The translations under genes and the position numbers were made by a program. Positions 1 through 64,000 of a DNA stretch of 64,000 nt are shown one piece after another. The notes below the pieces were generated by a model. It was not told where the DNA came from. It ran no database searches and saw nothing but the letters and a program-made list of their open reading frames with translations. The DNA is from an uncultured Eubacteriales bacterium. GTDB taxonomy: Bacteria; Bacillota; Clostridia; Lachnospirales; Lachnospiraceae. The first letter of the stretch is position 1; each line of letters starts with the position of its first letter. The stretch spans positions 62,001 to 126,000 of the forward strand of contig CASFID010000075.1 of the NCBI GenBank assembly GCA_949294665.1, in the 5' to 3' direction.

Positions 1-90
1 GAGGTGGACCAGGAGATACCAAGAGAGTATTACAGCGTGGTCGCAGAGATCCTTGTGCATGTGTACAGACTGAAGAAAAAATTGGAGTAG
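1..90 (+). CDS. flhB: FlhB, C-terminal end only
   Basis: The first 29 codons of the window, ending at TAG (88-90), form the tail of FlhB, the export-gate switch protein of the flagellar type III secretion system. The visible residues, IPREYYSVVAEIL followed by VYRLKKKLE, fit the last helix of the FlhB cytoplasmic domain. That position is directly upstream of flhA in most Gram-positive flagellar operons. The beginning of the gene lies outside the window. The stop is in the same reading frame as flhA, 12 nt before its start, so TAG must act as a real terminator here. Confidence 0.85.
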   Translation, partial: EVDQEIPREYYSVVAEILVHVYRLKKKLE

Positions 91-102
91 ATTAAACAGA
101 TT

Positions 103-2166
103 ATGAAGAGATTACTGAATAACGCAGTATCGCTTTTCGTGATAACGATCGTGCTGCTGCTTATTATTCCATTGAGTCCGGTTCTGCTGGACGTCATGAT
201 CATTATAAATATTTCCCTTTCCATGGTCATCCTTCTGATCAGCATGAATATCAAGTCGCCGCTGGAATTTTCCATTTTTCCATCGCTGCTTCTGGTAACA
301 ACGCTGTTCAGGCTCGGGATCAATGTATCTTCCACCAGGAACATCCTGAGGAACCAGGGAGAGGCCGGAGCAGTGATCCGCGCGTTCGGAGATTTCGTTC
401 TGCAGGGCAATGCGGTTGTAGGTTTCATTATCTTTATCATCATACTCCTTGTGCAGTTCATCGTTATCACCAAGGGCGCCGAGCGTGTGGCAGAGGTTGC
501 CGCAAGGTTTACTCTGGACGCGATGCCCGGTAAACAGATGGCTGTCGACGCGGACTTAAGTTCCGGACTGATCACAGAGGACCAGGCGAGGAAACGCCGC
601 TCCGATATTCAGCGGGAAGCCGACTTCTACGGCGCTATGGACGGTGCGACCAAGATCGTCAAAGGAGATGCGATCATGTCGCTCCTCATCGCGATCGTCA
701 ACCTTGTGGGAGGTTCTGCGATCGGTATGCTCCAGGGAGGAATGAGCTTCACGGAAGTCCTCTCGGTATACTCCATCGCGACGATCGGTGACGGACTTGT
801 GTCACAGATCCCGGCCCTTCTGATCTCCACCGCCACAGGTATGATCGTCACCCGTTCCGTTTCCGAAGGAAGCATGAACGAGGATGTGTCTAAGCAGTTC
901 CTTGCTCAGCCCCGCGCGATCATGACGGCAGGCATTGTCCTGTTTGTTCTCCTGCTCGTGCCCGGGATGCCCAAACCACAGCTTCTCATCATCGGAACCG
1001 TCCTTCTGATCGCAGGTTACCGCCTGTCTCAGAAGATGAAAACAATGGCCGAGCATGCAGAGAAAATGGAGGCAAAGGAACAGGAGACCGCAGCGCAGGA
1101 AACAACGCCCGAGGAGTATTACAGGGATATCAGCAATGTATACTCCCTGACAGGCGTCGAACCTGTGGAGATGGAATTCGGTTACAGTCTGATCCCGCTG
1201 GTGGATGAAGCGAGCGGCGGTAAGATGATGAACCGGATCGTGATCTTCCGCCGGCAGTACGCACAGGAGATGGGACTTGTCATCCCGTCGATCCGCCTGA
1301 GAGACAGCTCGGCTCTGAACACGAATCAGTACAGGATCAAGATCAGAGGAGAGGAAGTCGCAAGAGGAGAGATCCTGATCGATTACTATCTGGCTCTTGA
1401 ACCGGCGAATCCGTCCGGTGAGATCGACGGAATAGAGACGATCGAGCCGGCCTACGGCATACCGAGCAGGTGGATTCTCCCGGAAAACAAAGAGATGGCG
1501 GAAATCTACGGATATACGGTGATCGATCCGCTCTCCGTTATGGTCACGCATCTCTCTGAGACGATCCGCAGACATGCTTCCGAGCTTCTGAGCAGGCAGG
1601 AGACGGTACAGCTTGCGGAGAACCTCAAGAAGACGGCGCCGGAGCTGGCAGAAGAAAGCATTCCGCAGGTAGTTTCCTACAGTCTTCTCCAGAGGATCCT
1701 TATTTCTCTTCTCCAGGAAGGGATCCCGATCAAGGATCTGGAGACGATCGTCGAGACAGCTTCAGACTGTGTGACTGCGTCAACGGATTTCCATAATACC
1801 GTGGAAAATATAAGGATCGCTCTGAAGCGGACGATCACCAGAAAGTTCTGTCAGGAAGGACAGATGAGCGTGATCACACTGGACGCGGATCTTGAGAGGA
1901 TGATGGTAGAGAATCTGGTCAAGGGCGAATCAGGAGTACAGATCTCCCTGAATCCGGATACCATACAGAATATGATCACTCAACTCGGCGCAGAGATGAA
2001 GAAGTTCCAGGAGCTTTCGAGAGAGCCGGTGCTTCTGACAAGCCAGGTGCTCCGCTTCTATGTACATCAGCTTCTGGAACCGGTCTATCCTGATCTCCAT
2101 GTGCTTGCATTCCAGGAGGTAACGAACAACACGCAGATCCAGGTAGTCGGCAATATCACCCCGTAA
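103..2166 (+). CDS. flhA: FlhA, flagellar export gate
   Basis: This is the large integral membrane component of the flagellar type III export gate, which drives export and docks chaperone-substrate complexes. The N-terminal half (about residues 5-310) has roughly eight hydrophobic segments. The conserved FHIPEP-family loop follows segment four, with RFTLDAMPGKQMAVDADL around residues 135-152. The rest is the cytoplasmic docking domain. At 687 aa the length is normal. The start lies 12 nt behind flhB. No good Shine-Dalgarno stands at the right distance, so translational coupling to flhB is likely. flhF and flhG, which usually follow flhA, are absent here, and fliA comes next. Confidence 0.97.
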   Translation: MKRLLNNAVSLFVITIVLLLIIPLSPVLLDVMIIINISLSMVILLISMNIKSPLEFSIFPSLLLVTTLFRLGINVSSTRNILRNQGEAGAVIRAFGDFVLQGNAVVGFIIFIIILLVQFIVITKGAERVAEVAARFTLDAMPGKQMAVDADLSSGLITEDQARKRRSDIQREADFYGAMDGATKIVKGDAIMSLLIAIVNLVGGSAIGMLQGGMSFTEVLSVYSIATIGDGLVSQIPALLISTATGMIVTRSVSEGSMNEDVSKQFLAQPRAIMTAGIVLFVLLLVPGMPKPQLLIIGTVLLIAGYRLSQKMKTMAEHAEKMEAKEQETAAQETTPEEYYRDISNVYSLTGVEPVEMEFGYSLIPLVDEASGGKMMNRIVIFRRQYAQEMGLVIPSIRLRDSSALNTNQYRIKIRGEEVARGEILIDYYLALEPANPSGEIDGIETIEPAYGIPSRWILPENKEMAEIYGYTVIDPLSVMVTHLSETIRRHASELLSRQETVQLAENLKKTAPELAEESIPQVVSYSLLQRILISLLQEGIPIKDLETIVETASDCVTASTDFHNTVENIRIALKRTITRKFCQEGQMSVITLDADLERMMVENLVKGESGVQISLNPDTIQNMITQLGAEMKKFQELSREPVLLTSQVLRFYVHQLLEPVYPDLHVLAFQEVTNNTQIQVVGNITP

Positions 2167-2202
2167 GTAAGAATCCCTGGCGAAGGAAGTAGAGGATGAG
2201 AG

Positions 2203-3006
2203 ATGAGTCATAGCAGAGAACCATACGAAAATATGACAAATGAAGAACTTCTCGAAGAGTACGGCCATACCAGGAGTCTGGAAGTGAAGCAGGAGCTCGT
2301 CCTTCGATATGTATATGTAGTGCGGACGATCGCTCTGCAGATGAGGGACATCTATCTCGGCTTCACCCAGGTCGAAGACATTATCCAGGAGGGCGTCATC
2401 GTCCTGATGAATCTTCTCGATAAATACGACAGTACGAAAAACGCCAAGTTCGAGACTTATCTCTCCCGCAGGATGAGAGGGCTGATCATAGATATCGCCC
2501 GCAAACAGGAGTGGGGTTCCCGCAATGTGCGCAAGAGTATGCGGGAGATCGAGAACGCGACAGCAGAACTGACCGTGAAAAAAGGGAAAACCCCTGACTC
2601 GAAAACTGTGGCGGAGCATCTCGGGATTTCTTATGACAAATACCGCGAGATCATCGGGAAGAACAGTCTCCTGTCGATCGCTTCTCTGGACATGATACTG
2701 GAGGAGGCGCAGGAGAAGAAGCGGGCCGTCCAGGTACCGGCGGCGGACGAGGATCAGCAGCCCGAGGAGTCGTATCTGCGAAGGGAACTTTCAGAAGTCC
2801 TCGAAAAGGGTATCGACAGTCTGAAAGAGAAAGAGAAGATTATTATTTCGCTCTATTATGTCGAAGAATTAAATATGAGGGAGATCGCTCAGGTATTGGA
2901 AGTAAGCGAGCCCCGCGTCTCACAGATCCATTCAGGCGCGATTAAAAAGCTTAAAGAATATATTGAACGGGAATATCAGCTTGCTCCCGTTTCAAAGAAA
3001 GGATAG
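2203..3006 (+). CDS. fliA: Sigma-28 factor for late flagellar genes
   Basis: This is a sigma-70-family factor of the FliA/SigD/WhiG group (267 aa). Region 2 is visible around residues 55-105 (VEDIIQEGVIVLMNLLDKYD and the RRMRGLIIDIAR stretch). Region 4 at about 205-260 contains a helix-turn-helix (LNMREIAQVLEVSEPRVSQI). It should direct RNA polymerase to the TAAA-N15-CCGATAT promoters found in this window upstream of fliD, flgM and flagellin. Its anti-sigma factor FlgM is encoded at 14675. An AGAGG ribosome site stands 7 nt before the ATG. The gene ends in TAG, and the next gene starts 6 nt later in the same frame. Confidence 0.95.
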   Translation: MSHSREPYENMTNEELLEEYGHTRSLEVKQELVLRYVYVVRTIALQMRDIYLGFTQVEDIIQEGVIVLMNLLDKYDSTKNAKFETYLSRRMRGLIIDIARKQEWGSRNVRKSMREIENATAELTVKKGKTPDSKTVAEHLGISYDKYREIIGKNSLLSIASLDMILEEAQEKKRAVQVPAADEDQQPEESYLRRELSEVLEKGIDSLKEKEKIIISLYYVEELNMREIAQVLEVSEPRVSQIHSGAIKKLKEYIEREYQLAPVSKKG

Positions 3007-3012
3007 GAGAAT

Positions 3013-3762
3013 ATGTTTCAGGGATTTTATACGTTAACATCCGGTGTGCTTACTCAGAACCGGAACCTCAATGTGATCAGTAATAATATGTCCAACGCAA
3101 GTACCCCCGGATTCAAGGCGGACAGGATGATCATATCGGACTTTTATAACGAGATGATGATCCGGACAGGAAACAAAAACAAGTCGGATACTACGCGCAT
3201 CGGCTCGATGTCGCTCATCGCAGGCGGGGACGAGACGACAACCGACTATACGCAGGGAGGCCTGAGCGTGTCGAACAGTACGCTGGACTTCTCGATCCTG
3301 GGCGATGGATTTTTCCCCATTCAGACCGACAACGGCACGGTCTATACAAGAAACGGTAATTTCTCTCTGGACGATGACGGATATCTCTGTCTGCCGGGAG
3401 TGGGGAGAGTCCTTGGCGACGGAGGGACGATCTATCTCGGGACGGACAGGATCACAGTCGACGGGACCGGACGTATCTTTAATGAGCAGACAGGCGCTCA
3501 GCTCGGTCAGCTCACAGTCGTCGACTTCGCCGACTATGCGCAGCTGAACAAAGAGAACGGCAATGTATTTACGACAAATGCCAATGCCGTGGCCGCCGAT
3601 GCGGATATCCAGTGGAAGACACTGGAGAATTCCAACGCCGATCCGATCGACCAGATGACGCGCATGATGGCAAGCGAAAGAGCGCTCCAAAGTTCGGCTC
3701 AGATCCTTTCCATCTATGACGAACTGATCAGTCAGATGAGAACAATGGGACCGACGGCATAA
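3013..3762 (+). CDS. Flagellar rod/hook basal body protein (FlgF/FlgG family)
   Basis: This 249-aa flagellar basal-body rod protein resembles FlhO/FlgF. The N-terminal rod signature is clear (LNVISNNMSNASTPGFKAD, about residues 19-37). The D1-type core has GDGFFPIQ and YTRNGNFSLDDDGYL. The C-terminal helix LENSNADPIDQMTRMMASER is typical of proteins that pack into the rod through both termini. The start is 6 nt behind fliA and is preceded by AGGAG. It forms a tandem pair with the next gene, as flhO-flhP do in Bacillus subtilis. I cannot tell from sequence alone whether it is the FlgF or FlgG equivalent. Confidence 0.9.
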   Translation: MFQGFYTLTSGVLTQNRNLNVISNNMSNASTPGFKADRMIISDFYNEMMIRTGNKNKSDTTRIGSMSLIAGGDETTTDYTQGGLSVSNSTLDFSILGDGFFPIQTDNGTVYTRNGNFSLDDDGYLCLPGVGRVLGDGGTIYLGTDRITVDGTGRIFNEQTGAQLGQLTVVDFADYAQLNKENGNVFTTNANAVAADADIQWKTLENSNADPIDQMTRMMASERALQSSAQILSIYDELISQMRTMGPTA

Positions 3763-3813
3763 TAATGCCGGGCGATGACGTCCGTACGAAAGAGAAGAAA
3801 AGGAGGAAGATAC

Positions 3814-4527
3814 GTGGACACTTCATTTTATACGGCAGTGCGGGGAGCTATGACACAGCAGACGCATATGGATATCCTCTCCAACAACATAGCCAATCTG
3901 AATACGAACGGTTACAGGACCAAGAATGCGTCGTTCCTTGATCTGATGTACTATAATATCCGTGGTACAGAGGAAGATATGGGAGATCTCCGGGCAGGGA
4001 CCGGAACGGTTGTGGAACGGACAGAGTCGGATTTCACCAGCGGGGTTATTCTGCAGACAGGCGGTCAATATGATTATGCGATCCAGGGGAACGGGTTCTT
4101 CATGGTGAGAAATCCCCTGGATAATTCGGTCGCTTACACAAGGGACGGAAGCTTCGCGCTGTCAGAGAGAGCCGACGGATTCTATCTTGTGGACGCAGAG
4201 GGATGGCTCGTGATGGATGAACAGCAGAATCCGATCCGATATAACGGGACTGAACTGACGGGGAGACCGGGAATCTATGATTTCGTTACCACGAACGGAA
4301 TGCTCAGCACAGGCAGCAACAGATTCGTCCCGGTGGAGAAGAACGGCAATCCATATCTTGCGGGCGCCGAATCAAGACTCCTGACCGGAGCGCTTGAGAA
4401 TTCCAACGCGGATCTGGCTCAGGAGATGTCGAAAGTGATCATAGCTCAGAGAGCGTATTCCTATATACTCAAGATGATCACGACATCCGATGAAGTGGAA
4501 CAGACGATCAACGGATTAAGAAGATGA
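3814..4527 (+). CDS. flgG: Flagellar rod/hook basal body protein (FlgG-like)
   Basis: This 237-aa distal rod or hook-basal body protein has the N-terminal motif MDILSNNIANLNTNGYRTKN, the core YAIQGNGFFMVRN and a FlgG-type C-terminus (ENSNADLAQEMSKVIIAQRA). It is shorter than the usual FlgG of about 260 aa. The frame is open back to 3775, but a perfect AGGAGG (3801-3806) stands 7 nt before a GTG at 3814 and no ribosome site serves the upstream ATG, so GTG 3814 is taken as the start. It pairs with the paralogue just upstream. cheC follows after 13 nt. Confidence 0.88.
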   Translation: MDTSFYTAVRGAMTQQTHMDILSNNIANLNTNGYRTKNASFLDLMYYNIRGTEEDMGDLRAGTGTVVERTESDFTSGVILQTGGQYDYAIQGNGFFMVRNPLDNSVAYTRDGSFALSERADGFYLVDAEGWLVMDEQQNPIRYNGTELTGRPGIYDFVTTNGMLSTGSNRFVPVEKNGNPYLAGAESRLLTGALENSNADLAQEMSKVIIAQRAYSYILKMITTSDEVEQTINGLRR

Positions 4528-4540
4528 CACAGGAGAGGAC

Positions 4541-5179
4541 ATGGATAAGATGAAAATTCAAAAGTACGAAGAGATGGGCGCGACCGAACTGGATATTATC
4601 CGCGAGATCGCCAGCATAGGGACGGGATATGCGGCTACGTCGCTGGCAAGCATGCTCGGCAGTGAAGTGAGGATGACAATACCGGAGATCAACCTTCTCG
4701 GTTATACGGAAACGATAGACAAGATGGGAGATCCCGAGGAAGGGATCGCGGCAGTTCTTACACAGATGTCAGGGGATATCGAAGGGATCATGCTCTTTCT
4801 GCTCCGGCTGGACTTTATCAATGAAGTCCTGAGCAAGATGATGGGACAGACAGTTGACAGTTACGAGAACCTGACGGAGATGGAGATGTCCATGCTCACA
4901 GAACTCGGGAATATCATCATCTCGTCCTATGCAAACGCCATCTCTCAGCTTGCGGACATACGGATCAAGCTGAGCGTGCCGGGAGTGTCCGTCAATATGC
5001 TGGGCGGTATCCTGACAGTTCCCATGGCGGAGTTCGGCTATGTGACGGATAAGATGCTCCTGATCGACGGACAGCTCCTGGTAGATCAGAAGAGACTGAA
5101 CAGTACGATCCTCATGATGCCGGAGATCGAATCTCTTAATCTATTGATGCAGAAACTGGGGGCAGTGTATGAGAGATGA
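4541..5179 (+). CDS. cheC: CheC, CheY-P phosphatase
   Basis: This is a CheC/FliY/CheX-family phosphatase that removes phosphate from CheY and partners CheD in adaptation. CheC has two pseudo-symmetric active sites of the form D/S-x3-E-x2-N-x22-P. The second is intact: Ser117, Glu121, Asn124 and Pro147 with exact spacing. The first keeps Asp18, Glu22 and Pro48 but has Ser25 where the catalytic Asn belongs, so only one site is likely to work. The length (212 aa) is normal. The gene overlaps cheD by 11 nt, which suggests coupled translation of the two partners. Confidence 0.95.
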   Translation: MDKMKIQKYEEMGATELDIIREIASIGTGYAATSLASMLGSEVRMTIPEINLLGYTETIDKMGDPEEGIAAVLTQMSGDIEGIMLFLLRLDFINEVLSKMMGQTVDSYENLTEMEMSMLTELGNIIISSYANAISQLADIRIKLSVPGVSVNMLGGILTVPMAEFGYVTDKMLLIDGQLLVDQKRLNSTILMMPEIESLNLLMQKLGAVYER

Positions 5180-5645
5180 AGTTAAGATCGGGATCGGTGA
5201 TATGAAAGTTCTCCGGCAGCAGGGAACTCTGATAACATATGCGCTCGGCTCCTGTATAGGGATCACCCTGTATGATCCGGTGATCAAGCTGGGAGGACTT
5301 CTCCATATCATGCTTCCCCAGGCAGGAGACCAGGGAGCGGCTACGCCGTTCAAATTCGCAGACAGCGGCATCCGCGAGATGCTCCGCAAGATGGAGGTCT
5401 ACGGCGGAGTGAAGAGGCGGTATATATGCAAGATCGCCGGCGGGGCGCAGATGTTCCAGATGACAGGACCGATCGGTAATATTGGAGAGAGAAATATAGC
5501 CAGTGTGCGCCGGGAACTGGCGGCGCAGCAGATACGCATCCAGGGCGAGGACGTCGGTAAGAATTATGCGCGGACCATGCTGATGGATGTCGCCACCGGA
5601 ATCGTAAAAGTCCGTATGATGGGGCGCAACGAAATTATATTATAA
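5169..5645 (+). CDS. cheD: CheD, receptor glutamine deamidase
   Basis: CheD deamidates glutamines on chemoreceptors and binds CheC to stimulate its phosphatase activity. The 158-aa product shows the catalytic Cys29 in YALGSCIGITLYD and His46 in GGLLHIMLP, followed by the family segment RYICKIAGGAQMF. The ATG sits inside the last codons of cheC. The chemoreceptor at 19943 is a possible local substrate. Confidence 0.95.
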   Translation: MRDEVKIGIGDMKVLRQQGTLITYALGSCIGITLYDPVIKLGGLLHIMLPQAGDQGAATPFKFADSGIREMLRKMEVYGGVKRRYICKIAGGAQMFQMTGPIGNIGERNIASVRRELAAQQIRIQGEDVGKNYARTMLMDVATGIVKVRMMGRNEIIL

Positions 5646-5673
5646 CAAGCGGACAGAAAAGGGAGGAAAGAAA

Positions 5674-6594
5674 ATGGCAGAAACATCAATTTTACTTGAA
5701 TCAGGCACAAATGAGATTGAGATTATGGAATTCACGATTTATGGGGAGCTTTACGGGATCAATGTGGCCAAGGTAAAAGAGATCATGATGTCGGCGAAAG
5801 TAAAGCCGATCCCGCATTCAAACCCGTCAGTGGAAGGTATATTCAAGCCGAGGGACATTATGCTGACGGTAGTGGACCTGCCATATTATCTGAGTGGAAA
5901 ACCTACGACTCCTACTGAGAAAGATCTGTTTATCATCACCAACTTTAATAAGATGAACATTGCTTTCCGTGTGAATACGGTCGTCGGCATCAAGAGGATA
6001 TCCTGGGCGGATATCCGCAAGCCGGACAAGACGCTCAACAGCGGCCAGGAGGAAGGCATCGCGACCGGGATCGCACAGTGCGAAGGAGAACTGATCACGG
6101 TACTGGATTTTGAGAAGATCGTGGCTGAGATCGCACCGGAGACAGGCATCCAGATCGACGAAGTGTCAAAGGCTCCGGCGGACATAAGGAAAGAAGAACC
6201 GATCCTGTTTGCGGAGGATTCCCTCCTTCTCTCCAGGATGGTGGAAGAGTCACTGAACAAGGCGGGGTATACCAATATCACCAAGTTCAATAACGGACAG
6301 GAGGCATGGGACTACCTCTGCGAGATCCGCGATGACTCGGATCTGGACAAGAAAGTGGCTCTGATCATAACAGATATCGAGATGCCTGAAATGGATGGTC
6401 ATCATCTGACAAAGCTGATCAAGACAGACAATAAACTCAGAGATATTCCGGTCATTATCTTCTCTTCTCTTATCAACGAACAGATGGAGATAAAAGGAAA
6501 AGAAGTCGGCGCTGACGAGCAGCTCTCGAAGCCGGAGATCGGACACCTTGTATCCATCATAGACGGTCTGCTTGAAAGGAGGAAAAAAGCATGA
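5674..6594 (+). CDS. cheV: CheV, CheW-receiver coupling protein
   Basis: This 306-aa chemotaxis scaffold couples receptors to CheA and can be phosphorylated. Residues about 16-160 form a CheW domain (FTIYGELYGINVAKVKEIM and later ITVLDFEKIV). Residues about 180-303 form a response-regulator receiver domain with the phospho-acceptor Asp234 in IITDIEMPEMDG. The gene starts 28 nt after cheD, behind GGGAGG. Its last four bases (ATGA) contain the start of the next gene. cheA, cheW and cheB are not in the window. Confidence 0.96.
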   Translation: MAETSILLESGTNEIEIMEFTIYGELYGINVAKVKEIMMSAKVKPIPHSNPSVEGIFKPRDIMLTVVDLPYYLSGKPTTPTEKDLFIITNFNKMNIAFRVNTVVGIKRISWADIRKPDKTLNSGQEEGIATGIAQCEGELITVLDFEKIVAEIAPETGIQIDEVSKAPADIRKEEPILFAEDSLLLSRMVEESLNKAGYTNITKFNNGQEAWDYLCEIRDDSDLDKKVALIITDIEMPEMDGHHLTKLIKTDNKLRDIPVIIFSSLINEQMEIKGKEVGADEQLSKPEIGHLVSIIDGLLERRKKA

Positions 6595-7901
6595 AACATT
6601 TTGTAGTACGACGGGCGATAAAGGCCGCGGACGCAGATACCATACTGGGATATGAACTCTTATTTGAGCAGGGCGGAGAGAGCCTGTACGGAGAAAAAGA
6701 AAACTCGGCGGCAGACACGATCGCCAGCTTTCTTATGAACAACAGCGGCAAGATCTTCAAGGACAAACAGATCTTCCTGACGTTTACTCCGGCCCTTCTT
6801 CTGCGGAACACACCGAAGATATTCCAGAAAGACAAGGTCATCATCCAGATATCCGACAATCTGATCATCCATCCGCTTGCAATGCCGATCATCGAAAAGT
6901 ACCACAAGGCGGGATACCGGTTTGCGATCAATGACTTCCAGTTCTCGCCGAAATACTTCAGCATGCTCGACTACGCGGAATATGTGCGCCTGCGGATGAA
7001 AGAGACGCTTACGGCAAAGGAACAGACTTCCATGGAGAATATCATCAATATGACGCACGGATTCGGCAAAAAGTGCATCATAACAGATGTGGACACAAAG
7101 GAAGAATACGAGAAAGCGCTCTCTATGAAAGCAGACTACATCGAGGGGAACTACATTGCGGAGACGCTGTATGTGAAAGAGGAGAAGATCAGCTACATGC
7201 AGGGCAACTTCTTCCAGCTCATTGTCGCTCTCTCGAAAGAGGAACCGGACGTGACAGAGATCGAGGAGATCATCAGCCGTGACGCAGGACTGAGCTACTC
7301 GATCCTGAAGCTTGTCAACTCCGCGTATTACGCTCTGCGCCGCAGAACGGCATCTATTCAGCAGGCGGTCATGACGATGGGGATCAGCCAGCTCCGCCAG
7401 TGGGTATATATGCTGAGCCTGCGCGGGGATGAGAGCGAGGGATCGGATGAGATACTCAGGCTTTCCTTCCTCCGTGCGAAATTCGCAGAGGAACTGATCC
7501 AGAGCACGGATCTGAAATGCCTCACTGCATCCGAGGCATACATGATGGGTATGTTCTCCACGCTGGAATACATGGTAGACGCTCCGCTGGAGGAGATCCT
7601 TGCGGAGATCCCGGTCAGCGATGACATCAAGGCGGCGCTGGTCCGCAGAGAAGGAGAGGCAGGAAAACTTCTGGAACTGGTGATCTGCTATGAGAAAGCA
7701 GACTGGAAGAGTTGTCAGATGCTGTCAGAAGAACTCGGTGTCCAGACCTCCCAGCTCTCTCAGATATACATCAACTGTGTTGAGGAAGTCAGCACGGTAT
7801 GGGACAGTCTTACCGGCGAATATCCAAGGCCGGATGAGGCGAACCTGTTCGCTCCGAAGACAGGGAATGCGGGCGAGAAAATCGAGGATGTCCTGCAGTA
7901 A
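6591..7901 (+). CDS. EAL-like/HDOD domain signalling protein
   Basis: This 436-aa protein has the YuxH-type architecture. An EAL-like domain (about residues 1-195, with GYELLFEQ and the AINDFQFS stretch) is followed by an HDOD domain (about 200-400, with LSYSILKLVNSAYYALRRR). The metal-binding residues of active c-di-GMP phosphodiesterases are not evident. It is therefore more likely a regulatory or binding protein than an active enzyme. The ATG overlaps the cheV stop, so the two are translationally coupled and it probably acts in motility control. Confidence 0.85.
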   Translation: MKHFVVRRAIKAADADTILGYELLFEQGGESLYGEKENSAADTIASFLMNNSGKIFKDKQIFLTFTPALLLRNTPKIFQKDKVIIQISDNLIIHPLAMPIIEKYHKAGYRFAINDFQFSPKYFSMLDYAEYVRLRMKETLTAKEQTSMENIINMTHGFGKKCIITDVDTKEEYEKALSMKADYIEGNYIAETLYVKEEKISYMQGNFFQLIVALSKEEPDVTEIEEIISRDAGLSYSILKLVNSAYYALRRRTASIQQAVMTMGISQLRQWVYMLSLRGDESEGSDEILRLSFLRAKFAEELIQSTDLKCLTASEAYMMGMFSTLEYMVDAPLEEILAEIPVSDDIKAALVRREGEAGKLLELVICYEKADWKSCQMLSEELGVQTSQLSQIYINCVEEVSTVWDSLTGEYPRPDEANLFAPKTGNAGEKIEDVLQ

Positions 7902-7913
7902 AGGAGGAACAAG

Positions 7914-8690
7914 GTGGCAGTTACGATCGTATTAACCAATCAGAAAGGCGGAGTGGGAAAGACTACAACGACGGCAGCGCTTGCGGCAGGACTTGCAGCG
8001 GCGGGCAAACGGGTGCTTGCAGTCGACCTTGATCCGCAGGGCAATCTGGGATTCAGTCTCGGACTGGACATTGACTCTGAACGCTCTTCCACTATCTACG
8101 AAGTGCTGCGGAACAGAATTCCGATCCGCGAGACACTGCACGAGACGGAAGTGTGCGACGTCATACCGTCTAACATCCTGCTCAGCCAGGCGGAGATTGA
8201 ACTCCAGTCAGACGACAGAGTGACACTTTTAAAGGAAAGTCTGAAAGAGGTTTCAGACGACTATGACTATATCGTCATAGACACTCCTCCGTCACTTAAT
8301 GTACTGACGCTGAACGCCTATGCCGCTTCGGATTATCTGATCATCCCCATGGCGGCAGAGATCCTGAGTCTTGTTGGGCTCATACAGCTCCAGGAGACGG
8401 TGGAAGGAGTAAAAGCATCTGTGAATCCCGGACTTAAAGTGCTCGGGATTCTCCTGACGAAATACAACAGAAGAACACGTCTTGCGGCGGACGTCCTTGA
8501 GATGGCGTCGACTGTGGCGGAACAGACAAACACAGCTCTTTTCGACGCGAAGATCCGCGCGGGAGTAGCTGCTGCGGAAGCTCCGGCACACGGACAGAAT
8601 ATCTTTGCATACGCTCCAAGGTCTAATCCGGCAAAGGATTACGAGTGCTTTGTCAGAGAGGTGATGGAGCGGATCAAAGACTGGAAGTGA
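7914..8690 (+). CDS. ParA/Soj-family ATPase
   Basis: This 258-aa ParA-type ATPase has the deviant Walker A motif KGGVGKTTTT (from residue 11), the LDPQGN motif and a Walker B region IVIDTPPSLN. It starts with GTG behind AAAGGAGG (7902-7909). No ParB gene follows. Orphan ParA proteins in chemotaxis clusters of other bacteria position chemoreceptor arrays, and MinD-like FlhG counts flagella. A positioning role is inferred here from the setting between che and fli genes. Because flhG is missing behind flhA, this protein could fill that place, but it looks like ParA and not like FlhG. Confidence 0.85.
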   Translation: MAVTIVLTNQKGGVGKTTTTAALAAGLAAAGKRVLAVDLDPQGNLGFSLGLDIDSERSSTIYEVLRNRIPIRETLHETEVCDVIPSNILLSQAEIELQSDDRVTLLKESLKEVSDDYDYIVIDTPPSLNVLTLNAYAASDYLIIPMAAEILSLVGLIQLQETVEGVKASVNPGLKVLGILLTKYNRRTRLAADVLEMASTVAEQTNTALFDAKIRAGVAAAEAPAHGQNIFAYAPRSNPAKDYECFVREVMERIKDWK

Positions 8691-8697
8691 GGAACTT

Positions 8698-9393
8698 ATG
8701 AGCAGAAAGACAAATAAAACGACGCATGTGCTGAACCTGCTCTCAAATGGAGTGAAGAGGCAGGAGGACAGCACGCCAGAAGAAAATACAGAAAAGACAA
8801 AGGGCGAAACAGAAAACCCGGAGGCAGGGCAGTCGAAACAAGAGACTGTCGAGAAAGCCTCCGGGGTATCTGTGGTTCACAGAGGAAAAGACGCCGTGGC
8901 AGATCTGATCAAGGAAAGCCTCGAAGAAGAACTGCAGGCGGAAGAAAAAGAGGAAACAAAGGACCAGGAAGCGAAGAAGCCGGAAGCAAAAGAACCGGAG
9001 ACGAAGAAAGCGGAGACAGAGAAGAATTCCGCCGGGAAACCGGAAGCAAAGGAACCGGAGACGAAGAAAGCGGAGCCGGCAGCCGTTCCCGAGCCGGAGG
9101 AGGAATTCGTGACCGTCAACGTAATGGAGAGACTTGTAAAGGAACGCGCTCCCAAGTACATCCGCCAGTTCCACCTCTGCGAGTGCAGACGATGCCTCGC
9201 GGATGTGACCGCTCTCGCCCTGACCGGGCTCCCCGCGAAATATGTAGTGGTCAATAAGAACGCGGTATCCCCTCTGATGAATTTTTATACGGTAAAATTC
9301 GCAGGACTGATCACTGTAGAAGTTACAAAAGCCTGCATGATAGTCCAGGCAAATCCTCATCACAGTATAGAAAATACAGAGGAAAAAGGCTGA
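8698..9393 (+). CDS. ComFB-domain protein with charged repeat N-terminus
   Basis: The C-terminal third (about residues 135-225) is a ComFB (late competence) domain with the family pattern VNVMERLV, HLCECRRCLADVTALALTGL and PAKYVV. The first 130 residues are low-complexity, rich in Lys, Glu, Pro and Ala, and include a repeated KPEAKEPETKKAE unit. ComFB-type domains occur in motility and c-di-nucleotide contexts, but their biochemical role is uncertain. The C-x2-C-x2-C cluster could bind metal. The gene follows the ParA-like gene by 7 nt and both are probably one transcription unit. Confidence 0.8.
   Translation: MSRKTNKTTHVLNLLSNGVKRQEDSTPEENTEKTKGETENPEAGQSKQETVEKASGVSVVHRGKDAVADLIKESLEEELQAEEKEETKDQEAKKPEAKEPETKKAETEKNSAGKPEAKEPETKKAEPAAVPEPEEEFVTVNVMERLVKERAPKYIRQFHLCECRRCLADVTALALTGLPAKYVVVNKNAVSPLMNFYTVKFAGLITVEVTKACMIVQANPHHSIENTEEKG
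8980..9075 (+). repeat. Coding direct repeat, 36 bp twice
   Basis: Two 36-bp copies, at 8980-9015 and 9040-9075, differ by a single base and lie 60 bp apart inside the ComFB gene. Each encodes the unit PEAKEPETKKAE. A 60-bp repeat unit is in frame, so recombination or slippage would change the linker length without shifting the frame. Confidence 0.8.
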
Positions 9394-9410
9394 ATTTGCC
9401 CTGTGAGACT

Positions 9411-9436
9411 TAATGAAATGAAATATTTGCCGATAA
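9411..9436 (+). promoter_or_regulatory. Sigma-28 promoter of fliD
   Basis: TAAT (9411-9414), a 15-nt spacer and CCGATAA (9430-9436) fit the sigma-28/SigD consensus TAAA-N15-CCGATAT. It stands between the ComFB gene and fliD, about 60 nt before the fliD start, and should open the fliD-fliS unit to FliA. Confidence 0.8.
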
Positions 9437-9497
9437 TCATATCAGATAAGATGCGAACCCAGAACAGGATATGATTTCAGGTAAAGGAGATGGAATT

Positions 9498-11834
9498 ATG
9501 GCAACGATAGATGGACTTACCTCAACAAGCAGCAGTTCAATAAGAGGATATGGCGGACTTGCCAGCGGGCTCGACAGAGATACACTGATCGAGCAGCTTA
9601 CGTCAGGAACACAGTCCAAGATCGACGCTGCAAACCAGCAGAAGACCAAACTGGAGTGGGAGCAGGAAGCGATCCGCGAGATCACGGATATGATGTATGA
9701 TTTCACACAGAAGTATACATCCTATTCTTCATCGACGAATCTGCTCGGTTCCTCATTCTACGGACGGACTGATATTTCAGTCAATGGAGAGAACGGGAAA
9801 TACCTCACGGTATCCGGCTCTACCCAGACGTCAGAGCTCATGACAGTGCTCGGCGTTAAGCAGCTTGCACAGAAAGCAACGCTTAATATGACCACGAACG
9901 CATCCGACAGGACACTTTCGTTCGGAGAGATTTCCACGAATCTGGACGATATGACGGATGTAAACGTTGTGGGCGGCGAGAAGCTTTATATTAAACTGGG
10001 AAATACAAAATATACGGTCACTCTCGGCAGAGGCGACGATTATTCTTACGGAACGGCTCAGGAGACGGCGGATGCGATCAACAAGTCGCTGGAGCAGGTG
10101 TCTCTCTCGAACGACAGGACGCTGGCGGATGTGATGAAAGTCACGACGGACGGGAACAAGCTTGTCTTCACGAACACCGATACGGCGGGAAATAATGTTA
10201 CTATCACGGGAGGGACAGGCGAGGTGCTCGACGCCCTCGGACTCACAGACAAACCGGAGGACGGCTTCGTGGTTTCTAAGTCGGGGCTGACCGCCACAGG
10301 GGATGTGAATGCGATCCAGCAGAAGAGCATCGCCTCCCAGCTCGCCGGCCAGTCCATAAGTTTCCAGTACAACGGCACGACGAAATGGATTCAGCTCCCC
10401 TCAGAGGATGATCTGAAAGGGAAAGACCTGAATTATCTGAAGGAGCAACTCCAGAAGCAGCTGGACAGCGCGTTCGGCAACGGCAGGATCACCGTCGGTC
10501 TCGAGGAAGACGGCGGAAAAGGATCTCTGACATTTACTACCACACTGCCGGGCGGCGGGGAAGACAGCACTTCCATTCTCTCGGTCACGGCGTCCAAAGG
10601 AAACCTGACGGGAGCGGATTCACTCTTCGGGATAAAAGACGGAGAGTCCAACAGACTGAACCTTGACGTGAAGCTCTCAGAGGCCGGACTTGCAGGCGGA
10701 TTCAGCGACGGGACAGCAGAGCTTGTGATCAACGGTAAGACGATCCAGGGGATCACGGCGGACAGCACGATCCAGGAGATCATGGACGCCATCAACAGCG
10801 ATCCGGATGCAGGCGTGACGATAAGCTACCAGAAGAACACCGACCGCTTCATCCTTACCTCCACGCAGGAGGGCGCCAGCGGCCAGATAAACGTGTCGGG
10901 CAATCTGGCGGACGCTCTGTTCGGGACAGGCTACAGTGTAACGGCCGGACAGGACGCCGTCATCGCGGTGCAGTATGCGGGCAGCAATGAAGTGACGGAG
11001 ATCGTCAGAGAGACCAATACGATCAGCATAGACGGACTGAACATCACAGCCAACGGAACATTCGGATATGATGAGGACGGGAACCGGATCACCAACACGG
11101 AGGCAGTCACTTTCACGGCGAAAGTAGACGCTGATACAGTAGTCGATACGGTCAAGTCGATGGTCGAAGATTTCAACAAGATCGTGGAGCACATCAACAA
11201 CCAGGTGTCGACCAAGCCGGACAGAGATTACCAGCCGTTGACGTCCAGCCAGAAAGCCGAGATGAGCGAGAGCGAGATCAAACTCTGGGAAGAGAAAGCC
11301 AAAGAAGGACTCCTCTTCATGGACAGCGATATCAGAGGGCTGGCAGATTCCCTGAGATTCGTCATCCCGAACAATTTCCGGACAGCCCTTGAGAGCATCG
11401 GGATCACCGTCTCTACAGACTATTCGGACAATGGAAAACTGACACTGGACGAGAGCAAGCTGAGATCGGCTCTTGAGTCTGATCCCGAGTCCGTGAGGAA
11501 CGCTCTGGCTTCAAGCGTACAGACAACCGAGGACGGTACATCGACACAGGGCGGCCTGATGACAAATATCAAGAACATCATGGACAGATATGCTTCCACG
11601 ACAGGAGCTACCAAGGGCATTCTCGTGGAGAGAGCAGGATCTACCCATTCTGTGACAAGTATGCTGGACAACACACTGTTGGATCAGATCAATGAGATCG
11701 ACGACAGGATATCCTCTCTGACAGACCGGCTTACGACCGAGCAGGATCGATATATATCACAGTTTACCCAGCTGGAGCTTCTGATCTCTCAGATGAACAG
11801 CCAGAGCAGCTATCTGTCATCGCTTATGGCATAA
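9498..11834 (+). CDS. fliD: FliD, filament cap protein
   Basis: This is the flagellar hook-associated protein 2, the cap that guides flagellin polymerisation at the filament tip. The 778-aa product carries the FliD N-domain (GLASGLDRDTLIEQLTSG, about residues 23-40) and a C-domain with SMVEDFNKIVEHINNQ, ALESIGITVSTD and a long terminal coiled coil. It is longer than a typical FliD of about 450-650 aa because of an expanded, surface-exposed middle. The frame is open upstream to 9471, but AAAGGAGA (9483-9490) stands 7 nt before ATG 9498, which is taken as the start. fliS follows after 24 nt. Confidence 0.95.
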   Translation: MATIDGLTSTSSSSIRGYGGLASGLDRDTLIEQLTSGTQSKIDAANQQKTKLEWEQEAIREITDMMYDFTQKYTSYSSSTNLLGSSFYGRTDISVNGENGKYLTVSGSTQTSELMTVLGVKQLAQKATLNMTTNASDRTLSFGEISTNLDDMTDVNVVGGEKLYIKLGNTKYTVTLGRGDDYSYGTAQETADAINKSLEQVSLSNDRTLADVMKVTTDGNKLVFTNTDTAGNNVTITGGTGEVLDALGLTDKPEDGFVVSKSGLTATGDVNAIQQKSIASQLAGQSISFQYNGTTKWIQLPSEDDLKGKDLNYLKEQLQKQLDSAFGNGRITVGLEEDGGKGSLTFTTTLPGGGEDSTSILSVTASKGNLTGADSLFGIKDGESNRLNLDVKLSEAGLAGGFSDGTAELVINGKTIQGITADSTIQEIMDAINSDPDAGVTISYQKNTDRFILTSTQEGASGQINVSGNLADALFGTGYSVTAGQDAVIAVQYAGSNEVTEIVRETNTISIDGLNITANGTFGYDEDGNRITNTEAVTFTAKVDADTVVDTVKSMVEDFNKIVEHINNQVSTKPDRDYQPLTSSQKAEMSESEIKLWEEKAKEGLLFMDSDIRGLADSLRFVIPNNFRTALESIGITVSTDYSDNGKLTLDESKLRSALESDPESVRNALASSVQTTEDGTSTQGGLMTNIKNIMDRYASTTGATKGILVERAGSTHSVTSMLDNTLLDQINEIDDRISSLTDRLTTEQDRYISQFTQLELLISQMNSQSSYLSSLMA

Positions 11835-11858
11835 TACCGGGGAGGAAACAGAGGAGAA

Positions 11859-12230
11859 ATGGCAGAGAACCCATATCAGAAATATAAAGAAGAAGCAGTC
11901 ATGACGATGACGCAGGGAGAGATGCTGCTCCTTCTATATGATGAAATGCTCAAGCGCCTTCGGGCGTCTGAGCTTCTGCTGGAGCAGAAAGACTTTAAGA
12001 ATTTTGAGGCGCAGCTCGAGCGTGTTGCAGCGATCATCCGGTATCTCAGAGATGTGCTGAACTACGAGTATGCGATCAGCAATCAGCTCTATCAGATGTA
12101 TGATTTCTTTCTCGTGGAGATCGGACGGATCAAAGCGGCAAGAAAGCCGAAGCGTATAGATGAGCTTAAACAGTTCATACAGGAACTCAGAGATGCATTC
12201 AGGGAAGCGGAAAAGAAGGTGAGCGAATGA
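11859..12230 (+). CDS. fliS: FliS, flagellin export chaperone
   Basis: This 123-aa helical chaperone binds the C-terminus of flagellin and delivers it to the FlhA docking domain. The start is typical of the family (NPYQKYKEEAVMTMTQGEML), followed by LLLLYDEMLKRL. It lies between fliD and a FliT-like gene, the usual position, and its last bases overlap the next start (ATGA at 12227). A clear GGGGAGG-type ribosome site precedes it. Confidence 0.95.
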   Translation: MAENPYQKYKEEAVMTMTQGEMLLLLYDEMLKRLRASELLLEQKDFKNFEAQLERVAAIIRYLRDVLNYEYAISNQLYQMYDFFLVEIGRIKAARKPKRIDELKQFIQELRDAFREAEKKVSE

Positions 12231-12646
12231 ACGCGCCGGATGGAGCGGGCACAGACCGGGCAGAGGCAGATGAGATGATGCTGAAACTTGTGCAGCGCGA
12301 GTACAGAAAATGCTGTGAACTTGAAGAACTGACCGGTCAGATGGCAGAAGCGCTGGACCGCGACGACCAGGTATCCTTTGGCATGCTCCTCAGGATGAGG
12401 GGGGAGGCCATGAACGAGATAGAGAAAGTACGGCGGGACCGCAGCATTTTGTTTGAGGCATGCGATGGCCTGCGGGAGCGCTATGAGAAACTGAACCGGG
12501 GATATGAGATTTCAGATATGACCGTCATGGAGCAGAGAATCCTCGCCCTGTCGAAGAGCAGGCAGGAGGCTCTCAGACGCGCAAAGGAGGCCGACAGGCG
12601 CGTGAGCATGCGTCTGGCAGGCGACCGATCTTATTATTCCAGTTAA
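12227..12646 (+). CDS. FliT-like flagellar chaperone, putative
   Basis: This 139-aa, almost entirely helical and charged protein is coupled to fliS by an ATGA overlap. Position and size match FliT, the chaperone for the cap protein FliD. However, sequence similarity to FliT or FlgN types cannot be judged by eye, and the call rests mainly on context. It shows no membrane segment and no signal peptide. Confidence 0.6.
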   Translation: MNAPDGAGTDRAEADEMMLKLVQREYRKCCELEELTGQMAEALDRDDQVSFGMLLRMRGEAMNEIEKVRRDRSILFEACDGLRERYEKLNRGYEISDMTVMEQRILALSKSRQEALRRAKEADRRVSMRLAGDRSYYSS

Positions 12647-12685
12647 GAATGACCGGAAACGTAACGATTACTTTTCAGAGAAAAA

Positions 12686-12709
12686 GAAGCGGTACGCTTC
12701 CGGTTAATT
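12686..12709 (+). terminator. Weak hairpin with T-rich tail
   Basis: The stem GAAGCG/CGCTTC (12686-12691 and 12695-12700, 3-nt loop) is followed by CGGTTAATTTT. It could be a weak intrinsic terminator or attenuator between the fliD-fliS unit and the FtsE-like gene. The stem is short. Confidence 0.4.
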
Positions 12710-12728
12710 TTGATTAAGAGGCAGTATA

Positions 12729-13532
12729 ATGGAAGCAGTCGTTTTTGAAAATGTAAATAAAGTGTTTGCGCGGGGTGAGGTGGCGGCGGAAGACATATCT
12801 TTCCGTATCAGAAAAGGAGAATTCGTCTTTGTCATCGGACGCAGCGGCGCCGGGAAAAGCACGCTGCTCAGACTGATGAGCGCGCAGGAGCGTGCGACGT
12901 CAGGCCGGATATGGATAAACGGACAGGAAGTGAACCGGATCCCGGCAAAGAAGATGCCGTATTTTCGCCGGCAGATCGGAGTGATGCAGCCGGACCTGGG
13001 GCTGCTGGAAGACAAGACGCTGTTTGACAACGTGTATCTCTCTGTCATAGCTACAGAACAGCAGGGAAAGAAAGGCAGGAGACGGGTGGAAGGGCTCTTA
13101 AGAGCGATGGGGATCCTGAACAGAGCCCGGCACTATCCGCGGGAAGTGTCTATGGGAGAAGCGGCGCGGGCTCTTCTGGCGCGGGCCATGGTGATCGGTC
13201 CGTCGATCCTGCTTGCGGATGAACCGACCGCAAATCTTGATCCGGACGCATCCTGGGACATGATGTGTCTTCTGGCAGAACTGAACCGCCAGGGAGTTAC
13301 CGTAGTGGTGGCAAGTCATAATCAGGAACTGGTGTCTATCATGCGCAAACGCGTACTCACACTTTCTGCGGGGCGTCTTGTGGCGGATGAAAGAAACGCA
13401 GTCTACAATGTCCGGGCGTCAGACGTCATGGAGGAAAGAAGGATTTTACATGAGCGAGAATACAGAAAGCAGAATGGAACGGTATCTGATCGGCCTGATA
13501 GCAGAAGTGATCAGTCAGACAGAATCGGTTGA
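12729..13532 (+). CDS. FtsE-like ABC ATPase without FtsX
   Basis: This 267-aa ATP-binding subunit of the FtsE type has Walker A GRSGAGKS (about residues 38-45), a Q-loop region with MQPDLGLLEDKT, Walker B ILLADEP and the switch His in VVASHNQE. The ABC signature, normally LSGGEQQR, reads VSMGEAARALLARAM here and so lacks the usual glycine pair and the Gln/Arg. No FtsX-like membrane partner is adjacent. In other bacteria FtsEX controls cell-wall hydrolases. A role in letting the flagellum or envelope mature is only a guess. The last 83 nt overlap the next gene in another frame, with a charged tail (SDRPDSRSDQSD) unlike FtsE. Confidence 0.8.
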   Translation: MEAVVFENVNKVFARGEVAAEDISFRIRKGEFVFVIGRSGAGKSTLLRLMSAQERATSGRIWINGQEVNRIPAKKMPYFRRQIGVMQPDLGLLEDKTLFDNVYLSVIATEQQGKKGRRRVEGLLRAMGILNRARHYPREVSMGEAARALLARAMVIGPSILLADEPTANLDPDASWDMMCLLAELNRQGVTVVVASHNQELVSIMRKRVLTLSAGRLVADERNAVYNVRASDVMEERRILHEREYRKQNGTVSDRPDSRSDQSDRIG

Positions 13533-14598
13533 GACCAGGTGGAGACCTTCCTGGGAATGGATCTACAAAATATCGGACTACCATCATGTCTCGAATCTTA
13601 TCTACTATAAAGTCATGTGGTCAGACGACCCGCATGTTGTCAAGTGGAAAGAACGGTTCGAGGATAGATACCGGAACGCAATGCGCCTCCAGGAAAGGAA
13701 CCGGCGCTTAAGAAAGCAGCTGGAGACCGAACTCGAGAGAAGAGAGATACATTCTGTCTTTACAGGAGAATCGATCGTTCTTGAGTATTATCAGAGACCG
13801 GAGATGAGAATACCGGAACCGATCGAGCTTCTCGTACAGAAGAAGAAATACGACGACGCCCGCAGCCTTATTCTGTCCATGGGATTTGAGGAGGTCAAAG
13901 ACGCCTATGACCATGGGACCGGACTGTTTGCCCGTATACCGGATCAGAAGATCAGGCTCTACGACGCGCTTCCATTTACCGGGCGGAAGATAAAGTCGTG
14001 GTTCAAAGAACTTCCCGGAGAACTTCCGAAAGAGGAAGACCGTCGCTATATACACTGTATGAATGAAGAGACCGTGTATATCTATTTTATCTGCAGGCTG
14101 GCTGATAAATTCGCCAGAGGACAGATGGAGATAAGGGATATCGTAGACTTCTGGCTGCTCCTCTCCAAAGAAGGACCTGAGCTGAAATGGAAAGAGATCA
14201 GAGAAGAACTTGAAAGTCTGGAACTTGATACTTTCGGAGAGTACATTGCCAAGCTTGCAGGAAAATGGTTTGGCAACATGTATTTCCGGGAGGATAACGA
14301 TCTGCTCAACGACATGCAGACGTATATCATATCGAAGGGAGAGCGCGGGCGGCGCGAAAGCGAAGACGTACTCCCCCTCATCACAAGCGTGGTGGACAGT
14401 TACCACAGAGACCTGAAAAAAGAAGAAAAGAAAAAGCTGCGGGAATGGCGCTTCCCGTCCATAGACTATATGGCGTCGTCTTTCCCCCGCCTGAAAAAGT
14501 GGCCCGTACTGCTTCCCGCATACTGGATCCTCAGGCTGATGAAAAACAGGAAATTCAGGAAAAAAAGAGAGGCCGAAACACAGGAAAGCGAAGAATAA
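13450..14598 (+). CDS. Nucleotidyltransferase-fold protein (NTP_transf_5 type)
   Basis: This 382-aa protein resembles the nucleotidyltransferase family used in polysaccharide and lasso-peptide-type clusters. The pattern is LRKQLETELERREIHSVFTGESIVLEYY, then EPIELLV and a later helical region with the basic end MKNRKFRKKREAE. The frame is open to 13378, but AAGGA (13439-13443) serves ATG 13450, which is chosen. It still overlaps the FtsE-like gene by 83 nt. The substrate is unknown. Its place just before flgM suggests a surface or motility role, without proof. Confidence 0.65.
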   Translation: MSENTESRMERYLIGLIAEVISQTESVETRWRPSWEWIYKISDYHHVSNLIYYKVMWSDDPHVVKWKERFEDRYRNAMRLQERNRRLRKQLETELERREIHSVFTGESIVLEYYQRPEMRIPEPIELLVQKKKYDDARSLILSMGFEEVKDAYDHGTGLFARIPDQKIRLYDALPFTGRKIKSWFKELPGELPKEEDRRYIHCMNEETVYIYFICRLADKFARGQMEIRDIVDFWLLLSKEGPELKWKEIREELESLELDTFGEYIAKLAGKWFGNMYFREDNDLLNDMQTYIISKGERGRRESEDVLPLITSVVDSYHRDLKKEEKKKLREWRFPSIDYMASSFPRLKKWPVLLPAYWILRLMKNRKFRKKREAETQESEE

Positions 14599-14602
14599 GG
14601 CT

Positions 14603-14628
14603 TAATATTTCCTGAAAAGTGCCGATAA
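14603..14628 (+). promoter_or_regulatory. Sigma-28 promoter of flgM operon
   Basis: TAAT (14603-14606), a 15-nt spacer and CCGATAA (14622-14628) match the sigma-28 consensus and lie about 45 nt before flgM. The spacer contains TTCCTGAAA, a string also found in the flagellin promoter spacer. Confidence 0.82.
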
Positions 14629-14674
14629 AAATAACAGAATCTATAGTTTTGGAACAGCGGGGAGGTGTGCAGCT

Positions 14675-14992
14675 GTGAAGATAGGAACAGAGAACCTTTT
14701 AAGCACATACAACGCAAGGCATGCAGGAGAAGCAGCCGTATCAGTGAGGGATAATACGGTGAGAGATCGTGGGAAAAATTATGACGAAGTCGTGTTCTCA
14801 TCGACTTCCCGACAGATGGAGGAAAAGCTTTTCATAGGAAAAGTTACGGATATGCTTAAAACCGAGGTGCGCGACGTCGGCGCACAGGAGGAGAAGATCG
14901 GTCGTCTCCGGGCGCAGATATCCAGTGGATCCTATATTCCGGATTCACGCGAGACAGCGTCGAAAATACTGCTTCTGGGAGGTGTAAGCTGA
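14675..14992 (+). CDS. flgM: FlgM, anti-sigma-28 factor
   Basis: FlgM holds FliA inactive until the hook is complete and is then exported. The 105-aa product has the family's C-terminal sigma-binding helices (EEKIGRLRAQISSGSYIPDS followed by ETASKILLLG). It starts with GTG behind GGGGAGG (14659-14665). It is first in the unit flgM-flgN-flgK-flgL-fliW-csrA and is itself under a FliA promoter, a feedback loop common in Bacillus and Clostridia. Confidence 0.9.
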   Translation: MKIGTENLLSTYNARHAGEAAVSVRDNTVRDRGKNYDEVVFSSTSRQMEEKLFIGKVTDMLKTEVRDVGAQEEKIGRLRAQISSGSYIPDSRETASKILLLGGVS

Positions 14993-15438
14993 TGGATGAG
15001 CTGATGAAGATACTGGAAGCTCTGACGGAAGCGCTCAACAACAGTCTGCCTCTGGAAAAAGAAAAATTCAGAGCAGTCCAGGAGGACAGGATCAGCACGG
15101 TGGAAGAGTGCATGGTAAAAGAGCAGGCGCTTGCGCTTAAGATCAAGGGACTGGAACAAAGACGGATCAAATTTATGGAAGAACACGGTTACGGGAATAT
15201 GACTCTGAAAGAAATCGCCGAGACTCTGAAGGGCGAGGAGCAGATGAAGATGAACGCTCTTATCGAAGACGTGGTCCTGGCCGTACAGAACTTCAATTCC
15301 TACAACGACGAGTCCATGAAGATGATACGTCTTAAGCTTCATACACTTGAGAAAACCGCAGCGGCAGAAGGCGGACAGACTTATGGAAGAAAAGGAACGA
15401 CAGGCGACGACGAACACATGATGAGCAGACTTCTGTAG
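14992..15438 (+). CDS. flgN: FlgN-like chaperone for FlgK/FlgL
   Basis: This 148-aa helical protein overlaps the flgM stop by one base (TGATG) and lies directly before flgK. It has the FlgN pattern of an N-terminal LMKILEALTEALNNSLPLEKEK helix and a second coiled-coil helix (VVLAVQNFNSYNDESMKMIR). FlgN delivers the hook-filament junction proteins FlgK and FlgL to the export gate, which fits its neighbours. Confidence 0.85.
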   Translation: MDELMKILEALTEALNNSLPLEKEKFRAVQEDRISTVEECMVKEQALALKIKGLEQRRIKFMEEHGYGNMTLKEIAETLKGEEQMKMNALIEDVVLAVQNFNSYNDESMKMIRLKLHTLEKTAAAEGGQTYGRKGTTGDDEHMMSRLL

Positions 15439-15486
15439 ATAAATCCCGCATAATATGGGAGCCAGATTATAAGGAGGAGAAAAACA

Positions 15487-17013
15487 ATGGTACGATCTAC
15501 ATTCGCAGGATTTTCCGTAGCGCAGCTTGCGATGGCGGCCAGCCAGAATGCGCTGGACGTCGTAGGACAGAATGTATCGAATATAAACACGACCGGATAT
15601 ACAAGACAGCGGCTGGATCAGCAAAGCGTATCACCCACGGGACACAGTGTGATGAACAGCCAGTTTTCCGTTAAAGTCGGACAGGGAGTTATGGCGACCG
15701 GAGTATCACAGATCCGGGATCCGTTTCTGGATATCCAGTACCGCAGCCAGCTTGCGGAAGTCGGGACGGTAGACGCGATGGACTCCGTTCTCGAGCGGCT
15801 GGGAGATATTTTCGACGAGACGGCGGCGTCCAAGATCGGGACGGCGCTCAACGATGTGATCAGTGAACTTGAGAATATGGCCAGACCGGATACAGCCGGA
15901 CAGGGAACTTACGACACGCTGGTGCGTTCGGCCATGGAGACATTCATCAATCTCATCCATGACAATGCAAAGGAACTTACGTCTCTGCGTCAGGAGTATA
16001 TCGACAAGCTGACAGGCACAGACGGACTGGAGATCGATTCCACGCTCTCCAAGATCGTGGAACTCAACAATTCGATCAAAAACAGCGAGGTGCTGGGCAA
16101 CCCGGCGCTGGAACTGAAGGATCAGAGAAATGATCTTATCGACTCCCTTGCAACCTATCTTCCGATCGAAGTGACTTACGAAGAGAAGAATATGGGAGCC
16201 AACATCAAGATCGAGACGCTGAAAGTCACATTTACCGACGAGAACGGCACACAGCATACGCTCATCAATGATGGAGAGAAAGGTACGGTCAACATCCAGG
16301 AGACACAGGATATGGGCGTGACGGTCTCTATCACGAGCGCAGGCGGTACGACTGCGGAAGACGTAACGGACGCGCTCGGGGAGGGCGTGCTCAAAGGATA
16401 TGCCGATATGCTCAATCAGCGTGGCGTCTACGGCGGCGACGATACAAAGGGCATCGGCTTTTACGAAGACTACTTCGATGAGTTCATCAATATGTTCGCC
16501 ACAACTCTGAATAATCTTAACGGCGGAGCGGGCCATGAACTCTTTACCACTTCCGATAATTCCGGTACATTTACGGCAGAAAACATCAGAGTATCGGAGG
16601 AATGGATGAACGGCACGGTAAGCATTACGACGTCGACCGATCCTAATGCCGGAGCCGGAGCATATGAGAATATCCAGAGGATGATCAATGCCCTGAGTAA
16701 AGACAAACAGGATTTTACAAATCCGGCAGACGGAGGAACCGTGTTCAACGGGACGTTCCTTGAGGCATACGATTTCCTGCAGAATACGCAGGCGGTGGAG
16801 AGATCATCCGTATCCACGATCCTTACGAATCGCACGACTATGCTGAATCAGATCGCTAACTCAAAGGATTCGGTATCGTCTGTGTCTCTGGATGAAGAAG
16901 TGATGAACATGATGAGATACCAGCAGTCATACAACGCGGCGGCAAGGCTGATGACGACACTGGACGAGGCGCTGAATACGCTGATCAATAATACCGGCGT
17001 CGTCGGCAGATAA
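15487..17013 (+). CDS. flgK: FlgK, hook-filament junction protein 1
   Basis: This hook-associated protein 1 (508 aa) shows the rod/hook N-terminal signature SQNALDVVGQNVSNINTTGY at about residues 18-37. The C-terminal helix has the family ending (SVSLDEEVMNMMRYQQSYNA, then AARLMTTLDEALNTLI). Its AAGGAGG ribosome site is strong. It joins the hook to the filament together with FlgL, encoded 14 nt downstream. Confidence 0.96.
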   Translation: MVRSTFAGFSVAQLAMAASQNALDVVGQNVSNINTTGYTRQRLDQQSVSPTGHSVMNSQFSVKVGQGVMATGVSQIRDPFLDIQYRSQLAEVGTVDAMDSVLERLGDIFDETAASKIGTALNDVISELENMARPDTAGQGTYDTLVRSAMETFINLIHDNAKELTSLRQEYIDKLTGTDGLEIDSTLSKIVELNNSIKNSEVLGNPALELKDQRNDLIDSLATYLPIEVTYEEKNMGANIKIETLKVTFTDENGTQHTLINDGEKGTVNIQETQDMGVTVSITSAGGTTAEDVTDALGEGVLKGYADMLNQRGVYGGDDTKGIGFYEDYFDEFINMFATTLNNLNGGAGHELFTTSDNSGTFTAENIRVSEEWMNGTVSITTSTDPNAGAGAYENIQRMINALSKDKQDFTNPADGGTVFNGTFLEAYDFLQNTQAVERSSVSTILTNRTTMLNQIANSKDSVSSVSLDEEVMNMMRYQQSYNAAARLMTTLDEALNTLINNTGVVGR

Positions 17014-17027
17014 GGAGGCTGAGTAAA

Positions 17028-18026
17028 ATGAGAATTACGACAAATATGGTCATGAGAGATTACCAGAACAGTCTGTACAACAATCTGGGCGGGCTGGAGT
17101 TAGCGCGCAAGCAGGTCGACACAGAGATGCGGATCCAATCTGCCTATGAAGATCCGGGCGCGGCGGCGAACGCGGCCGTACTGAAAAGCCGCTACGCGCG
17201 CAACGAAGATTACCTGAATAACCTCGGCAGCGTGGATAAGTGGCTGAATGAGCAGGAGAGCGCGATCTATGAGGTGAGCAAGATTGCGGTGGATATCGGC
17301 GAGAAATACTCGGTAGAGGCTGTCACAGATACGATGGATGAGACAGGACGCGATACCTATGCCGAACTCCTGCGCAACCTCCAGAACACGATGGTACAGT
17401 TTATGAACTCCAAGTTCGGAGATACTTTTGTCCTGGGAGGCAACGCCGACACAGAGGATCCGCCCTTCCAGCTTTCGGAGGATGGCAAGACACTTCTCTA
17501 CAGAGGAGTGAATGTCGACACCGGGAATATGGCTGATTTGGACCGCCTTGCCGCCGAGACATCCTATGTGGATATCGGATACGGCCTGTCCTTTGACAAC
17601 ACGGGAAATATCATTCCCTCGACTGCCCTTGACGCCTCTCTTCCGGGGATCAAGGCGATCGGATACGGACAGACAGACGGCGTGAGCAACAATCTGATCC
17701 TGCTGGCGGGACAGATGGCGGAAGTCCTGGAAGCGGATACATTTGACCGGGACACATATGAGAAACTCTGGACAAGGTTCCAGGAGGGGACAGATAAGCT
17801 CCAGGACGTGATGACAGAGATCGGCACAAAGTCAAAGATGATCGAGACTACGACGTCAAAGCTGGAGAATGAGAAGATCGCCATTCAGGATCAGTTCAAT
17901 AATGAGATCGGCATAGATCCGGCGCTTGCGATCACGAATTATTCGTATGCTATGTATACATATAACAGTGCTTTGAAAGTGGGAACAGGAATCCTCGGAC
18001 CATCTCTTCTGGATTTCCTTTCCTGA
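17028..18026 (+). CDS. flgL: FlgL, hook-filament junction protein 3
   Basis: This 332-aa hook-associated protein 3 has a flagellin-like N-terminus (MRITTNMVMRDYQNSLYNNL, then RIQSAYEDPGAAANAAVLKS). Its C-terminus (ALAITNYSYAMYTYNSALKV) is the coiled-coil half that pairs with the N-terminus. The length is normal. It is coupled closely to flgK. Confidence 0.95.
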   Translation: MRITTNMVMRDYQNSLYNNLGGLELARKQVDTEMRIQSAYEDPGAAANAAVLKSRYARNEDYLNNLGSVDKWLNEQESAIYEVSKIAVDIGEKYSVEAVTDTMDETGRDTYAELLRNLQNTMVQFMNSKFGDTFVLGGNADTEDPPFQLSEDGKTLLYRGVNVDTGNMADLDRLAAETSYVDIGYGLSFDNTGNIIPSTALDASLPGIKAIGYGQTDGVSNNLILLAGQMAEVLEADTFDRDTYEKLWTRFQEGTDKLQDVMTEIGTKSKMIETTTSKLENEKIAIQDQFNNEIGIDPALAITNYSYAMYTYNSALKVGTGILGPSLLDFLS

Positions 18027-18071
18027 TCTGAGCGCGTTATATCAATTTAACAAAAGGAAAGGAGGAGAACT

Positions 18072-18692
18072 ATGGAACCCCTGCTGAAGATTACAACAGT
18101 ACCGATGGAATATGAACTCACGATCCAGCATGCGCGGCTTGAGCATGGACAGAGCAGGCCTCCGGTCGTAGAGATTTCAAGACAGAGAGGCGGGCTCAAC
18201 ATGCGGAGCCGGCCGGCCAGGCTTCTTCTTGACAGCTACGAGGCGCGAAACAGTATAATACCTTCAACACGAACCGCGATCTATCAGAATGCGCAGAAAG
18301 GGGTTCGTGCTGCAGGTGAAGCGGCTCAGAGCTACTCAAATGAAGCGGCTCAGATGAGATGGTCCAGACCGGGTGAAGGCGGAGAAATGCTCACAGAGAT
18401 ATTCAAACAGAGAATGCAGATGCCTACAGGACAGTTTCAGTTAGCTTTTCTTCCGTCGACCGGAGTGGACGTGACGTATCAGGCTGGAGACCTTACGACG
18501 TCCTATCAGGCAGACCGGCTGACGTTTAATCTGAAGCTGAATAACGGCGATGTGCAGTATATCCCGGGCAGTGTGAACATTGAAATCACACAATATCCTG
18601 ATGTGCTCATCGAGTATATGGGCAGTCCGGTCTATGTGCCGCCCAGCGCGAGTGAGTTCTTTACCGGCGAAATAGTAGACACAGTCGCATGA
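18072..18692 (+). CDS. DUF6470-family flagellar-operon protein
   Basis: This 206-aa protein of unknown function belongs to a family regularly found between flgL and fliW in Firmicutes. It shows the N-terminal LEHGQSRPPVVEISRQRGGL, a helical middle with many Ala, and a beta-rich end (DVLIEYMGSPVYVPPSA). No signal or membrane segment is present. Its conserved place before fliW suggests a role in late flagellar assembly or its regulation. A GGAGG ribosome site stands at 18060-18064. Confidence 0.75.
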   Translation: MEPLLKITTVPMEYELTIQHARLEHGQSRPPVVEISRQRGGLNMRSRPARLLLDSYEARNSIIPSTRTAIYQNAQKGVRAAGEAAQSYSNEAAQMRWSRPGEGGEMLTEIFKQRMQMPTGQFQLAFLPSTGVDVTYQAGDLTTSYQADRLTFNLKLNNGDVQYIPGSVNIEITQYPDVLIEYMGSPVYVPPSASEFFTGEIVDTVA

Positions 18693-18710
18693 CGCGTCTG
18701 TGCGATCCTG

Positions 18711-18750
18711 CTCCGCCGCCGTTCCTGTGAGAACCGGACCGGCGGCGGAG
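18711..18750 (+). other. GC-rich hairpin upstream of fliW
   Basis: CTCCGCCGCCG (18711-18721) pairs perfectly with CGGCGGCGGAG (18740-18750), an 11-bp stem with an 18-nt loop. No T run follows, so it is not a normal terminator. It ends about 15 nt before the fliW ribosome site and may stabilise or process the message, or control fliW translation. Confidence 0.7.
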
Positions 18751-18777
18751 AGAGACAATGTGAGGACAGGAGAAATT

Positions 18778-19233
18778 ATGGATGACAAAAAGAAAAGTTC
18801 TGCAGAGATAACATCCGAAGAGGAAGAAGGAACTGTCTGCTTCGAGGAAGGGCTTTTTGGGTTTGAAACGTGCAAAAAGTTCCTTCCCGTTGCTGTTGAG
18901 AAAGACAGTGATGCAGTGCTGACACTTTTGAGCATAGACAATGAAGGTCTTGCATTTATCATTATGAATCCCTTTCTGTTAAAAGAGGACTATCATCCGC
19001 AGGTCAGCGAGAAGGAGCTGAGTTCTCTGGGAGAGGCCGATGAGCAGGACTATTCATGGTACGTGATCTGCACGGCGCATCAGCCGCCGGAGGAGAGCAC
19101 AGTCAATCTTCGATGTCCGATCGTGGTTAATACGCGGAACAGAAGAGCAAAACAGTTGATACTTGATAATACAGAATATACTTTCCGGCACAGGCTGGGT
19201 GACCTGGCACAGAAGGAGACGCACACATGCTGA
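18778..19233 (+). CDS. fliW: FliW, CsrA antagonist and assembly factor
   Basis: FliW binds flagellin and CsrA in turn. When flagellin is exported, free FliW sequesters CsrA and relieves repression of flagellin translation. The 151-aa product has the family motifs VCFEEGLFGFETCKKF, LAFIIMNPF, CPIVVNTRNRRAKQ and LILDNTEY. The frame is open from 18700, but AGGAG (18766-18770) points to ATG 18778. It overlaps csrA by 7 nt. Together with csrA and the flagellin gene it forms the known homeostatic loop. Confidence 0.94.
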   Translation: MDDKKKSSAEITSEEEEGTVCFEEGLFGFETCKKFLPVAVEKDSDAVLTLLSIDNEGLAFIIMNPFLLKEDYHPQVSEKELSSLGEADEQDYSWYVICTAHQPPEESTVNLRCPIVVNTRNRRAKQLILDNTEYTFRHRLGDLAQKETHTC

Positions 19234-19538
19234 CACTGACCAGAAAAAAAGGAGAAGAAATCGTCATAGGAGACAATATCGTGATCACTGTCAAGGAGAT
19301 CAGCTCCGACAGTGTGAGGATATCTGTGACAGCTCCGCGGGATGTGCCGGTATTTCGACGCGAACTTAAGATGGCCATGCAGGAGAACAGAGAGGCCGCG
19401 GCAGCCGGCGCCGACGCGGCACAAATCGCAGCTCTGCTCTCACAAGGCGGTATGCCGAGCAAAGAAGGGAGAGAAAGGAAAAATGCGATACGAAGTAACA
19501 CCAGACCTGATCACAGGGAATCACCTGATCGACAGTGA
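19227..19538 (+). CDS. csrA: CsrA, RNA-binding translational regulator, long C-tail
   Basis: CsrA binds GGA-containing sites in mRNA leaders. The core is standard for about the first 55 residues (MLTLTRKKGEEIVIGDNIVI, then SVRISVTAPRDVPVFRRE). The product is 103 aa, against about 70 for typical Gram-positive CsrA. The extra tail is Ala-rich and then basic (ALLSQGG, RERKNAIRSNTRPDHRE), and its last 56 nt overlap the hemerythrin gene in another frame. The tail may be functional or may simply have arisen by loss of an earlier stop. Confidence 0.93.
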   Translation: MLTLTRKKGEEIVIGDNIVITVKEISSDSVRISVTAPRDVPVFRRELKMAMQENREAAAAGADAAQIAALLSQGGMPSKEGRERKNAIRSNTRPDHRESPDRQ

Positions 19539-19899
19539 ACACAGACAGTTGTTCGATGCGGCGAACAAGCTTCTGGATGCTTTTGCAGACGCTAAAGGGG
19601 CTGGTTCAAATCAGATAATTCAGACAGGTAATTTCCTGAAAAGCTATGTTGACAAGCATTTCGGACATGAGCAGGATCTGCAGAAAAAGTACAACTGGCG
19701 TGAATATGAGACGCACGTCCGGTTCCATGAGCAGTATAAGAAGACGCTAAGCGATATCATCGACAGCCTTCCAAAGGATGGGCCTCCGTCAGTAGAAAGC
19801 ATGAGCGAGCTGAATCTGCATATCGTCAGACTGATCACACATATCCGGACGATGGACAAGCGTCTGGGCGCCTACCTGAAATCTCAGGGGGTAGAGTGA
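19483..19899 (+). CDS. Bacteriohemerythrin
   Basis: This 138-aa non-heme di-iron oxygen-binding protein has the full ligand set by position: His20, His59, Glu63, His78, His82, His120 and Asp125. The start is set at ATG 19483 by GAGAAAGGA (19471-19479), although the frame is open further upstream within csrA. In anaerobes such proteins bind oxygen for sensing or detoxification. The chemoreceptor directly downstream suggests that it serves aerotaxis or protects the motility apparatus. Confidence 0.9.
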   Translation: MRYEVTPDLITGNHLIDSEHRQLFDAANKLLDAFADAKGAGSNQIIQTGNFLKSYVDKHFGHEQDLQKKYNWREYETHVRFHEQYKKTLSDIIDSLPKDGPPSVESMSELNLHIVRLITHIRTMDKRLGAYLKSQGVE

Positions 19900-19942
19900 T
19901 TTTTATTATACAGTATGATAAAGGAAAAAGGAGAAAGCAACT

Positions 19943-21961
19943 ATGAAAAGTATACGCACAAAGATATTGGCGGGATCCTGTCTGATCACAACAGTATTCG
20001 TAATCATTCTGGGCGTGGTGAGTTCCGTTATGAATTACACGAGTACATTCAGCCGGGTGAATCAGGATATGGCGGAGACAGCTAAAATCGCAGCTCAGAG
20101 AGTAGAGTGGGAGATAACGAATTATGTCAGTATAGCAGAGGCCTTCGGCGGACGCAGTGAGATCGCCGATCCCGATGTTTCCGTAGAAGAAAAAGAACAG
20201 GTCCTGTCCTCCTGGGCGGAAGCTTACGGACTCGTAAGAGCCAACCTGCTGAACATCAACGGGATCAGCGAATTCGACGGACAGAACTATTCGGACAGAG
20301 ACTATTACCAGCAGTGTATGCAGGGAAATTCCTATGTGTCAACACCTGTTGTAAGTAAACAGACAGGGGAGCTTACGATCATCGTTGCAGCTCCTGTGTG
20401 GGAGAATGGGATCGCCGACACCCGGGTAGTAGGAGTCGTATATTTTGTGCCTCAGGAGACATTCCTCAACGACATTATGTCAAGCATCAAACTGAGCGAT
20501 AACAGCGGGGCTTATATGATCGATAAAGAGGGCAACACGATCGCCGATACGACGATGGAGACGATCATGCAGCAGAATATCGAGAGTGAAGCTGCAGAGA
20601 ACAGCGAGCTTCAGGATTTGGCAGACATCCATGCAAAGATGCGTAACGGTGAGAGCGGCGCTGCAGATTATAAGATAAACGGCGAGAGCAAGATCATCGC
20701 ATATGCGCCTGTCGATGGTACAGACGGATGGAGCCTGGGCGTTACAGCACCGACCGGTGACTTTATGTCTTCGACTTATACATCTATCATCGTGATCGTA
20801 ATACTCGTCGTACTTTCCCTCGTTATCGGGGTACTTGTTGTGAGCGCGATCTCGAGAAGGATCGCACAGCCGATACGCGTGTGTGCAGACCGGCTTAAGG
20901 CACTTTCCGAAGGAGATCTGCATTCAGATGTTCCGGTTGTCAAAACACAGGATGAAACAGGAGTGCTCGCGGCTGCAACGAAATCTATTGCAGACTGTCT
21001 CCAGGGCCTGATACGGGATGAAGCCTATGTGCTCGGCGAGATGGCGCGCGGAAACTTCGATATTACAGTGGATTACTCCGTCTACAGAGGAGACCTCAAG
21101 GATATACTTAAGAGCCTGAAAGGTATCAACCGGACCTTGTCAATGACGCTGTACGAGATCAATGAGACGGCGAACCAGGTAGCGGCGGGAGCAGAACAGG
21201 TGGCGTCAGGAGCTCAGGCGCTCAGCCAGGGCGCAACAGAGCAGGCGTCGAGTGTGGAAGAGCTTGCTGCTACGATCAATGATATCAATGGAAATATCCA
21301 GGCGAACACGAAACTGGCTAACCAGTCCAACGAATTCTCAGAGAAGGCAGGCTCGCTTCTCTCCGAATCCATAGACAAGATGAATGAACTCGTAGCCGCA
21401 ATGGACGAGATCAATTCGAGCTCCAGTGAGATCAGCCGTATCATCAAGACGATCGAGGACATCGCATTCCAGACAAATATCCTTGCTCTTAATGCTGCTG
21501 TCGAGGCGGCAAGAGCCGGAAATGCCGGAAAAGGATTCGCCGTGGTGGCTGACGAAGTCAGATCGCTTGCAGAGAAGAGCGCAGAGGCGTCCAAGACAAC
21601 TTCTGAGCTTATCCAGCGCTCCATACAGGCAGTTGAGAATGGAACACGTATCGCAGGAGATACGCTTCAGTCCATCCAGAGTACAGGAGAGACCGCGAAA
21701 GATGCGATCAGCCTGAACGGCGAGATCGTCAAGAACTCCAAGACACAGGCAGAAGCTGTGGCTCAGGTGACAGTCGGAGTCGATCAGATCTCAAGCGTAG
21801 TACAGACCAATTCTGCAACGGCGCAGGAGAGCTCCGCGGCAAGCGAAGAGCTTTCCGGTCAGGCAGAGATACTCAAGAAAGCTGTCGGCAAGTTCAAACT
21901 CAAAGATATCAATGCATTTAACAGCGCTGAGTATACTCAGACAATAGATACAGAGAACTGA
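19943..21961 (+). CDS. Methyl-accepting chemotaxis protein, Cache-type
   Basis: This 672-aa transmembrane chemoreceptor has membrane segment 1 at about residues 8-30, an extracellular double-Cache-like sensor at about 35-275 ([20 protein letters not shown], then TIIVAAPVW), segment 2 at about 279-301, a HAMP domain at about 302-355 and a signalling coiled coil. The hairpin tip, with [20 protein letters not shown], is around residues 509-530. The ligand is not predictable, but Cache domains often bind amino acids or other small carboxylates. It is last in the plus-strand motility run and is followed by a strong terminator. Confidence 0.95.
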
Positions 21962-21987
21962 GAATAAAAGCATTATATAAAGAAGAA

Positions 21988-22045
21988 GCGTTTCAGAGCG
22001 TTTACTATGTCCGCATAGCAAACGCTCTGAAACGCATTTGTTGAT
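21988..22045 (+). terminator. Intrinsic terminator after chemoreceptor gene
   Basis: GCGTTTCAGAGCGTTT (21988-22003) pairs perfectly with AAACGCTCTGAAACGC (22020-22035). The stem extends inward through CTATG/CATAG, and ATTTGTTGATT follows. It ends the flagellar transcript before the convergent rfbA gene and may work in both directions. Confidence 0.85.
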
Positions 22046-22110
22046 TAGTGTTCACATTCTTAATTTTCCGGCTTATAATTCTATCTGATATCTGTCATGG
22101 CATTTTGCCT

Positions 22111-22980
22111 TTATATTTCATTTACTAAATTAATCAAATATCTCCCATACTCCGTTTCCTTAATGGGATCTGCTAATCTTAACAATTGTTTTTTATCTAT
22201 AAAATTTCGTATATATGCGATTTCCTCTATACATGAAATATAAAGTCCCTGTCGTTTCTGAAATGTAGCAACAAAATTAACCGCTTCATTCAAAGCATCC
22301 GGTGTTCCGGTATCAAGCCATGCAAAACCTCTTCCCAAAAGCTGTACCTTTAATTCCCCTTTTTGAAGATAAGCATTATTAATACTGGTTATTTCAAGTT
22401 CGCCTCTTGAAGAAGGCGTTACTTTTCTGGCTATTTCCACTACCCGATTATCATAAAAATATAATCCGGGAACAGCGTAATTAGACTTAGGATTTTCTGG
22501 TTTTTCTTCGATCGACAACACCGTTTTGTCTTCTGAAAATTCTACGACACCATAGGATCTGGGGTCCTTTACATAGTATCCAAAAATCAAGGCTCCGGTT
22601 TGTAATGCTGCTGCCTTTAATAATACGGGAGAAAATGCCTGTCCATAGAAAATATTGTCACCTAAAATAAGTGCTACATTATCATCACCAATGAAATCTT
22701 CTCCGATTAAAAAAGCTTCAGCGAGCCCTCGCGGTTTTTCCTGAACAGCATAACTGATTTTTAAGCCCAGTTGGGAACCATCTCCCAAAAGTTCTTCAAA
22801 TACACTTATATCCCTGTTTGTACTTATCAAAAGAATCTCCCTGATATTAGCTAACATCAGTGTTGACAATGGATAATAAATCATGGGCTTATCATAAATA
22901 GGAAGTATTTGTTTTGAAATGGCCTTTGTAATAGGATATAAACGTGTTCCAGATCCACCCGCCAGAATAATTCCTTTCAT
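22111..22980 (-). CDS. rfbA: Glucose-1-phosphate thymidylyltransferase
   Basis: This 289-aa RmlA/RfbA enzyme makes dTDP-glucose from dTTP and glucose-1-phosphate. The signature [17 protein letters not shown] is at residues 8-24, [10 protein letters not shown] is the metal/nucleotide loop and [20 protein letters not shown] follows. It works with rfbB directly upstream on the same strand. Base composition is clearly poorer in G and C than in the flagellar genes, which suggests separate origin. No rfbC or rfbD is present, so the product does not go to dTDP-rhamnose within this window. Confidence 0.97.
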
Positions 22981-23025
22981 TTTCCATCCCCCATTCTATA
23001 GCTTATATATCTTAAGGAAATCCCT

Positions 23026-24075
23026 CTAATGTTCTCTGTTAATAATATTAGAAAGCCACTGCTCATTGTCTAAATACCACTGTATTGTTTTTTTAATTCC
23101 ATCTTCAAATACAGTATCGGGTTTCCAACCTACGTCTTTTTTTATTTTATCCGACGCAATGGCATATCTTCTATCATGTCCTTTTCTATCGGCAACATAT
23201 GTGATCAAATCTCTGCTGATAACTTTCTTCCTTTGGTCTGTATCAGGTAAAAGTTCCTGAAGAAAGTCAAGAATTGTTATAACAATATCAATGTTCTTTC
23301 TTTCATTATGTCCACCAATATTATAAGTTTCATACAGCTTTCCTTTTTCCTGAACCAAGTCAATTCCCTTTGCGTGGTCTTCTACATAAAGCCAATCTCT
23401 GACATTCTGTCCATCGCCATATATTGGCAGCTTTTTCCCGTGGAGAGCATTATTGATTATAAGAGGAATTAATTTTTCAGGGAATTGATATGGACCGTAA
23501 TTATTACTACAATTCGTGATATTTGCTGGAAAACGATAGGTCGCTATATAAGATTTTACCAGCAAATCCGCTGATGCCTTACTTGCAGAATATGGGCTAT
23601 GAGGATCATAAGGTGTTGTCTCATAAAAGTAACTGTTTCCTTCATCTAAAGAACCATAAACCTCATCTGTAGATACATGAAGAAATTTTTTGTCCACTTT
23701 AAAGACACTGTTCTCTAACTCCCATGCTTCCTTTGCTGCATTCAGCATCACAAGCGTGCCCAGTACATTGGTCTTTACAAATATTTCCGGATCTGCAATA
23801 CTTCTGTCTACGTGGCTTTCTGCCGCAAAATGTACTACTCTGTCAATTTCATTCTCCCTGAAAATTGTTCTGATTACATCTGAATCACAAATATCTGCAT
23901 GGATAAAAGTATAGTTATCATAATTCTCTATGTCTTTCAGATTTTCCAGATTGCCTGCATATGTAAGTTTATCAACATTGATAATCCTGATTCCTTCTTT
24001 ATACTTCCGAAGCATATAGTGAATATAATTTGATCCTATAAATCCGGCTCCGCCTGTAACAAGATATGTTCGCAT
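23026..24075 (-). CDS. rfbB: dTDP-glucose 4,6-dehydratase
   Basis: This 349-aa RmlB/RfbB short-chain dehydrogenase-type enzyme forms dTDP-4-keto-6-deoxyglucose. The NAD-binding motif GGAGFIGSNY is at residues 8-17. Catalytic residues are visible in HVSTDEVYGS (Thr, Asp, Glu) and in YSASKAS (Tyr-x3-Lys). It is transcribed first, 45 nt before rfbA. The product is a precursor for amino-deoxysugars, which fits the DegT-type aminotransferase at 35602 and the formyl- and acetyltransferases further downstream. Confidence 0.97.
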   Translation of the reverse strand: MRTYLVTGGAGFIGSNYIHYMLRKYKEGIRIINVDKLTYAGNLENLKDIENYDNYTFIHADICDSDVIRTIFRENEIDRVVHFAAESHVDRSIADPEIFVKTNVLGTLVMLNAAKEAWELENSVFKVDKKFLHVSTDEVYGSLDEGNSYFYETTPYDPHSPYSASKASADLLVKSYIATYRFPANITNCSNNYGPYQFPEKLIPLIINNALHGKKLPIYGDGQNVRDWLYVEDHAKGIDLVQEKGKLYETYNIGGHNERKNIDIVITILDFLQELLPDTDQRKKVISRDLITYVADRKGHDRRYAIASDKIKKDVGWKPDTVFEDGIKKTIQWYLDNEQWLSNIINREH

Positions 24076-24389
24076 TTAAATTTTTCCCTTTCATTTTATC
24101 ATGATGTAGCAGATATTTGTAGAGATATAGTACCTGGCACAAGTGTCAAAGAATATCCCGTGGTCTTTTGCGCAGATTACCCGAAAAGCCCTCTTAAATG
24201 ACTGGAAAATCATTCCCTTTATATAATCTGCATCTTTGACTTCTACTGTATCATTTAAAATTTGTAAACGTCTGTTTTCTATAGCTCATCTAGAAAACTT
24301 GCTCGATTCATCAACTAATCTTAAAGCTAAATTCCTTGTATATCCTATATCAATAAGACAAGTGATTAATTCCAGCGAAAGGAGTATTT

Positions 24390-24480
24390 TCTTTGGATAG
24401 ATATATTTCAGGGCGGTTGTGATACAACCGCCCTGAACAGGACTTCCTGTTTCTGGATAGTAATAAGCTTCCCCAATCAA
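24390..24480 (-). pseudogene. Possible group II intron reverse-transcriptase fragment
   Basis: The minus-strand frame starting near 24480 reads YYYPETGSPVQGGCITTALK. This resembles the conserved reverse-transcriptase block with the consensus [21 protein letters not shown] found in group II intron maturases. The rest of the frame does not resemble the family. If real, it is a small relic of a mobile intron. The resemblance covers only about 15 residues, so confidence is low. Confidence 0.35.
24409..24435 (-). terminator. Perfect 12-bp hairpin behind FliD-like gene
   Basis: CAGGGCGGTTGT (24409-24420) and ACAACCGCCCTG (24424-24435) are perfectly complementary with a 3-nt loop. On the minus strand it follows the FliD-like gene by about 95 nt, and the sequence beyond is GAAATATATCT, AT-rich but not a clean T run. 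It is a probable terminator for that gene. Confidence 0.55.
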
Positions 24481-24530
24481 CGGCTTACACTATATTCTTG
24501 TTTGTGTAAAATCAGATGAAATGAACAACC

Positions 24531-25820
24531 TTAGATCAGATAGTTCATCATCATTCCGACCGCATAGAAATTATTGTGCAGATAGGCACTGTTTCTGGAA
24601 TACATGCCCATTACATTGTACGGGCTGTAGAGCATCTCCTGCTGGGCGTCGGCAAGATCGTTGTTGATCAGAGAACTGGAATTGACATTCATGCCTCCGG
24701 ACGCCTTGTTAAAAGCAGTATCAGCGATGCCGCCAGTGCCGGATATGATGTCGCGTACAAGCGACGGCTCTTTTGCCATACTATCCGAGAATACATCGGC
24801 GTCAAACTCCAGTGTGGCGTCCTTGTTTACCGTGATCCCGATCTTGGCAAGCGACTGCTCGGAACCGAGACCTCTGACGAGACTCCTGAGCTGACGGTCT
24901 ACGCCGCTGCCTCTGCCGTAGTTGTCGTTGAGTACTTTCAGAGCGCTGTTGTAGCTGCTCACAAGATCCTGCAGGGCAGAGGATACCTTCTCCTGATCCA
25001 TCTCTGAGCGGATCGTAACTTCTCCGGTATCTTTCAGGTTCACACCGATCCTTCCGGCGCCGATAGTAATGTCATTCCCGGAGGAAGTATAGTCCCGTGT
25101 GATACCATTCTCAGTGACAGAATACTTTGCGTTCTGTGCGGATGTCTGTACCTGATCAGCGCCGGATGCAGCGCCTAACTGACCTTCTGCACGGAAACCG
25201 TACACTTCACCGGTATGCGTACTCTCCAGCTTTAAGTATGCCTCGCCATTGTCCTCTATGACAGAGGCGCGGACGCCGGCATTCTGCTCGTTGATCTGGC
25301 TGGCAGCTTCACGGAGCATCGTTCCGTTTGTCTTGGCTGTGCCGTCCTCATAGGTACTGCTGACCTGTACAGAAGCAGTACCGAGACTCCCGGAGACTGT
25401 GAAGTCCATATCTTCGGAAGCTGTGTCAGCAGCTCTTACCGCATCGCTGGCATTCACCTGGGCGCGTGCTGTCTGGCTGACGTCAAGGACATACTCGCTG
25501 TAATTGCGCACCGGAAGACGTTCGGTCACAGTCGCGACGTCAGTGTCGGAACTGGTGACGGCCAGATCATTCACAGCGCTGTTCGAAGAACTTGCGCCTT
25601 TGAGTTCACTTGCAGCCTTCATCAGAGAGGACATACTGGACGTATACTCTTTTACAAAGTCAAAACTGTCGGACAGTGATCCGCTCGTCGGCTCCACTTT
25701 TTCTACGAACTCATTGAGATCCGGGTTGCGGGAGAGCGCCTGCACGAGTCGGGCGTTATTGATCGCAGCCTGATAATTGTAATATCCTGAGCCATAAGAA
25801 TTGATTCCGTTGATCCACAT
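24531..25820 (-). CDS. FliD-like flagellar protein, short
   Basis: This 429-aa secreted-type flagellar protein has a FliD-like C-terminal region: LQDLVSSYNSALKVLNDNYG, LGSEQSLAKIGITVNKDATL, and FDADVFSDSMAKEPSLVRDI. The N-terminus (MWINGINSYGSGYYNYQAAI) lacks the standard FliD N-domain. GTG 25829 is in frame but lies within the ribosome site AAAGGAG. ATG 25820 has correct spacing and is chosen. It stands divergent to flagellin and has its own sigma-28-like promoter. It may be a second cap, a filament accessory protein or a decoy of FliD; the function is unknown. Confidence 0.75.
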   Translation of the reverse strand: MWINGINSYGSGYYNYQAAINNARLVQALSRNPDLNEFVEKVEPTSGSLSDSFDFVKEYTSSMSSLMKAASELKGASSSNSAVNDLAVTSSDTDVATVTERLPVRNYSEYVLDVSQTARAQVNASDAVRAADTASEDMDFTVSGSLGTASVQVSSTYEDGTAKTNGTMLREAASQINEQNAGVRASVIEDNGEAYLKLESTHTGEVYGFRAEGQLGAASGADQVQTSAQNAKYSVTENGITRDYTSSGNDITIGAGRIGVNLKDTGEVTIRSEMDQEKVSSALQDLVSSYNSALKVLNDNYGRGSGVDRQLRSLVRGLGSEQSLAKIGITVNKDATLEFDADVFSDSMAKEPSLVRDIISGTGGIADTAFNKASGGMNVNSSSLINNDLADAQQEMLYSPYNVMGMYSRNSAYLHNNFYAVGMMMNYLI

Positions 25821-25852
25821 ACATTTCACTCCTTTCTATCGTTTATTTATAT

Positions 25853-25878
25853 ATATCGACAAAAAGTGGTTCAATATA
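25853..25878 (-). promoter_or_regulatory. Sigma-28-like promoter of FliD-like gene
   Basis: On the minus strand TATA (25878-25875), a 15-nt spacer and TCGATAT (25859-25853) match TAAA-N15-CCGATAT with two mismatches. It lies about 35 nt before the start of the FliD-like gene, so that gene is likely a FliA target. Confidence 0.5.
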
Positions 25879-25963
25879 AGATGAATAGCATTACATGAAC
25901 CTTGCAGAAAAACATTATTTGAATCGAATTTTTAAAAAGTTACATAGAAATTAAAAAAAAACT

Positions 25964-25989
25964 TAACTTCCTGAAAGTGGAGCCGATAT
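25964..25989 (+). promoter_or_regulatory. Sigma-28 promoter of flagellin
   Basis: TAAC (25964-25967), a 15-nt spacer and CCGATAT (25983-25989) give a near-perfect sigma-28 site. Transcription should begin around 25996, leaving a leader of about 260 nt before the flagellin ATG. Confidence 0.85.
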
Positions 25990-25995
25990 AGATAA

Positions 25996-26258
25996 TAGAC
26001 AGGGGAATGGAAAGCGATGAAATGTTATATTACTTACTTTCTTTCTTCCGCTGGTTCCGTTCAGAACTGTCCAGTGAATAAGGAGCATGACAGACCGAAT
26101 CCTGTTTTCGTTCTCTCACGCTCCGGGCAGCCGGATATACACCAGACAGTCCGTCAGTGCACACAGGATCCACGGACAGGTGGGATCGGGCAGCCGGGAA
26201 CATTACATATTAAGCGAAGCTAAGGATGGCTTCGGAAAATTACCAGGGAGGTATTAAG
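25996..26258 (+). promoter_or_regulatory. Long flagellin leader with candidate CsrA sites
   Basis: The untranslated region between promoter and flagellin carries several GGA elements of the CsrA type: AAGGA (26080-26084), ACAGGAT (26163-26169), ACGGACAGG (26172-26180), AAGGA (26222-26226) and the ribosome site GGGAGG (26246-26251). CsrA binding over the last two would block translation, as known for hag of Bacillus subtilis, and FliW would relieve it. No convincing gene is present in this stretch. Confidence 0.55.
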
Positions 26259-27077
26259 ATGAGAATCCAACATAATATTTCAGCACTCAATTCTTACCGT
26301 AACTTAACAACTAATAACAGCGCACTGAGCAAGAACCTTGAGAAACTTTCTTCTGGTTATGCAATCAACCGTGCAGGCGATGACGCAGCCGGACTTGCTA
26401 TTTCCGAGAAAATGCGTGCTCAGATCACAGGTCTTGAGACAGCTCAGAAAAATGCGAATGATGCAATCTCACTTGTTCAGACAGCTGAGGGCGCTCTTAC
26501 AGAAGTTCACTCCATGCTGAACCGTATGGTAGAGCTGGCTGTTCAGTCCGCAAACGGAACATACGATGACGATGTTGACCGTGCAAACCTTCAGGCAGAG
26601 GTTGACGCTCTTAACGAAGAAATCGATCGTATCGCAGAATCCACAAACTTCAATGGAATCAAGCTGCTGGATGGTTCTTATTCTGGAACTCTTCAGATCG
26701 GTGATACATCTGATACATTCAACCAGTTAAGCGCAGCGATTTCAGCAACAGATTCTGTTTCTCTTGGAATTGATGGTGTTTCTGTTGCAGACCAGGCAGG
26801 AGCTTCTGCAGCGATTTCATCTATCAGAGCAGCGATCAATACTGTATCTTCTATCCGTGGTGGACTCGGTGCAATCCAGAACCGTCTGGAGCACACGATC
26901 AACAACCTGAGTGTTCAGACAGAGAACATCACCGCAGCAGAGAGCCGCATCCGCGACGTAGATATGGCGAACGAGATGATGGCTTACACGAAGAACAATA
27001 TTCTGGTACAGGCTTCACAGGCAATGCTTGCACAGGCAAATATGGTACCGCAGGGTGTTCTTCAGTTATTACAGTAA
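26259..27077 (+). CDS. hag: Flagellin
   Basis: This 272-aa flagellin is close to the minimal D0-D1 type. The N-terminus ([20 protein letters not shown], then [23 protein letters not shown]) and the C-terminus ([20 protein letters not shown], ending [14 protein letters not shown]) are classic. Only about 60-80 residues separate the two halves, and these are rich in Ser, Thr and Ala, which makes O-glycosylation plausible. GGGAGG stands 7 nt before ATG 26259, which is chosen over an upstream in-frame ATG at 26226. The glycan genes begin directly behind it. Codon use is of the highly expressed kind. Confidence 0.97.
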
Positions 27078-27095
27078 GCGGGAACCTTTCAGACT

Positions 27096-27123
27096 CCCAT
27101 CCCACCGTGGGATGGGGGTTTTT
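27096..27123 (+). terminator. Intrinsic terminator of flagellin
   Basis: CCCATCCCA (27096-27104) and TGGGATGGG (27108-27116) form a perfect 9-bp stem with a 3-nt loop, followed by GG and TTTTT. It is a strong rho-independent terminator right behind the flagellin stop. Confidence 0.92.
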
Positions 27124-27158
27124 CTTATGGGAAATTCCAGAATTTCCCATAAGAAAAA
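27119..27158 (+). other. Perfect 18-bp palindrome overlapping terminator tail
   Basis: The sequence 27119-27136 is the exact reverse complement of 27141-27158 with the loop CCAG. The T run of the flagellin terminator is the 5' arm of this second hairpin, and it ends in AAAAA on the other side. It could act as a reverse-direction terminator or as a structure controlling read-through into the glycosyltransferase genes. Confidence 0.75.
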
Positions 27159-27204
27159 CTACAGGAAAATAGAGCAGACAGGCAAGATTCGGAAGGCGGA
27201 GAAA

Positions 27205-28548
27205 ATGTCAGGACAGAAGAACAATGTGAAGCTGTCGCAATGCATGATTGTAAAAGATGAAGAGAAAAATATACGTCGCGCTCTTTCCTGGGGGAAAGAT
27301 ATCGTGTTCGAGCAGATCGTAGTGGATACGGGAAGCGCGGACCGGACAGTGGAGCTGGCACGGGAAATGGGCGCAAAAGTGTTCCATTTTCAGTGGATCG
27401 ACGATTTTTCATCAGCAAAAAACTTTGCCATTGAGCAGGCGTCGGGGGAGTGGATCGCGTTTCTGGACGCAGATGAATATATGTCAGAGGAAGATGCCAG
27501 GAAGCTGGGGCAGATACTCTGCGAGATCGAGAAACAAGAAAAAGGGCAGGAGAAGCCCCACTTTGTCCGGTGCGCGTGGCATCAGATCGACGAGGACGGA
27601 GCACCTTTTGCCGTATCCGTACAGGACCGGATCTTCCGCAATATCCCGGAGATCCGTTATCACGGACGGATTCACGAGCAGATTGCTCTCCCCGGAGGGG
27701 AAGCCATGATCTGTCAGGATGAACAGAAAAGTCTGTCCATCTGTCATACAGGATATGTTCTGTCTGCTATGAAAGAAAAGAAAAAATGGGAGAGGAATAT
27801 CCGTCTTCTTACGCGTGAAATCAAAGAAGAACCGGATAATGGAAGCGCCTGGTCCTATCTGGGAGATGCGTACAGTGGACTGGGAGAACTGGAAAAGTCT
27901 GTAGAAGCGTATGAAAAAGCTCTTGCAGCATCTTCGGAGGGAAAGATAAGCCGATGGGGGCGCGTGAATGCAGGGAAAAGTCTTTTGAAAATGTATGCAA
28001 ATCATCCTGAACTGGCAGGATCAGATGAGAAAGTAGAACAGACAGCGTCAAAAGCAGGGTACCCTATGACAGATAATCCTGATGTGTATTTCTTCTTTGG
28101 TCTCTACCATATGAAAAAAGGGGACTGTCAGCGGGCATATGACACTATGAGACAGTCATTTCAACTGTTGGATGTATATCGGGGGGATGACGTGATCTAT
28201 CTAAGAGGATCCCTTGAAAAAGCATATATCTGGATGGCGGATCTCTGTCAGAAACTGAAGATTCCGGCGGAGGAACTGCGATATAGCGTCCTTGCCCTGG
28301 GGAAAAATCGGTATCTGGAGAAAATCTTGTGCGGGACACTGCTGCTTCTGAAAAAAGAGGACAAAAACGGAAGTCAGACAGAACAAACATGGAGACTCCT
28401 GACCGGGATCTATCATATGGGATCGCTGAAGGATATCCTTTTTCTTCTGAAAATTATCAGAGTCGTAGATTACCCGTCCCTAGAGGAAAAATTATTGAAT
28501 TTCCTGCCCGAAGAAGTCAGGGACAGGCTTACAGGAAAGCTTTGGTAA
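27205..28548 (+). CDS. Family 2 glycosyltransferase with TPR-like tail (copy 1)
   Basis: This 447-aa protein has an N-terminal GT-A glycosyltransferase domain (about residues 10-220: LSQCMIVKDEEKNIRRALSW, VVDTGSADRTVELA and the metal-binding FLDADEY). A helical region with tetratricopeptide-like repeats follows (WSYLGDAYSGLGELEKSVEA). This type is common next to flagellin genes in Clostridia, where it is thought to put the first sugar on flagellin. The frame is open from 27028, but GGCGGAG and family alignment favour ATG 27205. It is a tandem paralogue of the next gene. Confidence 0.88.
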   Translation: MSGQKNNVKLSQCMIVKDEEKNIRRALSWGKDIVFEQIVVDTGSADRTVELAREMGAKVFHFQWIDDFSSAKNFAIEQASGEWIAFLDADEYMSEEDARKLGQILCEIEKQEKGQEKPHFVRCAWHQIDEDGAPFAVSVQDRIFRNIPEIRYHGRIHEQIALPGGEAMICQDEQKSLSICHTGYVLSAMKEKKKWERNIRLLTREIKEEPDNGSAWSYLGDAYSGLGELEKSVEAYEKALAASSEGKISRWGRVNAGKSLLKMYANHPELAGSDEKVEQTASKAGYPMTDNPDVYFFFGLYHMKKGDCQRAYDTMRQSFQLLDVYRGDDVIYLRGSLEKAYIWMADLCQKLKIPAEELRYSVLALGKNRYLEKILCGTLLLLKKEDKNGSQTEQTWRLLTGIYHMGSLKDILFLLKIIRVVDYPSLEEKLLNFLPEEVRDRLTGKLW

Positions 28549-28593
28549 AGAACTTTTGGACAGGCAGATCAGTCACAGGAGGAAAACACGCGG

Positions 28594-29967
28594 ATGACGA
28601 AGAAAAAAAAGATCAGGTTATCTCAGTGTATGATCGTAAAAAACGAAGAGAAAAATATACGCCGCGCCCTTTCCTGGGGGAAAAGCATCGTATGCGAACA
28701 GATCGTCGTAGATACGGGAAGCACGGACCGGACAGTTGAGATCGCGCAGGAGATGGGAGCAAAGGTCTTTCACTTTGAATGGATCGACGACTTTTCAGCC
28801 GCAAAAAACTATGCGATCGAACAGGCGTCGGGGGAATGGATCGCGTTTCTGGATGCAGACGAGTATTTTACAGAAGCGAGCGTCGGAAAAATTCTGCCAC
28901 TTATCCAGAAAGTGGAAAGAGGCGGATACATCGGCAGTCAGATCGTAGCCATCGCTACCGAATTGATGAGCATCGATGAAAAAGGGCAGCCGGGCGTAAC
29001 CGGACAGCAGATCCGAATCTTCCGGAACAATCCGAAACTCAGATACAAAAACAGGATCCATGAAGAACTGGAGTTTGCCGGTTATGCGACGTATGACGTG
29101 TTTGATGCGCGGAAAGATCTGACGATCTATCACACAGGTTATACAAAGGAAGCGTTTGAACAGACCGGAAAGAGCCAGAGAAATATCCGTATGTTGAAAA
29201 AAGAGCTGGAAGAAAACCCGGAAAATGCGGGGATACTCGTGTATCTGGGGGACTCCTATATGACGGAAAAATCCTATGAAAAGGCAAAAGAATGTTTTCA
29301 GAAAGCTCTTAAATACGGCGCAGAAAAAGAGGATACCCTGCCGAAAGATCTGCAGAGAGCCGCTTCCATGCTGCTGATTCTGTATGCGCGAGATCCGGCG
29401 TCGGATCAGGAAGAAACGGTGCGTGAGATTTATGAAACATATCGGGAGATGCACAGTGATCATCCGGATGCAGACTGTTATTTTGGCGTGTGGCTGTATG
29501 AGAACAGGTTTTACGAAGAAGCGGCGATATATTTAAAGGAGTCTCTGGATAAATTTAAAAGATACAAAGGTAATGTGCAGATATACATGTCAGCAAATCT
29601 GAAGATGGTCTATGCCCAACTCGGAGACTGCTGCCTACGGCAGAAACAATATGAAGATGCGGTACGATATTTTACTATGTCCTTGGGAGTAGACCGTTAC
29701 TATACGGAAGCGCTTGTCATGATCCTGAATCTCTTTAAGCGGGAAAAGGGAGAGTCGGATACAGCAGCAGGGACATGGACGCTTCTGTCCCATCTGTATA
29801 ACCTGTCCTCTCTGAAGGATCAGATGATGATACTAAAGGGAGCAAAGCTGGCATCTTTCCCGGTTCTGGAAGAACGGATATACAACGTGATGCCGGAGGA
29901 ACAGCGCCGTATTGTGAAAGAGGCGCTGGCGAAGAAAGCGGAAGAAAAGAAATCCGCTGATCAATAA
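28594..29967 (+). CDS. Family 2 glycosyltransferase with TPR-like tail (copy 2)
   Basis: This 457-aa paralogue of the preceding gene has an almost identical first 90 residues (LSQCMIVKNEEKNIRRALSW, VVDTGSTDRTVEIAQEMGAK, FLDADEYF) but diverges in the TPR-like part (ILVYLGDSYMTEKSYEKAKE). The conserved start and changing end suggest duplication with a new acceptor or partner. AGGAGGA stands at 28577-28583 before the ATG. A role in flagellin glycosylation is inferred from position and family. Confidence 0.88.
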   Translation: MTKKKKIRLSQCMIVKNEEKNIRRALSWGKSIVCEQIVVDTGSTDRTVEIAQEMGAKVFHFEWIDDFSAAKNYAIEQASGEWIAFLDADEYFTEASVGKILPLIQKVERGGYIGSQIVAIATELMSIDEKGQPGVTGQQIRIFRNNPKLRYKNRIHEELEFAGYATYDVFDARKDLTIYHTGYTKEAFEQTGKSQRNIRMLKKELEENPENAGILVYLGDSYMTEKSYEKAKECFQKALKYGAEKEDTLPKDLQRAASMLLILYARDPASDQEETVREIYETYREMHSDHPDADCYFGVWLYENRFYEEAAIYLKESLDKFKRYKGNVQIYMSANLKMVYAQLGDCCLRQKQYEDAVRYFTMSLGVDRYYTEALVMILNLFKREKGESDTAAGTWTLLSHLYNLSSLKDQMMILKGAKLASFPVLEERIYNVMPEEQRRIVKEALAKKAEEKKSADQ

Positions 29968-29983
29968 ACGGGAGAAATAAAAC

Positions 29984-31609
29984 ATGAGAAAAGCTCAGAA
30001 AACACAGATTGAAGAAACTTTTGCCCTGATGGGGAAAGCGCACGAAGAGATCAGAAGGCAGATAGCGGATGGGAACAGGGAGAATGTCCTGCGGCTTTTG
30101 AACGATTGTCAAGAGGGCGCCATACAGGCGGGAAACCTGATCGAGCAGATCGAAGGGGAGGACGCTCCGTCCATTGGTAAGATCGAGGAATACTGCGAGG
30201 CCTGCTACCGCGTCTATGAGAACGTGTCGGAAGGAAACGAGCAGAATCCGTCAGGGGTATACCGGCTTCTCCAGAAGGCGCTGGCAGCCATGGACAGCAG
30301 CGTGAGACTTACGGTCCCGGTGAGGCTGGAGATCGCCTTCTTCTGCTATAAGGCAAGTATGAGCGACTCTCTGGAGAGCATCTACTTTGCAGCAAAAGAA
30401 GATCCGGCTTGCGATGCGTATTTTATCCCCATTCCTTATTATGACAAGTATCCGAACGGAGCCTTCGGAGAGATGCATTACGAAGCGGAGGGATGCTACC
30501 CGGATACCTACGAGCTGGTGGACTGGGAAAAATATAATGTGGAGCAGAGAAGACCGGATATTATCTATATCATGAATCCCTATGACAATGGAAATATGGT
30601 CACAAGCGTGCATCCGGATTTCTATGCCGAAAGACTGCGAAATCTGACAGACTGCCTGGTATATGTGCCCTATAACATCTCGCTGACGACTCCCGGTCCG
30701 GAAAAGGCCGCTGCTCCGGGCGTGCTGTTCTCGGATCTGATGTTCGTACAGTCTGACTGCATCAGGGACGCTTATATAGAAAACTTCCTGAAGATAAATG
30801 ACTTTGAAGGACTGACGCCAAAGGTGGCGCGGGAGAAAATCATATCCATGGGTTCTCCAAAACTGGACAAGCTGCTCCATTCCGACAAGACAGATCATGC
30901 GCTGCCGGAAGAATGGAGGAAGATTACAGACCCCAGAGGAAAAGAAAAGAAGATCGTACTTTATAATCTCACGCTTCGTAATATGCTGGGTATGACGCTG
31001 AACGGAGTTGACGGATATCTGAGAAAACTGAGAAGTGTGCTGGAGTTTTTTAAGAAACGCCAGGATATCGCGTTATGGCTGCGTCCTCACCCACTTATGC
31101 AGCAGACGTTTGATTCCATGCGTCCCCAGCTTTCCGGTGAGTACAGGAAGCTGATCGCTGATTACAAAGATGAGGGATGGGGGATTTATGATGATACGCC
31201 GGATATGAACCGGGCACTCATATGGGCGGACGCGGTCTATGGAGACGTAGCATCTCTGGGTACTCTGGCCGAGTTTCTGGGAAAACCGGTATTAGTGCGA
31301 TGCATAGAGAATGCCGGAAACGAACCAGAGGAAGCAGGCAGCCAGGAAGCAGTAAGAAACGCTATGGACGCCTTTATCAGCAAAGAGCAGCCCGACAGCT
31401 ACATGATGCCGGAGGCGGAAGGAGTTACAGAGGGAAGCCGGTTCAGCATGGCAGATTTCTTTGGTCATCTGGATGTGATTCTGGAGTACAGGACCGGACA
31501 GATGGAAAAGTTTCGGTCAAGATTCGCTAATTCGGATGGAACATCCGGAAGGAAGATCCATGAATATACAACGTCGCTCCTCAGGAAATCAAGAGGAGAA
31601 CAGGTATGA
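29984..31609 (+). CDS. CDP-glycerol glycerophosphotransferase-like protein
   Basis: This 541-aa protein has a helical N-terminus (about 130 residues) and a C-terminal half like the CDP-glycerol:polyol-phosphate transferases (ISMGSPKLDKLLHSD, IVLYNLTLRNML, WLRPHPLMQQTFDSM, IWADAVYGDVASLGTLAEFL). Such enzymes move a phospho-alcohol from a CDP carrier onto a glycan. In this locus the donor could be a CMP-activated phosphonate or CDP-polyol. The gene ends in an ATGA-type overlap with licD. Confidence 0.7.
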   Translation: MRKAQKTQIEETFALMGKAHEEIRRQIADGNRENVLRLLNDCQEGAIQAGNLIEQIEGEDAPSIGKIEEYCEACYRVYENVSEGNEQNPSGVYRLLQKALAAMDSSVRLTVPVRLEIAFFCYKASMSDSLESIYFAAKEDPACDAYFIPIPYYDKYPNGAFGEMHYEAEGCYPDTYELVDWEKYNVEQRRPDIIYIMNPYDNGNMVTSVHPDFYAERLRNLTDCLVYVPYNISLTTPGPEKAAAPGVLFSDLMFVQSDCIRDAYIENFLKINDFEGLTPKVAREKIISMGSPKLDKLLHSDKTDHALPEEWRKITDPRGKEKKIVLYNLTLRNMLGMTLNGVDGYLRKLRSVLEFFKKRQDIALWLRPHPLMQQTFDSMRPQLSGEYRKLIADYKDEGWGIYDDTPDMNRALIWADAVYGDVASLGTLAEFLGKPVLVRCIENAGNEPEEAGSQEAVRNAMDAFISKEQPDSYMMPEAEGVTEGSRFSMADFFGHLDVILEYRTGQMEKFRSRFANSDGTSGRKIHEYTTSLLRKSRGEQV

Positions 31610-32487
31610 GCAAAGGACTTAAGATGCCGCCGAAGGACTTACGGAAGCTGCAGATGATAGAACTGGAGATGATTCTGGAGGTAGACCGTATCTGCAGAAA
31701 GCATCAGATACGTTACTTTCTCAGCGAAGGAAGTCTGCTGGGAGCAGTACGACACGGGGGATTTATTCCATGGGACGATGATATAGATGTTTTTATGATG
31801 CGTGACGAATATGAGCGTTTCTTAAAAATTTGTAAGACCGATCTGAACAGAAAGAAGTTCTTCATGCAGACGTATGAAACGGATCCTGAATACCGATGGT
31901 TTTACGGTAAGCTTCGGAGAAAAGGGACAGAATTTCTTCGTGCCGGGCAGGAAGCGATCCGGTGTATGTCAGGAGTATCTATTGATATCTTTGTCATGGA
32001 TAATCAGCCTGATCACTATCTTACCTGGCTCTTTTTCACACTTCTAAGGCGTGGCTGTATTAAAACCCTCTGGTCTGTTGTGGGAGCTACGGAAGAAAGA
32101 ATAAAGTGGAAAAGATGCCTTTATCGTTTACTGCGCCATATCAACAAAAGGATTCCTCTTGGAATCATGAATGGTATGCAGAAGATTACGAACCTCCGGC
32201 AGACAAGGGAAGTGTGCTGTATCGGATTTTACAGAAAAAGTCCCTGGAGCCGTAAACGGAAAAAGGGGGAACCGCGGGGATACTGCCGCAGCTGGTTTTC
32301 AGATACGACGGAAATTGAGTTTGAAGGATTCCGGTTTCAGACATGTAAGGAATACAAAAAATATCTGCGCTGGGTATATGGCGACTATATGAAACTTCCG
32401 CCGGAAGAAGAGCGCTTTTCCCATGCACCGCGCAGATATCGACTGAACGTTGAGCCGGATCTGACAGGATCAGGGAGGACAGGATGA
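31606..32487 (+). CDS. LicD-family phosphotransferase
   Basis: This 293-aa LicD-type enzyme transfers a phospho-group from a CDP- or CMP-linked donor to a sugar hydroxyl (phosphocholine in Streptococcus and Haemophilus). The defining motifs are FLSEGSLLGAVRHGGFIPWD followed by DDIDVFM, at about residues 38-63. It is coupled to the PEP mutase gene by an ATGA overlap. This neighbourhood makes a phosphonate donor (CMP-hydroxyethyl- or aminoethylphosphonate) more likely than choline. No choline uptake or kinase gene is seen. Confidence 0.88.
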   Translation: MSKGLKMPPKDLRKLQMIELEMILEVDRICRKHQIRYFLSEGSLLGAVRHGGFIPWDDDIDVFMMRDEYERFLKICKTDLNRKKFFMQTYETDPEYRWFYGKLRRKGTEFLRAGQEAIRCMSGVSIDIFVMDNQPDHYLTWLFFTLLRRGCIKTLWSVVGATEERIKWKRCLYRLLRHINKRIPLGIMNGMQKITNLRQTREVCCIGFYRKSPWSRKRKKGEPRGYCRSWFSDTTEIEFEGFRFQTCKEYKKYLRWVYGDYMKLPPEEERFSHAPRRYRLNVEPDLTGSGRTG

Positions 32488-33761
32488 AAAAAGTATTTTT
32501 AAGTATAGGCGCCGATTTTATTCATGGCGGGCATATCGCGATCATAAAAAGAGCGGCGGAACTTGGAGAACTGACAGTCGGAGTTCTGACAGACGAAGCG
32601 ATCATGTCCTACAGACCATATCCGATCCTTTCTTTTGAGGAACGTACGGAGATCATAAGGAATATCGCAGGGGTTTCCCGTGTGATACCTAAGACCAGTG
32701 TCAGTTATGAAGAGATCATAAAGACAGAGCGCCCGGACATCGTTGTTCACGGAGACGGATGGAAAGGAAAAGTAAGAGAACATCTTGTGGAGCTTCTGGA
32801 TGAGTATGGCGGGGAGCTTGTGGAATTTCCCTATACGAATAAGACAGAATATCAGAGATATGAGCGGCACAGGGAAGCCATCCGTCATATGCCGGATATG
32901 AGACGCGGAATGCTCCGGAGACTTCTGGGAGAGCTCAGACGCCCGGTGCGCGTCATGGAAGCCCACAACGGGCTTACAGGTCTGATCGTCGAGAAAACAA
33001 GAATCGAGGTTGGAGATGAGGTCAGGATGTTTGACGCCATGTGGGTGTCCTCTCTCTGTGATTCTACCTCAAAAGGGAAGCCGGATATTGAGCTTGTGGA
33101 TATGACTTCCAGGATGAATACGATCAATGAGATCATAGAAGTTACGACAAAACCGATCATCCTGGATGCGGATACAGGCGGGCTGCCCGAACATTTTGAA
33201 TACAATGTCAGAACCATTGAAAGACTTGGAGTCTCGGCAGTCATCATCGAAGACAAGATGGGACTGAAAAAGAACTCTCTGTTTGGGAATGAAGTCCAGC
33301 AGCAGCAGGCTCCCATCGAAGATTTCTGTGAAAAGATCAGGGCAGGGAAACGTGCGCAGCAGACAAGAGAGTTTATGATCATAGCAAGGATCGAAAGCCT
33401 GATCCTTGAACAGGGGATGGACGATGCCATGAAAAGAGCGGACGCCTATGTAAAGGCGGGCGCGGACGGGATCATGATCCATTCAAGGAGCAGGACGCCC
33501 GATGAGGTGACAGAATTCTGCGGCAGATTCCGAGAGCTATATCCGGATATCCCCATTATAGTTGTTCCTACTACATATCATACGATCCGCGAGCCAGAGC
33601 TCTATCAGGCGGGGGCCAATATAGTGATCTATGCAAACCATCTGATACGGAGCGCGTTTCCGGCTATGAAAGAGACAGCCGAACTGATCCTTACGACACA
33701 GAGAGGAAAGGAAGCGGATGAGAAGTGTATGCCGATCAAAGAGATCTTAACTTTGATCTGA
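32484..33761 (+). CDS. pepM: Cytidylyltransferase-like/PEP mutase fusion
   Basis: This 425-aa two-domain protein has a cytidylyltransferase-like fold at residues 1 to about 135, with the HxGH motif at His14-His17 (HGGH). Residues from about 145 form phosphoenolpyruvate phosphomutase, which turns PEP into phosphonopyruvate, the entry step of nearly all phosphonates. The mutase-specific motif EDKMGLKKNSL starts at Glu256, and DADTGG lies at 228-233. The EDK..K.NS signature separates true mutases from isocitrate-lyase-like relatives. The matching decarboxylase is at 47185. It overlaps licD by 4 nt. Confidence 0.93.
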   Translation: MKKVFLSIGADFIHGGHIAIIKRAAELGELTVGVLTDEAIMSYRPYPILSFEERTEIIRNIAGVSRVIPKTSVSYEEIIKTERPDIVVHGDGWKGKVREHLVELLDEYGGELVEFPYTNKTEYQRYERHREAIRHMPDMRRGMLRRLLGELRRPVRVMEAHNGLTGLIVEKTRIEVGDEVRMFDAMWVSSLCDSTSKGKPDIELVDMTSRMNTINEIIEVTTKPIILDADTGGLPEHFEYNVRTIERLGVSAVIIEDKMGLKKNSLFGNEVQQQQAPIEDFCEKIRAGKRAQQTREFMIIARIESLILEQGMDDAMKRADAYVKAGADGIMIHSRSRTPDEVTEFCGRFRELYPDIPIIVVPTTYHTIREPELYQAGANIVIYANHLIRSAFPAMKETAELILTTQRGKEADEKCMPIKEILTLI

Positions 33762-33807
33762 GATGCAAAAGTGAACGGACATGCAGAAAGCGGTGAAGGG
33801 CTCAGGT

Positions 33808-34512
33808 ATGAAAGCACTGATTTTAAATTCCGGCATGGGGAGCAGGATGGGAAGTCTGACGGAAGACGCGCCCAAGTGTATGACGGAGATATCGGCCGGG
33901 GAGACCATTCTGAAAAGACAGCTTCTCCTTCTTACAGAAAGCGGGATCAGAGATGTAGTTATCACTACGGGGCGGCATAAGGATAAACTGACGGAATACT
34001 GCCGTTCTCTGGATCTTCCTGTCGATTATACGTTCGTCCATAATCCGGAATATAAAGATACAAATTATATCTATTCGATCTATCTGGCAAAGGATATGCT
34101 CAGGAATACAGACATTCTCCTGATGCATGGTGACCTGGTCTTTGATTTCAACGTCCTGTCAGGTATTATCCGGCAGGCACAGAGCAGTGTAGTCGTCAGT
34201 TCAGTCAGACCACTGCCGGAAAAAGATTTTAAAGCAGTTATAAAAGACGGGTACGTTCAGAAGATCGGTGTTGAATTTTTTGAAAACGCAGTGGCCGCCC
34301 AGGCGCTTTATCATCTTTATGCCAGAGACTGGGAGATCTGGCTGGAACGGATCGAAGCATACTGCCAGGACGGAAAGCGCAGCGTATATGCAGAAAACGC
34401 GTTAAACGAGGTGACGGCTGTGTGCCGCATCCGTCCGTTTGATGTAAAAGATGCGCTGTGCGATGAGATTGATACACCAGAAGACTTGAGGAAAATACAG
34501 GAAAGAGTTTAA
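33808..34512 (+). CDS. LicC/PntC-like cytidylyltransferase
   Basis: This 234-aa small nucleotidyltransferase has the N-terminal motif LNSGMGSRMGSLTEDAPKCM and the metal site LLMHGDLVFDF. It resembles the CTP:phosphocholine enzyme LicC and the cytidylyltransferase half of PntC, which activates aminoethylphosphonate in Treponema. Position after PEP mutase and near LicD supports CMP-phosphonate synthesis. GAAGGG serves ATG 33808; another ATG lies in frame at 33781. The real substrate (hydroxyethyl- or aminoethylphosphonate, or choline phosphate) is not decidable here. Confidence 0.78.
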   Translation: MKALILNSGMGSRMGSLTEDAPKCMTEISAGETILKRQLLLLTESGIRDVVITTGRHKDKLTEYCRSLDLPVDYTFVHNPEYKDTNYIYSIYLAKDMLRNTDILLMHGDLVFDFNVLSGIIRQAQSSVVVSSVRPLPEKDFKAVIKDGYVQKIGVEFFENAVAAQALYHLYARDWEIWLERIEAYCQDGKRSVYAENALNEVTAVCRIRPFDVKDALCDEIDTPEDLRKIQERV

Positions 34513-34527
34513 AGGAGACTGCTTAAG

Positions 34528-35577
34528 ATGGGATATTATGAAAAACTTATTAAACTTGATAAGGTTTATGAGGCGTTAAAAGACGATGAGTCAAAAGAAT
34601 TATTTCGCTTAAGAGTAGACTATATGATTACCCGGGACGCCGACGCCTTTCACCGGGGCAAAGATTTACTGTACAATGACTGGCGCTGCGATGAATTGGA
34701 AGAATTTATTCAGGATAAGAAGTTCAAAGGTTTTGTAATATGCGGACAGGGATATGACAGAGATACGTGTCGTTTACTGAAAATACTCGGGTATGAAGTC
34801 CTTTATCATTGCGATGTGCTCGGAAGGGAGAATGTGTCGGAAGATATACCCGCAGTCGGCGTTCAGGAACTGACGGAAGATTTCCATGGGTATATCTTTG
34901 TAATGGCTGAAAAGTTTGAAAGAGAAAAAGTTTACAGTACATTATTATCCGCAGGAATTTCTAAAGAATGTATTTTATTACCCCGCTGTAAGCGTTTGAT
35001 GGGAACAAGGGGAAAACAGTACTTTGACGTGTTTAGTCCCGTAGAAAACGAGATATTCGTCGATGCCGGAGCCTATGATGGAAGCACGACGCTCCAATTT
35101 GCAAAATGGACGAATAATCAATATAAAAAGGCTTATGTGCTGGAGCCGTTGAGCGACATGCGCAGTGCTATAGAGCAAAAAATAAAAGATGCTGATCTTC
35201 AGAATATATCCGTGCTGGAAAAAGCGGCCTGGAATAAAGAAGAAATTTTATATTTTAAAGAAAACGACAGTGGTTCTAAGATATCAAAAGACGGAGCGTT
35301 CGCCATAAACAGTGCGGATATTGACAGTATTACAGGAGACGAGGCCGTCACATTTATCAAAATGGATATCGAAGGCAGTGAATTAAAGGCGCTTGAAGGA
35401 GCGAAAGAGACAATTCTCAGAAATACCCCCAGGCTCGCCATATGTATTTACCATAAGCCGGAGGATATACTTGAAATACCGCTCTACTTATTGGAGTTGA
35501 TTCCGGAATATAAATTCTACATCAGACATTATTGTTCTAACATGTTTGAGACAGTGCTGTATGCGGTACGGCGATAA
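34528..35577 (+). CDS. FkbM-family methyltransferase
   Basis: This 349-aa protein's second half is an FkbM methyltransferase (SAM-binding FVDAGAYDGSTTLQFA, later FIKMDIEGSELKALEGAKET). The first half has an alpha/beta, Rossmann-like look (KGFVICGQGYDRDTCRLLKI) as in many polysaccharide FkbM proteins. It likely O-methylates a sugar of the glycan, or the phosphonate alcohol. Methylated phosphonates are known, but nothing here proves this target. Confidence 0.85.
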   Translation: MGYYEKLIKLDKVYEALKDDESKELFRLRVDYMITRDADAFHRGKDLLYNDWRCDELEEFIQDKKFKGFVICGQGYDRDTCRLLKILGYEVLYHCDVLGRENVSEDIPAVGVQELTEDFHGYIFVMAEKFEREKVYSTLLSAGISKECILLPRCKRLMGTRGKQYFDVFSPVENEIFVDAGAYDGSTTLQFAKWTNNQYKKAYVLEPLSDMRSAIEQKIKDADLQNISVLEKAAWNKEEILYFKENDSGSKISKDGAFAINSADIDSITGDEAVTFIKMDIEGSELKALEGAKETILRNTPRLAICIYHKPEDILEIPLYLLELIPEYKFYIRHYCSNMFETVLYAVRR

Positions 35578-35601
35578 GATATGAAAGAAGGAAAATCTGA
35601 G

Positions 35602-36732
35602 ATGAAAACATTGGTCACCCGGTCTTCCATGCCGCCTTTTGAAGAATACGTTGCAATGATAAAGCCGCTCTGGGAATCTGTCTGGCTTACAAATAACGGC
35701 GCTTTACATAAACAGTTTGAAGAAGAATTAAAGAACTATCTGGGAGTTACGGGACTTTCTCTGATGACAAACGGGCATATGGCTCTGGAGCTGGCTTTAC
35801 AGGCTCTGGGAGTAGCCGGCCCGGATGAGGACGGGGAAGTTATTACGACGCCTTTCACTTTCGCCTCCACTACACACGCTATTGTCCGTAACCGTCTGAA
35901 ACCGGTATTCTGCGATATCCGTCGTGACAATTATACGATTGATGCATCAAAAATAGAGAATCTTATTACCAGGAAAACAAAAGCAATTCTTGCGGTTCAT
36001 GTATATGGATCTCCATGTGACGTATATAAAATAGAAGAAATTGCTCAAAAATATAATCTGAAAGTGATCTATGACGCGGCGCATGCTTTTGGCGTTCGGA
36101 TAAAATGCGGGACAAAGGAATCAGGTATTGCACAGTTTGGAGACGCGTCCATGCTTAGTTTTCACGCCACAAAAGTCTTTCACACAATTGAAGGAGGCGC
36201 TGTGGCCTTTTCAGATACTCAGACAGGGGATAAGCTTTATCGGTTGAAGAATTTCGGAATTATGTCAGAGACAGAAGTTGATTATGTAGGGGCAAATGCA
36301 AAGATGGATGAGTTTCGTGCGGCTATGGGACTCTGCAATTTACAATATATTGACCGGGAAATTAAAAAGAGAAAGGCAAAAACAGAAAGATATCGGATGA
36401 ATCTTAAAGAAGTAAAAGGTATCACTCTGCTTCCCGAACAGAAAGGAGTAATCCCCAATTACGCATACTTTCCTGTTTTAATTGAGGATGATTTTCCTGC
36501 CACAAGAGATGAAATTTATGCAGAATTAAAGGACAGAAACATATTTGCAAGACGCTATTTTTATCCGTTGACAACCAGATACTCCTGTTATAAAGGGAAA
36601 TTTGACAGCTTTCCAACACCGGTAGCAGAGGAAATCGCAAGAAAGGTTCTCTGTCTGCCGCTGTTTGCCGATCTGTCAGGAGAGACGATAGATACCGTTT
36701 GTAAAATTGTGGACGCCAGGAGGTTTCAATGA
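35602..36732 (+). CDS. DegT/DnrJ-type sugar aminotransferase
   Basis: This 376-aa PLP enzyme has TNNGALHKQFEEELKNYLG, the VIYDAAHAFGV segment and the cofactor Lys in SFHATKVFHTIEGGA. It should transaminate a nucleotide-linked keto-sugar. The only keto-sugar made in the window is dTDP-4-keto-6-deoxyglucose from rfbA/rfbB, giving a 4-amino-4,6-dideoxy sugar such as viosamine. A phosphonoacetaldehyde transaminase role is less likely because those belong to another PLP group. AAGGA before ATG 35602 fixes the start over ATG 35581. Confidence 0.88.
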   Translation: MKTLVTRSSMPPFEEYVAMIKPLWESVWLTNNGALHKQFEEELKNYLGVTGLSLMTNGHMALELALQALGVAGPDEDGEVITTPFTFASTTHAIVRNRLKPVFCDIRRDNYTIDASKIENLITRKTKAILAVHVYGSPCDVYKIEEIAQKYNLKVIYDAAHAFGVRIKCGTKESGIAQFGDASMLSFHATKVFHTIEGGAVAFSDTQTGDKLYRLKNFGIMSETEVDYVGANAKMDEFRAAMGLCNLQYIDREIKKRKAKTERYRMNLKEVKGITLLPEQKGVIPNYAYFPVLIEDDFPATRDEIYAELKDRNIFARRYFYPLTTRYSCYKGKFDSFPTPVAEEIARKVLCLPLFADLSGETIDTVCKIVDARRFQ

Positions 36733-37811
36733 TCAGTGTAGTTGTATTTTTCTATAATGGTGAACAGTTTGTCGAGCAATGTATGGCAAACATTGTAAAT
36801 CAGACGATCGGTATTGAAAATATAGAGGTTGTGGCCGTTGACGACGCATCGACAGACTCCACCGCGCAGCAGTTGGAAATCTGGGAAGAAAAATATCCCG
36901 GGAAGATAAAAGTGATACGAAAAAAGATAAACTCACAAAAAGCAAAAGATTCTAACCGGTTGTGCGGCATAGAGGCGGCAACCGGGGACTATATTCTATT
37001 TCTGGATCAAGATGATTATTATGAACCCGATGCATTTGAGATTTTGGCCGGACTGATCAAGGAGCATCCCGATCTCGACTATATCGAATATTCGTTCAAT
37101 TACACCGATCTCGACGGCAACGTGTTTTATGAACAGAGGATGTCGGAACCGGGATTTCACATATATACAATTGACACGGAAGAGGAAAGAATCGCATATA
37201 CGCAGAAAAATATCCTTCCGGGGGCAACGTTTACCTGGACAAAAATATACAGGAAAAATTTTTTGACAGAGAACAGAATACGAGACAATGCCGGGGATGA
37301 AAAGACAAAATTTACAGATAATTATTTCTCCGGATTACTGGCCCTTTATTGTAAAAGAATAGGGAAATATAACAAACCTCTGTACAATTACAGGAACTAT
37401 ATAGGAAGTGATTCTCACTCTTCCCATAAAAATGACGAAAAACAGTTTGAAAGATGTAAAGTGGCGATAGCTTTCCAAAATGAATGTATACGGCGCGGGA
37501 TTATGAAAGATCAGTTCATTATGATTGAATATTTGTTTGCAAGGGCTTTTCTGATGAAGACGTTCTGGCGTTTTCTCTTCCTGTTCGATCCCATACCTTA
37601 TGAAAAACTCAGATATATTCAGAATTATATATTCAAAGAATATCCGAATATAAAAGAAAACCCGATTATGAAGAATATTCCGTGGTTTCAGGAGTTGTTT
37701 CAATTTCTGGACAAACCCTGGACAGATGAGTGTATAAATCAGATTTATAAGTCAAAAAAGCAAAAGTACGAGGAGAAAGGAACTTCTTTTAATATCTTTC
37801 TTGGAAGATAA
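36729..37811 (+). CDS. Family 2 glycosyltransferase
   Basis: This 360-aa GT-A enzyme has the opening MISVVVFFYNGEQFVEQCM, VAVDDASTDSTAQ and the metal motif ILFLDQDDYYEP. The C-terminal part is helical with many aromatic residues. Its start overlaps the aminotransferase stop (ATGA), so it may transfer the amino-sugar made by that enzyme. Confidence 0.87.
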   Translation: MISVVVFFYNGEQFVEQCMANIVNQTIGIENIEVVAVDDASTDSTAQQLEIWEEKYPGKIKVIRKKINSQKAKDSNRLCGIEAATGDYILFLDQDDYYEPDAFEILAGLIKEHPDLDYIEYSFNYTDLDGNVFYEQRMSEPGFHIYTIDTEEERIAYTQKNILPGATFTWTKIYRKNFLTENRIRDNAGDEKTKFTDNYFSGLLALYCKRIGKYNKPLYNYRNYIGSDSHSSHKNDEKQFERCKVAIAFQNECIRRGIMKDQFIMIEYLFARAFLMKTFWRFLFLFDPIPYEKLRYIQNYIFKEYPNIKENPIMKNIPWFQELFQFLDKPWTDECINQIYKSKKQKYEEKGTSFNIFLGR

Positions 37812-37824
37812 TGTATTGGGAAAT

Positions 37825-40134
37825 ATGGAAAAGAACACAGAATATTTTGAAGATATGAAATCATTTCTTCATACGATAAAAAAAGAAAAGCATAAGCTGT
37901 TTGTTGTATGCAGGCAGTCCTTTCTGCGGATGGAATCGGGGAAAAACATAGAACGGGCAAATCTGAAACCTGTATATTTTCATGATTTTTCGCCGAATCC
38001 GACGTACGAATCTGTAAAAGCGGGGGTAGACAGATTCAGAAAAAACGGATGTGAAGCAATCCTGGCTATTGGGGGCGGAAGCGCGATAGATGTGGCAAAA
38101 GCGGTAAAAGCCTTTGCCGCAATGAAAGAGACTGCAAACTATCTGGATCAGGAAATATCAGACAATGGTATTCCGCTGTACGCCGTACCTACAACAGCAG
38201 GAAGCGGAAGCGAGGCGACAAAGTTTGCAGTTATTTATTATCATGGGAAAAAGCAGTCGCTTACTCATCCGTCTCTGATTCCTGAGAAAGTGCTGTTGGA
38301 GCCGTCGGTATTAAAGAGTCTTCCTCTTTATCAGCGCAAAGCTACTATGATGGATGCATTGTGCCATGCAGTTGAAGCGTTCTGGTCCGTGAATTCCACA
38401 CAGGAGAGCCGGGAATATTCCCGGGACGCTCTCGCTGCAGTTATGAAAAACAGGACGGCCTATCTGGAGAATACTGACGATGGAAATCGAGGAATGCTGT
38501 ACGCCGCAAATATGGCAGGCAGAGCTATCAATATTGCACAGACGACAGCCGCGCATGCAATGAGCTATCAATTAACCTCCCGGTATCATCTGCTTCATGG
38601 GAATGCGGTGGCAATCTGTCTTCCATATCTTTGGATGTTTATGCTGGATCACCCGGAACGCTGCTCGGACGCTCGCGGCCAGAAGTATCTCGCAGGGATT
38701 TTCTCTGATATCGCCCGGGCTTTAGGCTGTCGGACGCCCCGGGAAGCAGCCTGTATGCTCTGGACATGGATCAGAGAGTTGAATCTGGAAATTCCCGTCG
38801 TACCGGAAAACGAGATTAAAGATCTGGCGGTATGTGTGAATCCTGACAGACTGAAAAACAATCCGGCTATACTGAAGCAGACGGACATAGAGATAATCTA
38901 CCGTCAGCTATTTAAGGAGGAGGGGATCGATATTACTACACAGATATGTCAGAAGAAACTTTTGATACTGGGGGGGGCGAATGCCCAGACTCCTGCGATT
39001 ATCAGAGCTAAGGAACTTGGATATTATGTAATAACATGCGATTATCTTCCAGATAATCCGGGACATAGATTTTCTGATAAATATGTCAACATCAGTACCA
39101 TTGAAAAAGAAAAAGTATTAAAGCTGGCGGAAAAGGAGAACATTCAGGGAATTATCGCATATGCTTCCGATCCCTCGGCTATGACGGCGGCGTATGTAAG
39201 TGATAAAATGAATTTGCCGGGCCCTTCTTATTCATCTGTCAGATTATTAAGCGAGAAAGATTTGTTTCGGGAATTTCAACGAAAATACGGATTTTACATC
39301 CCTGATTTCTTCAGCTTTGATAATCTGGAACAATTGCAAAAAGAAATCGAAAATATAAAATTCCCCTGTATGGTCAAACCTGTTGACTCTTCGGGAAGCA
39401 AGGGCATCACCAGAGTATGCAGAAAGGAAGAACTGCTGTCTGCTCTGGAACTGGCTTTGGAGTACAGTCGCCGTAAAAGAGTTATTGTCGAAGAATTTAT
39501 CGAATCTCCTTATCATCAACTACATGGAGATGGAATCGTATATAACGGAAAGCTGATATTTCTTGCTCTTGGAGATCAGCGTTTCTGGCATTCTGTTCCG
39601 ATCGGGAGTTCTTTACCTTCTTCAATTGCAGAAGAACTTATGACTGAGGCAAAGAGTGAAGTCGCCAGACTCATTGAGTGCAGCGGCTACCGTATGGGAG
39701 GGATCAATGTAGAGGTAAGAATAACAAAAGACGGTAAGATCTGTATTGTGGAAATCGGCCCCAGGACAGGGGGGAATTATATCCCTCAGCTGATGGAACT
39801 GGCTACCGGAGAAGATGAGATGACTTCCGTACTCAAAATGGCTATGGGAGATTTTCGCCGGTCAGATATTACGCCGCATATATCATATTGCTTTCAATAT
39901 ATTATTGGCAGCTATAAAAAAGGAAAATTCAAAACTATTTTTGTGGACGATTATATTAAACCTAAGCTTGTTAAGTTATATGTGCACAAAAAAGAAGGAG
40001 AATATATAGACGAATATGAAAACAGCAGCGGAGTCGCAGGAGTCGCACTTCTGAAGTTTGACGGGCTGGAAGAAATGGAAAAAGATATAAAAAATATCAG
40101 GGAACATATAACTGTTCTGACAGAAGAGGTATAG
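37825..40134 (+). CDS. Iron alcohol dehydrogenase/ATP-grasp fusion
   Basis: This 769-aa protein fuses two enzymes. Residues to about 360 are an iron-containing alcohol dehydrogenase with GGGSAIDVAKA, PTTAGSGSEATKFA and metal ligands Asp177, His181, His244 and His258. Members of this family (PhpC type) reduce phosphonoacetaldehyde to 2-hydroxyethylphosphonate. Residues from about 375 are an ATP-grasp ligase (PreATP part LLILGGANAQTPAI, then FPCMVKPVDSSGSKGITRVC and KICIVEIGPRTGGNYIPQ). A ligase that joins a carboxylic acid to an amine or alcohol is expected. A G8 tract (38970-38977) lies at the domain junction. The start is uncertain: in-frame TTG codons at 37801 and 37816 are alternatives. 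Confidence 0.85.
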   Translation: MEKNTEYFEDMKSFLHTIKKEKHKLFVVCRQSFLRMESGKNIERANLKPVYFHDFSPNPTYESVKAGVDRFRKNGCEAILAIGGGSAIDVAKAVKAFAAMKETANYLDQEISDNGIPLYAVPTTAGSGSEATKFAVIYYHGKKQSLTHPSLIPEKVLLEPSVLKSLPLYQRKATMMDALCHAVEAFWSVNSTQESREYSRDALAAVMKNRTAYLENTDDGNRGMLYAANMAGRAINIAQTTAAHAMSYQLTSRYHLLHGNAVAICLPYLWMFMLDHPERCSDARGQKYLAGIFSDIARALGCRTPREAACMLWTWIRELNLEIPVVPENEIKDLAVCVNPDRLKNNPAILKQTDIEIIYRQLFKEEGIDITTQICQKKLLILGGANAQTPAIIRAKELGYYVITCDYLPDNPGHRFSDKYVNISTIEKEKVLKLAEKENIQGIIAYASDPSAMTAAYVSDKMNLPGPSYSSVRLLSEKDLFREFQRKYGFYIPDFFSFDNLEQLQKEIENIKFPCMVKPVDSSGSKGITRVCRKEELLSALELALEYSRRKRVIVEEFIESPYHQLHGDGIVYNGKLIFLALGDQRFWHSVPIGSSLPSSIAEELMTEAKSEVARLIECSGYRMGGINVEVRITKDGKICIVEIGPRTGGNYIPQLMELATGEDEMTSVLKMAMGDFRRSDITPHISYCFQYIIGSYKKGKFKTIFVDDYIKPKLVKLYVHKKEGEYIDEYENSSGVAGVALLKFDGLEEMEKDIKNIREHITVLTEEV

Positions 40135-40136
40135 CA

Positions 40137-41333
40137 ATGAAGAAGGATAAATCGATACTGTTAATTTTTGCATCGCTGATTGTGAGTATATTGATCGGAG
40201 TTTTACTGCAGAATAATTCAGATGCCGCCGAAATTGTACGTCCGTTGGGCACAATTTACATAAATCTGATCAAGATGATAATGCTTCCGTTAGTAGTAAC
40301 TTCTCTTGTGCTGGGAATTTCTAGTATTTCCAGCGTTAATAAAATAGGAAAGATGGGCTTGGCGACAATGATCATTTTCATGTCTACAACTGCGTTTGCA
40401 GTTATTATTGGCCTGATACTTTCTAATATTTTTAAACCGGGAAATGGCATTGCAGTCGGAAACGCTACATATGAAGCAGAAGAAATGCCCGGTCTTCTGG
40501 ATACGTTTATCGGTATTTTTCCCGATAACATATCACGCGCTTTTTTAGACGCAGATATGCTGCAGATTATTTTCATATCTGTTATCCTTGGCATTGGTAT
40601 GGTAAAAATCGCACCGAAAGGAAATGTGTTACGAGGACTGATTGAGGATATTTTTGAGGTAACAACTGTAATAACGAAATGGATTATGAATTTAACGCCA
40701 ATAGGGATTTTAGGTTTGATGATACCTACTGTCGCTCAAAACGGGATTGCCGTTTTGCTGCCGCTCGGGAAATTGATCGCAGTTTTTTATTTAGCCGTTA
40801 TTGTGCATGTTGGAATTACATATTGTACATTGATAAAAACAGGGACTGAATTTTCTGTCAGACAATTTTTTACAAGTTTTTTCCCAGCGCAGGTGGTAGG
40901 ATTTGTTACATGCAGTTCAGCGGCGACTCTTCCCGTATCTCTGGAAAGTCTGCAAAATAAACTGAAAGTATCCAGAGAAGTGAGCGGCTTTGTCCTTCCT
41001 CTGGGAGCGACGATTAATATGGACGGCAATGCGTTATATCAGGGGATTGTCGCATTATTTGTAGCTCAGGCATATGGAATCGAACTGAGCATTACTACCC
41101 AGTGTATGGTGATTTTAACAGGAACGTTAGCGTCTGTCGGAGCGGCAGGCGTTCCCGGCGCGGGTATGATCGTACTTAGTACTGTGCTTGTTTCCGCAGG
41201 ATTACCTGTAGACGGGATTGCGCTTGTGGCCGGAATTGACAGGATTCTTGATATGGGACGTACCATGGTAAATATAACTGGGGATGCGGTTACTGCATGT
41301 ATGGTTGAAAAAATAATGAAAACCTCAAAATGA
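40137..41333 (+). CDS. Dicarboxylate/amino acid:cation symporter
   Basis: This 398-aa SDF-family transporter (DctA/GltP type) has about eight membrane segments. The family signatures are VTCSSAATLPVSLESL and the substrate/cation loop VLPLGATINMDGNALYQG. It imports glutamate, aspartate, succinate or similar acids with sodium or protons. It starts 2 nt after the ATP-grasp fusion and belongs to the same unit, which is unusual for a glycan locus. It may supply the acid used by the ATP-grasp ligase. Confidence 0.92.
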   Translation: MKKDKSILLIFASLIVSILIGVLLQNNSDAAEIVRPLGTIYINLIKMIMLPLVVTSLVLGISSISSVNKIGKMGLATMIIFMSTTAFAVIIGLILSNIFKPGNGIAVGNATYEAEEMPGLLDTFIGIFPDNISRAFLDADMLQIIFISVILGIGMVKIAPKGNVLRGLIEDIFEVTTVITKWIMNLTPIGILGLMIPTVAQNGIAVLLPLGKLIAVFYLAVIVHVGITYCTLIKTGTEFSVRQFFTSFFPAQVVGFVTCSSAATLPVSLESLQNKLKVSREVSGFVLPLGATINMDGNALYQGIVALFVAQAYGIELSITTQCMVILTGTLASVGAAGVPGAGMIVLSTVLVSAGLPVDGIALVAGIDRILDMGRTMVNITGDAVTACMVEKIMKTSK

Positions 41334-41360
41334 TCGACAACGACGGACACGGGGGAAAAC

Positions 41361-42182
41361 ATGAATAAAGTAGTATACATGGGATATTCAGACTCTATGA
41401 TAAGATGTCTGCTGGATTCGGATTTATTTGATTTGATCATGGTCATTGGAAAAGAAGGACGAATGAACAAAAATCAATATCAAATGATAGAAGAAAATCA
41501 TATTCCATATTATGAACTTATAAATAAAGAAGAACTGGAAAAAATAAAATTTCCTAATGAAGAGTTTACTGTAATCCTGCGCAAATTTGAATATATTATT
41601 CCGCAGTCGATGATAAAAAAATTCAGGTTTATTAATTTTCACGGCGGAAGCTTAAAATACAACAGAGGAGCACATGCGCCGGTATGGTCGATTCTGAATC
41701 GGGATAAGGCCTCGTGTCTGTCAATGTATGAGCTGACGGGCGGCGTTGACGAAGGAATATTGATCGACGAATATCCTGTAGAAATCACAGAAGAGGACGA
41801 CATAAACACATTGAATGTGAAATTAGAATCAGGTATTCCGAAATTACTGGTATCTCTTGACAGTTACTTAAGTGGAAATATAAAAGGAATTTCTGTAAAA
41901 AATGGGATTTATCATCCCAAAATTCAGGAAAAAGATTTTACTATTGATATTGAGAATGACAGTGTGAAAGTAATTTCTGCAAAGATCCGGTCGCAACGTA
42001 ATTATTATGGCGCCTTAATACTGGAAAATGGACTGCGCTACAGAGTGGAAGACTTTACCCTTTTTCCCAGTACGGGATACAAGCGGCGTTTTTTTGACGG
42101 GGAAATACTTATTGTAGATGATGGGCAGGAATTTATCAGATGTAATGTACGAAGCGAGAAAATATTCGGGGGGGAGAAATAA
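41361..42182 (+). CDS. Sugar N-formyltransferase-like protein
   Basis: This 273-aa formyltransferase-fold protein has the catalytic set Asn-x-His...Asp, seen as FINFHGGSLKYNRGAHAPVW and ELTGGVDEGILID. It is related to methionyl-tRNA formyltransferase but is more like the dTDP-amino-sugar N-formyltransferases (VioF/FdtF type), which use N10-formyl-tetrahydrofolate. It fits downstream of the aminotransferase at 35602. A G7 tract (42168-42174) lies just before the stop codon. Confidence 0.82.
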   Translation: MNKVVYMGYSDSMIRCLLDSDLFDLIMVIGKEGRMNKNQYQMIEENHIPYYELINKEELEKIKFPNEEFTVILRKFEYIIPQSMIKKFRFINFHGGSLKYNRGAHAPVWSILNRDKASCLSMYELTGGVDEGILIDEYPVEITEEDDINTLNVKLESGIPKLLVSLDSYLSGNIKGISVKNGIYHPKIQEKDFTIDIENDSVKVISAKIRSQRNYYGALILENGLRYRVEDFTLFPSTGYKRRFFDGEILIVDDGQEFIRCNVRSEKIFGGEK

Positions 42183-42193
42183 ATCTCTTTCCA

Positions 42194-42682
42194 ATGTTCC
42201 GGAAAGGTATGACCATTGAACCGAAAAGAAAAACAAAAGAAGTGCGTAAATTACTTTATGAATTTCGCCCCAGCCTGTTTCACTCTCTGATTTCAGACAA
42301 TAAAGTAGAAGAAATGGCAGACAAATATTCTGAAAAAGCTGTTATTCTTCTTTTACGTATGCATGAAATTAATGCGGGAATTATCGTTATGTATGCGAAT
42401 GATATAAGATTAAAAAAAGCATTTGTTTCTATAATTACTGTAAAAAAGGAATTCAGAAAAAAGGCGCTGGGAACAGTCCTTCTAAAACGGGCTGAGAACA
42501 TTGCGTATATGTGGGGGATGGAATATATGGATCTTGAAGTTGACAAAGCGAATGACGTGGCCATTGATTTTTATTTAAGAAACGGATACGTCAAGAGTGA
42601 AGAACTTGACGCATCTTTTATCATGCAGAAAGAATTGTGCGGAAATATTAATATGTATACAGACCGACAAGAGTGGCTCTAA
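42194..42682 (+). CDS. GNAT-family acetyltransferase (1)
   Basis: This 162-aa GNAT N-acetyltransferase has the acetyl-CoA site TVKKEFRKKALGTVLLKRAE and the last motif VAIDFYLRNGYVKSEELD. It is probably part of amino-sugar acylation. The start is not certain, since neither ATG 42194 nor ATG 42209 has a well-spaced ribosome site. Confidence 0.8.
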   Translation: MFRKGMTIEPKRKTKEVRKLLYEFRPSLFHSLISDNKVEEMADKYSEKAVILLLRMHEINAGIIVMYANDIRLKKAFVSIITVKKEFRKKALGTVLLKRAENIAYMWGMEYMDLEVDKANDVAIDFYLRNGYVKSEELDASFIMQKELCGNINMYTDRQEWL

Positions 42683-42714
42683 ACGTACGTAATATTATTA
42701 AGGGGGACAGAAGA

Positions 42715-44025
42715 ATGAAAATATTAGTTACAGGATTATGTACACTGCACTGGGGACGACTGGAATATGGAAATATTGGAAATTACTATATTATAGAGCC
42801 TTTGTTCCGTGAACTTCACCGTGTCTTTCCGGACTCCGAGATCAATACGACTTTTCAAATGACAGAAGGGTTTGCCAAAAGAGAAAATATAACGGTTCTG
42901 CCCATGGAACTATACTATGCATGGCAGGAAAACGATATTGAAAACGCTCAAAAAGATTATGCTGCAGCTAAGGAACTGATTGCAGATCCACATTCCCATG
43001 CTGCAACTCCTTATACGGATCTTCTGAAGGAGACGTCTGTCGTAATTAATATGTCGGGGGACATGTGGGGAGATAACGCCGAGCATGTAGGACACGGACG
43101 ATTTTTTGTTGATTTGCTTAAGATGCGTACAGCTCAGCTCCTTGGGGTGAAGACGGTTCTCTTTGGCGTAACTCCGGGTCCATTTTCTGATTCAAAAACA
43201 ATGGATCTGGCAAAAGAAGTATATGAAAATTTTGATTTAATCATAAACAGGGAGCCTACTTCAACAAAAAACCTGAATAAATGGGGATTTCATTCTGCAC
43301 ACGTAAAGGATTTCGCCTGTCCTGCATTTTTATATACTCCTGAGCTGACCGAAGTACAATCGGCAGAGGCAGAGTCGGTTATCTCATCCCTGCAGGGAGA
43401 GAAAAAGGTAGTTGGCTTTACAATAGGCGGATTCAATATGCCGGTCGGTCCATATGATATGTGGCCCCGGGAAGACAGCCAGTATAAAGTATTTGCAGAG
43501 ATAATCGAGTATATGATGAATAACCTTAATGTAAAAGTGGCGCTTATTTCACATACAAATGGTTTTGAACTGCCTCCACAGTTTAAGCTGATACCCGGCA
43601 GAGATTATCCTATTTTAGACCAACTGAGAAAGGTAGTGCTCAAAAGGGGAATTGTCAAGAATCCGGAAGATTTAGTCTGTATTTCCACACCGCATCTTCC
43701 GTGCGTTACAAAAACGATCATCGGCCATTTTGACATGATGGTAACCGGGCGTGTACATGCGTCGGTTGCGGCTGTCAGTCAGTTCGTTCCTACAGTTTTT
43801 CTCACATATGAGGAAAGCTTTATACCGAGTTCTAAAATGTACGGCTTCGCCAATTTGGCAGGCATGGGAGAATTTGTGTGCCGTCCGTCCGACGGGGATG
43901 AAATTAAACGTAAGATACATGAAGTATTTTCGAGACTTCCAGAGATAAAAAGCCGCTTACAGAGCCGTATTCCGGAGGTACAAAAGCTTTCTGCCGCTGC
44001 ATTTGACGAGCTTAAAAATATATAG
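42715..44025 (+). CDS. Polysaccharide pyruvyl transferase-like protein
   Basis: This 436-aa member of the pyruvyl transferase (WcaK/CsaB) family has TLHWGRLEYGNIGNYYII, VVINMSGDMWGDNAEHVGHG and MMVTGRVHASVAAVSQFVPT. It would move a pyruvate ketal from PEP to a sugar, adding negative charge. AAGGGGGA stands 8 nt before ATG 42715, chosen over an in-frame start at 42673 that overlaps the acetyltransferase gene. Confidence 0.8.
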   Translation: MKILVTGLCTLHWGRLEYGNIGNYYIIEPLFRELHRVFPDSEINTTFQMTEGFAKRENITVLPMELYYAWQENDIENAQKDYAAAKELIADPHSHAATPYTDLLKETSVVINMSGDMWGDNAEHVGHGRFFVDLLKMRTAQLLGVKTVLFGVTPGPFSDSKTMDLAKEVYENFDLIINREPTSTKNLNKWGFHSAHVKDFACPAFLYTPELTEVQSAEAESVISSLQGEKKVVGFTIGGFNMPVGPYDMWPREDSQYKVFAEIIEYMMNNLNVKVALISHTNGFELPPQFKLIPGRDYPILDQLRKVVLKRGIVKNPEDLVCISTPHLPCVTKTIIGHFDMMVTGRVHASVAAVSQFVPTVFLTYEESFIPSSKMYGFANLAGMGEFVCRPSDGDEIKRKIHEVFSRLPEIKSRLQSRIPEVQKLSAAAFDELKNI

Positions 44026-44057
44026 ACAGTAAATTTTAAAGAAGGAGAATGAATTTT

Positions 44058-44765
44058 ATGAAAGTTGCGATTATGCAACCGTATTTTTTCCCTTATATAG
44101 GATATTTTTCTTTAGTCAAGCATGTCGACCGTTTTGTTTTACTGGATGACGTACAGTTTATTCGTCATGGCTGGATTGAAAGAAACAGGATTCTGAAACC
44201 GTCCGGAGGATGGCAGTACATTTCTGTTCCTCTTATAAAGCACAGTCAGAAAGTTCCCATTAAAGATATCCGGATCAATAACGATACTGCATGGGGGAAA
44301 AAGCTTATCGCTCAGATAGGACATTACCGGAAAGCGCCTTATTACTATAAAGTGAAATCTTTGTTAGAAAAAATACTGGAGCGGACTTTTTATGATATCA
44401 CTTCTCTGGACCGCGTTTGCCTGGAAAACATATGCGGGTATTTACATATACATACTCCTATAGATTTGTTTTCAGAAATGGGACTTTCGATTCCATATCC
44501 GAAAGCGCCGGATGAATGGGCGCTGAATATTTGCCGTGAGATGGGCGGCGTAACTGAATACAGGAATCTGCCGAGAGGAACGGCTCTGTTTTCTGAGGAA
44601 AAGTTTCTTAACGCAGAGATTAAACTACGCTTTCAGGAAACTGCTATTTCAGAATATCCCCAACTTGGAAATGTGTTTGAGCCCGGATTGTCAATCCTTG
44701 ATGTAATGATGTTTAATTCCGTAGAAGAAATAAACCAGATGCTGGACAGGTACATGTTATTATGA
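44058..44765 (+). CDS. WbqC-family protein
   Basis: This 235-aa protein has the hallmark start MKVAIMQPYFFPYIGYFSLV, then DVQFIRHGWIERNRILKP and GNVFEPGLSILDVMMFNS. WbqC proteins occur in O-antigen and flagellin-glycan clusters that make acylated 4-amino-4,6-dideoxy sugars and are thought to attach the acyl or amino-acid group, but the mechanism is little known. GAAGGAG is well spaced to ATG 44058 and too close to ATG 44049. The stop overlaps the next start. Confidence 0.85.
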   Translation: MKVAIMQPYFFPYIGYFSLVKHVDRFVLLDDVQFIRHGWIERNRILKPSGGWQYISVPLIKHSQKVPIKDIRINNDTAWGKKLIAQIGHYRKAPYYYKVKSLLEKILERTFYDITSLDRVCLENICGYLHIHTPIDLFSEMGLSIPYPKAPDEWALNICREMGGVTEYRNLPRGTALFSEEKFLNAEIKLRFQETAISEYPQLGNVFEPGLSILDVMMFNSVEEINQMLDRYMLL

Positions 44766-45208
44766 ATGAGATAAAAACAGAGCATATAATACCGCCGTCA
44801 GATACAATCAGGCTGTTTACTTTTTTAAAAGAATCAGATAGTATATTTCAGCCGAAATTATCTGAAAGAGTAAATATTAAACAATACTCCGAAAAGCTGG
44901 CAGAGCGTGCTGAATTATTTTATGTATTGGACGGCGGAAAGGACATCGCCAACTGTGCTGTTTATATGAATCGAGATGACATATGCTTTATATCATCTTT
45001 TGCCGTGGCTCAAAATATGCAAAGAAACGGAATTGGAACAAGATTAATGAGGGCCGTGATCAGTGAGGGGATAAAAAGGAACAAGAGCTCAATTGAATTA
45101 GACGTTTACGCCTGCAATCAGGCGGGGATACGTTTTTATCTTTCTCAGGGATTTCAGAAGAAAGCAGAAAAGGAGAAATGGTTGAGAATGTCTCTTGACT
45201 TAAAATAA
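44762..45208 (+). CDS. GNAT-family acetyltransferase (2)
   Basis: This 148-aa GNAT protein has the acetyl-CoA motif FAVAQNMQRNGIGTRLMRAV and the end motif AGIRFYLSQGFQKKAE. It is translationally coupled to the WbqC gene (ATGA), so the two probably act on the same sugar. Confidence 0.82.
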   Translation: MNEIKTEHIIPPSDTIRLFTFLKESDSIFQPKLSERVNIKQYSEKLAERAELFYVLDGGKDIANCAVYMNRDDICFISSFAVAQNMQRNGIGTRLMRAVISEGIKRNKSSIELDVYACNQAGIRFYLSQGFQKKAEKEKWLRMSLDLK

Positions 45209-45267
45209 AACAATATGCCCCAATTGTAAATAATGCAGTCTCAACAAATCAGGAAGGAAAAAATACT

Positions 45268-46074
45268 ATGAATGCAGAAATCAATTTAGCCAGAACAACA
45301 TTTTGTATAACGCAGCGCTGTACGCTGAAGTGCAAATTGTGCCTGGCTTTTATCCCCTATTATAAAAACCCCGTGGATGTAAAGACGGGAGAGGCTGATG
45401 CGGTTCTCAGGGAGTATTTTGAGCTGATTCATTCGGTAAGTGTATTTACCATAACAGGAGGAGAACCTCTAATGCATAAGGAACTGTCGTCCATTTTGGA
45501 ACTTGTGTACAGCTATTTACCGCAGATTAGAAAGAGCGTAGATTTTGTGACAAACGGTACGCTCGATATACCGGAACATGTACTGGATATTTTTGAGGAG
45601 AACAGAGCGCATACAAGAATTGTACTTAGTGATTACGGCCCTTCTCTCTCTACTAAAATAAAGCAAATTGAAGAAAAATTAAAGAAAAGAAATATTTCGT
45701 ACAGAATATCAAATTTTCATGGCGATAATCTGTATTTTGACGGGTGGATTGATTTCAGGGATCATTCAAAAAAATATTTTTCTCTTGAAGAACGCGACAG
45801 GCACGGTCAGAAATGCATTCACAATGTAGGCAAATATTTTTTGATTAACGAGGGGGAGCTGCACTCTTGTTCTCGCTCTTATTGGCGAATGCGCGAAGGA
45901 TATATACCCAGAAATGAGGAGGAATATATTCCTTTGTTAGATACACACATGCCCAAGGAAAGGAAGCAGGAGATATTACTACATATGCTGAATCAGAAAA
46001 GCAGCTCATCGTGTGCATAGTGTGTCGGATTAAAAAATGGGGTGCCAAGGCACTATCCAGCGGAACAACTTTAA
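45268..46074 (+). pseudogene. Radical SAM protein interrupted by an amber codon
   Basis: This gene encodes a radical SAM enzyme with the 4Fe-4S motif Cys18-x3-Cys22-x2-Cys25 (CTLKCKLC) and the SAM-binding TITGGEPLMHKE. The open frame stops at TAG (46018-46020) after 250 codons. The same frame goes on for 17 codons to TAA (46072-46074) and reads CVGLKNGVPRHYPAEQL, completing a C-x2-C motif (Cys-Ala-amber-Cys) that looks like an auxiliary cluster end. The simplest reading is a nonsense mutation of a Tyr or Trp codon. Read-through is possible. Its target in the glycan locus is unknown. Confidence 0.72.
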
Positions 46075-46178
46075 AATTTTCCGCAATGGCGGATGACGGT
46101 TATGACCTTTACCGGCTCCGTGTTCTGTAAACCGATCAGCTTTTTTAGGTATTGATCTCTTCTTTTATGTTCATGTTA

Positions 46179-46221
46179 TTCTATCATGGTACCCCCTTCT
46201 GTCACTCCTACCATGGTAGAA
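46179..46221. repeat. Imperfect 13-bp inverted repeat
   Basis: TTCTATCATGGTA (46179-46191) and TACCATGGTAGAA (46209-46221) are complementary at 12 of 13 positions with a 17-nt loop. It lies between the radical SAM gene and the toxin-antitoxin remnant. It may be an operator for the antitoxin or a terminator without a good T run. The rest of the stretch from 46075 to 46366 holds nothing I can name. Confidence 0.55.
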
Positions 46222-46366
46222 AAATAAGAAATAATCAAGTTTGTGCTGTTCAAAGCAGAAAATTTTTGTCCACAATATCATATCTTTCTAGGGCAGAATA
46301 TTGCTTGCAATCGCTTGTGTTTGCAAAGGAAGATGGATATAATATAGCGAAAGGATCGTGATAAAT

Positions 46367-46600
46367 ATGGCAAATACATCCGCAGTTTATGCCCGTATTG
46401 ATACGGAGCTAAAAGAAAACGCAGAAGGAATCCTTTCATTTGAACTACGCCTGCTTTCCACAAAACCTACCGCAGCCGGCGGCATAAGCCGTGAACAGTT
46501 GGACGCAGAGCTTATGAAAGGCGTGGAGTCCATGAAATCCGGAAAAACCTATACGGCAGATGAGGTGGATGCCAAGTTAAAACGGGAGTTCGGTATATGA
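46367..46600 (+). pseudogene. RelB/DinJ antitoxin with internal deletion
   Basis: This 77-codon frame has the start of a RelB/DinJ antitoxin (SAVYARIDTELKENAEGILS) and its normal end (REQLDAELMKGVESMKSGKT, then YTADEVDAKLKREFGI). Between them it jumps from GILS to FELRLLSTKP. Family members carry about 25-30 residues there (the LGI..S.AI.M...Q.....G.P stretch) that complete the ribbon-helix-helix DNA-binding domain. An in-frame deletion is the simplest explanation. The product probably cannot bind its operator. The stop overlaps the toxin start (ATGA). Confidence 0.75.
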
Positions 46601-46822
46601 GCGATACCTATTCTGTTATCTACTCCCCAAAAGCCAAAGATGATCTGAGGGAGATTTATTCTTACATCGTCTATGATCTGCAGACAGCGGAGGAGCAGGT
46701 AAATCGTATCCGGAAAGAAATCCGGTCGCTGGATTTTATGCCATCCCGGTATGCTATCTGTGATCCGAATTATCTACGCCGACAGGGATGTCGAGGACAT
46801 CATTCAGGCAGAACGTGAATAG
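46597..46822 (+). pseudogene. RelE-type toxin, internally deleted and frameshifted
   Basis: The frame begins as a RelE/ParE toxin (SDTYSVIYSPKAKDDLREIY, then IRKEIRSLDFMPSRYA) but is open for only 73 codons and ends out of frame. From 46760 another frame reads VIRIIYADRDVEDIIQAERE and stops at TAG 46820-46822, which is the normal toxin C-terminus. About 40 codons between RYA and VIR are missing. The toxin must be inactive. With the antitoxin deletion just upstream, the pair is a decayed cassette. Confidence 0.8.
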
Positions 46823-47184
46823 CCCGCAAAAAGTAACAGCAGCGTCGCCAATATTATTTAGATAATGACTAAAAATAAAAATCGAAAAGAACTGACTATA
46901 GTAAAAAGAATAGCCAGTTCTAACAGGCAGGAGTTCCCGACGGATTAGTTTTTCTATATCAGGAGGAACTCCTCCTTTTATTGAAAGAAAGTGACGACAA
47001 ATGTGAACGGCCCGTCGACAAAATATATTGTTGAAATAGAAAGTGTAGAGTTAAAATGTATAGAATATTACGAGATAGGGTACTTGTACTTCTTATTCTG
47101 TTGATATAAAATATAGATGGCAAAATCTGTGACATAAGCAAAACACGGTTTACTTATCAGGATTTATTTACAGGAGATCAAGAT
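46823..47184 (+). promoter_or_regulatory. Structured leader upstream of phosphonopyruvate decarboxylase
   Basis: No gene is present in these 362 nt, but three stems can be drawn. A: AGAACTG (46888-46894) with CAGTTCT (46915-46921), extended by CTAT/ATAG. B: AGGAGTTCC (46929-46937) with GGAACTCCT (46965-46973). C: AGGAGG (46961-46966) with CCTCCT (46971-46976), followed by TTTTATT. B and C exclude each other, as in an attenuator. A plain terminator for the toxin-antitoxin remnant, or an old element end, are alternatives. Confidence 0.45.
46961..46982 (+). terminator. Candidate intrinsic terminator
   Basis: AGGAGG and CCTCCT form a 6-bp stem with the loop AACT, followed directly by TTTTATT. 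It lies about 200 nt before the phosphonopyruvate decarboxylase gene and could end the transcript from the glycan operon or toxin-antitoxin remnant. Confidence 0.5.
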
Positions 47185-48303
47185 ATGGATGTTAAAAGCT
47201 TTGTGAAAATTTTAGGAGCAAAATTTTATACCGGAGTTCCGGACTCTCTTCTGAGACCTTTGTGCGATTACCTGATGAATACATACGGGATTTCTGAAAA
47301 TCATATTGTGGCTGCAAATGAAGGGAACTGTACCGCGCTGGCAGCAGGACATTACCTTGCCACGGGAGAAGTTCCGCTTGTCTATATGCAGAACAGCGGC
47401 CTTGGAAACATGCTCAATCCTGCGGTTTCTCTACTGCACAAAAAAGTATATGCTATTCCCTGTATTTTTGTAGTGGGGTGGCGAGGAGAACCGGGAGTAC
47501 ATGACGAGCCTCAGCACATATATCAGGGGGAGGTCACGGTAAAACTTCTGGAGGACATGGGGATCAGATCTTTTATCATTTCCGTTGATACGACAGAAAA
47601 TGAACTGGAAGAAATGATGGAAGCGTCAAAACCTTTTCTGGCTGATGGAAACAGTGTGGCCTTTGTGGTCCGTAAAGGCGCTCTGACTTATGAAGATAAA
47701 CTGCATTATAAGAATCCCTACCCGATGACAAGAGAATCCATCATCGAGTGTATCACAGAAGTTTCAGGAAATGACATTATCATTTCGACGACAGGAAAAG
47801 CCAGCAGAGAGCTTTTTGAGATCAGGGAACATAAAGATCAGGGACATGGGAGAGATTTCCTGACTGTAGGCTCTATGGGGCACAGCAGTTCCATCGCACT
47901 TGGAGTCGCCCTTGCGAAACCCGAGAAAAAAATATGGTGCATAGACGGAGACGGCGCGACTCTGATGCATATGGGGGCAATGGCTGTTATCGGAAGTCGG
48001 AAACCTTCCAACCTGATCCATATTGTCATCAATAATGAGGCGCATGAGACAGTGGGAGGAATCCCGACAGTTGCAAAGTCGGCAGCGCTCGCGGATATCG
48101 CGGCGGCATGCGGATACCCCAGAACGGAAACAGTAACGGAAAAAGAGGAACTCGAAAAAGCGCTGCACAGTGCAAGAGAAAACGGCGAACTGACCTTTAT
48201 TGAAGTGAAAGCGGCGATCGGGGCCAGATCCGATCTTGGCAGGCCCACCACAACGACAGAGGAAAACCGGCGGAGCTTTATGGAATATATACGGGAGAAT
48301 TGA
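47185..48303 (+). CDS. ppd: Phosphonopyruvate decarboxylase
   Basis: This 372-aa thiamin-diphosphate enzyme (AepY/Ppd/Fom2 type) turns phosphonopyruvate into phosphonoacetaldehyde and so pulls the unfavourable PEP mutase reaction forward. The catalytic Glu46 lies in AANEGNCTALAAGHYLATG. The cofactor motif is Gly255-Asp-Gly (DGDGATLMHMGAM), ending in Asn283-Asn284 (IVINNEAHE). The length is as in the family. It is the second dedicated phosphonate gene in the window but lies 13 kb from pepM with its own upstream region, at the 3' edge of the plus-strand glycan locus. Confidence 0.93.
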   Translation: MDVKSFVKILGAKFYTGVPDSLLRPLCDYLMNTYGISENHIVAANEGNCTALAAGHYLATGEVPLVYMQNSGLGNMLNPAVSLLHKKVYAIPCIFVVGWRGEPGVHDEPQHIYQGEVTVKLLEDMGIRSFIISVDTTENELEEMMEASKPFLADGNSVAFVVRKGALTYEDKLHYKNPYPMTRESIIECITEVSGNDIIISTTGKASRELFEIREHKDQGHGRDFLTVGSMGHSSSIALGVALAKPEKKIWCIDGDGATLMHMGAMAVIGSRKPSNLIHIVINNEAHETVGGIPTVAKSAALADIAAACGYPRTETVTEKEELEKALHSARENGELTFIEVKAAIGARSDLGRPTTTTEENRRSFMEYIREN

Positions 48304-48316
48304 AAATGAAAAAATG

Positions 48317-48341
48317 AGTGCAGGGCTGTATGCCCTGCACT
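48317..48341 (-). terminator. Hairpin between convergent genes
   Basis: AGTGCAGGGC (48317-48326) and GCCCTGCACT (48332-48341) form a perfect 10-bp stem with a 5-nt loop. On the minus strand the stem is followed by CATTTTTTCATTTTC, a good T tract, so it should end the minus-strand cluster. On the plus strand the tail is weak. Confidence 0.8.
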
Positions 48342-48505
48342 GAACTATGTACTCCTCTTCTGGTTACTATGATAATCTTATTTACCATTCCACACCTCCA
48401 AGACGCTGTGCGACCTCAGAGAATGTTTTTCGGCTGGTATAGTGCGAATTGCTTTTTCCTGTCAGAACTATCTCGTGATATTCCATATATTTTCATGAGA
48501 TCTTC

Positions 48506-50845
48506 TCAGCTTTCATGCATAAATCGCTCTTTATTCTCCCACAAATACTCATATGTTGTTTCTGGCACAAGCTTTTTTATCAGCTCAAAATCGCCGGTTT
48601 TCAGTGCTCTCCTGACTCTTGATGCACTGATCACATCGCCTTCTTTCTCTGTCCTTTTTATCTCATCCACCTCGATACCGTATCTCGGGAGTATCTCTTT
48701 CATACTCTCATTGTAGCTTCGTGTTACCATATCAATTGGCTCTTCTCCGACAAAGCGCTTTGTAATGCCTAAAGGGGCGGCGATATAACGTCCGAAAACA
48801 TCTACATCAAGGGAGGTGTCGACTCCCACGCTGTCAGGAGAATCCTTTAAAAAATACCCGGGAAAGGTTACCGAACTGATAATGAGCTTTCCGCTGGGCA
48901 CTACAAGCACATTTTCTATGTCCCGTGTTCCTGCTTTTACCAGTTCGATCCTGTCTTTAAACGGGAAGAAAGACTTGTCTTCTTCAACTACAAAAATGTA
49001 CAAATGATCTACTTTAGCTGCCGATTGCCGGATCAGGTACTGATGTCCCAAAGTAAACGGGTTACAGTTCATTACGATCGCACCGCAGATCCCTTCCTTC
49101 CAATTCTCCGGAGTTTCAGCTTTTACCTTGTCGATGTACTCTACCGCCTGCATATAATAGGGATCCTCTTGTTCGCTTTGGATGTTGACTGGTGGTTCCA
49201 GATAAAAGGGGGTTGGATCGAAGTCCTCCGCTTCTGTCATTCTGTCTTTTATGATTGTCCATAATTTATCAGCAATGAGTTCATTCCCTCTATGATTGCA
49301 GTGAGTAATCACATTGAAATATAGCTGTTCTTTCATGGCTGAACTGTTTAGCGCTGTGCTGACATCATATTTCTTACAATTCTTCTGAAATGGCATCCAA
49401 GATCCATAGCCTGCAATCACAATATCTCCTTCTCGAAGTTTTATGTCATAAAAGTTTTTATATGTTGATTCAATACCACCTCCCCATACTCCCATATTAA
49501 CCACACGCCAGGCACTATGAACGGTATTGATCTTTTGTTGCAGGTATCCTGCTATCGTGTCTCCATCTTCAACTGCATATCCAAAAAAGACACATGATCC
49601 CATGAGATATATAGTATATCTACTATCATCTGGCTGTCCCGGCGTATATCGTTCGCCGTTTGTAACGTTAATATATCGACTGTTGTAATCCTCATGCCTG
49701 ACTTTTCCTCTGTTCAATTTAAGTGTGTTCGGAATTTCCATAACATTTTTTATATAATTCATGGAATATTTCTTCTCATATACTTTTTTCAGAAAAGGAA
49801 CGTAATTATCCATATCCTCACAAATATTACATAGTTGGTACTGATTTCTTTTTTCTATCTGTTCGGAAGTAACTTTATCTTGGGGAAACAAAGGATGATT
49901 AAACGACCAATCCCAGGTGAGAAAATACATAGAGACTCTATTTTCTTCTAGTCTTTCTCTTAAATATGCAGTCAGTGATTCTATCCCCCATCTCTTTAAC
50001 CAATTAATTTTTCTACAGCTTTCTATTCGAGAGATTTTCTTATTCCTGTTATAAAATTGATAGAACTTCGACAGATTTCCATTCTTAAGTATATAGATTT
50101 TTTCCCCTGAAACACATGGTTCTTTTATATTCTCTAGGTACTCCACCCACTGATATTTATTTCCCAGATACTCAGAGAGCGGAGTTCTGTCTGCAAAAAC
50201 AACTTGCCATCCTTCTCCGCCGAGCGTCTCGATTGAACGTTTCAGAAAATCCCAGAATTGTTCCGGACAATTTAATTTTCCCTTTATCTCATCCGGAAAA
50301 ACAGAAAGCTCATTGAGCTCATATAAAATGTCTCGTATTCCGATGTTATAACATCCACAAGATACCCGACTATTTTTAGTATCCATATATTCTGTTACAT
50401 AAAGAGTATTCTGTTGGAGGTTTTTTTTCTGGATATGTCTTGACAGAAAACGTAATTTGTCCATTATAGCGCCTTCTCCCTCAACCTGAATGCTGCCATA
50501 TCCAAAAAGAGTCAGATACTGAAAAAGCCTCTCCTCTGTGACTTTCGACAGACGCTTCTCCATCCGGGCATATTCCTCAGACATCACATAAACATCTGAA
50601 TTTGGAACTTCTTTTTCCAGTTCAATTATTTCCTGATCTTTGAAAACCGTAAGTATTGCTGCCCGCTCATTTTTATTCGCATCGGTAAGCTGAGTTTTAA
50701 TAAACTCCTCATACCCCCCCCCGAAAATTTCAACGAGTAGCTCATCAACCAGATAAAGAATTTTATATCCTTGGCTCTTGAAAGACGTAATAATGAGATC
50801 TTTATTTAATTTAACGAGCCTGTATATTTCTTTTTCTAAACACAT
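48506..50845 (-). CDS. Three-part SGNH-like/citrate-lyase-ligase-like protein
   Basis: This 779-aa protein is of unknown function. The N-terminal part (about 1-220) is an uncharacterised alpha/beta region. The middle (about 390-540) looks like an SGNH hydrolase (IYLMGSCVFFGYAVEDGDTI, RVVNMGVWGG), with Cys close to the expected nucleophile. The last 190 residues match the nucleotidyltransferase domain of citrate lyase ligase CitC (IVMNCNPFTLGHQYLIRQSA, VVEEDKSFFPFKDRI, ISASRVRRAL). No citrate lyase genes are present. A role in activating an acid and attaching it to a glycan is a guess from context. A G9 tract near codon 42 (50714-50722) is notable. A frameshifted paralogue lies next to it. Confidence 0.72.
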   Translation of the reverse strand: MCLEKEIYRLVKLNKDLIITSFKSQGYKILYLVDELLVEIFGGGYEEFIKTQLTDANKNERAAILTVFKDQEIIELEKEVPNSDVYVMSEEYARMEKRLSKVTEERLFQYLTLFGYGSIQVEGEGAIMDKLRFLSRHIQKKNLQQNTLYVTEYMDTKNSRVSCGCYNIGIRDILYELNELSVFPDEIKGKLNCPEQFWDFLKRSIETLGGEGWQVVFADRTPLSEYLGNKYQWVEYLENIKEPCVSGEKIYILKNGNLSKFYQFYNRNKKISRIESCRKINWLKRWGIESLTAYLRERLEENRVSMYFLTWDWSFNHPLFPQDKVTSEQIEKRNQYQLCNICEDMDNYVPFLKKVYEKKYSMNYIKNVMEIPNTLKLNRGKVRHEDYNSRYINVTNGERYTPGQPDDSRYTIYLMGSCVFFGYAVEDGDTIAGYLQQKINTVHSAWRVVNMGVWGGGIESTYKNFYDIKLREGDIVIAGYGSWMPFQKNCKKYDVSTALNSSAMKEQLYFNVITHCNHRGNELIADKLWTIIKDRMTEAEDFDPTPFYLEPPVNIQSEQEDPYYMQAVEYIDKVKAETPENWKEGICGAIVMNCNPFTLGHQYLIRQSAAKVDHLYIFVVEEDKSFFPFKDRIELVKAGTRDIENVLVVPSGKLIISSVTFPGYFLKDSPDSVGVDTSLDVDVFGRYIAAPLGITKRFVGEEPIDMVTRSYNESMKEILPRYGIEVDEIKRTEKEGDVISASRVRRALKTGDFELIKKLVPETTYEYLWENKERFMHES
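50714..50722 (-). repeat. G9 homopolymer tract in coding region
   Basis: Nine consecutive C on the plus strand encode Gly-Gly-Gly near codon 42 of the three-part protein. A change of one base would stop translation early. The paralogue has an interrupted tract of six at 53107-53112. Confidence 0.85.
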
Positions 50846-50878
50846 AGTTCTTTTCCTTTCCTGCTCATAGGTATATCA

Positions 50879-53235
50879 TCACTCTCTGCCGTCGGTTTTC
50901 GTAGCTGAAAAGATAAACTTTACTCTGTTTTCCCACAAATATTTATATGTTGTATCTGGAACCAGTTTCCTTATTAAATCAAAGTCGTTGGTTTGCAGTG
51001 CTTTTCTGACTCTTGAAGCGCTGATTACACCTCCTTCTTTCTCTTTTCTTTTTATCTCATCGACTTCTATGCCGTATCTTGGGAGTATCTCTTTCATACT
51101 TTCATTGTAGCTTCGCGTAACCATGTCAATGGGTTCTTCTCCAACAAAACGTTTTGTAATTCCTAAAGGAGCGGCGATATAACGTCCGAAAATGTTTACG
51201 TCAAGGGATGTATCTACTCTCGCGCTGCCAGGAGAATCCTTAGAAAAATATCCGGGAAATGTTGCCGTACTGATAATGAGCTTTCCGCTTGGTACCACGA
51301 CCACATTTTTTATATTTTGTGTCCCTGCTTTTACCAGTTTAATCCTGTCCTGAAACGGGAAGAAAGATTTGTCTTCCTCAACTACAAAAATATACAAGTG
51401 GTCCACTTTTGCCGCTGACTGTCGAATCAGATACTGATGTCCCAGAGTAAACGGGTTACAGTTCATTACAATCGCACCACGTACTCCTTTATTCCAGCTT
51501 TCCGGCGTGTTTTCTTTTACCATATTGATGTATTCCATAGCCTGTCTGTGATATCGCTGTTCTTCACCAGTCGCCTCATATATCGGCTGTGACAGATAAA
51601 ACGAATCTGAGGAGAAGGCGTCTGCTTCTGCCAGTTTATCTCTTATTATTATCCATAATTTGTCGGCAAGTTTTTTATAACCGATATGGTTACAGTGTAT
51701 GATCGCTTCAAAATAAAGCTGATCTTTCATATCACTATCTTTTAATGCTGTAGTGATATCGTATTTCTTGTATTTTTCTCCCAAAGGCATCTGTACGCCA
51801 TAGTCTATAACTACGATGTCTCCTTTTCTGAACTTTATCTCATATAATTTTTTATATATATGATAAATACGGGCTCCCATTGCCCCCATAGTAACTACGC
51901 GCCAGTCATCATAAACTGTATTAACCCTTTTCTGCAGAAAACTTGCCATTGTCTCGCAGTCTTCAACTGTATATCCAGAGAAAAAACATGAGCCGAGAAG
52001 ATAAATGGAATGTCTGCTTTCAGAGGGATTTCCTACTGTATATCGTTCGCCATTCACAACATTAACATACGGGCTACTGTAATCCTTATGTCTCATCTTT
52101 CCAGGCTCAAGATCCAGCATGTCGGGATAATACATGACATTATCCATATAATCCGGTGAATACTTTTCTCCATATATCTTCTTCAGAAAAGGAATGTATG
52201 AATCCTGATTCTCACGGATTCGGAAACGGTTATAGATATAGCGATGTCTCATCTGTTCAGAACTAATATTTTCCTGAGGAAATAAAGGATGATTATGAGC
52301 CCACTCCCTAGCCGCAATATATAAGGAAACACCTTTCTTTTCTAATTGCTTTCGAAAATATCCGCATAGCAATTCCGTAATCCAGTTTTTGACAACTTCA
52401 ATCCTTCGGAAACTGTCAATACGGCAGATATTTTTGTTTTTATTGTAGAACTTGTAGAATGCCGGAAGATTCCCATTTTTGAATACAAATATTTTCTCTC
52501 CCGGAATGCCGGGCTCTTTTACATCATCCAGCCACTGTCCCAAACCATATTTATCAATAATCCACTGGGACAGCGGTGTTTTATCTGTAAAGATAACTCT
52601 CCAGCCATTTCTTCTGAACTCTTCGACTGTCCGTTTCGCAAAGTCTCTGAATTTTCAGGATAATTCAGTTCCTGCCTGATCTCTTCTGGAAAAGCAGCAA
52701 ATTCTTTTAGTTCATACAGGACATCCCTCATTCCACAGTTATAATATTCCTGGGGGATTTGTTCCATTCTTGTATCCATGTATTCTGTCACATGTAACAC
52801 TTTATGACAACTATCATTTTTCGGCAGTGATTCTGATAAGAGTCTTAATTCGTTGATGATTGGTCCTTTTCCCGCAAAGCAAATACCACCATAGCCAAAA
52901 ATACTCAGATAGTGGGATACCGTTTCCTCTGTAGTTATTTCCAGTCTGCTTTCCATCCGGTTATATTCCTCAGACATCACATAAACGTCTGCATTTGGAA
53001 ATTTTCTCTCCAACTCAACTATTTCCTGACCTTTGAAAACTGTAAGTATTGCTATCTGTTCATTTTTATTCGCATCGGTAAGCTGAGTTTTAATAAACTC
53101 CTCATACCCCCCTCCGAAAATTTCAACGAGTTTATCAGCTAAGTAAAGAATTTTATATCCCTGATTCTTGAAAGACGTAATAATGAGGTCTTTATTTAAT
53201 TTAACGAGCCTGTATATTTCTTCTTCTAAACACAT
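50879..53235 (-). pseudogene. Frameshifted paralogue of the three-part SGNH/CitC-like protein
   Basis: Two open frames (53235-52519 and 52543-50879) together reproduce the neighbour's whole architecture: the same start (CLEEEIYRLVKLNKDLIITS), an SGNH-like centre (IYLLGSCFFSGYTVEDCETM) and a CitC-like end (MNCNPFTLGHQYLIRQSAAK). The upstream frame leaves the family sequence after ELNYPEN near 52650. Restoring one base there gives FRDFAKRTVEEF in line with the intact copy. A single-base deletion is the simplest explanation, unless it is a sequencing error. The start overlaps the end of the neuA-like gene. Confidence 0.8.
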
Positions 53236-53999
53236 AATTCCTTTCCTTTCTGGTAGATGTCTTGAAAGTCCACATTATTTTGAAACAAATATCCTGCAAC
53301 CACTTGCATCAATTGAAAATCTTCTTCTGAATCGATGTCCAATATACCTGTATCTTTCATAAAGATTACATCACACTTATCGTTAAAGAATATCTTAGGT
53401 TCTTTATTTTTTAATGCTCCAATATCATATACATAGATAGATGCATTCATATCATAAAATTTTGGTACCTGCTGACGGGCTGTATATTCACTTGAAAGCG
53501 CTTTTGAAAAATATCTGCCATCTTTTTTTACCATATTAAAGTATGGATTTCTTCTTGCTTCTGTCACAGAGAAAACAACATCCGTATCTCTTCTGGATAT
53601 CTTTTTCCCTATTGCATTTTGGAGATCAGAAATTGTTCTTAAAGGTGAAGTTATATCAAGATCCACTACCAGATCATAATCTGTTCCCTTTCTTTCTTCC
53701 ATTTTAAGCAGACAATTCTTTATAACTGCAATTTTAGGTACCTCGTCTCCACCTAATGTTGCATCCCTATAAATTACTTCAACTGATACGTCTGACTGTT
53801 GCAATACAATATCAATCAATTCTTTACTGTCCGTATTAAGGACTATATCAAAATCATTTCCTTTGCTATTTTTTTCAATATACAGAGCAATCGCAGCGAT
53901 ACTATAATATACTAAAGGTACTCCTAAAAACATTTTTAAGTTTTTGTTTTTGAACCCTTTAGATCCAGCTCTTCCACAAATTGTAAACAATATGTTCAT
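53226..53999 (-). CDS. neuA: CMP-nonulosonate (acylneuraminate) cytidylyltransferase
   Basis: This 257-aa NeuA/LegF/PseF-family enzyme activates sialic-acid-like sugars with CTP. The motif ICGRAGSKGFKNKN stands at the N-terminus, and VVDLDITSPLRTISDLQNAI and FYDMNASIYVYD follow. It can be sialic, legionaminic or pseudaminic; sequence by eye does not decide. ATG 54005 overlaps the upstream stop but lies too close to AAGGAG, so ATG 53999 is preferred. Confidence 0.9.
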   Translation of the reverse strand: MNILFTICGRAGSKGFKNKNLKMFLGVPLVYYSIAAIALYIEKNSKGNDFDIVLNTDSKELIDIVLQQSDVSVEVIYRDATLGGDEVPKIAVIKNCLLKMEERKGTDYDLVVDLDITSPLRTISDLQNAIGKKISRRDTDVVFSVTEARRNPYFNMVKKDGRYFSKALSSEYTARQQVPKFYDMNASIYVYDIGALKNKEPKIFFNDKCDVIFMKDTGILDIDSEEDFQLMQVVAGYLFQNNVDFQDIYQKGKELCV

Positions 54000-54001
54000 A
54001 T

Positions 54002-54943
54002 TCATCTCTCCTTGTAATTTTTAGCGATTTTCAAAACTTCCACTGCATGTTCAATCGTACTGTCGTTTTGGATTTTCCCTGCTATAATATCAAGGAAATG
54101 TCTTATTTCTCTTTTCTGATACTCATCACGTTCCTCATATAGATCTACCATGTTTCCCGCTCTTAGATAATTAATCTTTCCTTGTACCAGATCAGCATGA
54201 ACCACTTCGTCAGCCATATAAAGTGTCAACTCTCTTATTGTCTTTCGCCCAAAATAATCCAGATGCAGTTCCACGATACGATCTTTATAAATTCCTGCAT
54301 ATACTGCCAGATCATCACTGTCAATCTCAAGGTCTGAAAATTTTCCACCGACATATAAAACGCTGTCTGGCATATCAAACAAATATGTTAGATAATCCCA
54401 TTCATGTATCAGATCTATGGCAACGCCGCCGCCCATATTTTTATGTGCGCTATATGTCTTCCGGTAATCTGTCCCCGGTCTCCAGTCGGGAAGATAACTT
54501 GAGCTGACCGCTCTTACAGAAAAGACTTTTGATAAATCTATATTCTTCTTTATATATTGGATTACTGAAGTCCATCTGAGTGGGCAGGCGACATAATATA
54601 CGGATCTGTCTTTTAGCCCCAGTTCCTGTACATTTTCATGACAGTTTTCAAAGACAGGTTTTTCGATAAATATGTGGTCTGTATGTGGCACACATTTTTT
54701 TATTGTTTCAAAATGTTGTGAAGTAGGATTGGTAATAAAAATCACATCATAATAACTATCTTTTAGCTGATCAGATAAATATATATTAGATACTATAGAA
54801 TTTATATCTTCCTCTTCGATTTTTCTATTTTCATGCCGAAATATATCAATCTGTGGAACATTGCCTCTTTCCGACAAAAGTTCATAAACATTTCGGATAT
54901 GTCTTTTAGCAATTGATCCTAACCCCCAAAACGCAATGCGCAT
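54002..54943 (-). CDS. Gfo/Idh/MocA oxidoreductase (1)
   Basis: This 313-aa NAD(P)-dependent sugar oxidoreductase has the nucleotide motif IAFWGLGSIAKRHI at the N-terminus, IFIEKPVFEN with the conserved Glu-Lys-Pro and, in the second domain, GGGVAIDLIHEWDYLTYLFD. It probably oxidises or reduces a nucleotide-sugar or nonulosonate and resembles PtmA-like roles in other flagellin clusters only by context. It overlaps the cytidylyltransferase gene and is a distant paralogue of the next gene upstream. Confidence 0.87.
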   Translation of the reverse strand: MRIAFWGLGSIAKRHIRNVYELLSERGNVPQIDIFRHENRKIEEEDINSIVSNIYLSDQLKDSYYDVIFITNPTSQHFETIKKCVPHTDHIFIEKPVFENCHENVQELGLKDRSVYYVACPLRWTSVIQYIKKNIDLSKVFSVRAVSSSYLPDWRPGTDYRKTYSAHKNMGGGVAIDLIHEWDYLTYLFDMPDSVLYVGGKFSDLEIDSDDLAVYAGIYKDRIVELHLDYFGRKTIRELTLYMADEVVHADLVQGKINYLRAGNMVDLYEERDEYQKREIRHFLDIIAGKIQNDSTIEHAVEVLKIAKNYKER

Positions 54944-54955
54944 TATTCGTCCTCC

Positions 54956-55942
54956 TCACTGTCCTCCTGTTTCAATATTATCAATTATGGCGAGTATATA
55001 CTTATCGTCTTCAAAATCATATTCCGCCTTTGTTTTTCCTCTGATTATATTAAAAAAAGTTATAATCTCATTTTTATAGGCGTTCTCCACAACAAAACCG
55101 GCATATCCTTCCTGTTTATCCACTTCATCATAAAGAGATACCGAAGTTTCCTTTTTAGCTTCTAAGTCATATTTTTTTAATCCTTCTGGCGTCCCGTTCC
55201 AAGTGATATATAAATCTTCTCCGTATATTTCCAAGTTTCTGACAGCTTTTCTTGATACTACATCGATAGAAATCGTCCCCTGTATGCCAGTCTCATGCTC
55301 AACAAGCAGAAGATAGCTGTCATTATAGGTAGTTTTTAATGCTGTTTTCTTCCCGCTTTTTATCTGAATATTTTTGAATTCGCCAAATGTTTTGTAAAGC
55401 CATGGAAAATCAATGGCCATAATTTCCCGGCATCCATTTGTCCGGACATCCCCTACAAAATAGTCCGTGTAGTTCTCCCATGGATGCCAGTCAGGTAGAT
55501 ATTGTCCCACATGATAGGTATATGACAAAAGTGAGCGGGCAGCTTTCACCTCTTTCTGGATATATTTAATCTCATCTCTATAAAGGAATGTAGAAGAAAG
55601 AAATAAAACCAGTTTTTTTTCATCTGCCATCTTAATATTGGAAATATACTTGTCATTCACAAGATTTATTTCTGTAAACACATTTATCTCATGCATAAGA
55701 CAAGATTCTATTATATTCGCATGTGATAATGGAGAAGTACATACAAATACACAATCATACTTGTTGCTATGAAAAGCCAATTGTAGTGCTGATATGGTTT
55801 GTATGTTAAAGAGAATTTCTGCTTCTTTCCGTCTTTCCTCTTTAGCATCCACTCCAGTTATACGGGCTGACGAATCTATTTGTTTTAAAAGGCGGATTCT
55901 TCTTTTCCCCATTGATCCAAGTCCAACGATCAAAATTCTCAT
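54956..55942 (-). CDS. Gfo/Idh/MocA oxidoreductase (2)
   Basis: This 328-aa protein has the family motif RILIVGLGSMGKRRIRLLKQ. The usual EKP triad is replaced (VFTEINLVND), so the Lys that commonly takes part in catalysis is not where expected and the activity may differ. AAGGAG is well spaced to ATG 55942, chosen over an upstream in-frame ATG at 55969. Confidence 0.82.
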   Translation of the reverse strand: MRILIVGLGSMGKRRIRLLKQIDSSARITGVDAKEERRKEAEILFNIQTISALQLAFHSNKYDCVFVCTSPLSHANIIESCLMHEINVFTEINLVNDKYISNIKMADEKKLVLFLSSTFLYRDEIKYIQKEVKAARSLLSYTYHVGQYLPDWHPWENYTDYFVGDVRTNGCREIMAIDFPWLYKTFGEFKNIQIKSGKKTALKTTYNDSYLLLVEHETGIQGTISIDVVSRKAVRNLEIYGEDLYITWNGTPEGLKKYDLEAKKETSVSLYDEVDKQEGYAGFVVENAYKNEIITFFNIIRGKTKAEYDFEDDKYILAIIDNIETGGQ

Positions 55943-56029
55943 TAGATTCTCCTTATTCCATTTTCTCACAGATTACTTTTCTCTAAAGCTCCTTTTCAGT
56001 ATAGTGAGCATCAGCAAGGAATCCTGATT

Positions 56030-57148
56030 TTATAGCAATAAAACATCGTTTTCTCTTTTTCTGTAAATATTAGGCCTGTCTTGATCTGCATCTGCTTTAT
56101 AAAAAACCATTTGTTGGATATTATCTACAGATTTAAAAGCAAAATCAAGATCAATGTTTTTTTGTACAAACGGCTCAAAATAGTTTGGCACGATCATCCC
56201 CGGATAATTTTTTCTGTTAAAAAATCCCGCATTCTTTAAAACATTGTCGTCTAATCCTACAGCAATAAAATCAATGTATTCCAGATTGTTATCTGTCAAG
56301 ATTTTTTGAAGTTTATTTTTCACATGGATCATCGCGTCAACCTGACCGATGTAATCTACAATTCTCAGGCATTTATTGCGTTCGTGTTCACTGATTCTGG
56401 CAACAATGACAGCAACTAGGTGGTCTGAATTTTCTATGCCTAAAAAATGATAATGATAAAATGGATGCCTGTAAAATCTATTTATATAATAGTTTTTTGT
56501 CTTATATCCCTCCATCTGAACAAACAGATCTTCTTCCTCTGAAATCTGGAAAAAATCATCTATGAAAAGTTCTTTTAATACAAATCCCTCTGTATCATCC
56601 TCTGTTGTCCGCTTACACTGATCTAGTCCTGTGGCCAGTTTTGACTTTTTTTCATAATTAGGCATTACATATTGATCGATTTTCCCAGTCGAGAAATTCC
56701 AGTGTTTGTAAATGCTCAATGCTACCTCACTGATCCCCAGAATTGCAATTGTTTCGATTTCGATATGTGTTTTCAGATAATAATATAAAGCTACTCCTAA
56801 TCCTTTACGATTGATATCGTCTCTGGACTTCCAGATACATGGCCAAATCAATACTTTTTTAATCTCTTTATCATATTGGCTTGTTGGTACGAATCCCAGA
56901 AGTGAATGTATCTCATTTGATTTTTTTTCTTTTGCTATCACAAAATTATAGTGATGATTATATGTATCCAAATGTTGAAAATCAAGCATCTCCTTGGACA
57001 AGACAAAAATATGGTCTTCTCTCCAGTATACTCTGAGAAAATTCACAAGTTCCTCATATTCTCCTTCTTTACAAAGACGTATTTCATAGTCATCTGCTAA
57101 ATTCTCAATATAAGTTTTCCCATCAAGTTCTGGTAAAATATCTTTCAT
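56030..57148 (-). CDS. Tandem GNAT-like protein of the nonulosonate cluster
   Basis: This 372-aa protein appears to contain two GNAT-like folds. The first half has INRKGLGVALYYYLKTHIEI and GISEVALSIYKHWNFSTGKI. The second half is more diverged (HLVAVIVARISEHERNKCLR and GFFNRKNYPGMIVPNYFEPF). Similar proteins sit in sialic/legionaminic acid clusters and probably acylate an amino group. The first codons overlap the deacetylase gene by 26 nt. Confidence 0.7.
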   Translation of the reverse strand: MKDILPELDGKTYIENLADDYEIRLCKEGEYEELVNFLRVYWREDHIFVLSKEMLDFQHLDTYNHHYNFVIAKEKKSNEIHSLLGFVPTSQYDKEIKKVLIWPCIWKSRDDINRKGLGVALYYYLKTHIEIETIAILGISEVALSIYKHWNFSTGKIDQYVMPNYEKKSKLATGLDQCKRTTEDDTEGFVLKELFIDDFFQISEEEDLFVQMEGYKTKNYYINRFYRHPFYHYHFLGIENSDHLVAVIVARISEHERNKCLRIVDYIGQVDAMIHVKNKLQKILTDNNLEYIDFIAVGLDDNVLKNAGFFNRKNYPGMIVPNYFEPFVQKNIDLDFAFKSVDNIQQMVFYKADADQDRPNIYRKRENDVLLL

Positions 57149-58106
57149 TGTCTATATCCCTCCATTGATTACTTTTAGGCGGAAAATCATTACAATCCAG
57201 TCTCGGCAGTGCCAGCAGATCATCTCTGCCTAAGTCTGCCACACGCACTTCTGTTGACAGGCCGACAGAGGCTCCCCTGCTTTTGGCGTAATTTACCACG
57301 TTTTTATTGTAATTCCCATATGGATAATTCATAACCCAGCAATCATGGTCAATAAATTCGCCTAAAGCATCTAATGCTCGATCAATATCCCGCTTCATTT
57401 TCTCTTCCGACAAATTCCCCAGCCAGTAATGGTCATATCCATGTATTCCTATATGCATTCCATGTCGTTTCATGGTTCTTATCTGTTCTTCTGTCAAATA
57501 CAATTCGTAACTTAATTGTTCCTCAGACACGCCGAGATACTTTGCAAACAGATCGCTTGATATTAGATTCCGGGCTCTCTCCGGCAAGACAGTCTGTAAC
57601 ATTCTTTTTATAAATACTGTCTCTTTTGTATCAAACCGATTGGCCACCGCGTATTTTTCATACAACTCTTTGTTGTCAGGATACTCAAATTCGCTTCCCC
57701 GATAGTAATCCATTCTCTCTGTTAAGTCCGTCATTATCTGTTCAGCACTTCCACTGGCAAGAATATAATGTATTTTGTTTACATCGAGCAATTTGTGCTC
57801 TTTAATCGGTTTACCCGGCACAAAAATACCCCCCCCCGCTATGTTCATTTCTTCCAGCAGGGGAAACGCGAAAGTATAGTTATCTGTATACCCATCATCA
57901 AAAGTAAGTAATACGGCTCTTTCCGGTAATTCATAATGGCCCCTGGATGCAGCGATCAGCTCATCCATTGTTATAATATTGAAATTTTCTTTTATAAAGC
58001 ACAGTTGTTCCCGGAACAGTGAGATATCAAGGCCCTTAATATTTGGGTATCTGCTATGCTTCAGATCTCTCGTATAGTGATACATAATTATATATAAATG
58101 ATTCAT
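57123..58106 (-). CDS. Polysaccharide deacetylase-fold protein
   Basis: This 327-aa NodB-fold protein has the start MNHLYIIMYHYTRDL and the metal motif VLLTFDDGYTDNY. Near the end is IGIHGYDHYWLGNL, with a His pair. It likely removes an N-acetyl group from a sugar intermediate so that another acyl group can be put on. A G9 tract near codon 90 (57829-57837) encodes Gly-Gly-Gly. A start further upstream at 58148 overlaps the neuC stop and is less likely by family start and spacing. Confidence 0.85.
   Translation of the reverse strand: MNHLYIIMYHYTRDLKHSRYPNIKGLDISLFREQLCFIKENFNIITMDELIAASRGHYELPERAVLLTFDDGYTDNYTFAFPLLEEMNIAGGGIFVPGKPIKEHKLLDVNKIHYILASGSAEQIMTDLTERMDYYRGSEFEYPDNKELYEKYAVANRFDTKETVFIKRMLQTVLPERARNLISSDLFAKYLGVSEEQLSYELYLTEEQIRTMKRHGMHIGIHGYDHYWLGNLSEEKMKRDIDRALDALGEFIDHDCWVMNYPYGNYNKNVVNYAKSRGASVGLSTEVRVADLGRDDLLALPRLDCNDFPPKSNQWRDIDNERYFTRT
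57829..57837 (-). repeat. G9 homopolymer tract in deacetylase gene
   Basis: Nine consecutive C on the plus strand form a G9 tract in the coding strand of the deacetylase-fold gene. Slippage by one base would end the protein early. Confidence 0.85.
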
Positions 58107-58147
58107 AATCACACTCTGCCTTTTCCTGATTAGATTTTGCCTTATCA

Positions 58148-59308
58148 TTAGAAACTAAGGTTATAAAATTTTTTCTTTAAATCAATTTTTCCCCGGAATA
58201 CTTTTTGTATTATTTCTGCTGTCTTTTCACTCGTATTTCCATCCCCGTAAGGATTCTTTACTGTTTTACATATTTCTCTGCACTGTTCGCTTTTTGCATA
58301 ATCAATAGCATCACAAATTTCCTGCTCATCTGGCATACAGTCGATTATACTTGCAGCTTTCAATCTTCCCCGCTGTCTGTCGCCAATATTAACTGTAGGT
58401 ATTTTAAAAGAAGGGACTTCTGTCAGTCCACTTGAAGAATTTCCTATTACCATATCTGCATATTTCAGGGCGCTTAAATATCGTATGGAGCCTAAAGACT
58501 TAAAAACAGATGCATTTTTATTGTGTTCTGCAAAGTCTTTCCATATTTTATTAATGATACGGCCATCCGCATCAGCATTTGCCATGGTAATGATATATTT
58601 CATTTCCGAATGCTTTATCATAGCTTTCACAAGAGCCCTGCATTGTTGCTCTGAACTTTCATCTTCCAGTGTAACCGGATGGAACGTCACGACTGCATAA
58701 GGCATGTCCAGCTTAAATCTAAGTTCTGATTCAAGCTGCTCTTTGGACAGCAGATTTTTCTTTAATGCATTCTCCACTCCAATTGCTCCGACAACATATA
58801 CCCGGTCCGGCGACTCCCCAAGCTGTATCACTCTTTTTCGATATTCTTCTGTACTGGTCAAATGCAGATAGCTCAATTTTGTGATTGCATGACGGATCAC
58901 TTCGTCTACTGCACCTTCCGTTGTCTCGCCTCCATACAGATGTATAATGGGTATCCTCGCATTCATCGCCGCACAGCAGACGGCAAGTGTTTCATAGCGA
59001 TCCCCCAATACCATTAATGCATCAGGTCTTCGCTCCGTAAAATAATCTGCGAACCCGATCATTGCCATGCCCATGCTTTTAGAAATGCCTGCAGGTGTAT
59101 CTGAACTGAGAAGAATTTCTATTTTCCTGTCTATTTCAATCCCTTCTCTTTCGATCTCTTTATAAGTCAGACCAAACTCAGGTGACAGATGTGCACCTGT
59201 TACCGCCACCTTGATATTGAATTTTCCACATCTTTTCAGAGCATGGATGATAGGACTTAGTAATCCGTATTCTGCTCTGGTTGCTGTTAAGACTGTGATT
59301 GTTTTCAT
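58148..59308 (-). CDS. neuC: UDP-GlcNAc 2-epimerase, hydrolysing (NeuC/LegG)
   Basis: This 386-aa enzyme has the family pattern TVLTATRAEYGLLSPIIHAL, VLGDRYETLAVCCAAM, IHLYGGETTEGAVDE and VIGNSSSGLTEVPSFKIPTV. It yields the free N-acyl-mannosamine-type sugar used by the NeuB-type synthase. Its start overlaps the neuB stop by 4 nt. Whether its substrate is UDP-GlcNAc or a diamino-sugar (legionaminic pathway) cannot be told. Confidence 0.93.
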   Translation of the reverse strand: MKTITVLTATRAEYGLLSPIIHALKRCGKFNIKVAVTGAHLSPEFGLTYKEIEREGIEIDRKIEILLSSDTPAGISKSMGMAMIGFADYFTERRPDALMVLGDRYETLAVCCAAMNARIPIIHLYGGETTEGAVDEVIRHAITKLSYLHLTSTEEYRKRVIQLGESPDRVYVVGAIGVENALKKNLLSKEQLESELRFKLDMPYAVVTFHPVTLEDESSEQQCRALVKAMIKHSEMKYIITMANADADGRIINKIWKDFAEHNKNASVFKSLGSIRYLSALKYADMVIGNSSSGLTEVPSFKIPTVNIGDRQRGRLKAASIIDCMPDEQEICDAIDYAKSEQCREICKTVKNPYGDGNTSEKTAEIIQKVFRGKIDLKKKFYNLSF

Positions 59309-60300
59309 ATTTCTATTAACTCATCTTCCTTAAAATCTCTGATTGCACAGGTACCTGTCACTTCTTTCCATTTCATAGGAGATACGCCGTTTCCAGGTCT
59401 TTTGGTTGTAAGATTATCTTTGCTTAAAAGTTCACCCTTTTTTATCTCTCTTGCTGCCACTATACTTTTCCTTGCTACGGATAAATTTTCTTTTTCAGAT
59501 GGGGAAATCTTTTTCTCCGGGCTTCCCAGAGATAATTCAATATTTCTGATTGCATTTACCATATTCTTTAGTTCTTCCGGTTCTGAACTTGCCTGATGAT
59601 CCGGCCCCGGAAGCCGCCTGTCTAATGTAAAGTGCTTTTCTATCACTACAGCGCCAAGGGCCACCGCTGCAATTGCCACCTCAATCCCCTGGGTATGGTC
59701 AGAATACCCAACCGCCACATGATATCTTTTCTGTAGCGTTTCCATGGCCTTAAGATTCACATCTTCGTAAGGCGTAGGATACTGGGTATTACATTGAAGG
59801 AGTGTCAGCTCTGTCGTTCCATTTTCTTTCAATATGGCAATCGCATTATCAATTTCAGATATTTCACACATCCCTGTTGATAATATAACTGGTTTCTTCG
59901 TTTTTGCGATTTCTACAAGATATGGATAGTCTGTGATTTCTCCTGACGGAACTTTCCAAAATGGAACAAGCCTTTCTAAGAAATGGATACTCTCCACGTC
60001 GAAAGGCGTAGATAAAAATCCTATTCCAATATCTTTACAGTATTCAGACAGACAAACAAAATCTTCATAAGAGAGGAGCAGCTTCTGCAGCATTTCTTTC
60101 TGTGACTCAACAATTCCTGTATTCTTCTTCTGATAATCTGCCATTTCGGCATATTTTGAAACTAGTGAGCTTAATTTCGCAGTCTGGAATTTCACAATAT
60201 CTGCTCCTGCCTCTTTTGCTTTCCTTACAAGCTGTTTAGCCATCTGCAGGCTTCCATTATGATTTACCCCGATCTCTGCAATAATTAATGTCTTCCTCAT
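59305..60300 (-). CDS. neuB: Nonulosonic acid synthase (NeuB/LegI)
   Basis: This 331-aa synthase condenses PEP with an N-acyl-hexosamine. Signatures are IAEIGVNHNGSLQMAKQLVR, GFLSTPFDVES, VGYSDHTQGIEVAIAAVALG and EKHFTLDRRLPGPDHQASSE. The C-terminal antifreeze-like SAF domain holds ARKSIVAAREIKKGELLSKD. It stands in one unit with neuC and the acyl-CoA genes upstream. Confidence 0.95.
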   Translation of the reverse strand: MRKTLIIAEIGVNHNGSLQMAKQLVRKAKEAGADIVKFQTAKLSSLVSKYAEMADYQKKNTGIVESQKEMLQKLLLSYEDFVCLSEYCKDIGIGFLSTPFDVESIHFLERLVPFWKVPSGEITDYPYLVEIAKTKKPVILSTGMCEISEIDNAIAILKENGTTELTLLQCNTQYPTPYEDVNLKAMETLQKRYHVAVGYSDHTQGIEVAIAAVALGAVVIEKHFTLDRRLPGPDHQASSEPEELKNMVNAIRNIELSLGSPEKKISPSEKENLSVARKSIVAAREIKKGELLSKDNLTTKRPGNGVSPMKWKEVTGTCAIRDFKEDELIEI

Positions 60301-60309
60301 ACCTGCTCC

Positions 60310-61584
60310 TTATTGAACACTGCCTACGATAAACACATAATTTGTTGTTGCTGTACCGCCGATATTGAGCATCATAGCATTTTGGGGATATTCTCCATTT
60401 TTCTTTCTTACTTGATATGTTCCCGCCGTTCCAGTTACCTGTTTATACAGATCCAAAAACATTCTGGCGCCAGATGCTCCTACTGGATGACCGCAGCCAA
60501 TCAGGCCTCCGCTCGGATTAATTGGCTTGTCACCATAAAACGAAATCCGTTCACTCTCTACAGCCTCATATTCTTTTCCCGGTTCAGTAATACCAAAAGC
60601 AGAAATTGCTGCATATTCCGATGTAGTAAAGCAATCATGGGTTTCAAATACATCTATATCATCCACAGTAAGACCGGCCCGGTTGTAAGCGTCGACTACA
60701 GTCTGCCGCGTCCATGGTAAAATATACTTATTATCTTCACTTTCTCTGATCTTCTTGTCAAAGAGCATAGGAGCCGTCCGATGCCCATATCCTTTTACTA
60801 TAGGTACATCTTTTACGTCTTTCCCAAGCTCTTTGATTAATTTTTGACTCGCCAGAAAAACAACAGCTGCTCCGTCTGTCACCTGAGAACAGTCTGAGAT
60901 TGCAAGCCTTTCTCCTATCAGCTCGTTTGTCTCTGTGCCCCGAAAACTTGCCTGTTCATAATCCATAAACTATTTTCGTGTTTGAGCATTGGGATTTCTT
61001 TTAGCATTAGAATAATTAATCTCTGATATTTTTGCCAGAGCATTCATATACTGTGTTTCGTCCAGACGATATCTTTCAATTGTTTTATCCGCTAACTTCC
61101 CAAATAATTTGGGGAAAGGAAAATCAATATCTCTTCCTTCCGTTTCATAGAATGCCGCTCGTCCTAAAATATCGCCGCATGTCCTGGAATCTACAGTTTT
61201 CATTAGTTCCCATCCGACTACTATAGCAAGGTCATATTCACCTGCATTTATTTTTGTAATAGCTGCATCAAGTGCAACAGAACTGGAAGCACATGCTGCC
61301 TCGTATCTGGCAGAGGGAACTCCATAAAAAGCAGGATTCACCTCTGTTAATAACGCCCCTAAATGCCCTTGCTGTATATACTCCTCCGCAATAAAATTCC
61401 CTACAAAACACGAAACCCTGTTTTGTAAATTAAGCCTTTTTATATCTTCATAATTCAATTTTACTTCCTGAAGCGCATCCGATACTATTTCTTTCAACAA
61501 TGCGATTACATTTTTGCCTTCTTTGCTCCAGTTTCTCTCAAAGTCTGTCTGTGCACCGCCTAACACATATACTTTATTATCCAT
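60310..61584 (-). pseudogene. Thiolase (acetyl-CoA acetyltransferase-like) with internal amber
   Basis: Two frames, 61584-60970 and 60966-60310, are in the same reading frame and together give a full-length thiolase of the SCP-x/acetyl-CoA acetyltransferase kind (424 codons). The first carries the nucleophile in [16 protein letters not shown]. The second carries the catalytic end [17 protein letters not shown]. They are parted only by TAG (60972-60970) after NPNAQTRK and by one codon before the next ATG. A Trp codon (TGG) is expected there. It looks like a recent nonsense mutation. Reinitiation at ATG 60966 could give two half-proteins. Confidence 0.82.
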
Positions 61585-61595
61585 TTAGATACTCC

Positions 61596-62915
61596 TTAAT
61601 ACTCCGCTTTTATAAATCTCCTATAGTCATATCTGGATGACGTTGCTTCACCTATCTGCTCGCAAAATGATTTTGAAGTTAAAATACTCGGTCCCAGTCT
61701 TTCAGCACAAAGTCTTTGAACCTCTTTTATCCCCCCAAATATTTCAATCAATGCCAGAGGCGGACACCAATTAAACCCTGCCGCCATGACATCATCCGCA
61801 GAATGGAGATCATATCCCACAGCCTTTGCCGTTTCCAAAGAATATAAAATATACTTAAGTAAGAAACCACAACAAATATCAGCCTCTTGCGAGCGGTTAT
61901 TAATAAGCGCCTTAAATCCCTGTTCATAGTCGCCCACCCGAAAGGCCGAAACCATCTCTTCTACATAAGGGAATCTATATTTCATAACATTTCTATAATA
62001 TCCATGTTCAATATCAAATACTTGTCTAATCTTTATCCCGCTGTCATGTACGATCGTTTTGTACAAACCTTCCCCCGCTTTTTTCCCAAATCGTTTTTCC
62101 TCAATCAATCGATTTGCAAACTCCGGAAGAATAAATGTATTATGTGCATAATCATTTGTATTTTCATACAAATGATCTACGATAGCTTTATGTACATCTA
62201 AACCGACAAAATCAGCAGTTACAAGAGGGGACATAGCCCTGCCGGTAAAAGGTCCAAGAATACTGTCAATATAATCTATTCCACCACTGTATTTATATTT
62301 TTCAGCAAACTGCATTGCCTCGTTAATAAATTGAAATCCGATCCGGTTTCCCAAAAATGCAGGAGAGTCTTTAACTTCTACCATTGTACGGCAAAGAATA
62401 TTTTTTCCATATTCAAATAATTCTTTAAATACTGTTCTGTCAGTATATCTGGTCGGAGTAAGTTCGCAGAGAGTCATACTATAAGGCGGATTAAAAAAAT
62501 GCATTCCTATAAAAGTACTTCGTTGACCGTCAGGATACAGTTTGGCAAGTCCTGTAATTGATAACCCGGAAGTCCCTGTACATATGATCTTCTGTTCTTT
62601 ATACTTCCTTAATGCCTTTGCAATTCTATTATGTATATCAATTTTCACATTCCAATCCTCTGCACAAGTCTCGAAGATTAATTGTGATTTGCGAATGCAC
62701 TCCTCAAGTTCTGAATAATCTGCGGCAATCATTCTTTCTTTTATACTTTCCGCTCGTACAGATTTATAAGCTTTATCTTTCGCCTGTATTGATTTTTCTT
62801 TAGTTCTGCTTATCAGGTACACTTGCGCATGTCCAAAAGCCGCAAAGATGGCTGCGACATTTTTCCCCATTGTTCCATTTGCACCAACTATAGTTACTGC
62901 TTGGATATTTTTCAT
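61596..62915 (-). CDS. 3-hydroxyacyl-CoA dehydrogenase
   Basis: This 439-aa protein has an NAD-binding domain (TIVGANGTMGKNVAAIFAAF), the catalytic His segment IGMHFFNPPYSMTLCELTPT, the second-domain start DSPAFLGNRIGFQFINEAMQ and GKKAGEGLYKT. It reduces 3-oxoacyl-CoA. With the thiolase just downstream it would make 3-hydroxybutyryl-CoA from two acetyl-CoA. In a sugar cluster this suggests a 3-hydroxybutyryl donor for N-acylation, as in some flagellin and O-antigen sugars. Confidence 0.9.
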   Translation of the reverse strand: MKNIQAVTIVGANGTMGKNVAAIFAAFGHAQVYLISRTKEKSIQAKDKAYKSVRAESIKERMIAADYSELEECIRKSQLIFETCAEDWNVKIDIHNRIAKALRKYKEQKIICTGTSGLSITGLAKLYPDGQRSTFIGMHFFNPPYSMTLCELTPTRYTDRTVFKELFEYGKNILCRTMVEVKDSPAFLGNRIGFQFINEAMQFAEKYKYSGGIDYIDSILGPFTGRAMSPLVTADFVGLDVHKAIVDHLYENTNDYAHNTFILPEFANRLIEEKRFGKKAGEGLYKTIVHDSGIKIRQVFDIEHGYYRNVMKYRFPYVEEMVSAFRVGDYEQGFKALINNRSQEADICCGFLLKYILYSLETAKAVGYDLHSADDVMAAGFNWCPPLALIEIFGGIKEVQRLCAERLGPSILTSKSFCEQIGEATSSRYDYRRFIKAEY

Positions 62916-62928
62916 TATGGTCTCCTTA

Positions 62929-63573
62929 TTATCTTGTTTTAATTATTTTTGCCGGAACGCCTACTGCTGTGCATCTGGCAGGGAGATTTCTTATTATCAC
63001 CGAACCAGCTCCGACAATTGTTTCCGTCCCTATCTTTTTCCCTTGAATGATCTGAGTGCCAACTCCTATTTCTGATGCTTCTTCTACTGTGACAGATCCT
63101 GAAATATTAACACTCGGATAAACAGTAACGTAATCGCTAATCGTTGCATCGTGACCAATAGTACACCCAGGATTTATAATCACGTGATTACCAATATAGA
63201 TATCTACTGTCATTATACTTCCCATGCAAATAATACACCCTTCCCCTATTTCCACACTCTTCGAAAGTATCACAGAGGGATCAATTAATGTAGCGAATTT
63301 TATATGACTATTCTTTTTTAAATTTTTTACTATTTTTCTCCGCGTAGAGGTCGAACCCACCGCACATACAACCCAGGTGTCTTTATCTAGTTGTGCTAAC
63401 CATTCTGTCTCACTGAAAACTGGGTACTTATTTAACAAATTTTCTTGTAATCCTATATCCTTTTCAATAAATCCTTTTAAATTCCATTCTTTCTTATTTC
63501 TGTTTATCCGCTCCACAAGCCAGGCAACTTCTTTTGCTAACCCACCAGCTCCTATAATATATAAATTATTCAT
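62929..63573 (-). CDS. PglD/NeuD-type sugar acyltransferase
   Basis: This 214-aa protein has a Rossmann-like start (NNLYIIGAGGLAKEVAWLVE) and a left-handed beta-helix of hexapeptide repeats (INPGCTIGHDATISDYVTVY), including the catalytic His in GHDA. Such enzymes N-acetylate UDP-4-amino-sugars (PglD) or O-acetylate sialic acids (NeuD). TTG 63585 is in frame but overlaps the ribosome site, so ATG 63573 is chosen. Confidence 0.88.
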   Translation of the reverse strand: MNNLYIIGAGGLAKEVAWLVERINRNKKEWNLKGFIEKDIGLQENLLNKYPVFSETEWLAQLDKDTWVVCAVGSTSTRRKIVKNLKKNSHIKFATLIDPSVILSKSVEIGEGCIICMGSIMTVDIYIGNHVIINPGCTIGHDATISDYVTVYPSVNISGSVTVEEASEIGVGTQIIQGKKIGTETIVGAGSVIIRNLPARCTAVGVPAKIIKTR

Positions 63574-63610
63574 ATTTTCCCTCAATATTTATATGACTAC
63601 AAATCTGTGA

Positions 63611-64000
63611 TTATCTGATATTCAGCTTATCTTCCATCCGTTTCATTTCTTCAAACTCTCCCATATCGAGAAACGAGTCCTCACTGATCGGATACATACC
63701 TACTCTGTAGTCATGATCCATCGCCTTTTCAGTCAGATCTGTCATGTGAAAAAATGTGTCATCTGGGATCAACTCTATGATTTCAGGATTCATCACATAC
63801 ATTCCGGTATTTACAAAATAGGATCTTCGTGGTTTTTCAACTATATTTTCTATCTCTCCGTTTTCCTTGGAATATATGACACCATATGGAATCACATCAT
63901 TTTTCATTGCCGCGACAATTGTAATTGCATTCCCAGCTTCTCTGTGGAATCGAAGCAGTTCTGCATAATCTGCCCGTATCAGACTGTCACAGTTTGTCAC
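63611..64000 (-). CDS. Sugar-1-phosphate nucleotidyltransferase, C-terminal part
   Basis: Only the last 129 codons are in the window; the N-terminus lies beyond 64000. The visible part (TNCDSLIRADYAELLRFHRE, PYGVIYSKENGEIENIVEKP, VNTGMYVMNPEIIELIP) is the second half of an NTP transferase domain. At the edge of a nonulosonate cluster it could be the PtmE-type glucosamine-1-phosphate guanylyltransferase of the legionaminic pathway. That is a guess, as the catalytic start is not visible. Confidence 0.75.
   Translation of the reverse strand: MTNCDSLIRADYAELLRFHREAGNAITIVAAMKNDVIPYGVIYSKENGEIENIVEKPRRSYFVNTGMYVMNPEIIELIPDDTFFHMTDLTEKAMDHDYRVGMYPISEDSFLDMGEFEEMKRMEDKLNIR

Follow-up and report, generated by a model that had tools for sequence, protein, structure and literature searches.

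A flagellin glycan locus of a Lachnospiraceae bacterium that probably makes its own phosphonate

The 64,000-nucleotide stretch of gut-bacterial DNA analysed here (the window) carries the genes of a phosphonate pathway in a unit that begins with flagellin, and we consider it likely that this is a flagellin glycan locus making its own phosphonate, 2-hydroxyethylphosphonate (HEP), which would be activated with CTP and put on the flagellin glycan in the cytoplasm. What is demonstrated is which genes are present, how they are ordered, and that this order recurs in relatives. From these we infer the substrates, the HEP product, the acting transferase and flagellin as the target. A preliminary description of the region had proposed CTP-activated HEP at a flagellin glycan locus; this is supported as the best reading, with product and attachment predicted, and it is strengthened by a further unit of the source genome, which has a distant PEP mutase, and by the flagellin linkage in relatives.

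The first unit starts at the flagellin gene fliC1 (26226..27077; PF00669, 157.9 bits; PF00700, 103.2 bits), which is followed on the same, plus strand by two GT2 glycosyltransferases with TPR (PF00535 plus TPR; gtTPR1, 27205..28548, and gtTPR2, 28594..29967), the TagF-like gene gpT (29984..31609), LicD (31606..32487) and the PEP mutase, in that order. The preliminary description was right in placing the locus behind flagellin, whereas its start has to be moved from 32484 to the flagellin gene itself. The 17 genes that run from gtTPR1 to a radical SAM gene share one strand and are spaced by -11 to 59 bases, and both the gpT-LicD and the LicD-PEP mutase junctions are 4-base overlaps. A terminator-like hairpin on the plus strand in the gap between fliC1 and gtTPR1 (27091..27121; a 14-pair stem, then a T run) separates flagellin from the remaining genes, which counts against the flagellin-glycan reading; terminator-like sites number 11 in the region vs. 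7.0 expected. Upstream of fliC1, a pattern scan gave a weak sigma-28-like -10 element, GCCGATAT (25982-25989), of a pattern barely above chance (8 in the window vs. a mean of 3.9 expected, with 3 of 100 shuffles reaching 8), and a sigma-70 promoter scan was uninformative (6 sites vs. 10.1 expected). On the minus strand, nonulosonic-acid type genes (NeuA/PseF-like, NeuC, NeuB and NeuD-like; 53226..63585; TIGR03569, 484.1 vs. a cut-off of 399.65; TIGR03568, 471.6 vs. 235.9) separate the first unit from a second flagellin unit, which lies outside the window.

The PEP mutase (32484..33761, plus strand, 425 aa) scores 410.4 bits against TIGR02320 (cut-off 319.55) and carries the motif EDKMGLKKNS with E256, confirming the diagnostic motif reported earlier; the residues that we take to form the active site are kept in an alignment with the mussel PEP mutase. 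Its N-terminal cytidylyltransferase domain (PF01467, 51.1 bits), a fusion absent from the preliminary description, has as its best solved relative a 160-aa chain deposited as phosphoenolpyruvate phosphomutase (5x3d, 121.7 bits), presumably the cytidylyltransferase domain of Fom1 of the fosfomycin pathway. To our knowledge, that pathway has neither LicD nor glycosyltransferases. A phosphonopyruvate decarboxylase (Ppd; 47185..48303, plus strand) is likewise present as claimed (TIGR03297, 466 bits vs. 312.5) and is the sole protein over this cut-off in the available genome sequence. It is detached, lying 1164 bases past the last operon gene; the stretch in between appears, as judged by eye, to hold remnants of mobile or toxin-antitoxin genes. 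The gene at 37801..40134 (plus strand) encodes an iron alcohol dehydrogenase (residues 1-370; PF00465, 124.2 bits) fused to an ATP-grasp part (about 380-777; PF13535, 42.7 bits). Its family agrees with the phosphonoacetaldehyde-reductase-type iron dehydrogenase of the preliminary description, but it falls well below the phosphonate-specific model TIGR03405 (PsrA; 141.9 vs. 423.7), so that its role as a candidate phosphonoacetaldehyde reductase is assigned by resemblance and context.

Genes for activation and transfer adjoin these. The nucleotidyltransferase at 33781..34512 (plus strand; PF12804 and PF00483) has the CTP:phosphocholine cytidylyltransferase 1jyk as its best solved relative (51 bits over 107 residues); this bears out the LicC/PntC-like enzyme noted earlier as a candidate, by resemblance and context rather than by a curated cut-off, and a phosphonate substrate is predicted for it. 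LicD, also claimed earlier, matches PF04991 with 139.9 bits (cut-off 22.6), begins just before the start given in that description, and has an LLGAVRHxGxIPWDDD-type motif that is intact across four aligned LicD proteins. The candidate transferase gpT scores 21.5 bits against PF04464, just under the cut-off of 22.1, and is conserved among seven aligned members; a profile search against PDB sequences found nothing up to E 1, and an AlphaFold model built from two sequences (mean pLDDT 34) was unusable and was excluded from fold searches. The run continues on the plus strand with an FkbM-type methyltransferase (34528..35577; PF05050; TIGR01444, 70.6 bits), a DegT-family sugar aminotransferase (35581..36732; PF01041, 314.6 bits), whose family is not that of the AEP transaminases, and a GT2 glycosyltransferase (36729..37811; PF00535). 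Beyond the dehydrogenase follow a sodium:dicarboxylate/glutamate-type symporter (40137..41333; PF00375, 401.4 bits) and, by profile matches, tailoring genes for a formyltransferase, a GNAT protein, a polysaccharide pyruvyltransferase, a WbqC-like protein, another GNAT protein and a radical SAM protein (41361..46020).

In the proposed scheme, PEP mutase would make phosphonopyruvate, Ppd would convert it to phosphonoacetaldehyde, and the iron dehydrogenase would reduce this to HEP, from which either the Fom1-type domain on PEP mutase or the LicC-like enzyme would form CMP-HEP with CTP. While still in the cytoplasm and not yet exported, flagellin would receive a sugar from the TPR-glycosyltransferases, and LicD or gpT would transfer the phosphonate from CMP-HEP to this sugar. 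In principle this route would resemble the one proposed for the type A flagellin glycan of C. difficile, with a donor that carries a C-P bond.

The second unit duplicates the module of the first, in the order flagellin-gtTPR1-gtTPR2-gpT-PEP mutase, with identities of 86, 72, 85 and 69% for flagellin, gtTPR1, gtTPR2 and gpT, respectively. Its PEP mutase is over the cut-off (TIGR02320, 336.6 vs. 319.55; motif EDKKFPKTNS), yet only 37% identical to that of the first unit, with a different fusion partner, and a tree separates the two; our interpretation is that PEP mutases were recruited separately, twice, to one flagellin module. Ppd is absent from the second unit. The Flagellin_N match of its flagellin begins only at position 68, and an integrase-like frame adjoins it.

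Gene neighbourhoods in relatives were compared at genus, family and phylum level. Among the 58 genomes of the genus, including the source, PEP mutase over the cut-off occurs in 4 and flagellin in 11, and all 4 PEP mutase genomes have flagellin (p = 0.0008), which lies less than 7.5 kb from PEP mutase in 3 of them; with the source genome removed, flagellin is present in 3/3 (p = 0.004) and close in 2/3. The close relative L070 repeats the gene order of the first unit from flagellin to LicC, next to which stands a dehydrogenase that is a stand-alone homologue lacking the ATP-grasp part; its genome has Ppd 26 kb further on, on the opposite strand, and homologues of the symporter, formyltransferase and radical SAM gene were not found in the 10 kb downstream. 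In another genus, G139 has 14 consecutive genes on one strand, with two flagellins at the start followed by MptE/Maf-like proteins, PseB, PseC and PseI (each over its cut-off), ATP-grasp, LicD, PEP mutase, dehydrogenase and Ppd. Further flagellin-linked units were sought in the genera of G177 and G139 (2 and 3 genomes), where PEP mutase was over the cut-off only in those already known. The unit of the second type in G338 contains a decarboxylase-like gene (L106:15941-16996) that is under the cut-off (254 vs. 312.5 bits), and in G334 PEP mutase and the flagellins are on different contigs. The flagellin-GT-GT-gpT core also occurs at L110 and L111 in genomes without PEP mutase, and gpT therefore need not handle phosphonate.

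Across the family, flagellin is present in 22 of 31 PEP mutase genomes vs. 134 of 268 others, a mild association (one-sided p = 0.02) in which PF00669 also catches FlgL, counted as flagellin here and in the null below. Flagellin lies within 20 kb of PEP mutase in 6 of the 22, in two of them on the opposite strand; without the source genome the count is 5/21 vs. 0.85 expected (p = 0.0012), under a null of random gene placement that flatters any glycan gene cluster and with related genomes that are not independent. In a phylum sample outside the family, proximity was seen in 1 of 12. The linkage of flagellin to PEP mutase is a minority pattern across family and phylum.

These frequencies bear on the chief alternative, in which the position next to flagellin would be incidental and the locus would serve a phosphonoglycan of the cell surface (polysaccharide or teichoic acid), with LicD and the nucleotidyltransferases decorating a cell-wall polymer. 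LicD proteins are familiar from the decoration of cell walls and teichoic acids, polysaccharide loci often contain pyruvyltransferase, FkbM and WbqC genes, and flagellin is more than 20 kb away or absent in 25 of the 31 family PEP mutase genomes, many of whose non-flagellin loci have polytopic genes, including some that resemble flippases or polymerases. In the first unit, by contrast, no such gene was seen: a hydropathy count, a simple method, over the 37 genes of at least 120 aa between 22 and 64 kb found two or more hydrophobic stretches only in the symporter, and the same count gave 0 of 14 genes in L003; by this count, neither region showed the flippase plus polymerase, or the ABC exporter, of a Wzx/Wzy capsule cluster. 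In the family set, polytopic genes (threshold of 5 TM stretches, fixed before this contrast yet after the window's count was known) occur within 8 kb of PEP mutase in 2 of 9 flagellin-near loci, one being the symporter, vs. 21 of 26 others, some loci being truncated at contig ends; the nine are the source genome's two units, L070, G338 and five genomes of the family, G177, G139, G157, G135 and G188. A stricter threshold of 8 TM stretches, chosen after the data were seen, gave 0/9 vs. 12/26; the two Fisher tables for the contrast were entered by hand from per-locus rows. Five of nine polytopic genes checked from non-flagellin loci match Wzx/MatE or Wzy_C families. A further set, made up of named loci, shows a weaker contrast (0/2 vs. 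10/19), and G334, with PEP mutase away from flagellin, has 0 of 8 genes polytopic; both weaken a clean split between flagellin loci without flippases and other loci with them. The G338 stretch L106 has one polytopic gene, at least 12 kb from PEP mutase. Recruitment of PEP mutase twice behind the same flagellin module, and the joining of the pathway to MptE/Maf-like proteins and pseudaminic acid in G139, also speak against the polysaccharide alternative, which we regard as unlikely.

A diffusible phosphonate natural product, such as a phosphonate-amino acid conjugate joined by an ATP-grasp ligase and imported or exported by the symporter, would account for the dehydrogenase-fused ATP-grasp part and for the formyltransferase, GNAT and radical SAM genes, but the cytidylyltransferases and LicD indicate attachment, and L070 keeps the run from flagellin to dehydrogenase without the ATP-grasp part and, in the 10 kb downstream, without a recognised homologue of the symporter, formyltransferase or radical SAM gene; we judge it improbable. 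That the cassette is a decaying mosaic, unexpressed or functionally incomplete, appears very improbable: the detached Ppd with possible mobile remnants before it, and the late-starting flagellin match, integrase-like frame and missing Ppd of the second unit would fit decay, but the frames of the first unit are open, its catalytic motifs are intact, and another genome has the same succession of genes between flagellin and dehydrogenase. Besides the hairpin, the points that speak against the favoured reading of a flagellin glycan locus with its own phosphonate pathway are the detached Ppd, the minority pattern of linkage, the gpT core in genomes lacking PEP mutase, the weaker membrane-gene contrast among named loci, and the scores of the dehydrogenase and gpT below their cut-offs.

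The preliminary description had considered a flagellin-linked phosphonate new, which does not hold, since PMC8861647 reported 2-aminoethylphosphonate (AEP) on the flagellin GlcNAc of C. difficile FliC in 2022; phosphonate on flagellin is thus not chemically new. The AEP mass shift given there is 107.01 Da, whereas HEP bound as an ester would add C2H5O3P (about 108.0 Da). The same paper describes C. difficile as negative for PepM/PEP mutase and the source of its phosphonate as an open question. The type A glycan, as outlined in PMC8861647, PMC10714395 and PMC4441256, is a flagellin GlcNAc with a phospho-linked group, with proposed roles for CD0242 as a LicC-like cytidylyltransferase and CD0244 as a TagF-like transferase (PMC10714395). 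A candidate analogous set of glycosyltransferase, LicC-like and TagF-like genes follows flagellin here, whereas our locus contains a complete predicted phosphonate pathway and its predicted product is HEP, not AEP. Phosphonyl tailoring (Pnt) clusters with PntC, as described in PMC6697681, share the fusion of PEP mutase to a PF01467 or PF12804 nucleotidyltransferase, a LicC-like enzyme, LicD-like transferases and, as a proposed step, the transfer of phosphonate from its CMP form to glycans. The paper itself deals with AEP and with glycans of the cell surface, and 'flagell' is absent from its main text. It also describes Fom1, in which, as here, a cytidylyltransferase domain stands N-terminal to PEP mutase and which makes CMP-HEP, in a pathway that differs in ending in a small antibiotic. 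Phosphonate on a surface glycan is exemplified, in PMC6697681 and PMC8931226, by the AEP capsular polysaccharide of Bacteroides fragilis, and phosphonylated glycoproteins are a proposal for Prochlorococcus, whose cluster has PglC and Wzx, a lipid carrier route, whereas the flagellin units described here showed no gene resembling a flippase. The new element is a dedicated biosynthetic locus behind flagellin, recruited more than once, and relatives hold similar, separately acquired phosphonate enzymes at the same place.

Bacterial surface phosphonates are common by gene count, and few of their targets are known. A phosphonate pathway in a flagellin locus points to a defined target protein that is easy to purify. 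The gut immune system has flagellin as one of its main ligands; recognition of the protein, its stability or phage binding could be altered by a C-P group that resists phosphatases. The locus also bears on the origin of the aminoethylphosphonate of C. difficile flagellin, a question posed in PMC8861647. We tentatively suggest, as a real possibility, that flagellin glycan operons of gut Clostridia (GT-GT-TagF-like, or Maf-like with pseudaminic acid) acquired PEP mutase pathways of different kinds on several occasions, leading to HEP, AEP and a third product (of a metallophosphoesterase/epimerase/saccharopine-reductase-like cassette), and that such bacteria could supply the flagellin phosphonate of C. 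difficile.

The phosphonate enzymes observed in the preliminary description are confirmed. The PEP mutase (32484-33761) scores 410.4 bits against TIGR02320 (cut-off 319.55), has the described motif EDKMGLKKNS with Glu256 and, when aligned with the mussel PEP mutase, keeps the active-site residues. Phosphonopyruvate decarboxylase (Ppd, 47185-48303; TIGR03297, 466 bits vs. a cut-off of 312.5) is the sole over-cut-off decarboxylase in the genome, and both the LicC-like nucleotidyltransferase and LicD were found. The iron dehydrogenase is present as well, forming the N-terminal half of a 777-residue fusion protein with ATP-grasp as its C-terminal half, but it does not reach the cut-off of the phosphonate-specific model TIGR03405, so that this step rests on context; a dehydrogenase lies near PEP mutase in 15 of 57 locus rows, which count three places twice (L070/L097, L090/L098 and L037/L038). 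The best solved relative of the PF01467 domain that is fused N-terminally to the PEP mutase is chain 5x3d (121.7 bits), which we take to be the Fom1 cytidylyltransferase domain. In the available text of PMC6697681, which describes Ppm-nucleotidyltransferase fusions and in which the word 'flagell' is absent, the product of Fom1 is CMP-HEP (HEP, 2-hydroxyethylphosphonate). The donor made by this first unit would be HEP, not 2-aminoethylphosphonate (AEP), because the dehydrogenase is present and a class-V aminotransferase is lacking among the first-unit operon genes scanned.

The claimed linkage to flagellin holds, but the unit starts earlier than had been proposed, at flagellin itself (26226-27077; PF00669, 157.9 bits). 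Upstream in the same window lie FlhA, a sigma factor, an FlgE/F/G-type rod/hook protein, FliD, FliS, FlgK, a flagellin-like FlgL and FliW, some of these names being assigned from a Pfam match only. A terminator-like hairpin (27091-27121) directly after flagellin precedes two GT2-TPR glycosyltransferases (gtTPR1, gtTPR2), a TagF-like protein (gpT; PF04464, 21.5 bits, just below the cut-off of 22.1), LicD, PEP mutase, the LicC-like gene, an FkbM methyltransferase, a DegT aminotransferase, GT2, the dehydrogenase/ATP-grasp fusion (37801-40134), a symporter, a formyltransferase, GNAT, a pyruvyltransferase, WbqC, GNAT and radical SAM, with intergenic gaps of -11 to 59 bases from gtTPR1 onward. Ppd lies 1164 bases behind the radical SAM gene; in that interval (46020-47185), apparent remnants of a RelB/RelE-type toxin-antitoxin pair and of mobile DNA were seen by eye. 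Tandem proteins at 48506-53235 carry a citrate-lyase-ligase-type cytidylyltransferase domain behind a long undescribed N-terminal part.

A second PEP mutase lies on the same contig (C75:135554-136372), 9.6 kb past the window end, in the order flagellin2, gtTPR1, gtTPR2, gpT, PEP mutase/NTP-transferase, metallophosphoesterase, epimerase, NTP-transferase, saccharopine-dehydrogenase-like protein, LicD, MptE-like protein, Polysacc_synt_2 and LegC. This second unit faces the first, with NeuB and NeuC, each over cut-off, in between; within the nonulosonic-acid gene run, fragments of a split thiolase, along with a 3-hydroxyacyl-CoA dehydrogenase (60310-62915), are odd beside the sugar genes. Between the units, identity is 86% for flagellin (over 187 residues), 72% for gtTPR1, 85% for gtTPR2 and 69% for gpT. 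The PEP mutase domains are 37% identical and differ in motif (EDKMGLKKNS in the first unit, EDKKFPKTNS in the second) and fusion partner (N-terminal PF01467 and C-terminal PF12804, respectively); a tree of 58 sequences places the second type apart, together with that of genome G338 only. The flagellin2 of the source genome looks broken, since its Flagellin_N match does not begin until position 68 of 139, and an adjacent frame by eye resembles a tyrosine recombinase; the flagellin of the second-type unit in G338 has a full Flagellin_N match. At G334:C31:1102, a flagellin match likewise starts at position 67. Together with the flagellin2 site (L003:15434-16756), this raises the possibility that an integrative element inserts into flagellin.

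The second unit also contains a cassette that recurs beside PEP mutase (L003:4445-10390; also in stretches L106, L035, L053, L064, L074-L076, L078 and L083), consisting of a YfcE-like metallophosphoesterase, a GalE-like epimerase, an NTP-transferase and a saccharopine-dehydrogenase-like reductase, the last without an NCBIfam match. Its reductase and phosphoesterase co-occur in 9 of the 57 locus rows, none of which is among the 15 with the iron dehydrogenase, and the cassette may make a so far undescribed phosphonate.

Within the genus, source genome included, PEP mutase exceeds the cut-off in 4 of 58 genomes, all of them among the 11 with flagellin (hypergeometric p = 0.0008; 3/3, p = 0.004 with the source genome left out). 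In 3 of the 4, PEP mutase has a flagellin no more than 7.5 kb away (expected 0.06; 2/3 with the source genome left out); in the fourth, G334, the two are on different, partly short contigs. In a Mediterraneibacter MAG (L070; its genome matches genus member G343 in coordinates), PEP mutase is 92% identical to that of the window and gene order matches from flagellin to LicC, followed by a stand-alone dehydrogenase. A second dehydrogenase fragment was also seen there, and L070 and its genome contain homologues of the tandem proteins. The flagellin-GT-GT-gpT core occurs also in G331 and G320, both without a PEP mutase match.

The clearest independent case is G139, where a same-strand series of 14 adjacent genes opens with two flagellins, continues with a 103-aa gene, an MptE-like gene, PseB (539 bits vs. 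a cut-off of 407.75), PseC (483 vs. 423.5), a second MptE-like gene, a weakly NeuA-like gene, PseI (447 vs. 340.25), ATP-grasp and LicD, and closes with PEP mutase, dehydrogenase and Ppd. Its ATP-grasp gene, adjoining LicD, is separate from the dehydrogenase. The first MptE-like protein scores 145 bits on PF01973, a group that includes the Maf proteins; its score on the PseD flagellin-modification model is 116 bits, well short of the cut-off of 670. By its genes, the G157 locus would be an AEP version: flagellin, MptE-like, PseB, PseC, PseI, a sulfatase-family protein, a class-V aminotransferase, PEP mutase, a weakly LicC-like gene and Ppd, interrupted by two opposite-strand genes. G177 combines two flagellins, PEP mutase and LicD with the second-unit-type cassette. 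In L090 (Defluviitaleaceae), flagellin is 8 kb from PEP mutase; we give this case little weight because cell-wall enzymes lie between them.

Gene-neighbourhood comparison, as the preliminary description proposed, shows that flagellin linkage recurs in some lineages but is a minority across the family and phylum samples. In the family, PEP mutase exceeds the cut-off in 31 of 299 genomes, source genome included, and PF00669 matches occur in 22 of these 31 as against 134 of the remaining 268 (one-sided p = 0.02). A distance of 20 kb or less between flagellin and PEP mutase was seen in 6/22, or 5/21 without the source genome (expected 0.85 under random placement, p = 0.0012), with flagellin on the other strand in two of those five (G135 and G188); within 7.5 kb, again without the source genome, there was no clear excess (1/21, p = 0.29). 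In the phylum sample, PEP mutase exceeds the cut-off in 16 of 398 genomes, 14 of them new. A PF00669 match is present in 12 of these 14, within 20 kb only in G715 (13 kb). By these counts the linkage belongs to certain lineages and is not general for PEP mutase. Two Methanobrevibacter MAG contigs (L071, L072) encode a PEP mutase with 59% identity to that of the window, with Ppd and LicC-like genes, reflecting either phosphonate chemistry at the archaeal surface or misbinned contigs. In a single-contig genome (L054, G046:C1:255001-275000), two PEP mutase-dehydrogenase-Ppd units face each other 11 kb apart.

Glycosylation of flagellin takes place in the cytoplasm and requires no flippase, whereas a capsule requires one. 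At least two hydrophobic stretches were found in 1 of 37 genes at 22-64 kb of the window (the symporter only), 0/14 in L003, 0/17 in L070 and 1/19 in L106, the G338 stretch. In the family set of PEP mutase loci, a polytopic gene within 8 kb was seen at 2 of the 9 loci near flagellin (the symporter and a 172-aa gene without a Pfam match) vs. 21 of 26 others (Fisher p = 0.003); in a second, named set the contrast is weaker (0/2 vs. 10/19). Nine polytopic genes checked from the other loci comprise three with a Polysacc_synt match, one with MatE, one with Wzy_C, an acyltransferase, an ABC-type permease, one gene matching TgpA_N weakly and one with no match.

Phosphonate biosynthesis at a flagellin glycan locus is thus supported, and strengthened by the second unit and the relatives. 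A flagellin-linked phosphonate, of which the preliminary description knew no case, is not new: the available text of PMC8861647 reports 2-AEP on the type A flagellin glycan of C. difficile, a species negative for PepM in a survey, and leaves the source open. In the type A model, as given in the available text of PMC10714395, a glycosyltransferase adds GlcNAc to FliC, a LicC-like enzyme supplies the CDP-linked donor, from which a TagF-like enzyme transfers the phospho-group onto GlcNAc; the window unit has the same kinds of parts and adds a predicted donor pathway for HEP. Among titles and abstract openings (top-ranked matches only for broad queries, subscription journals largely outside), we found none describing a flagellin locus with PEP mutase or a phosphonate pathway. 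What is new is the proposed joining of phosphonyl tailoring to flagellin glycosylation, each known already; a single flagellin module appears to have acquired phosphonyl tailoring on at least two occasions.
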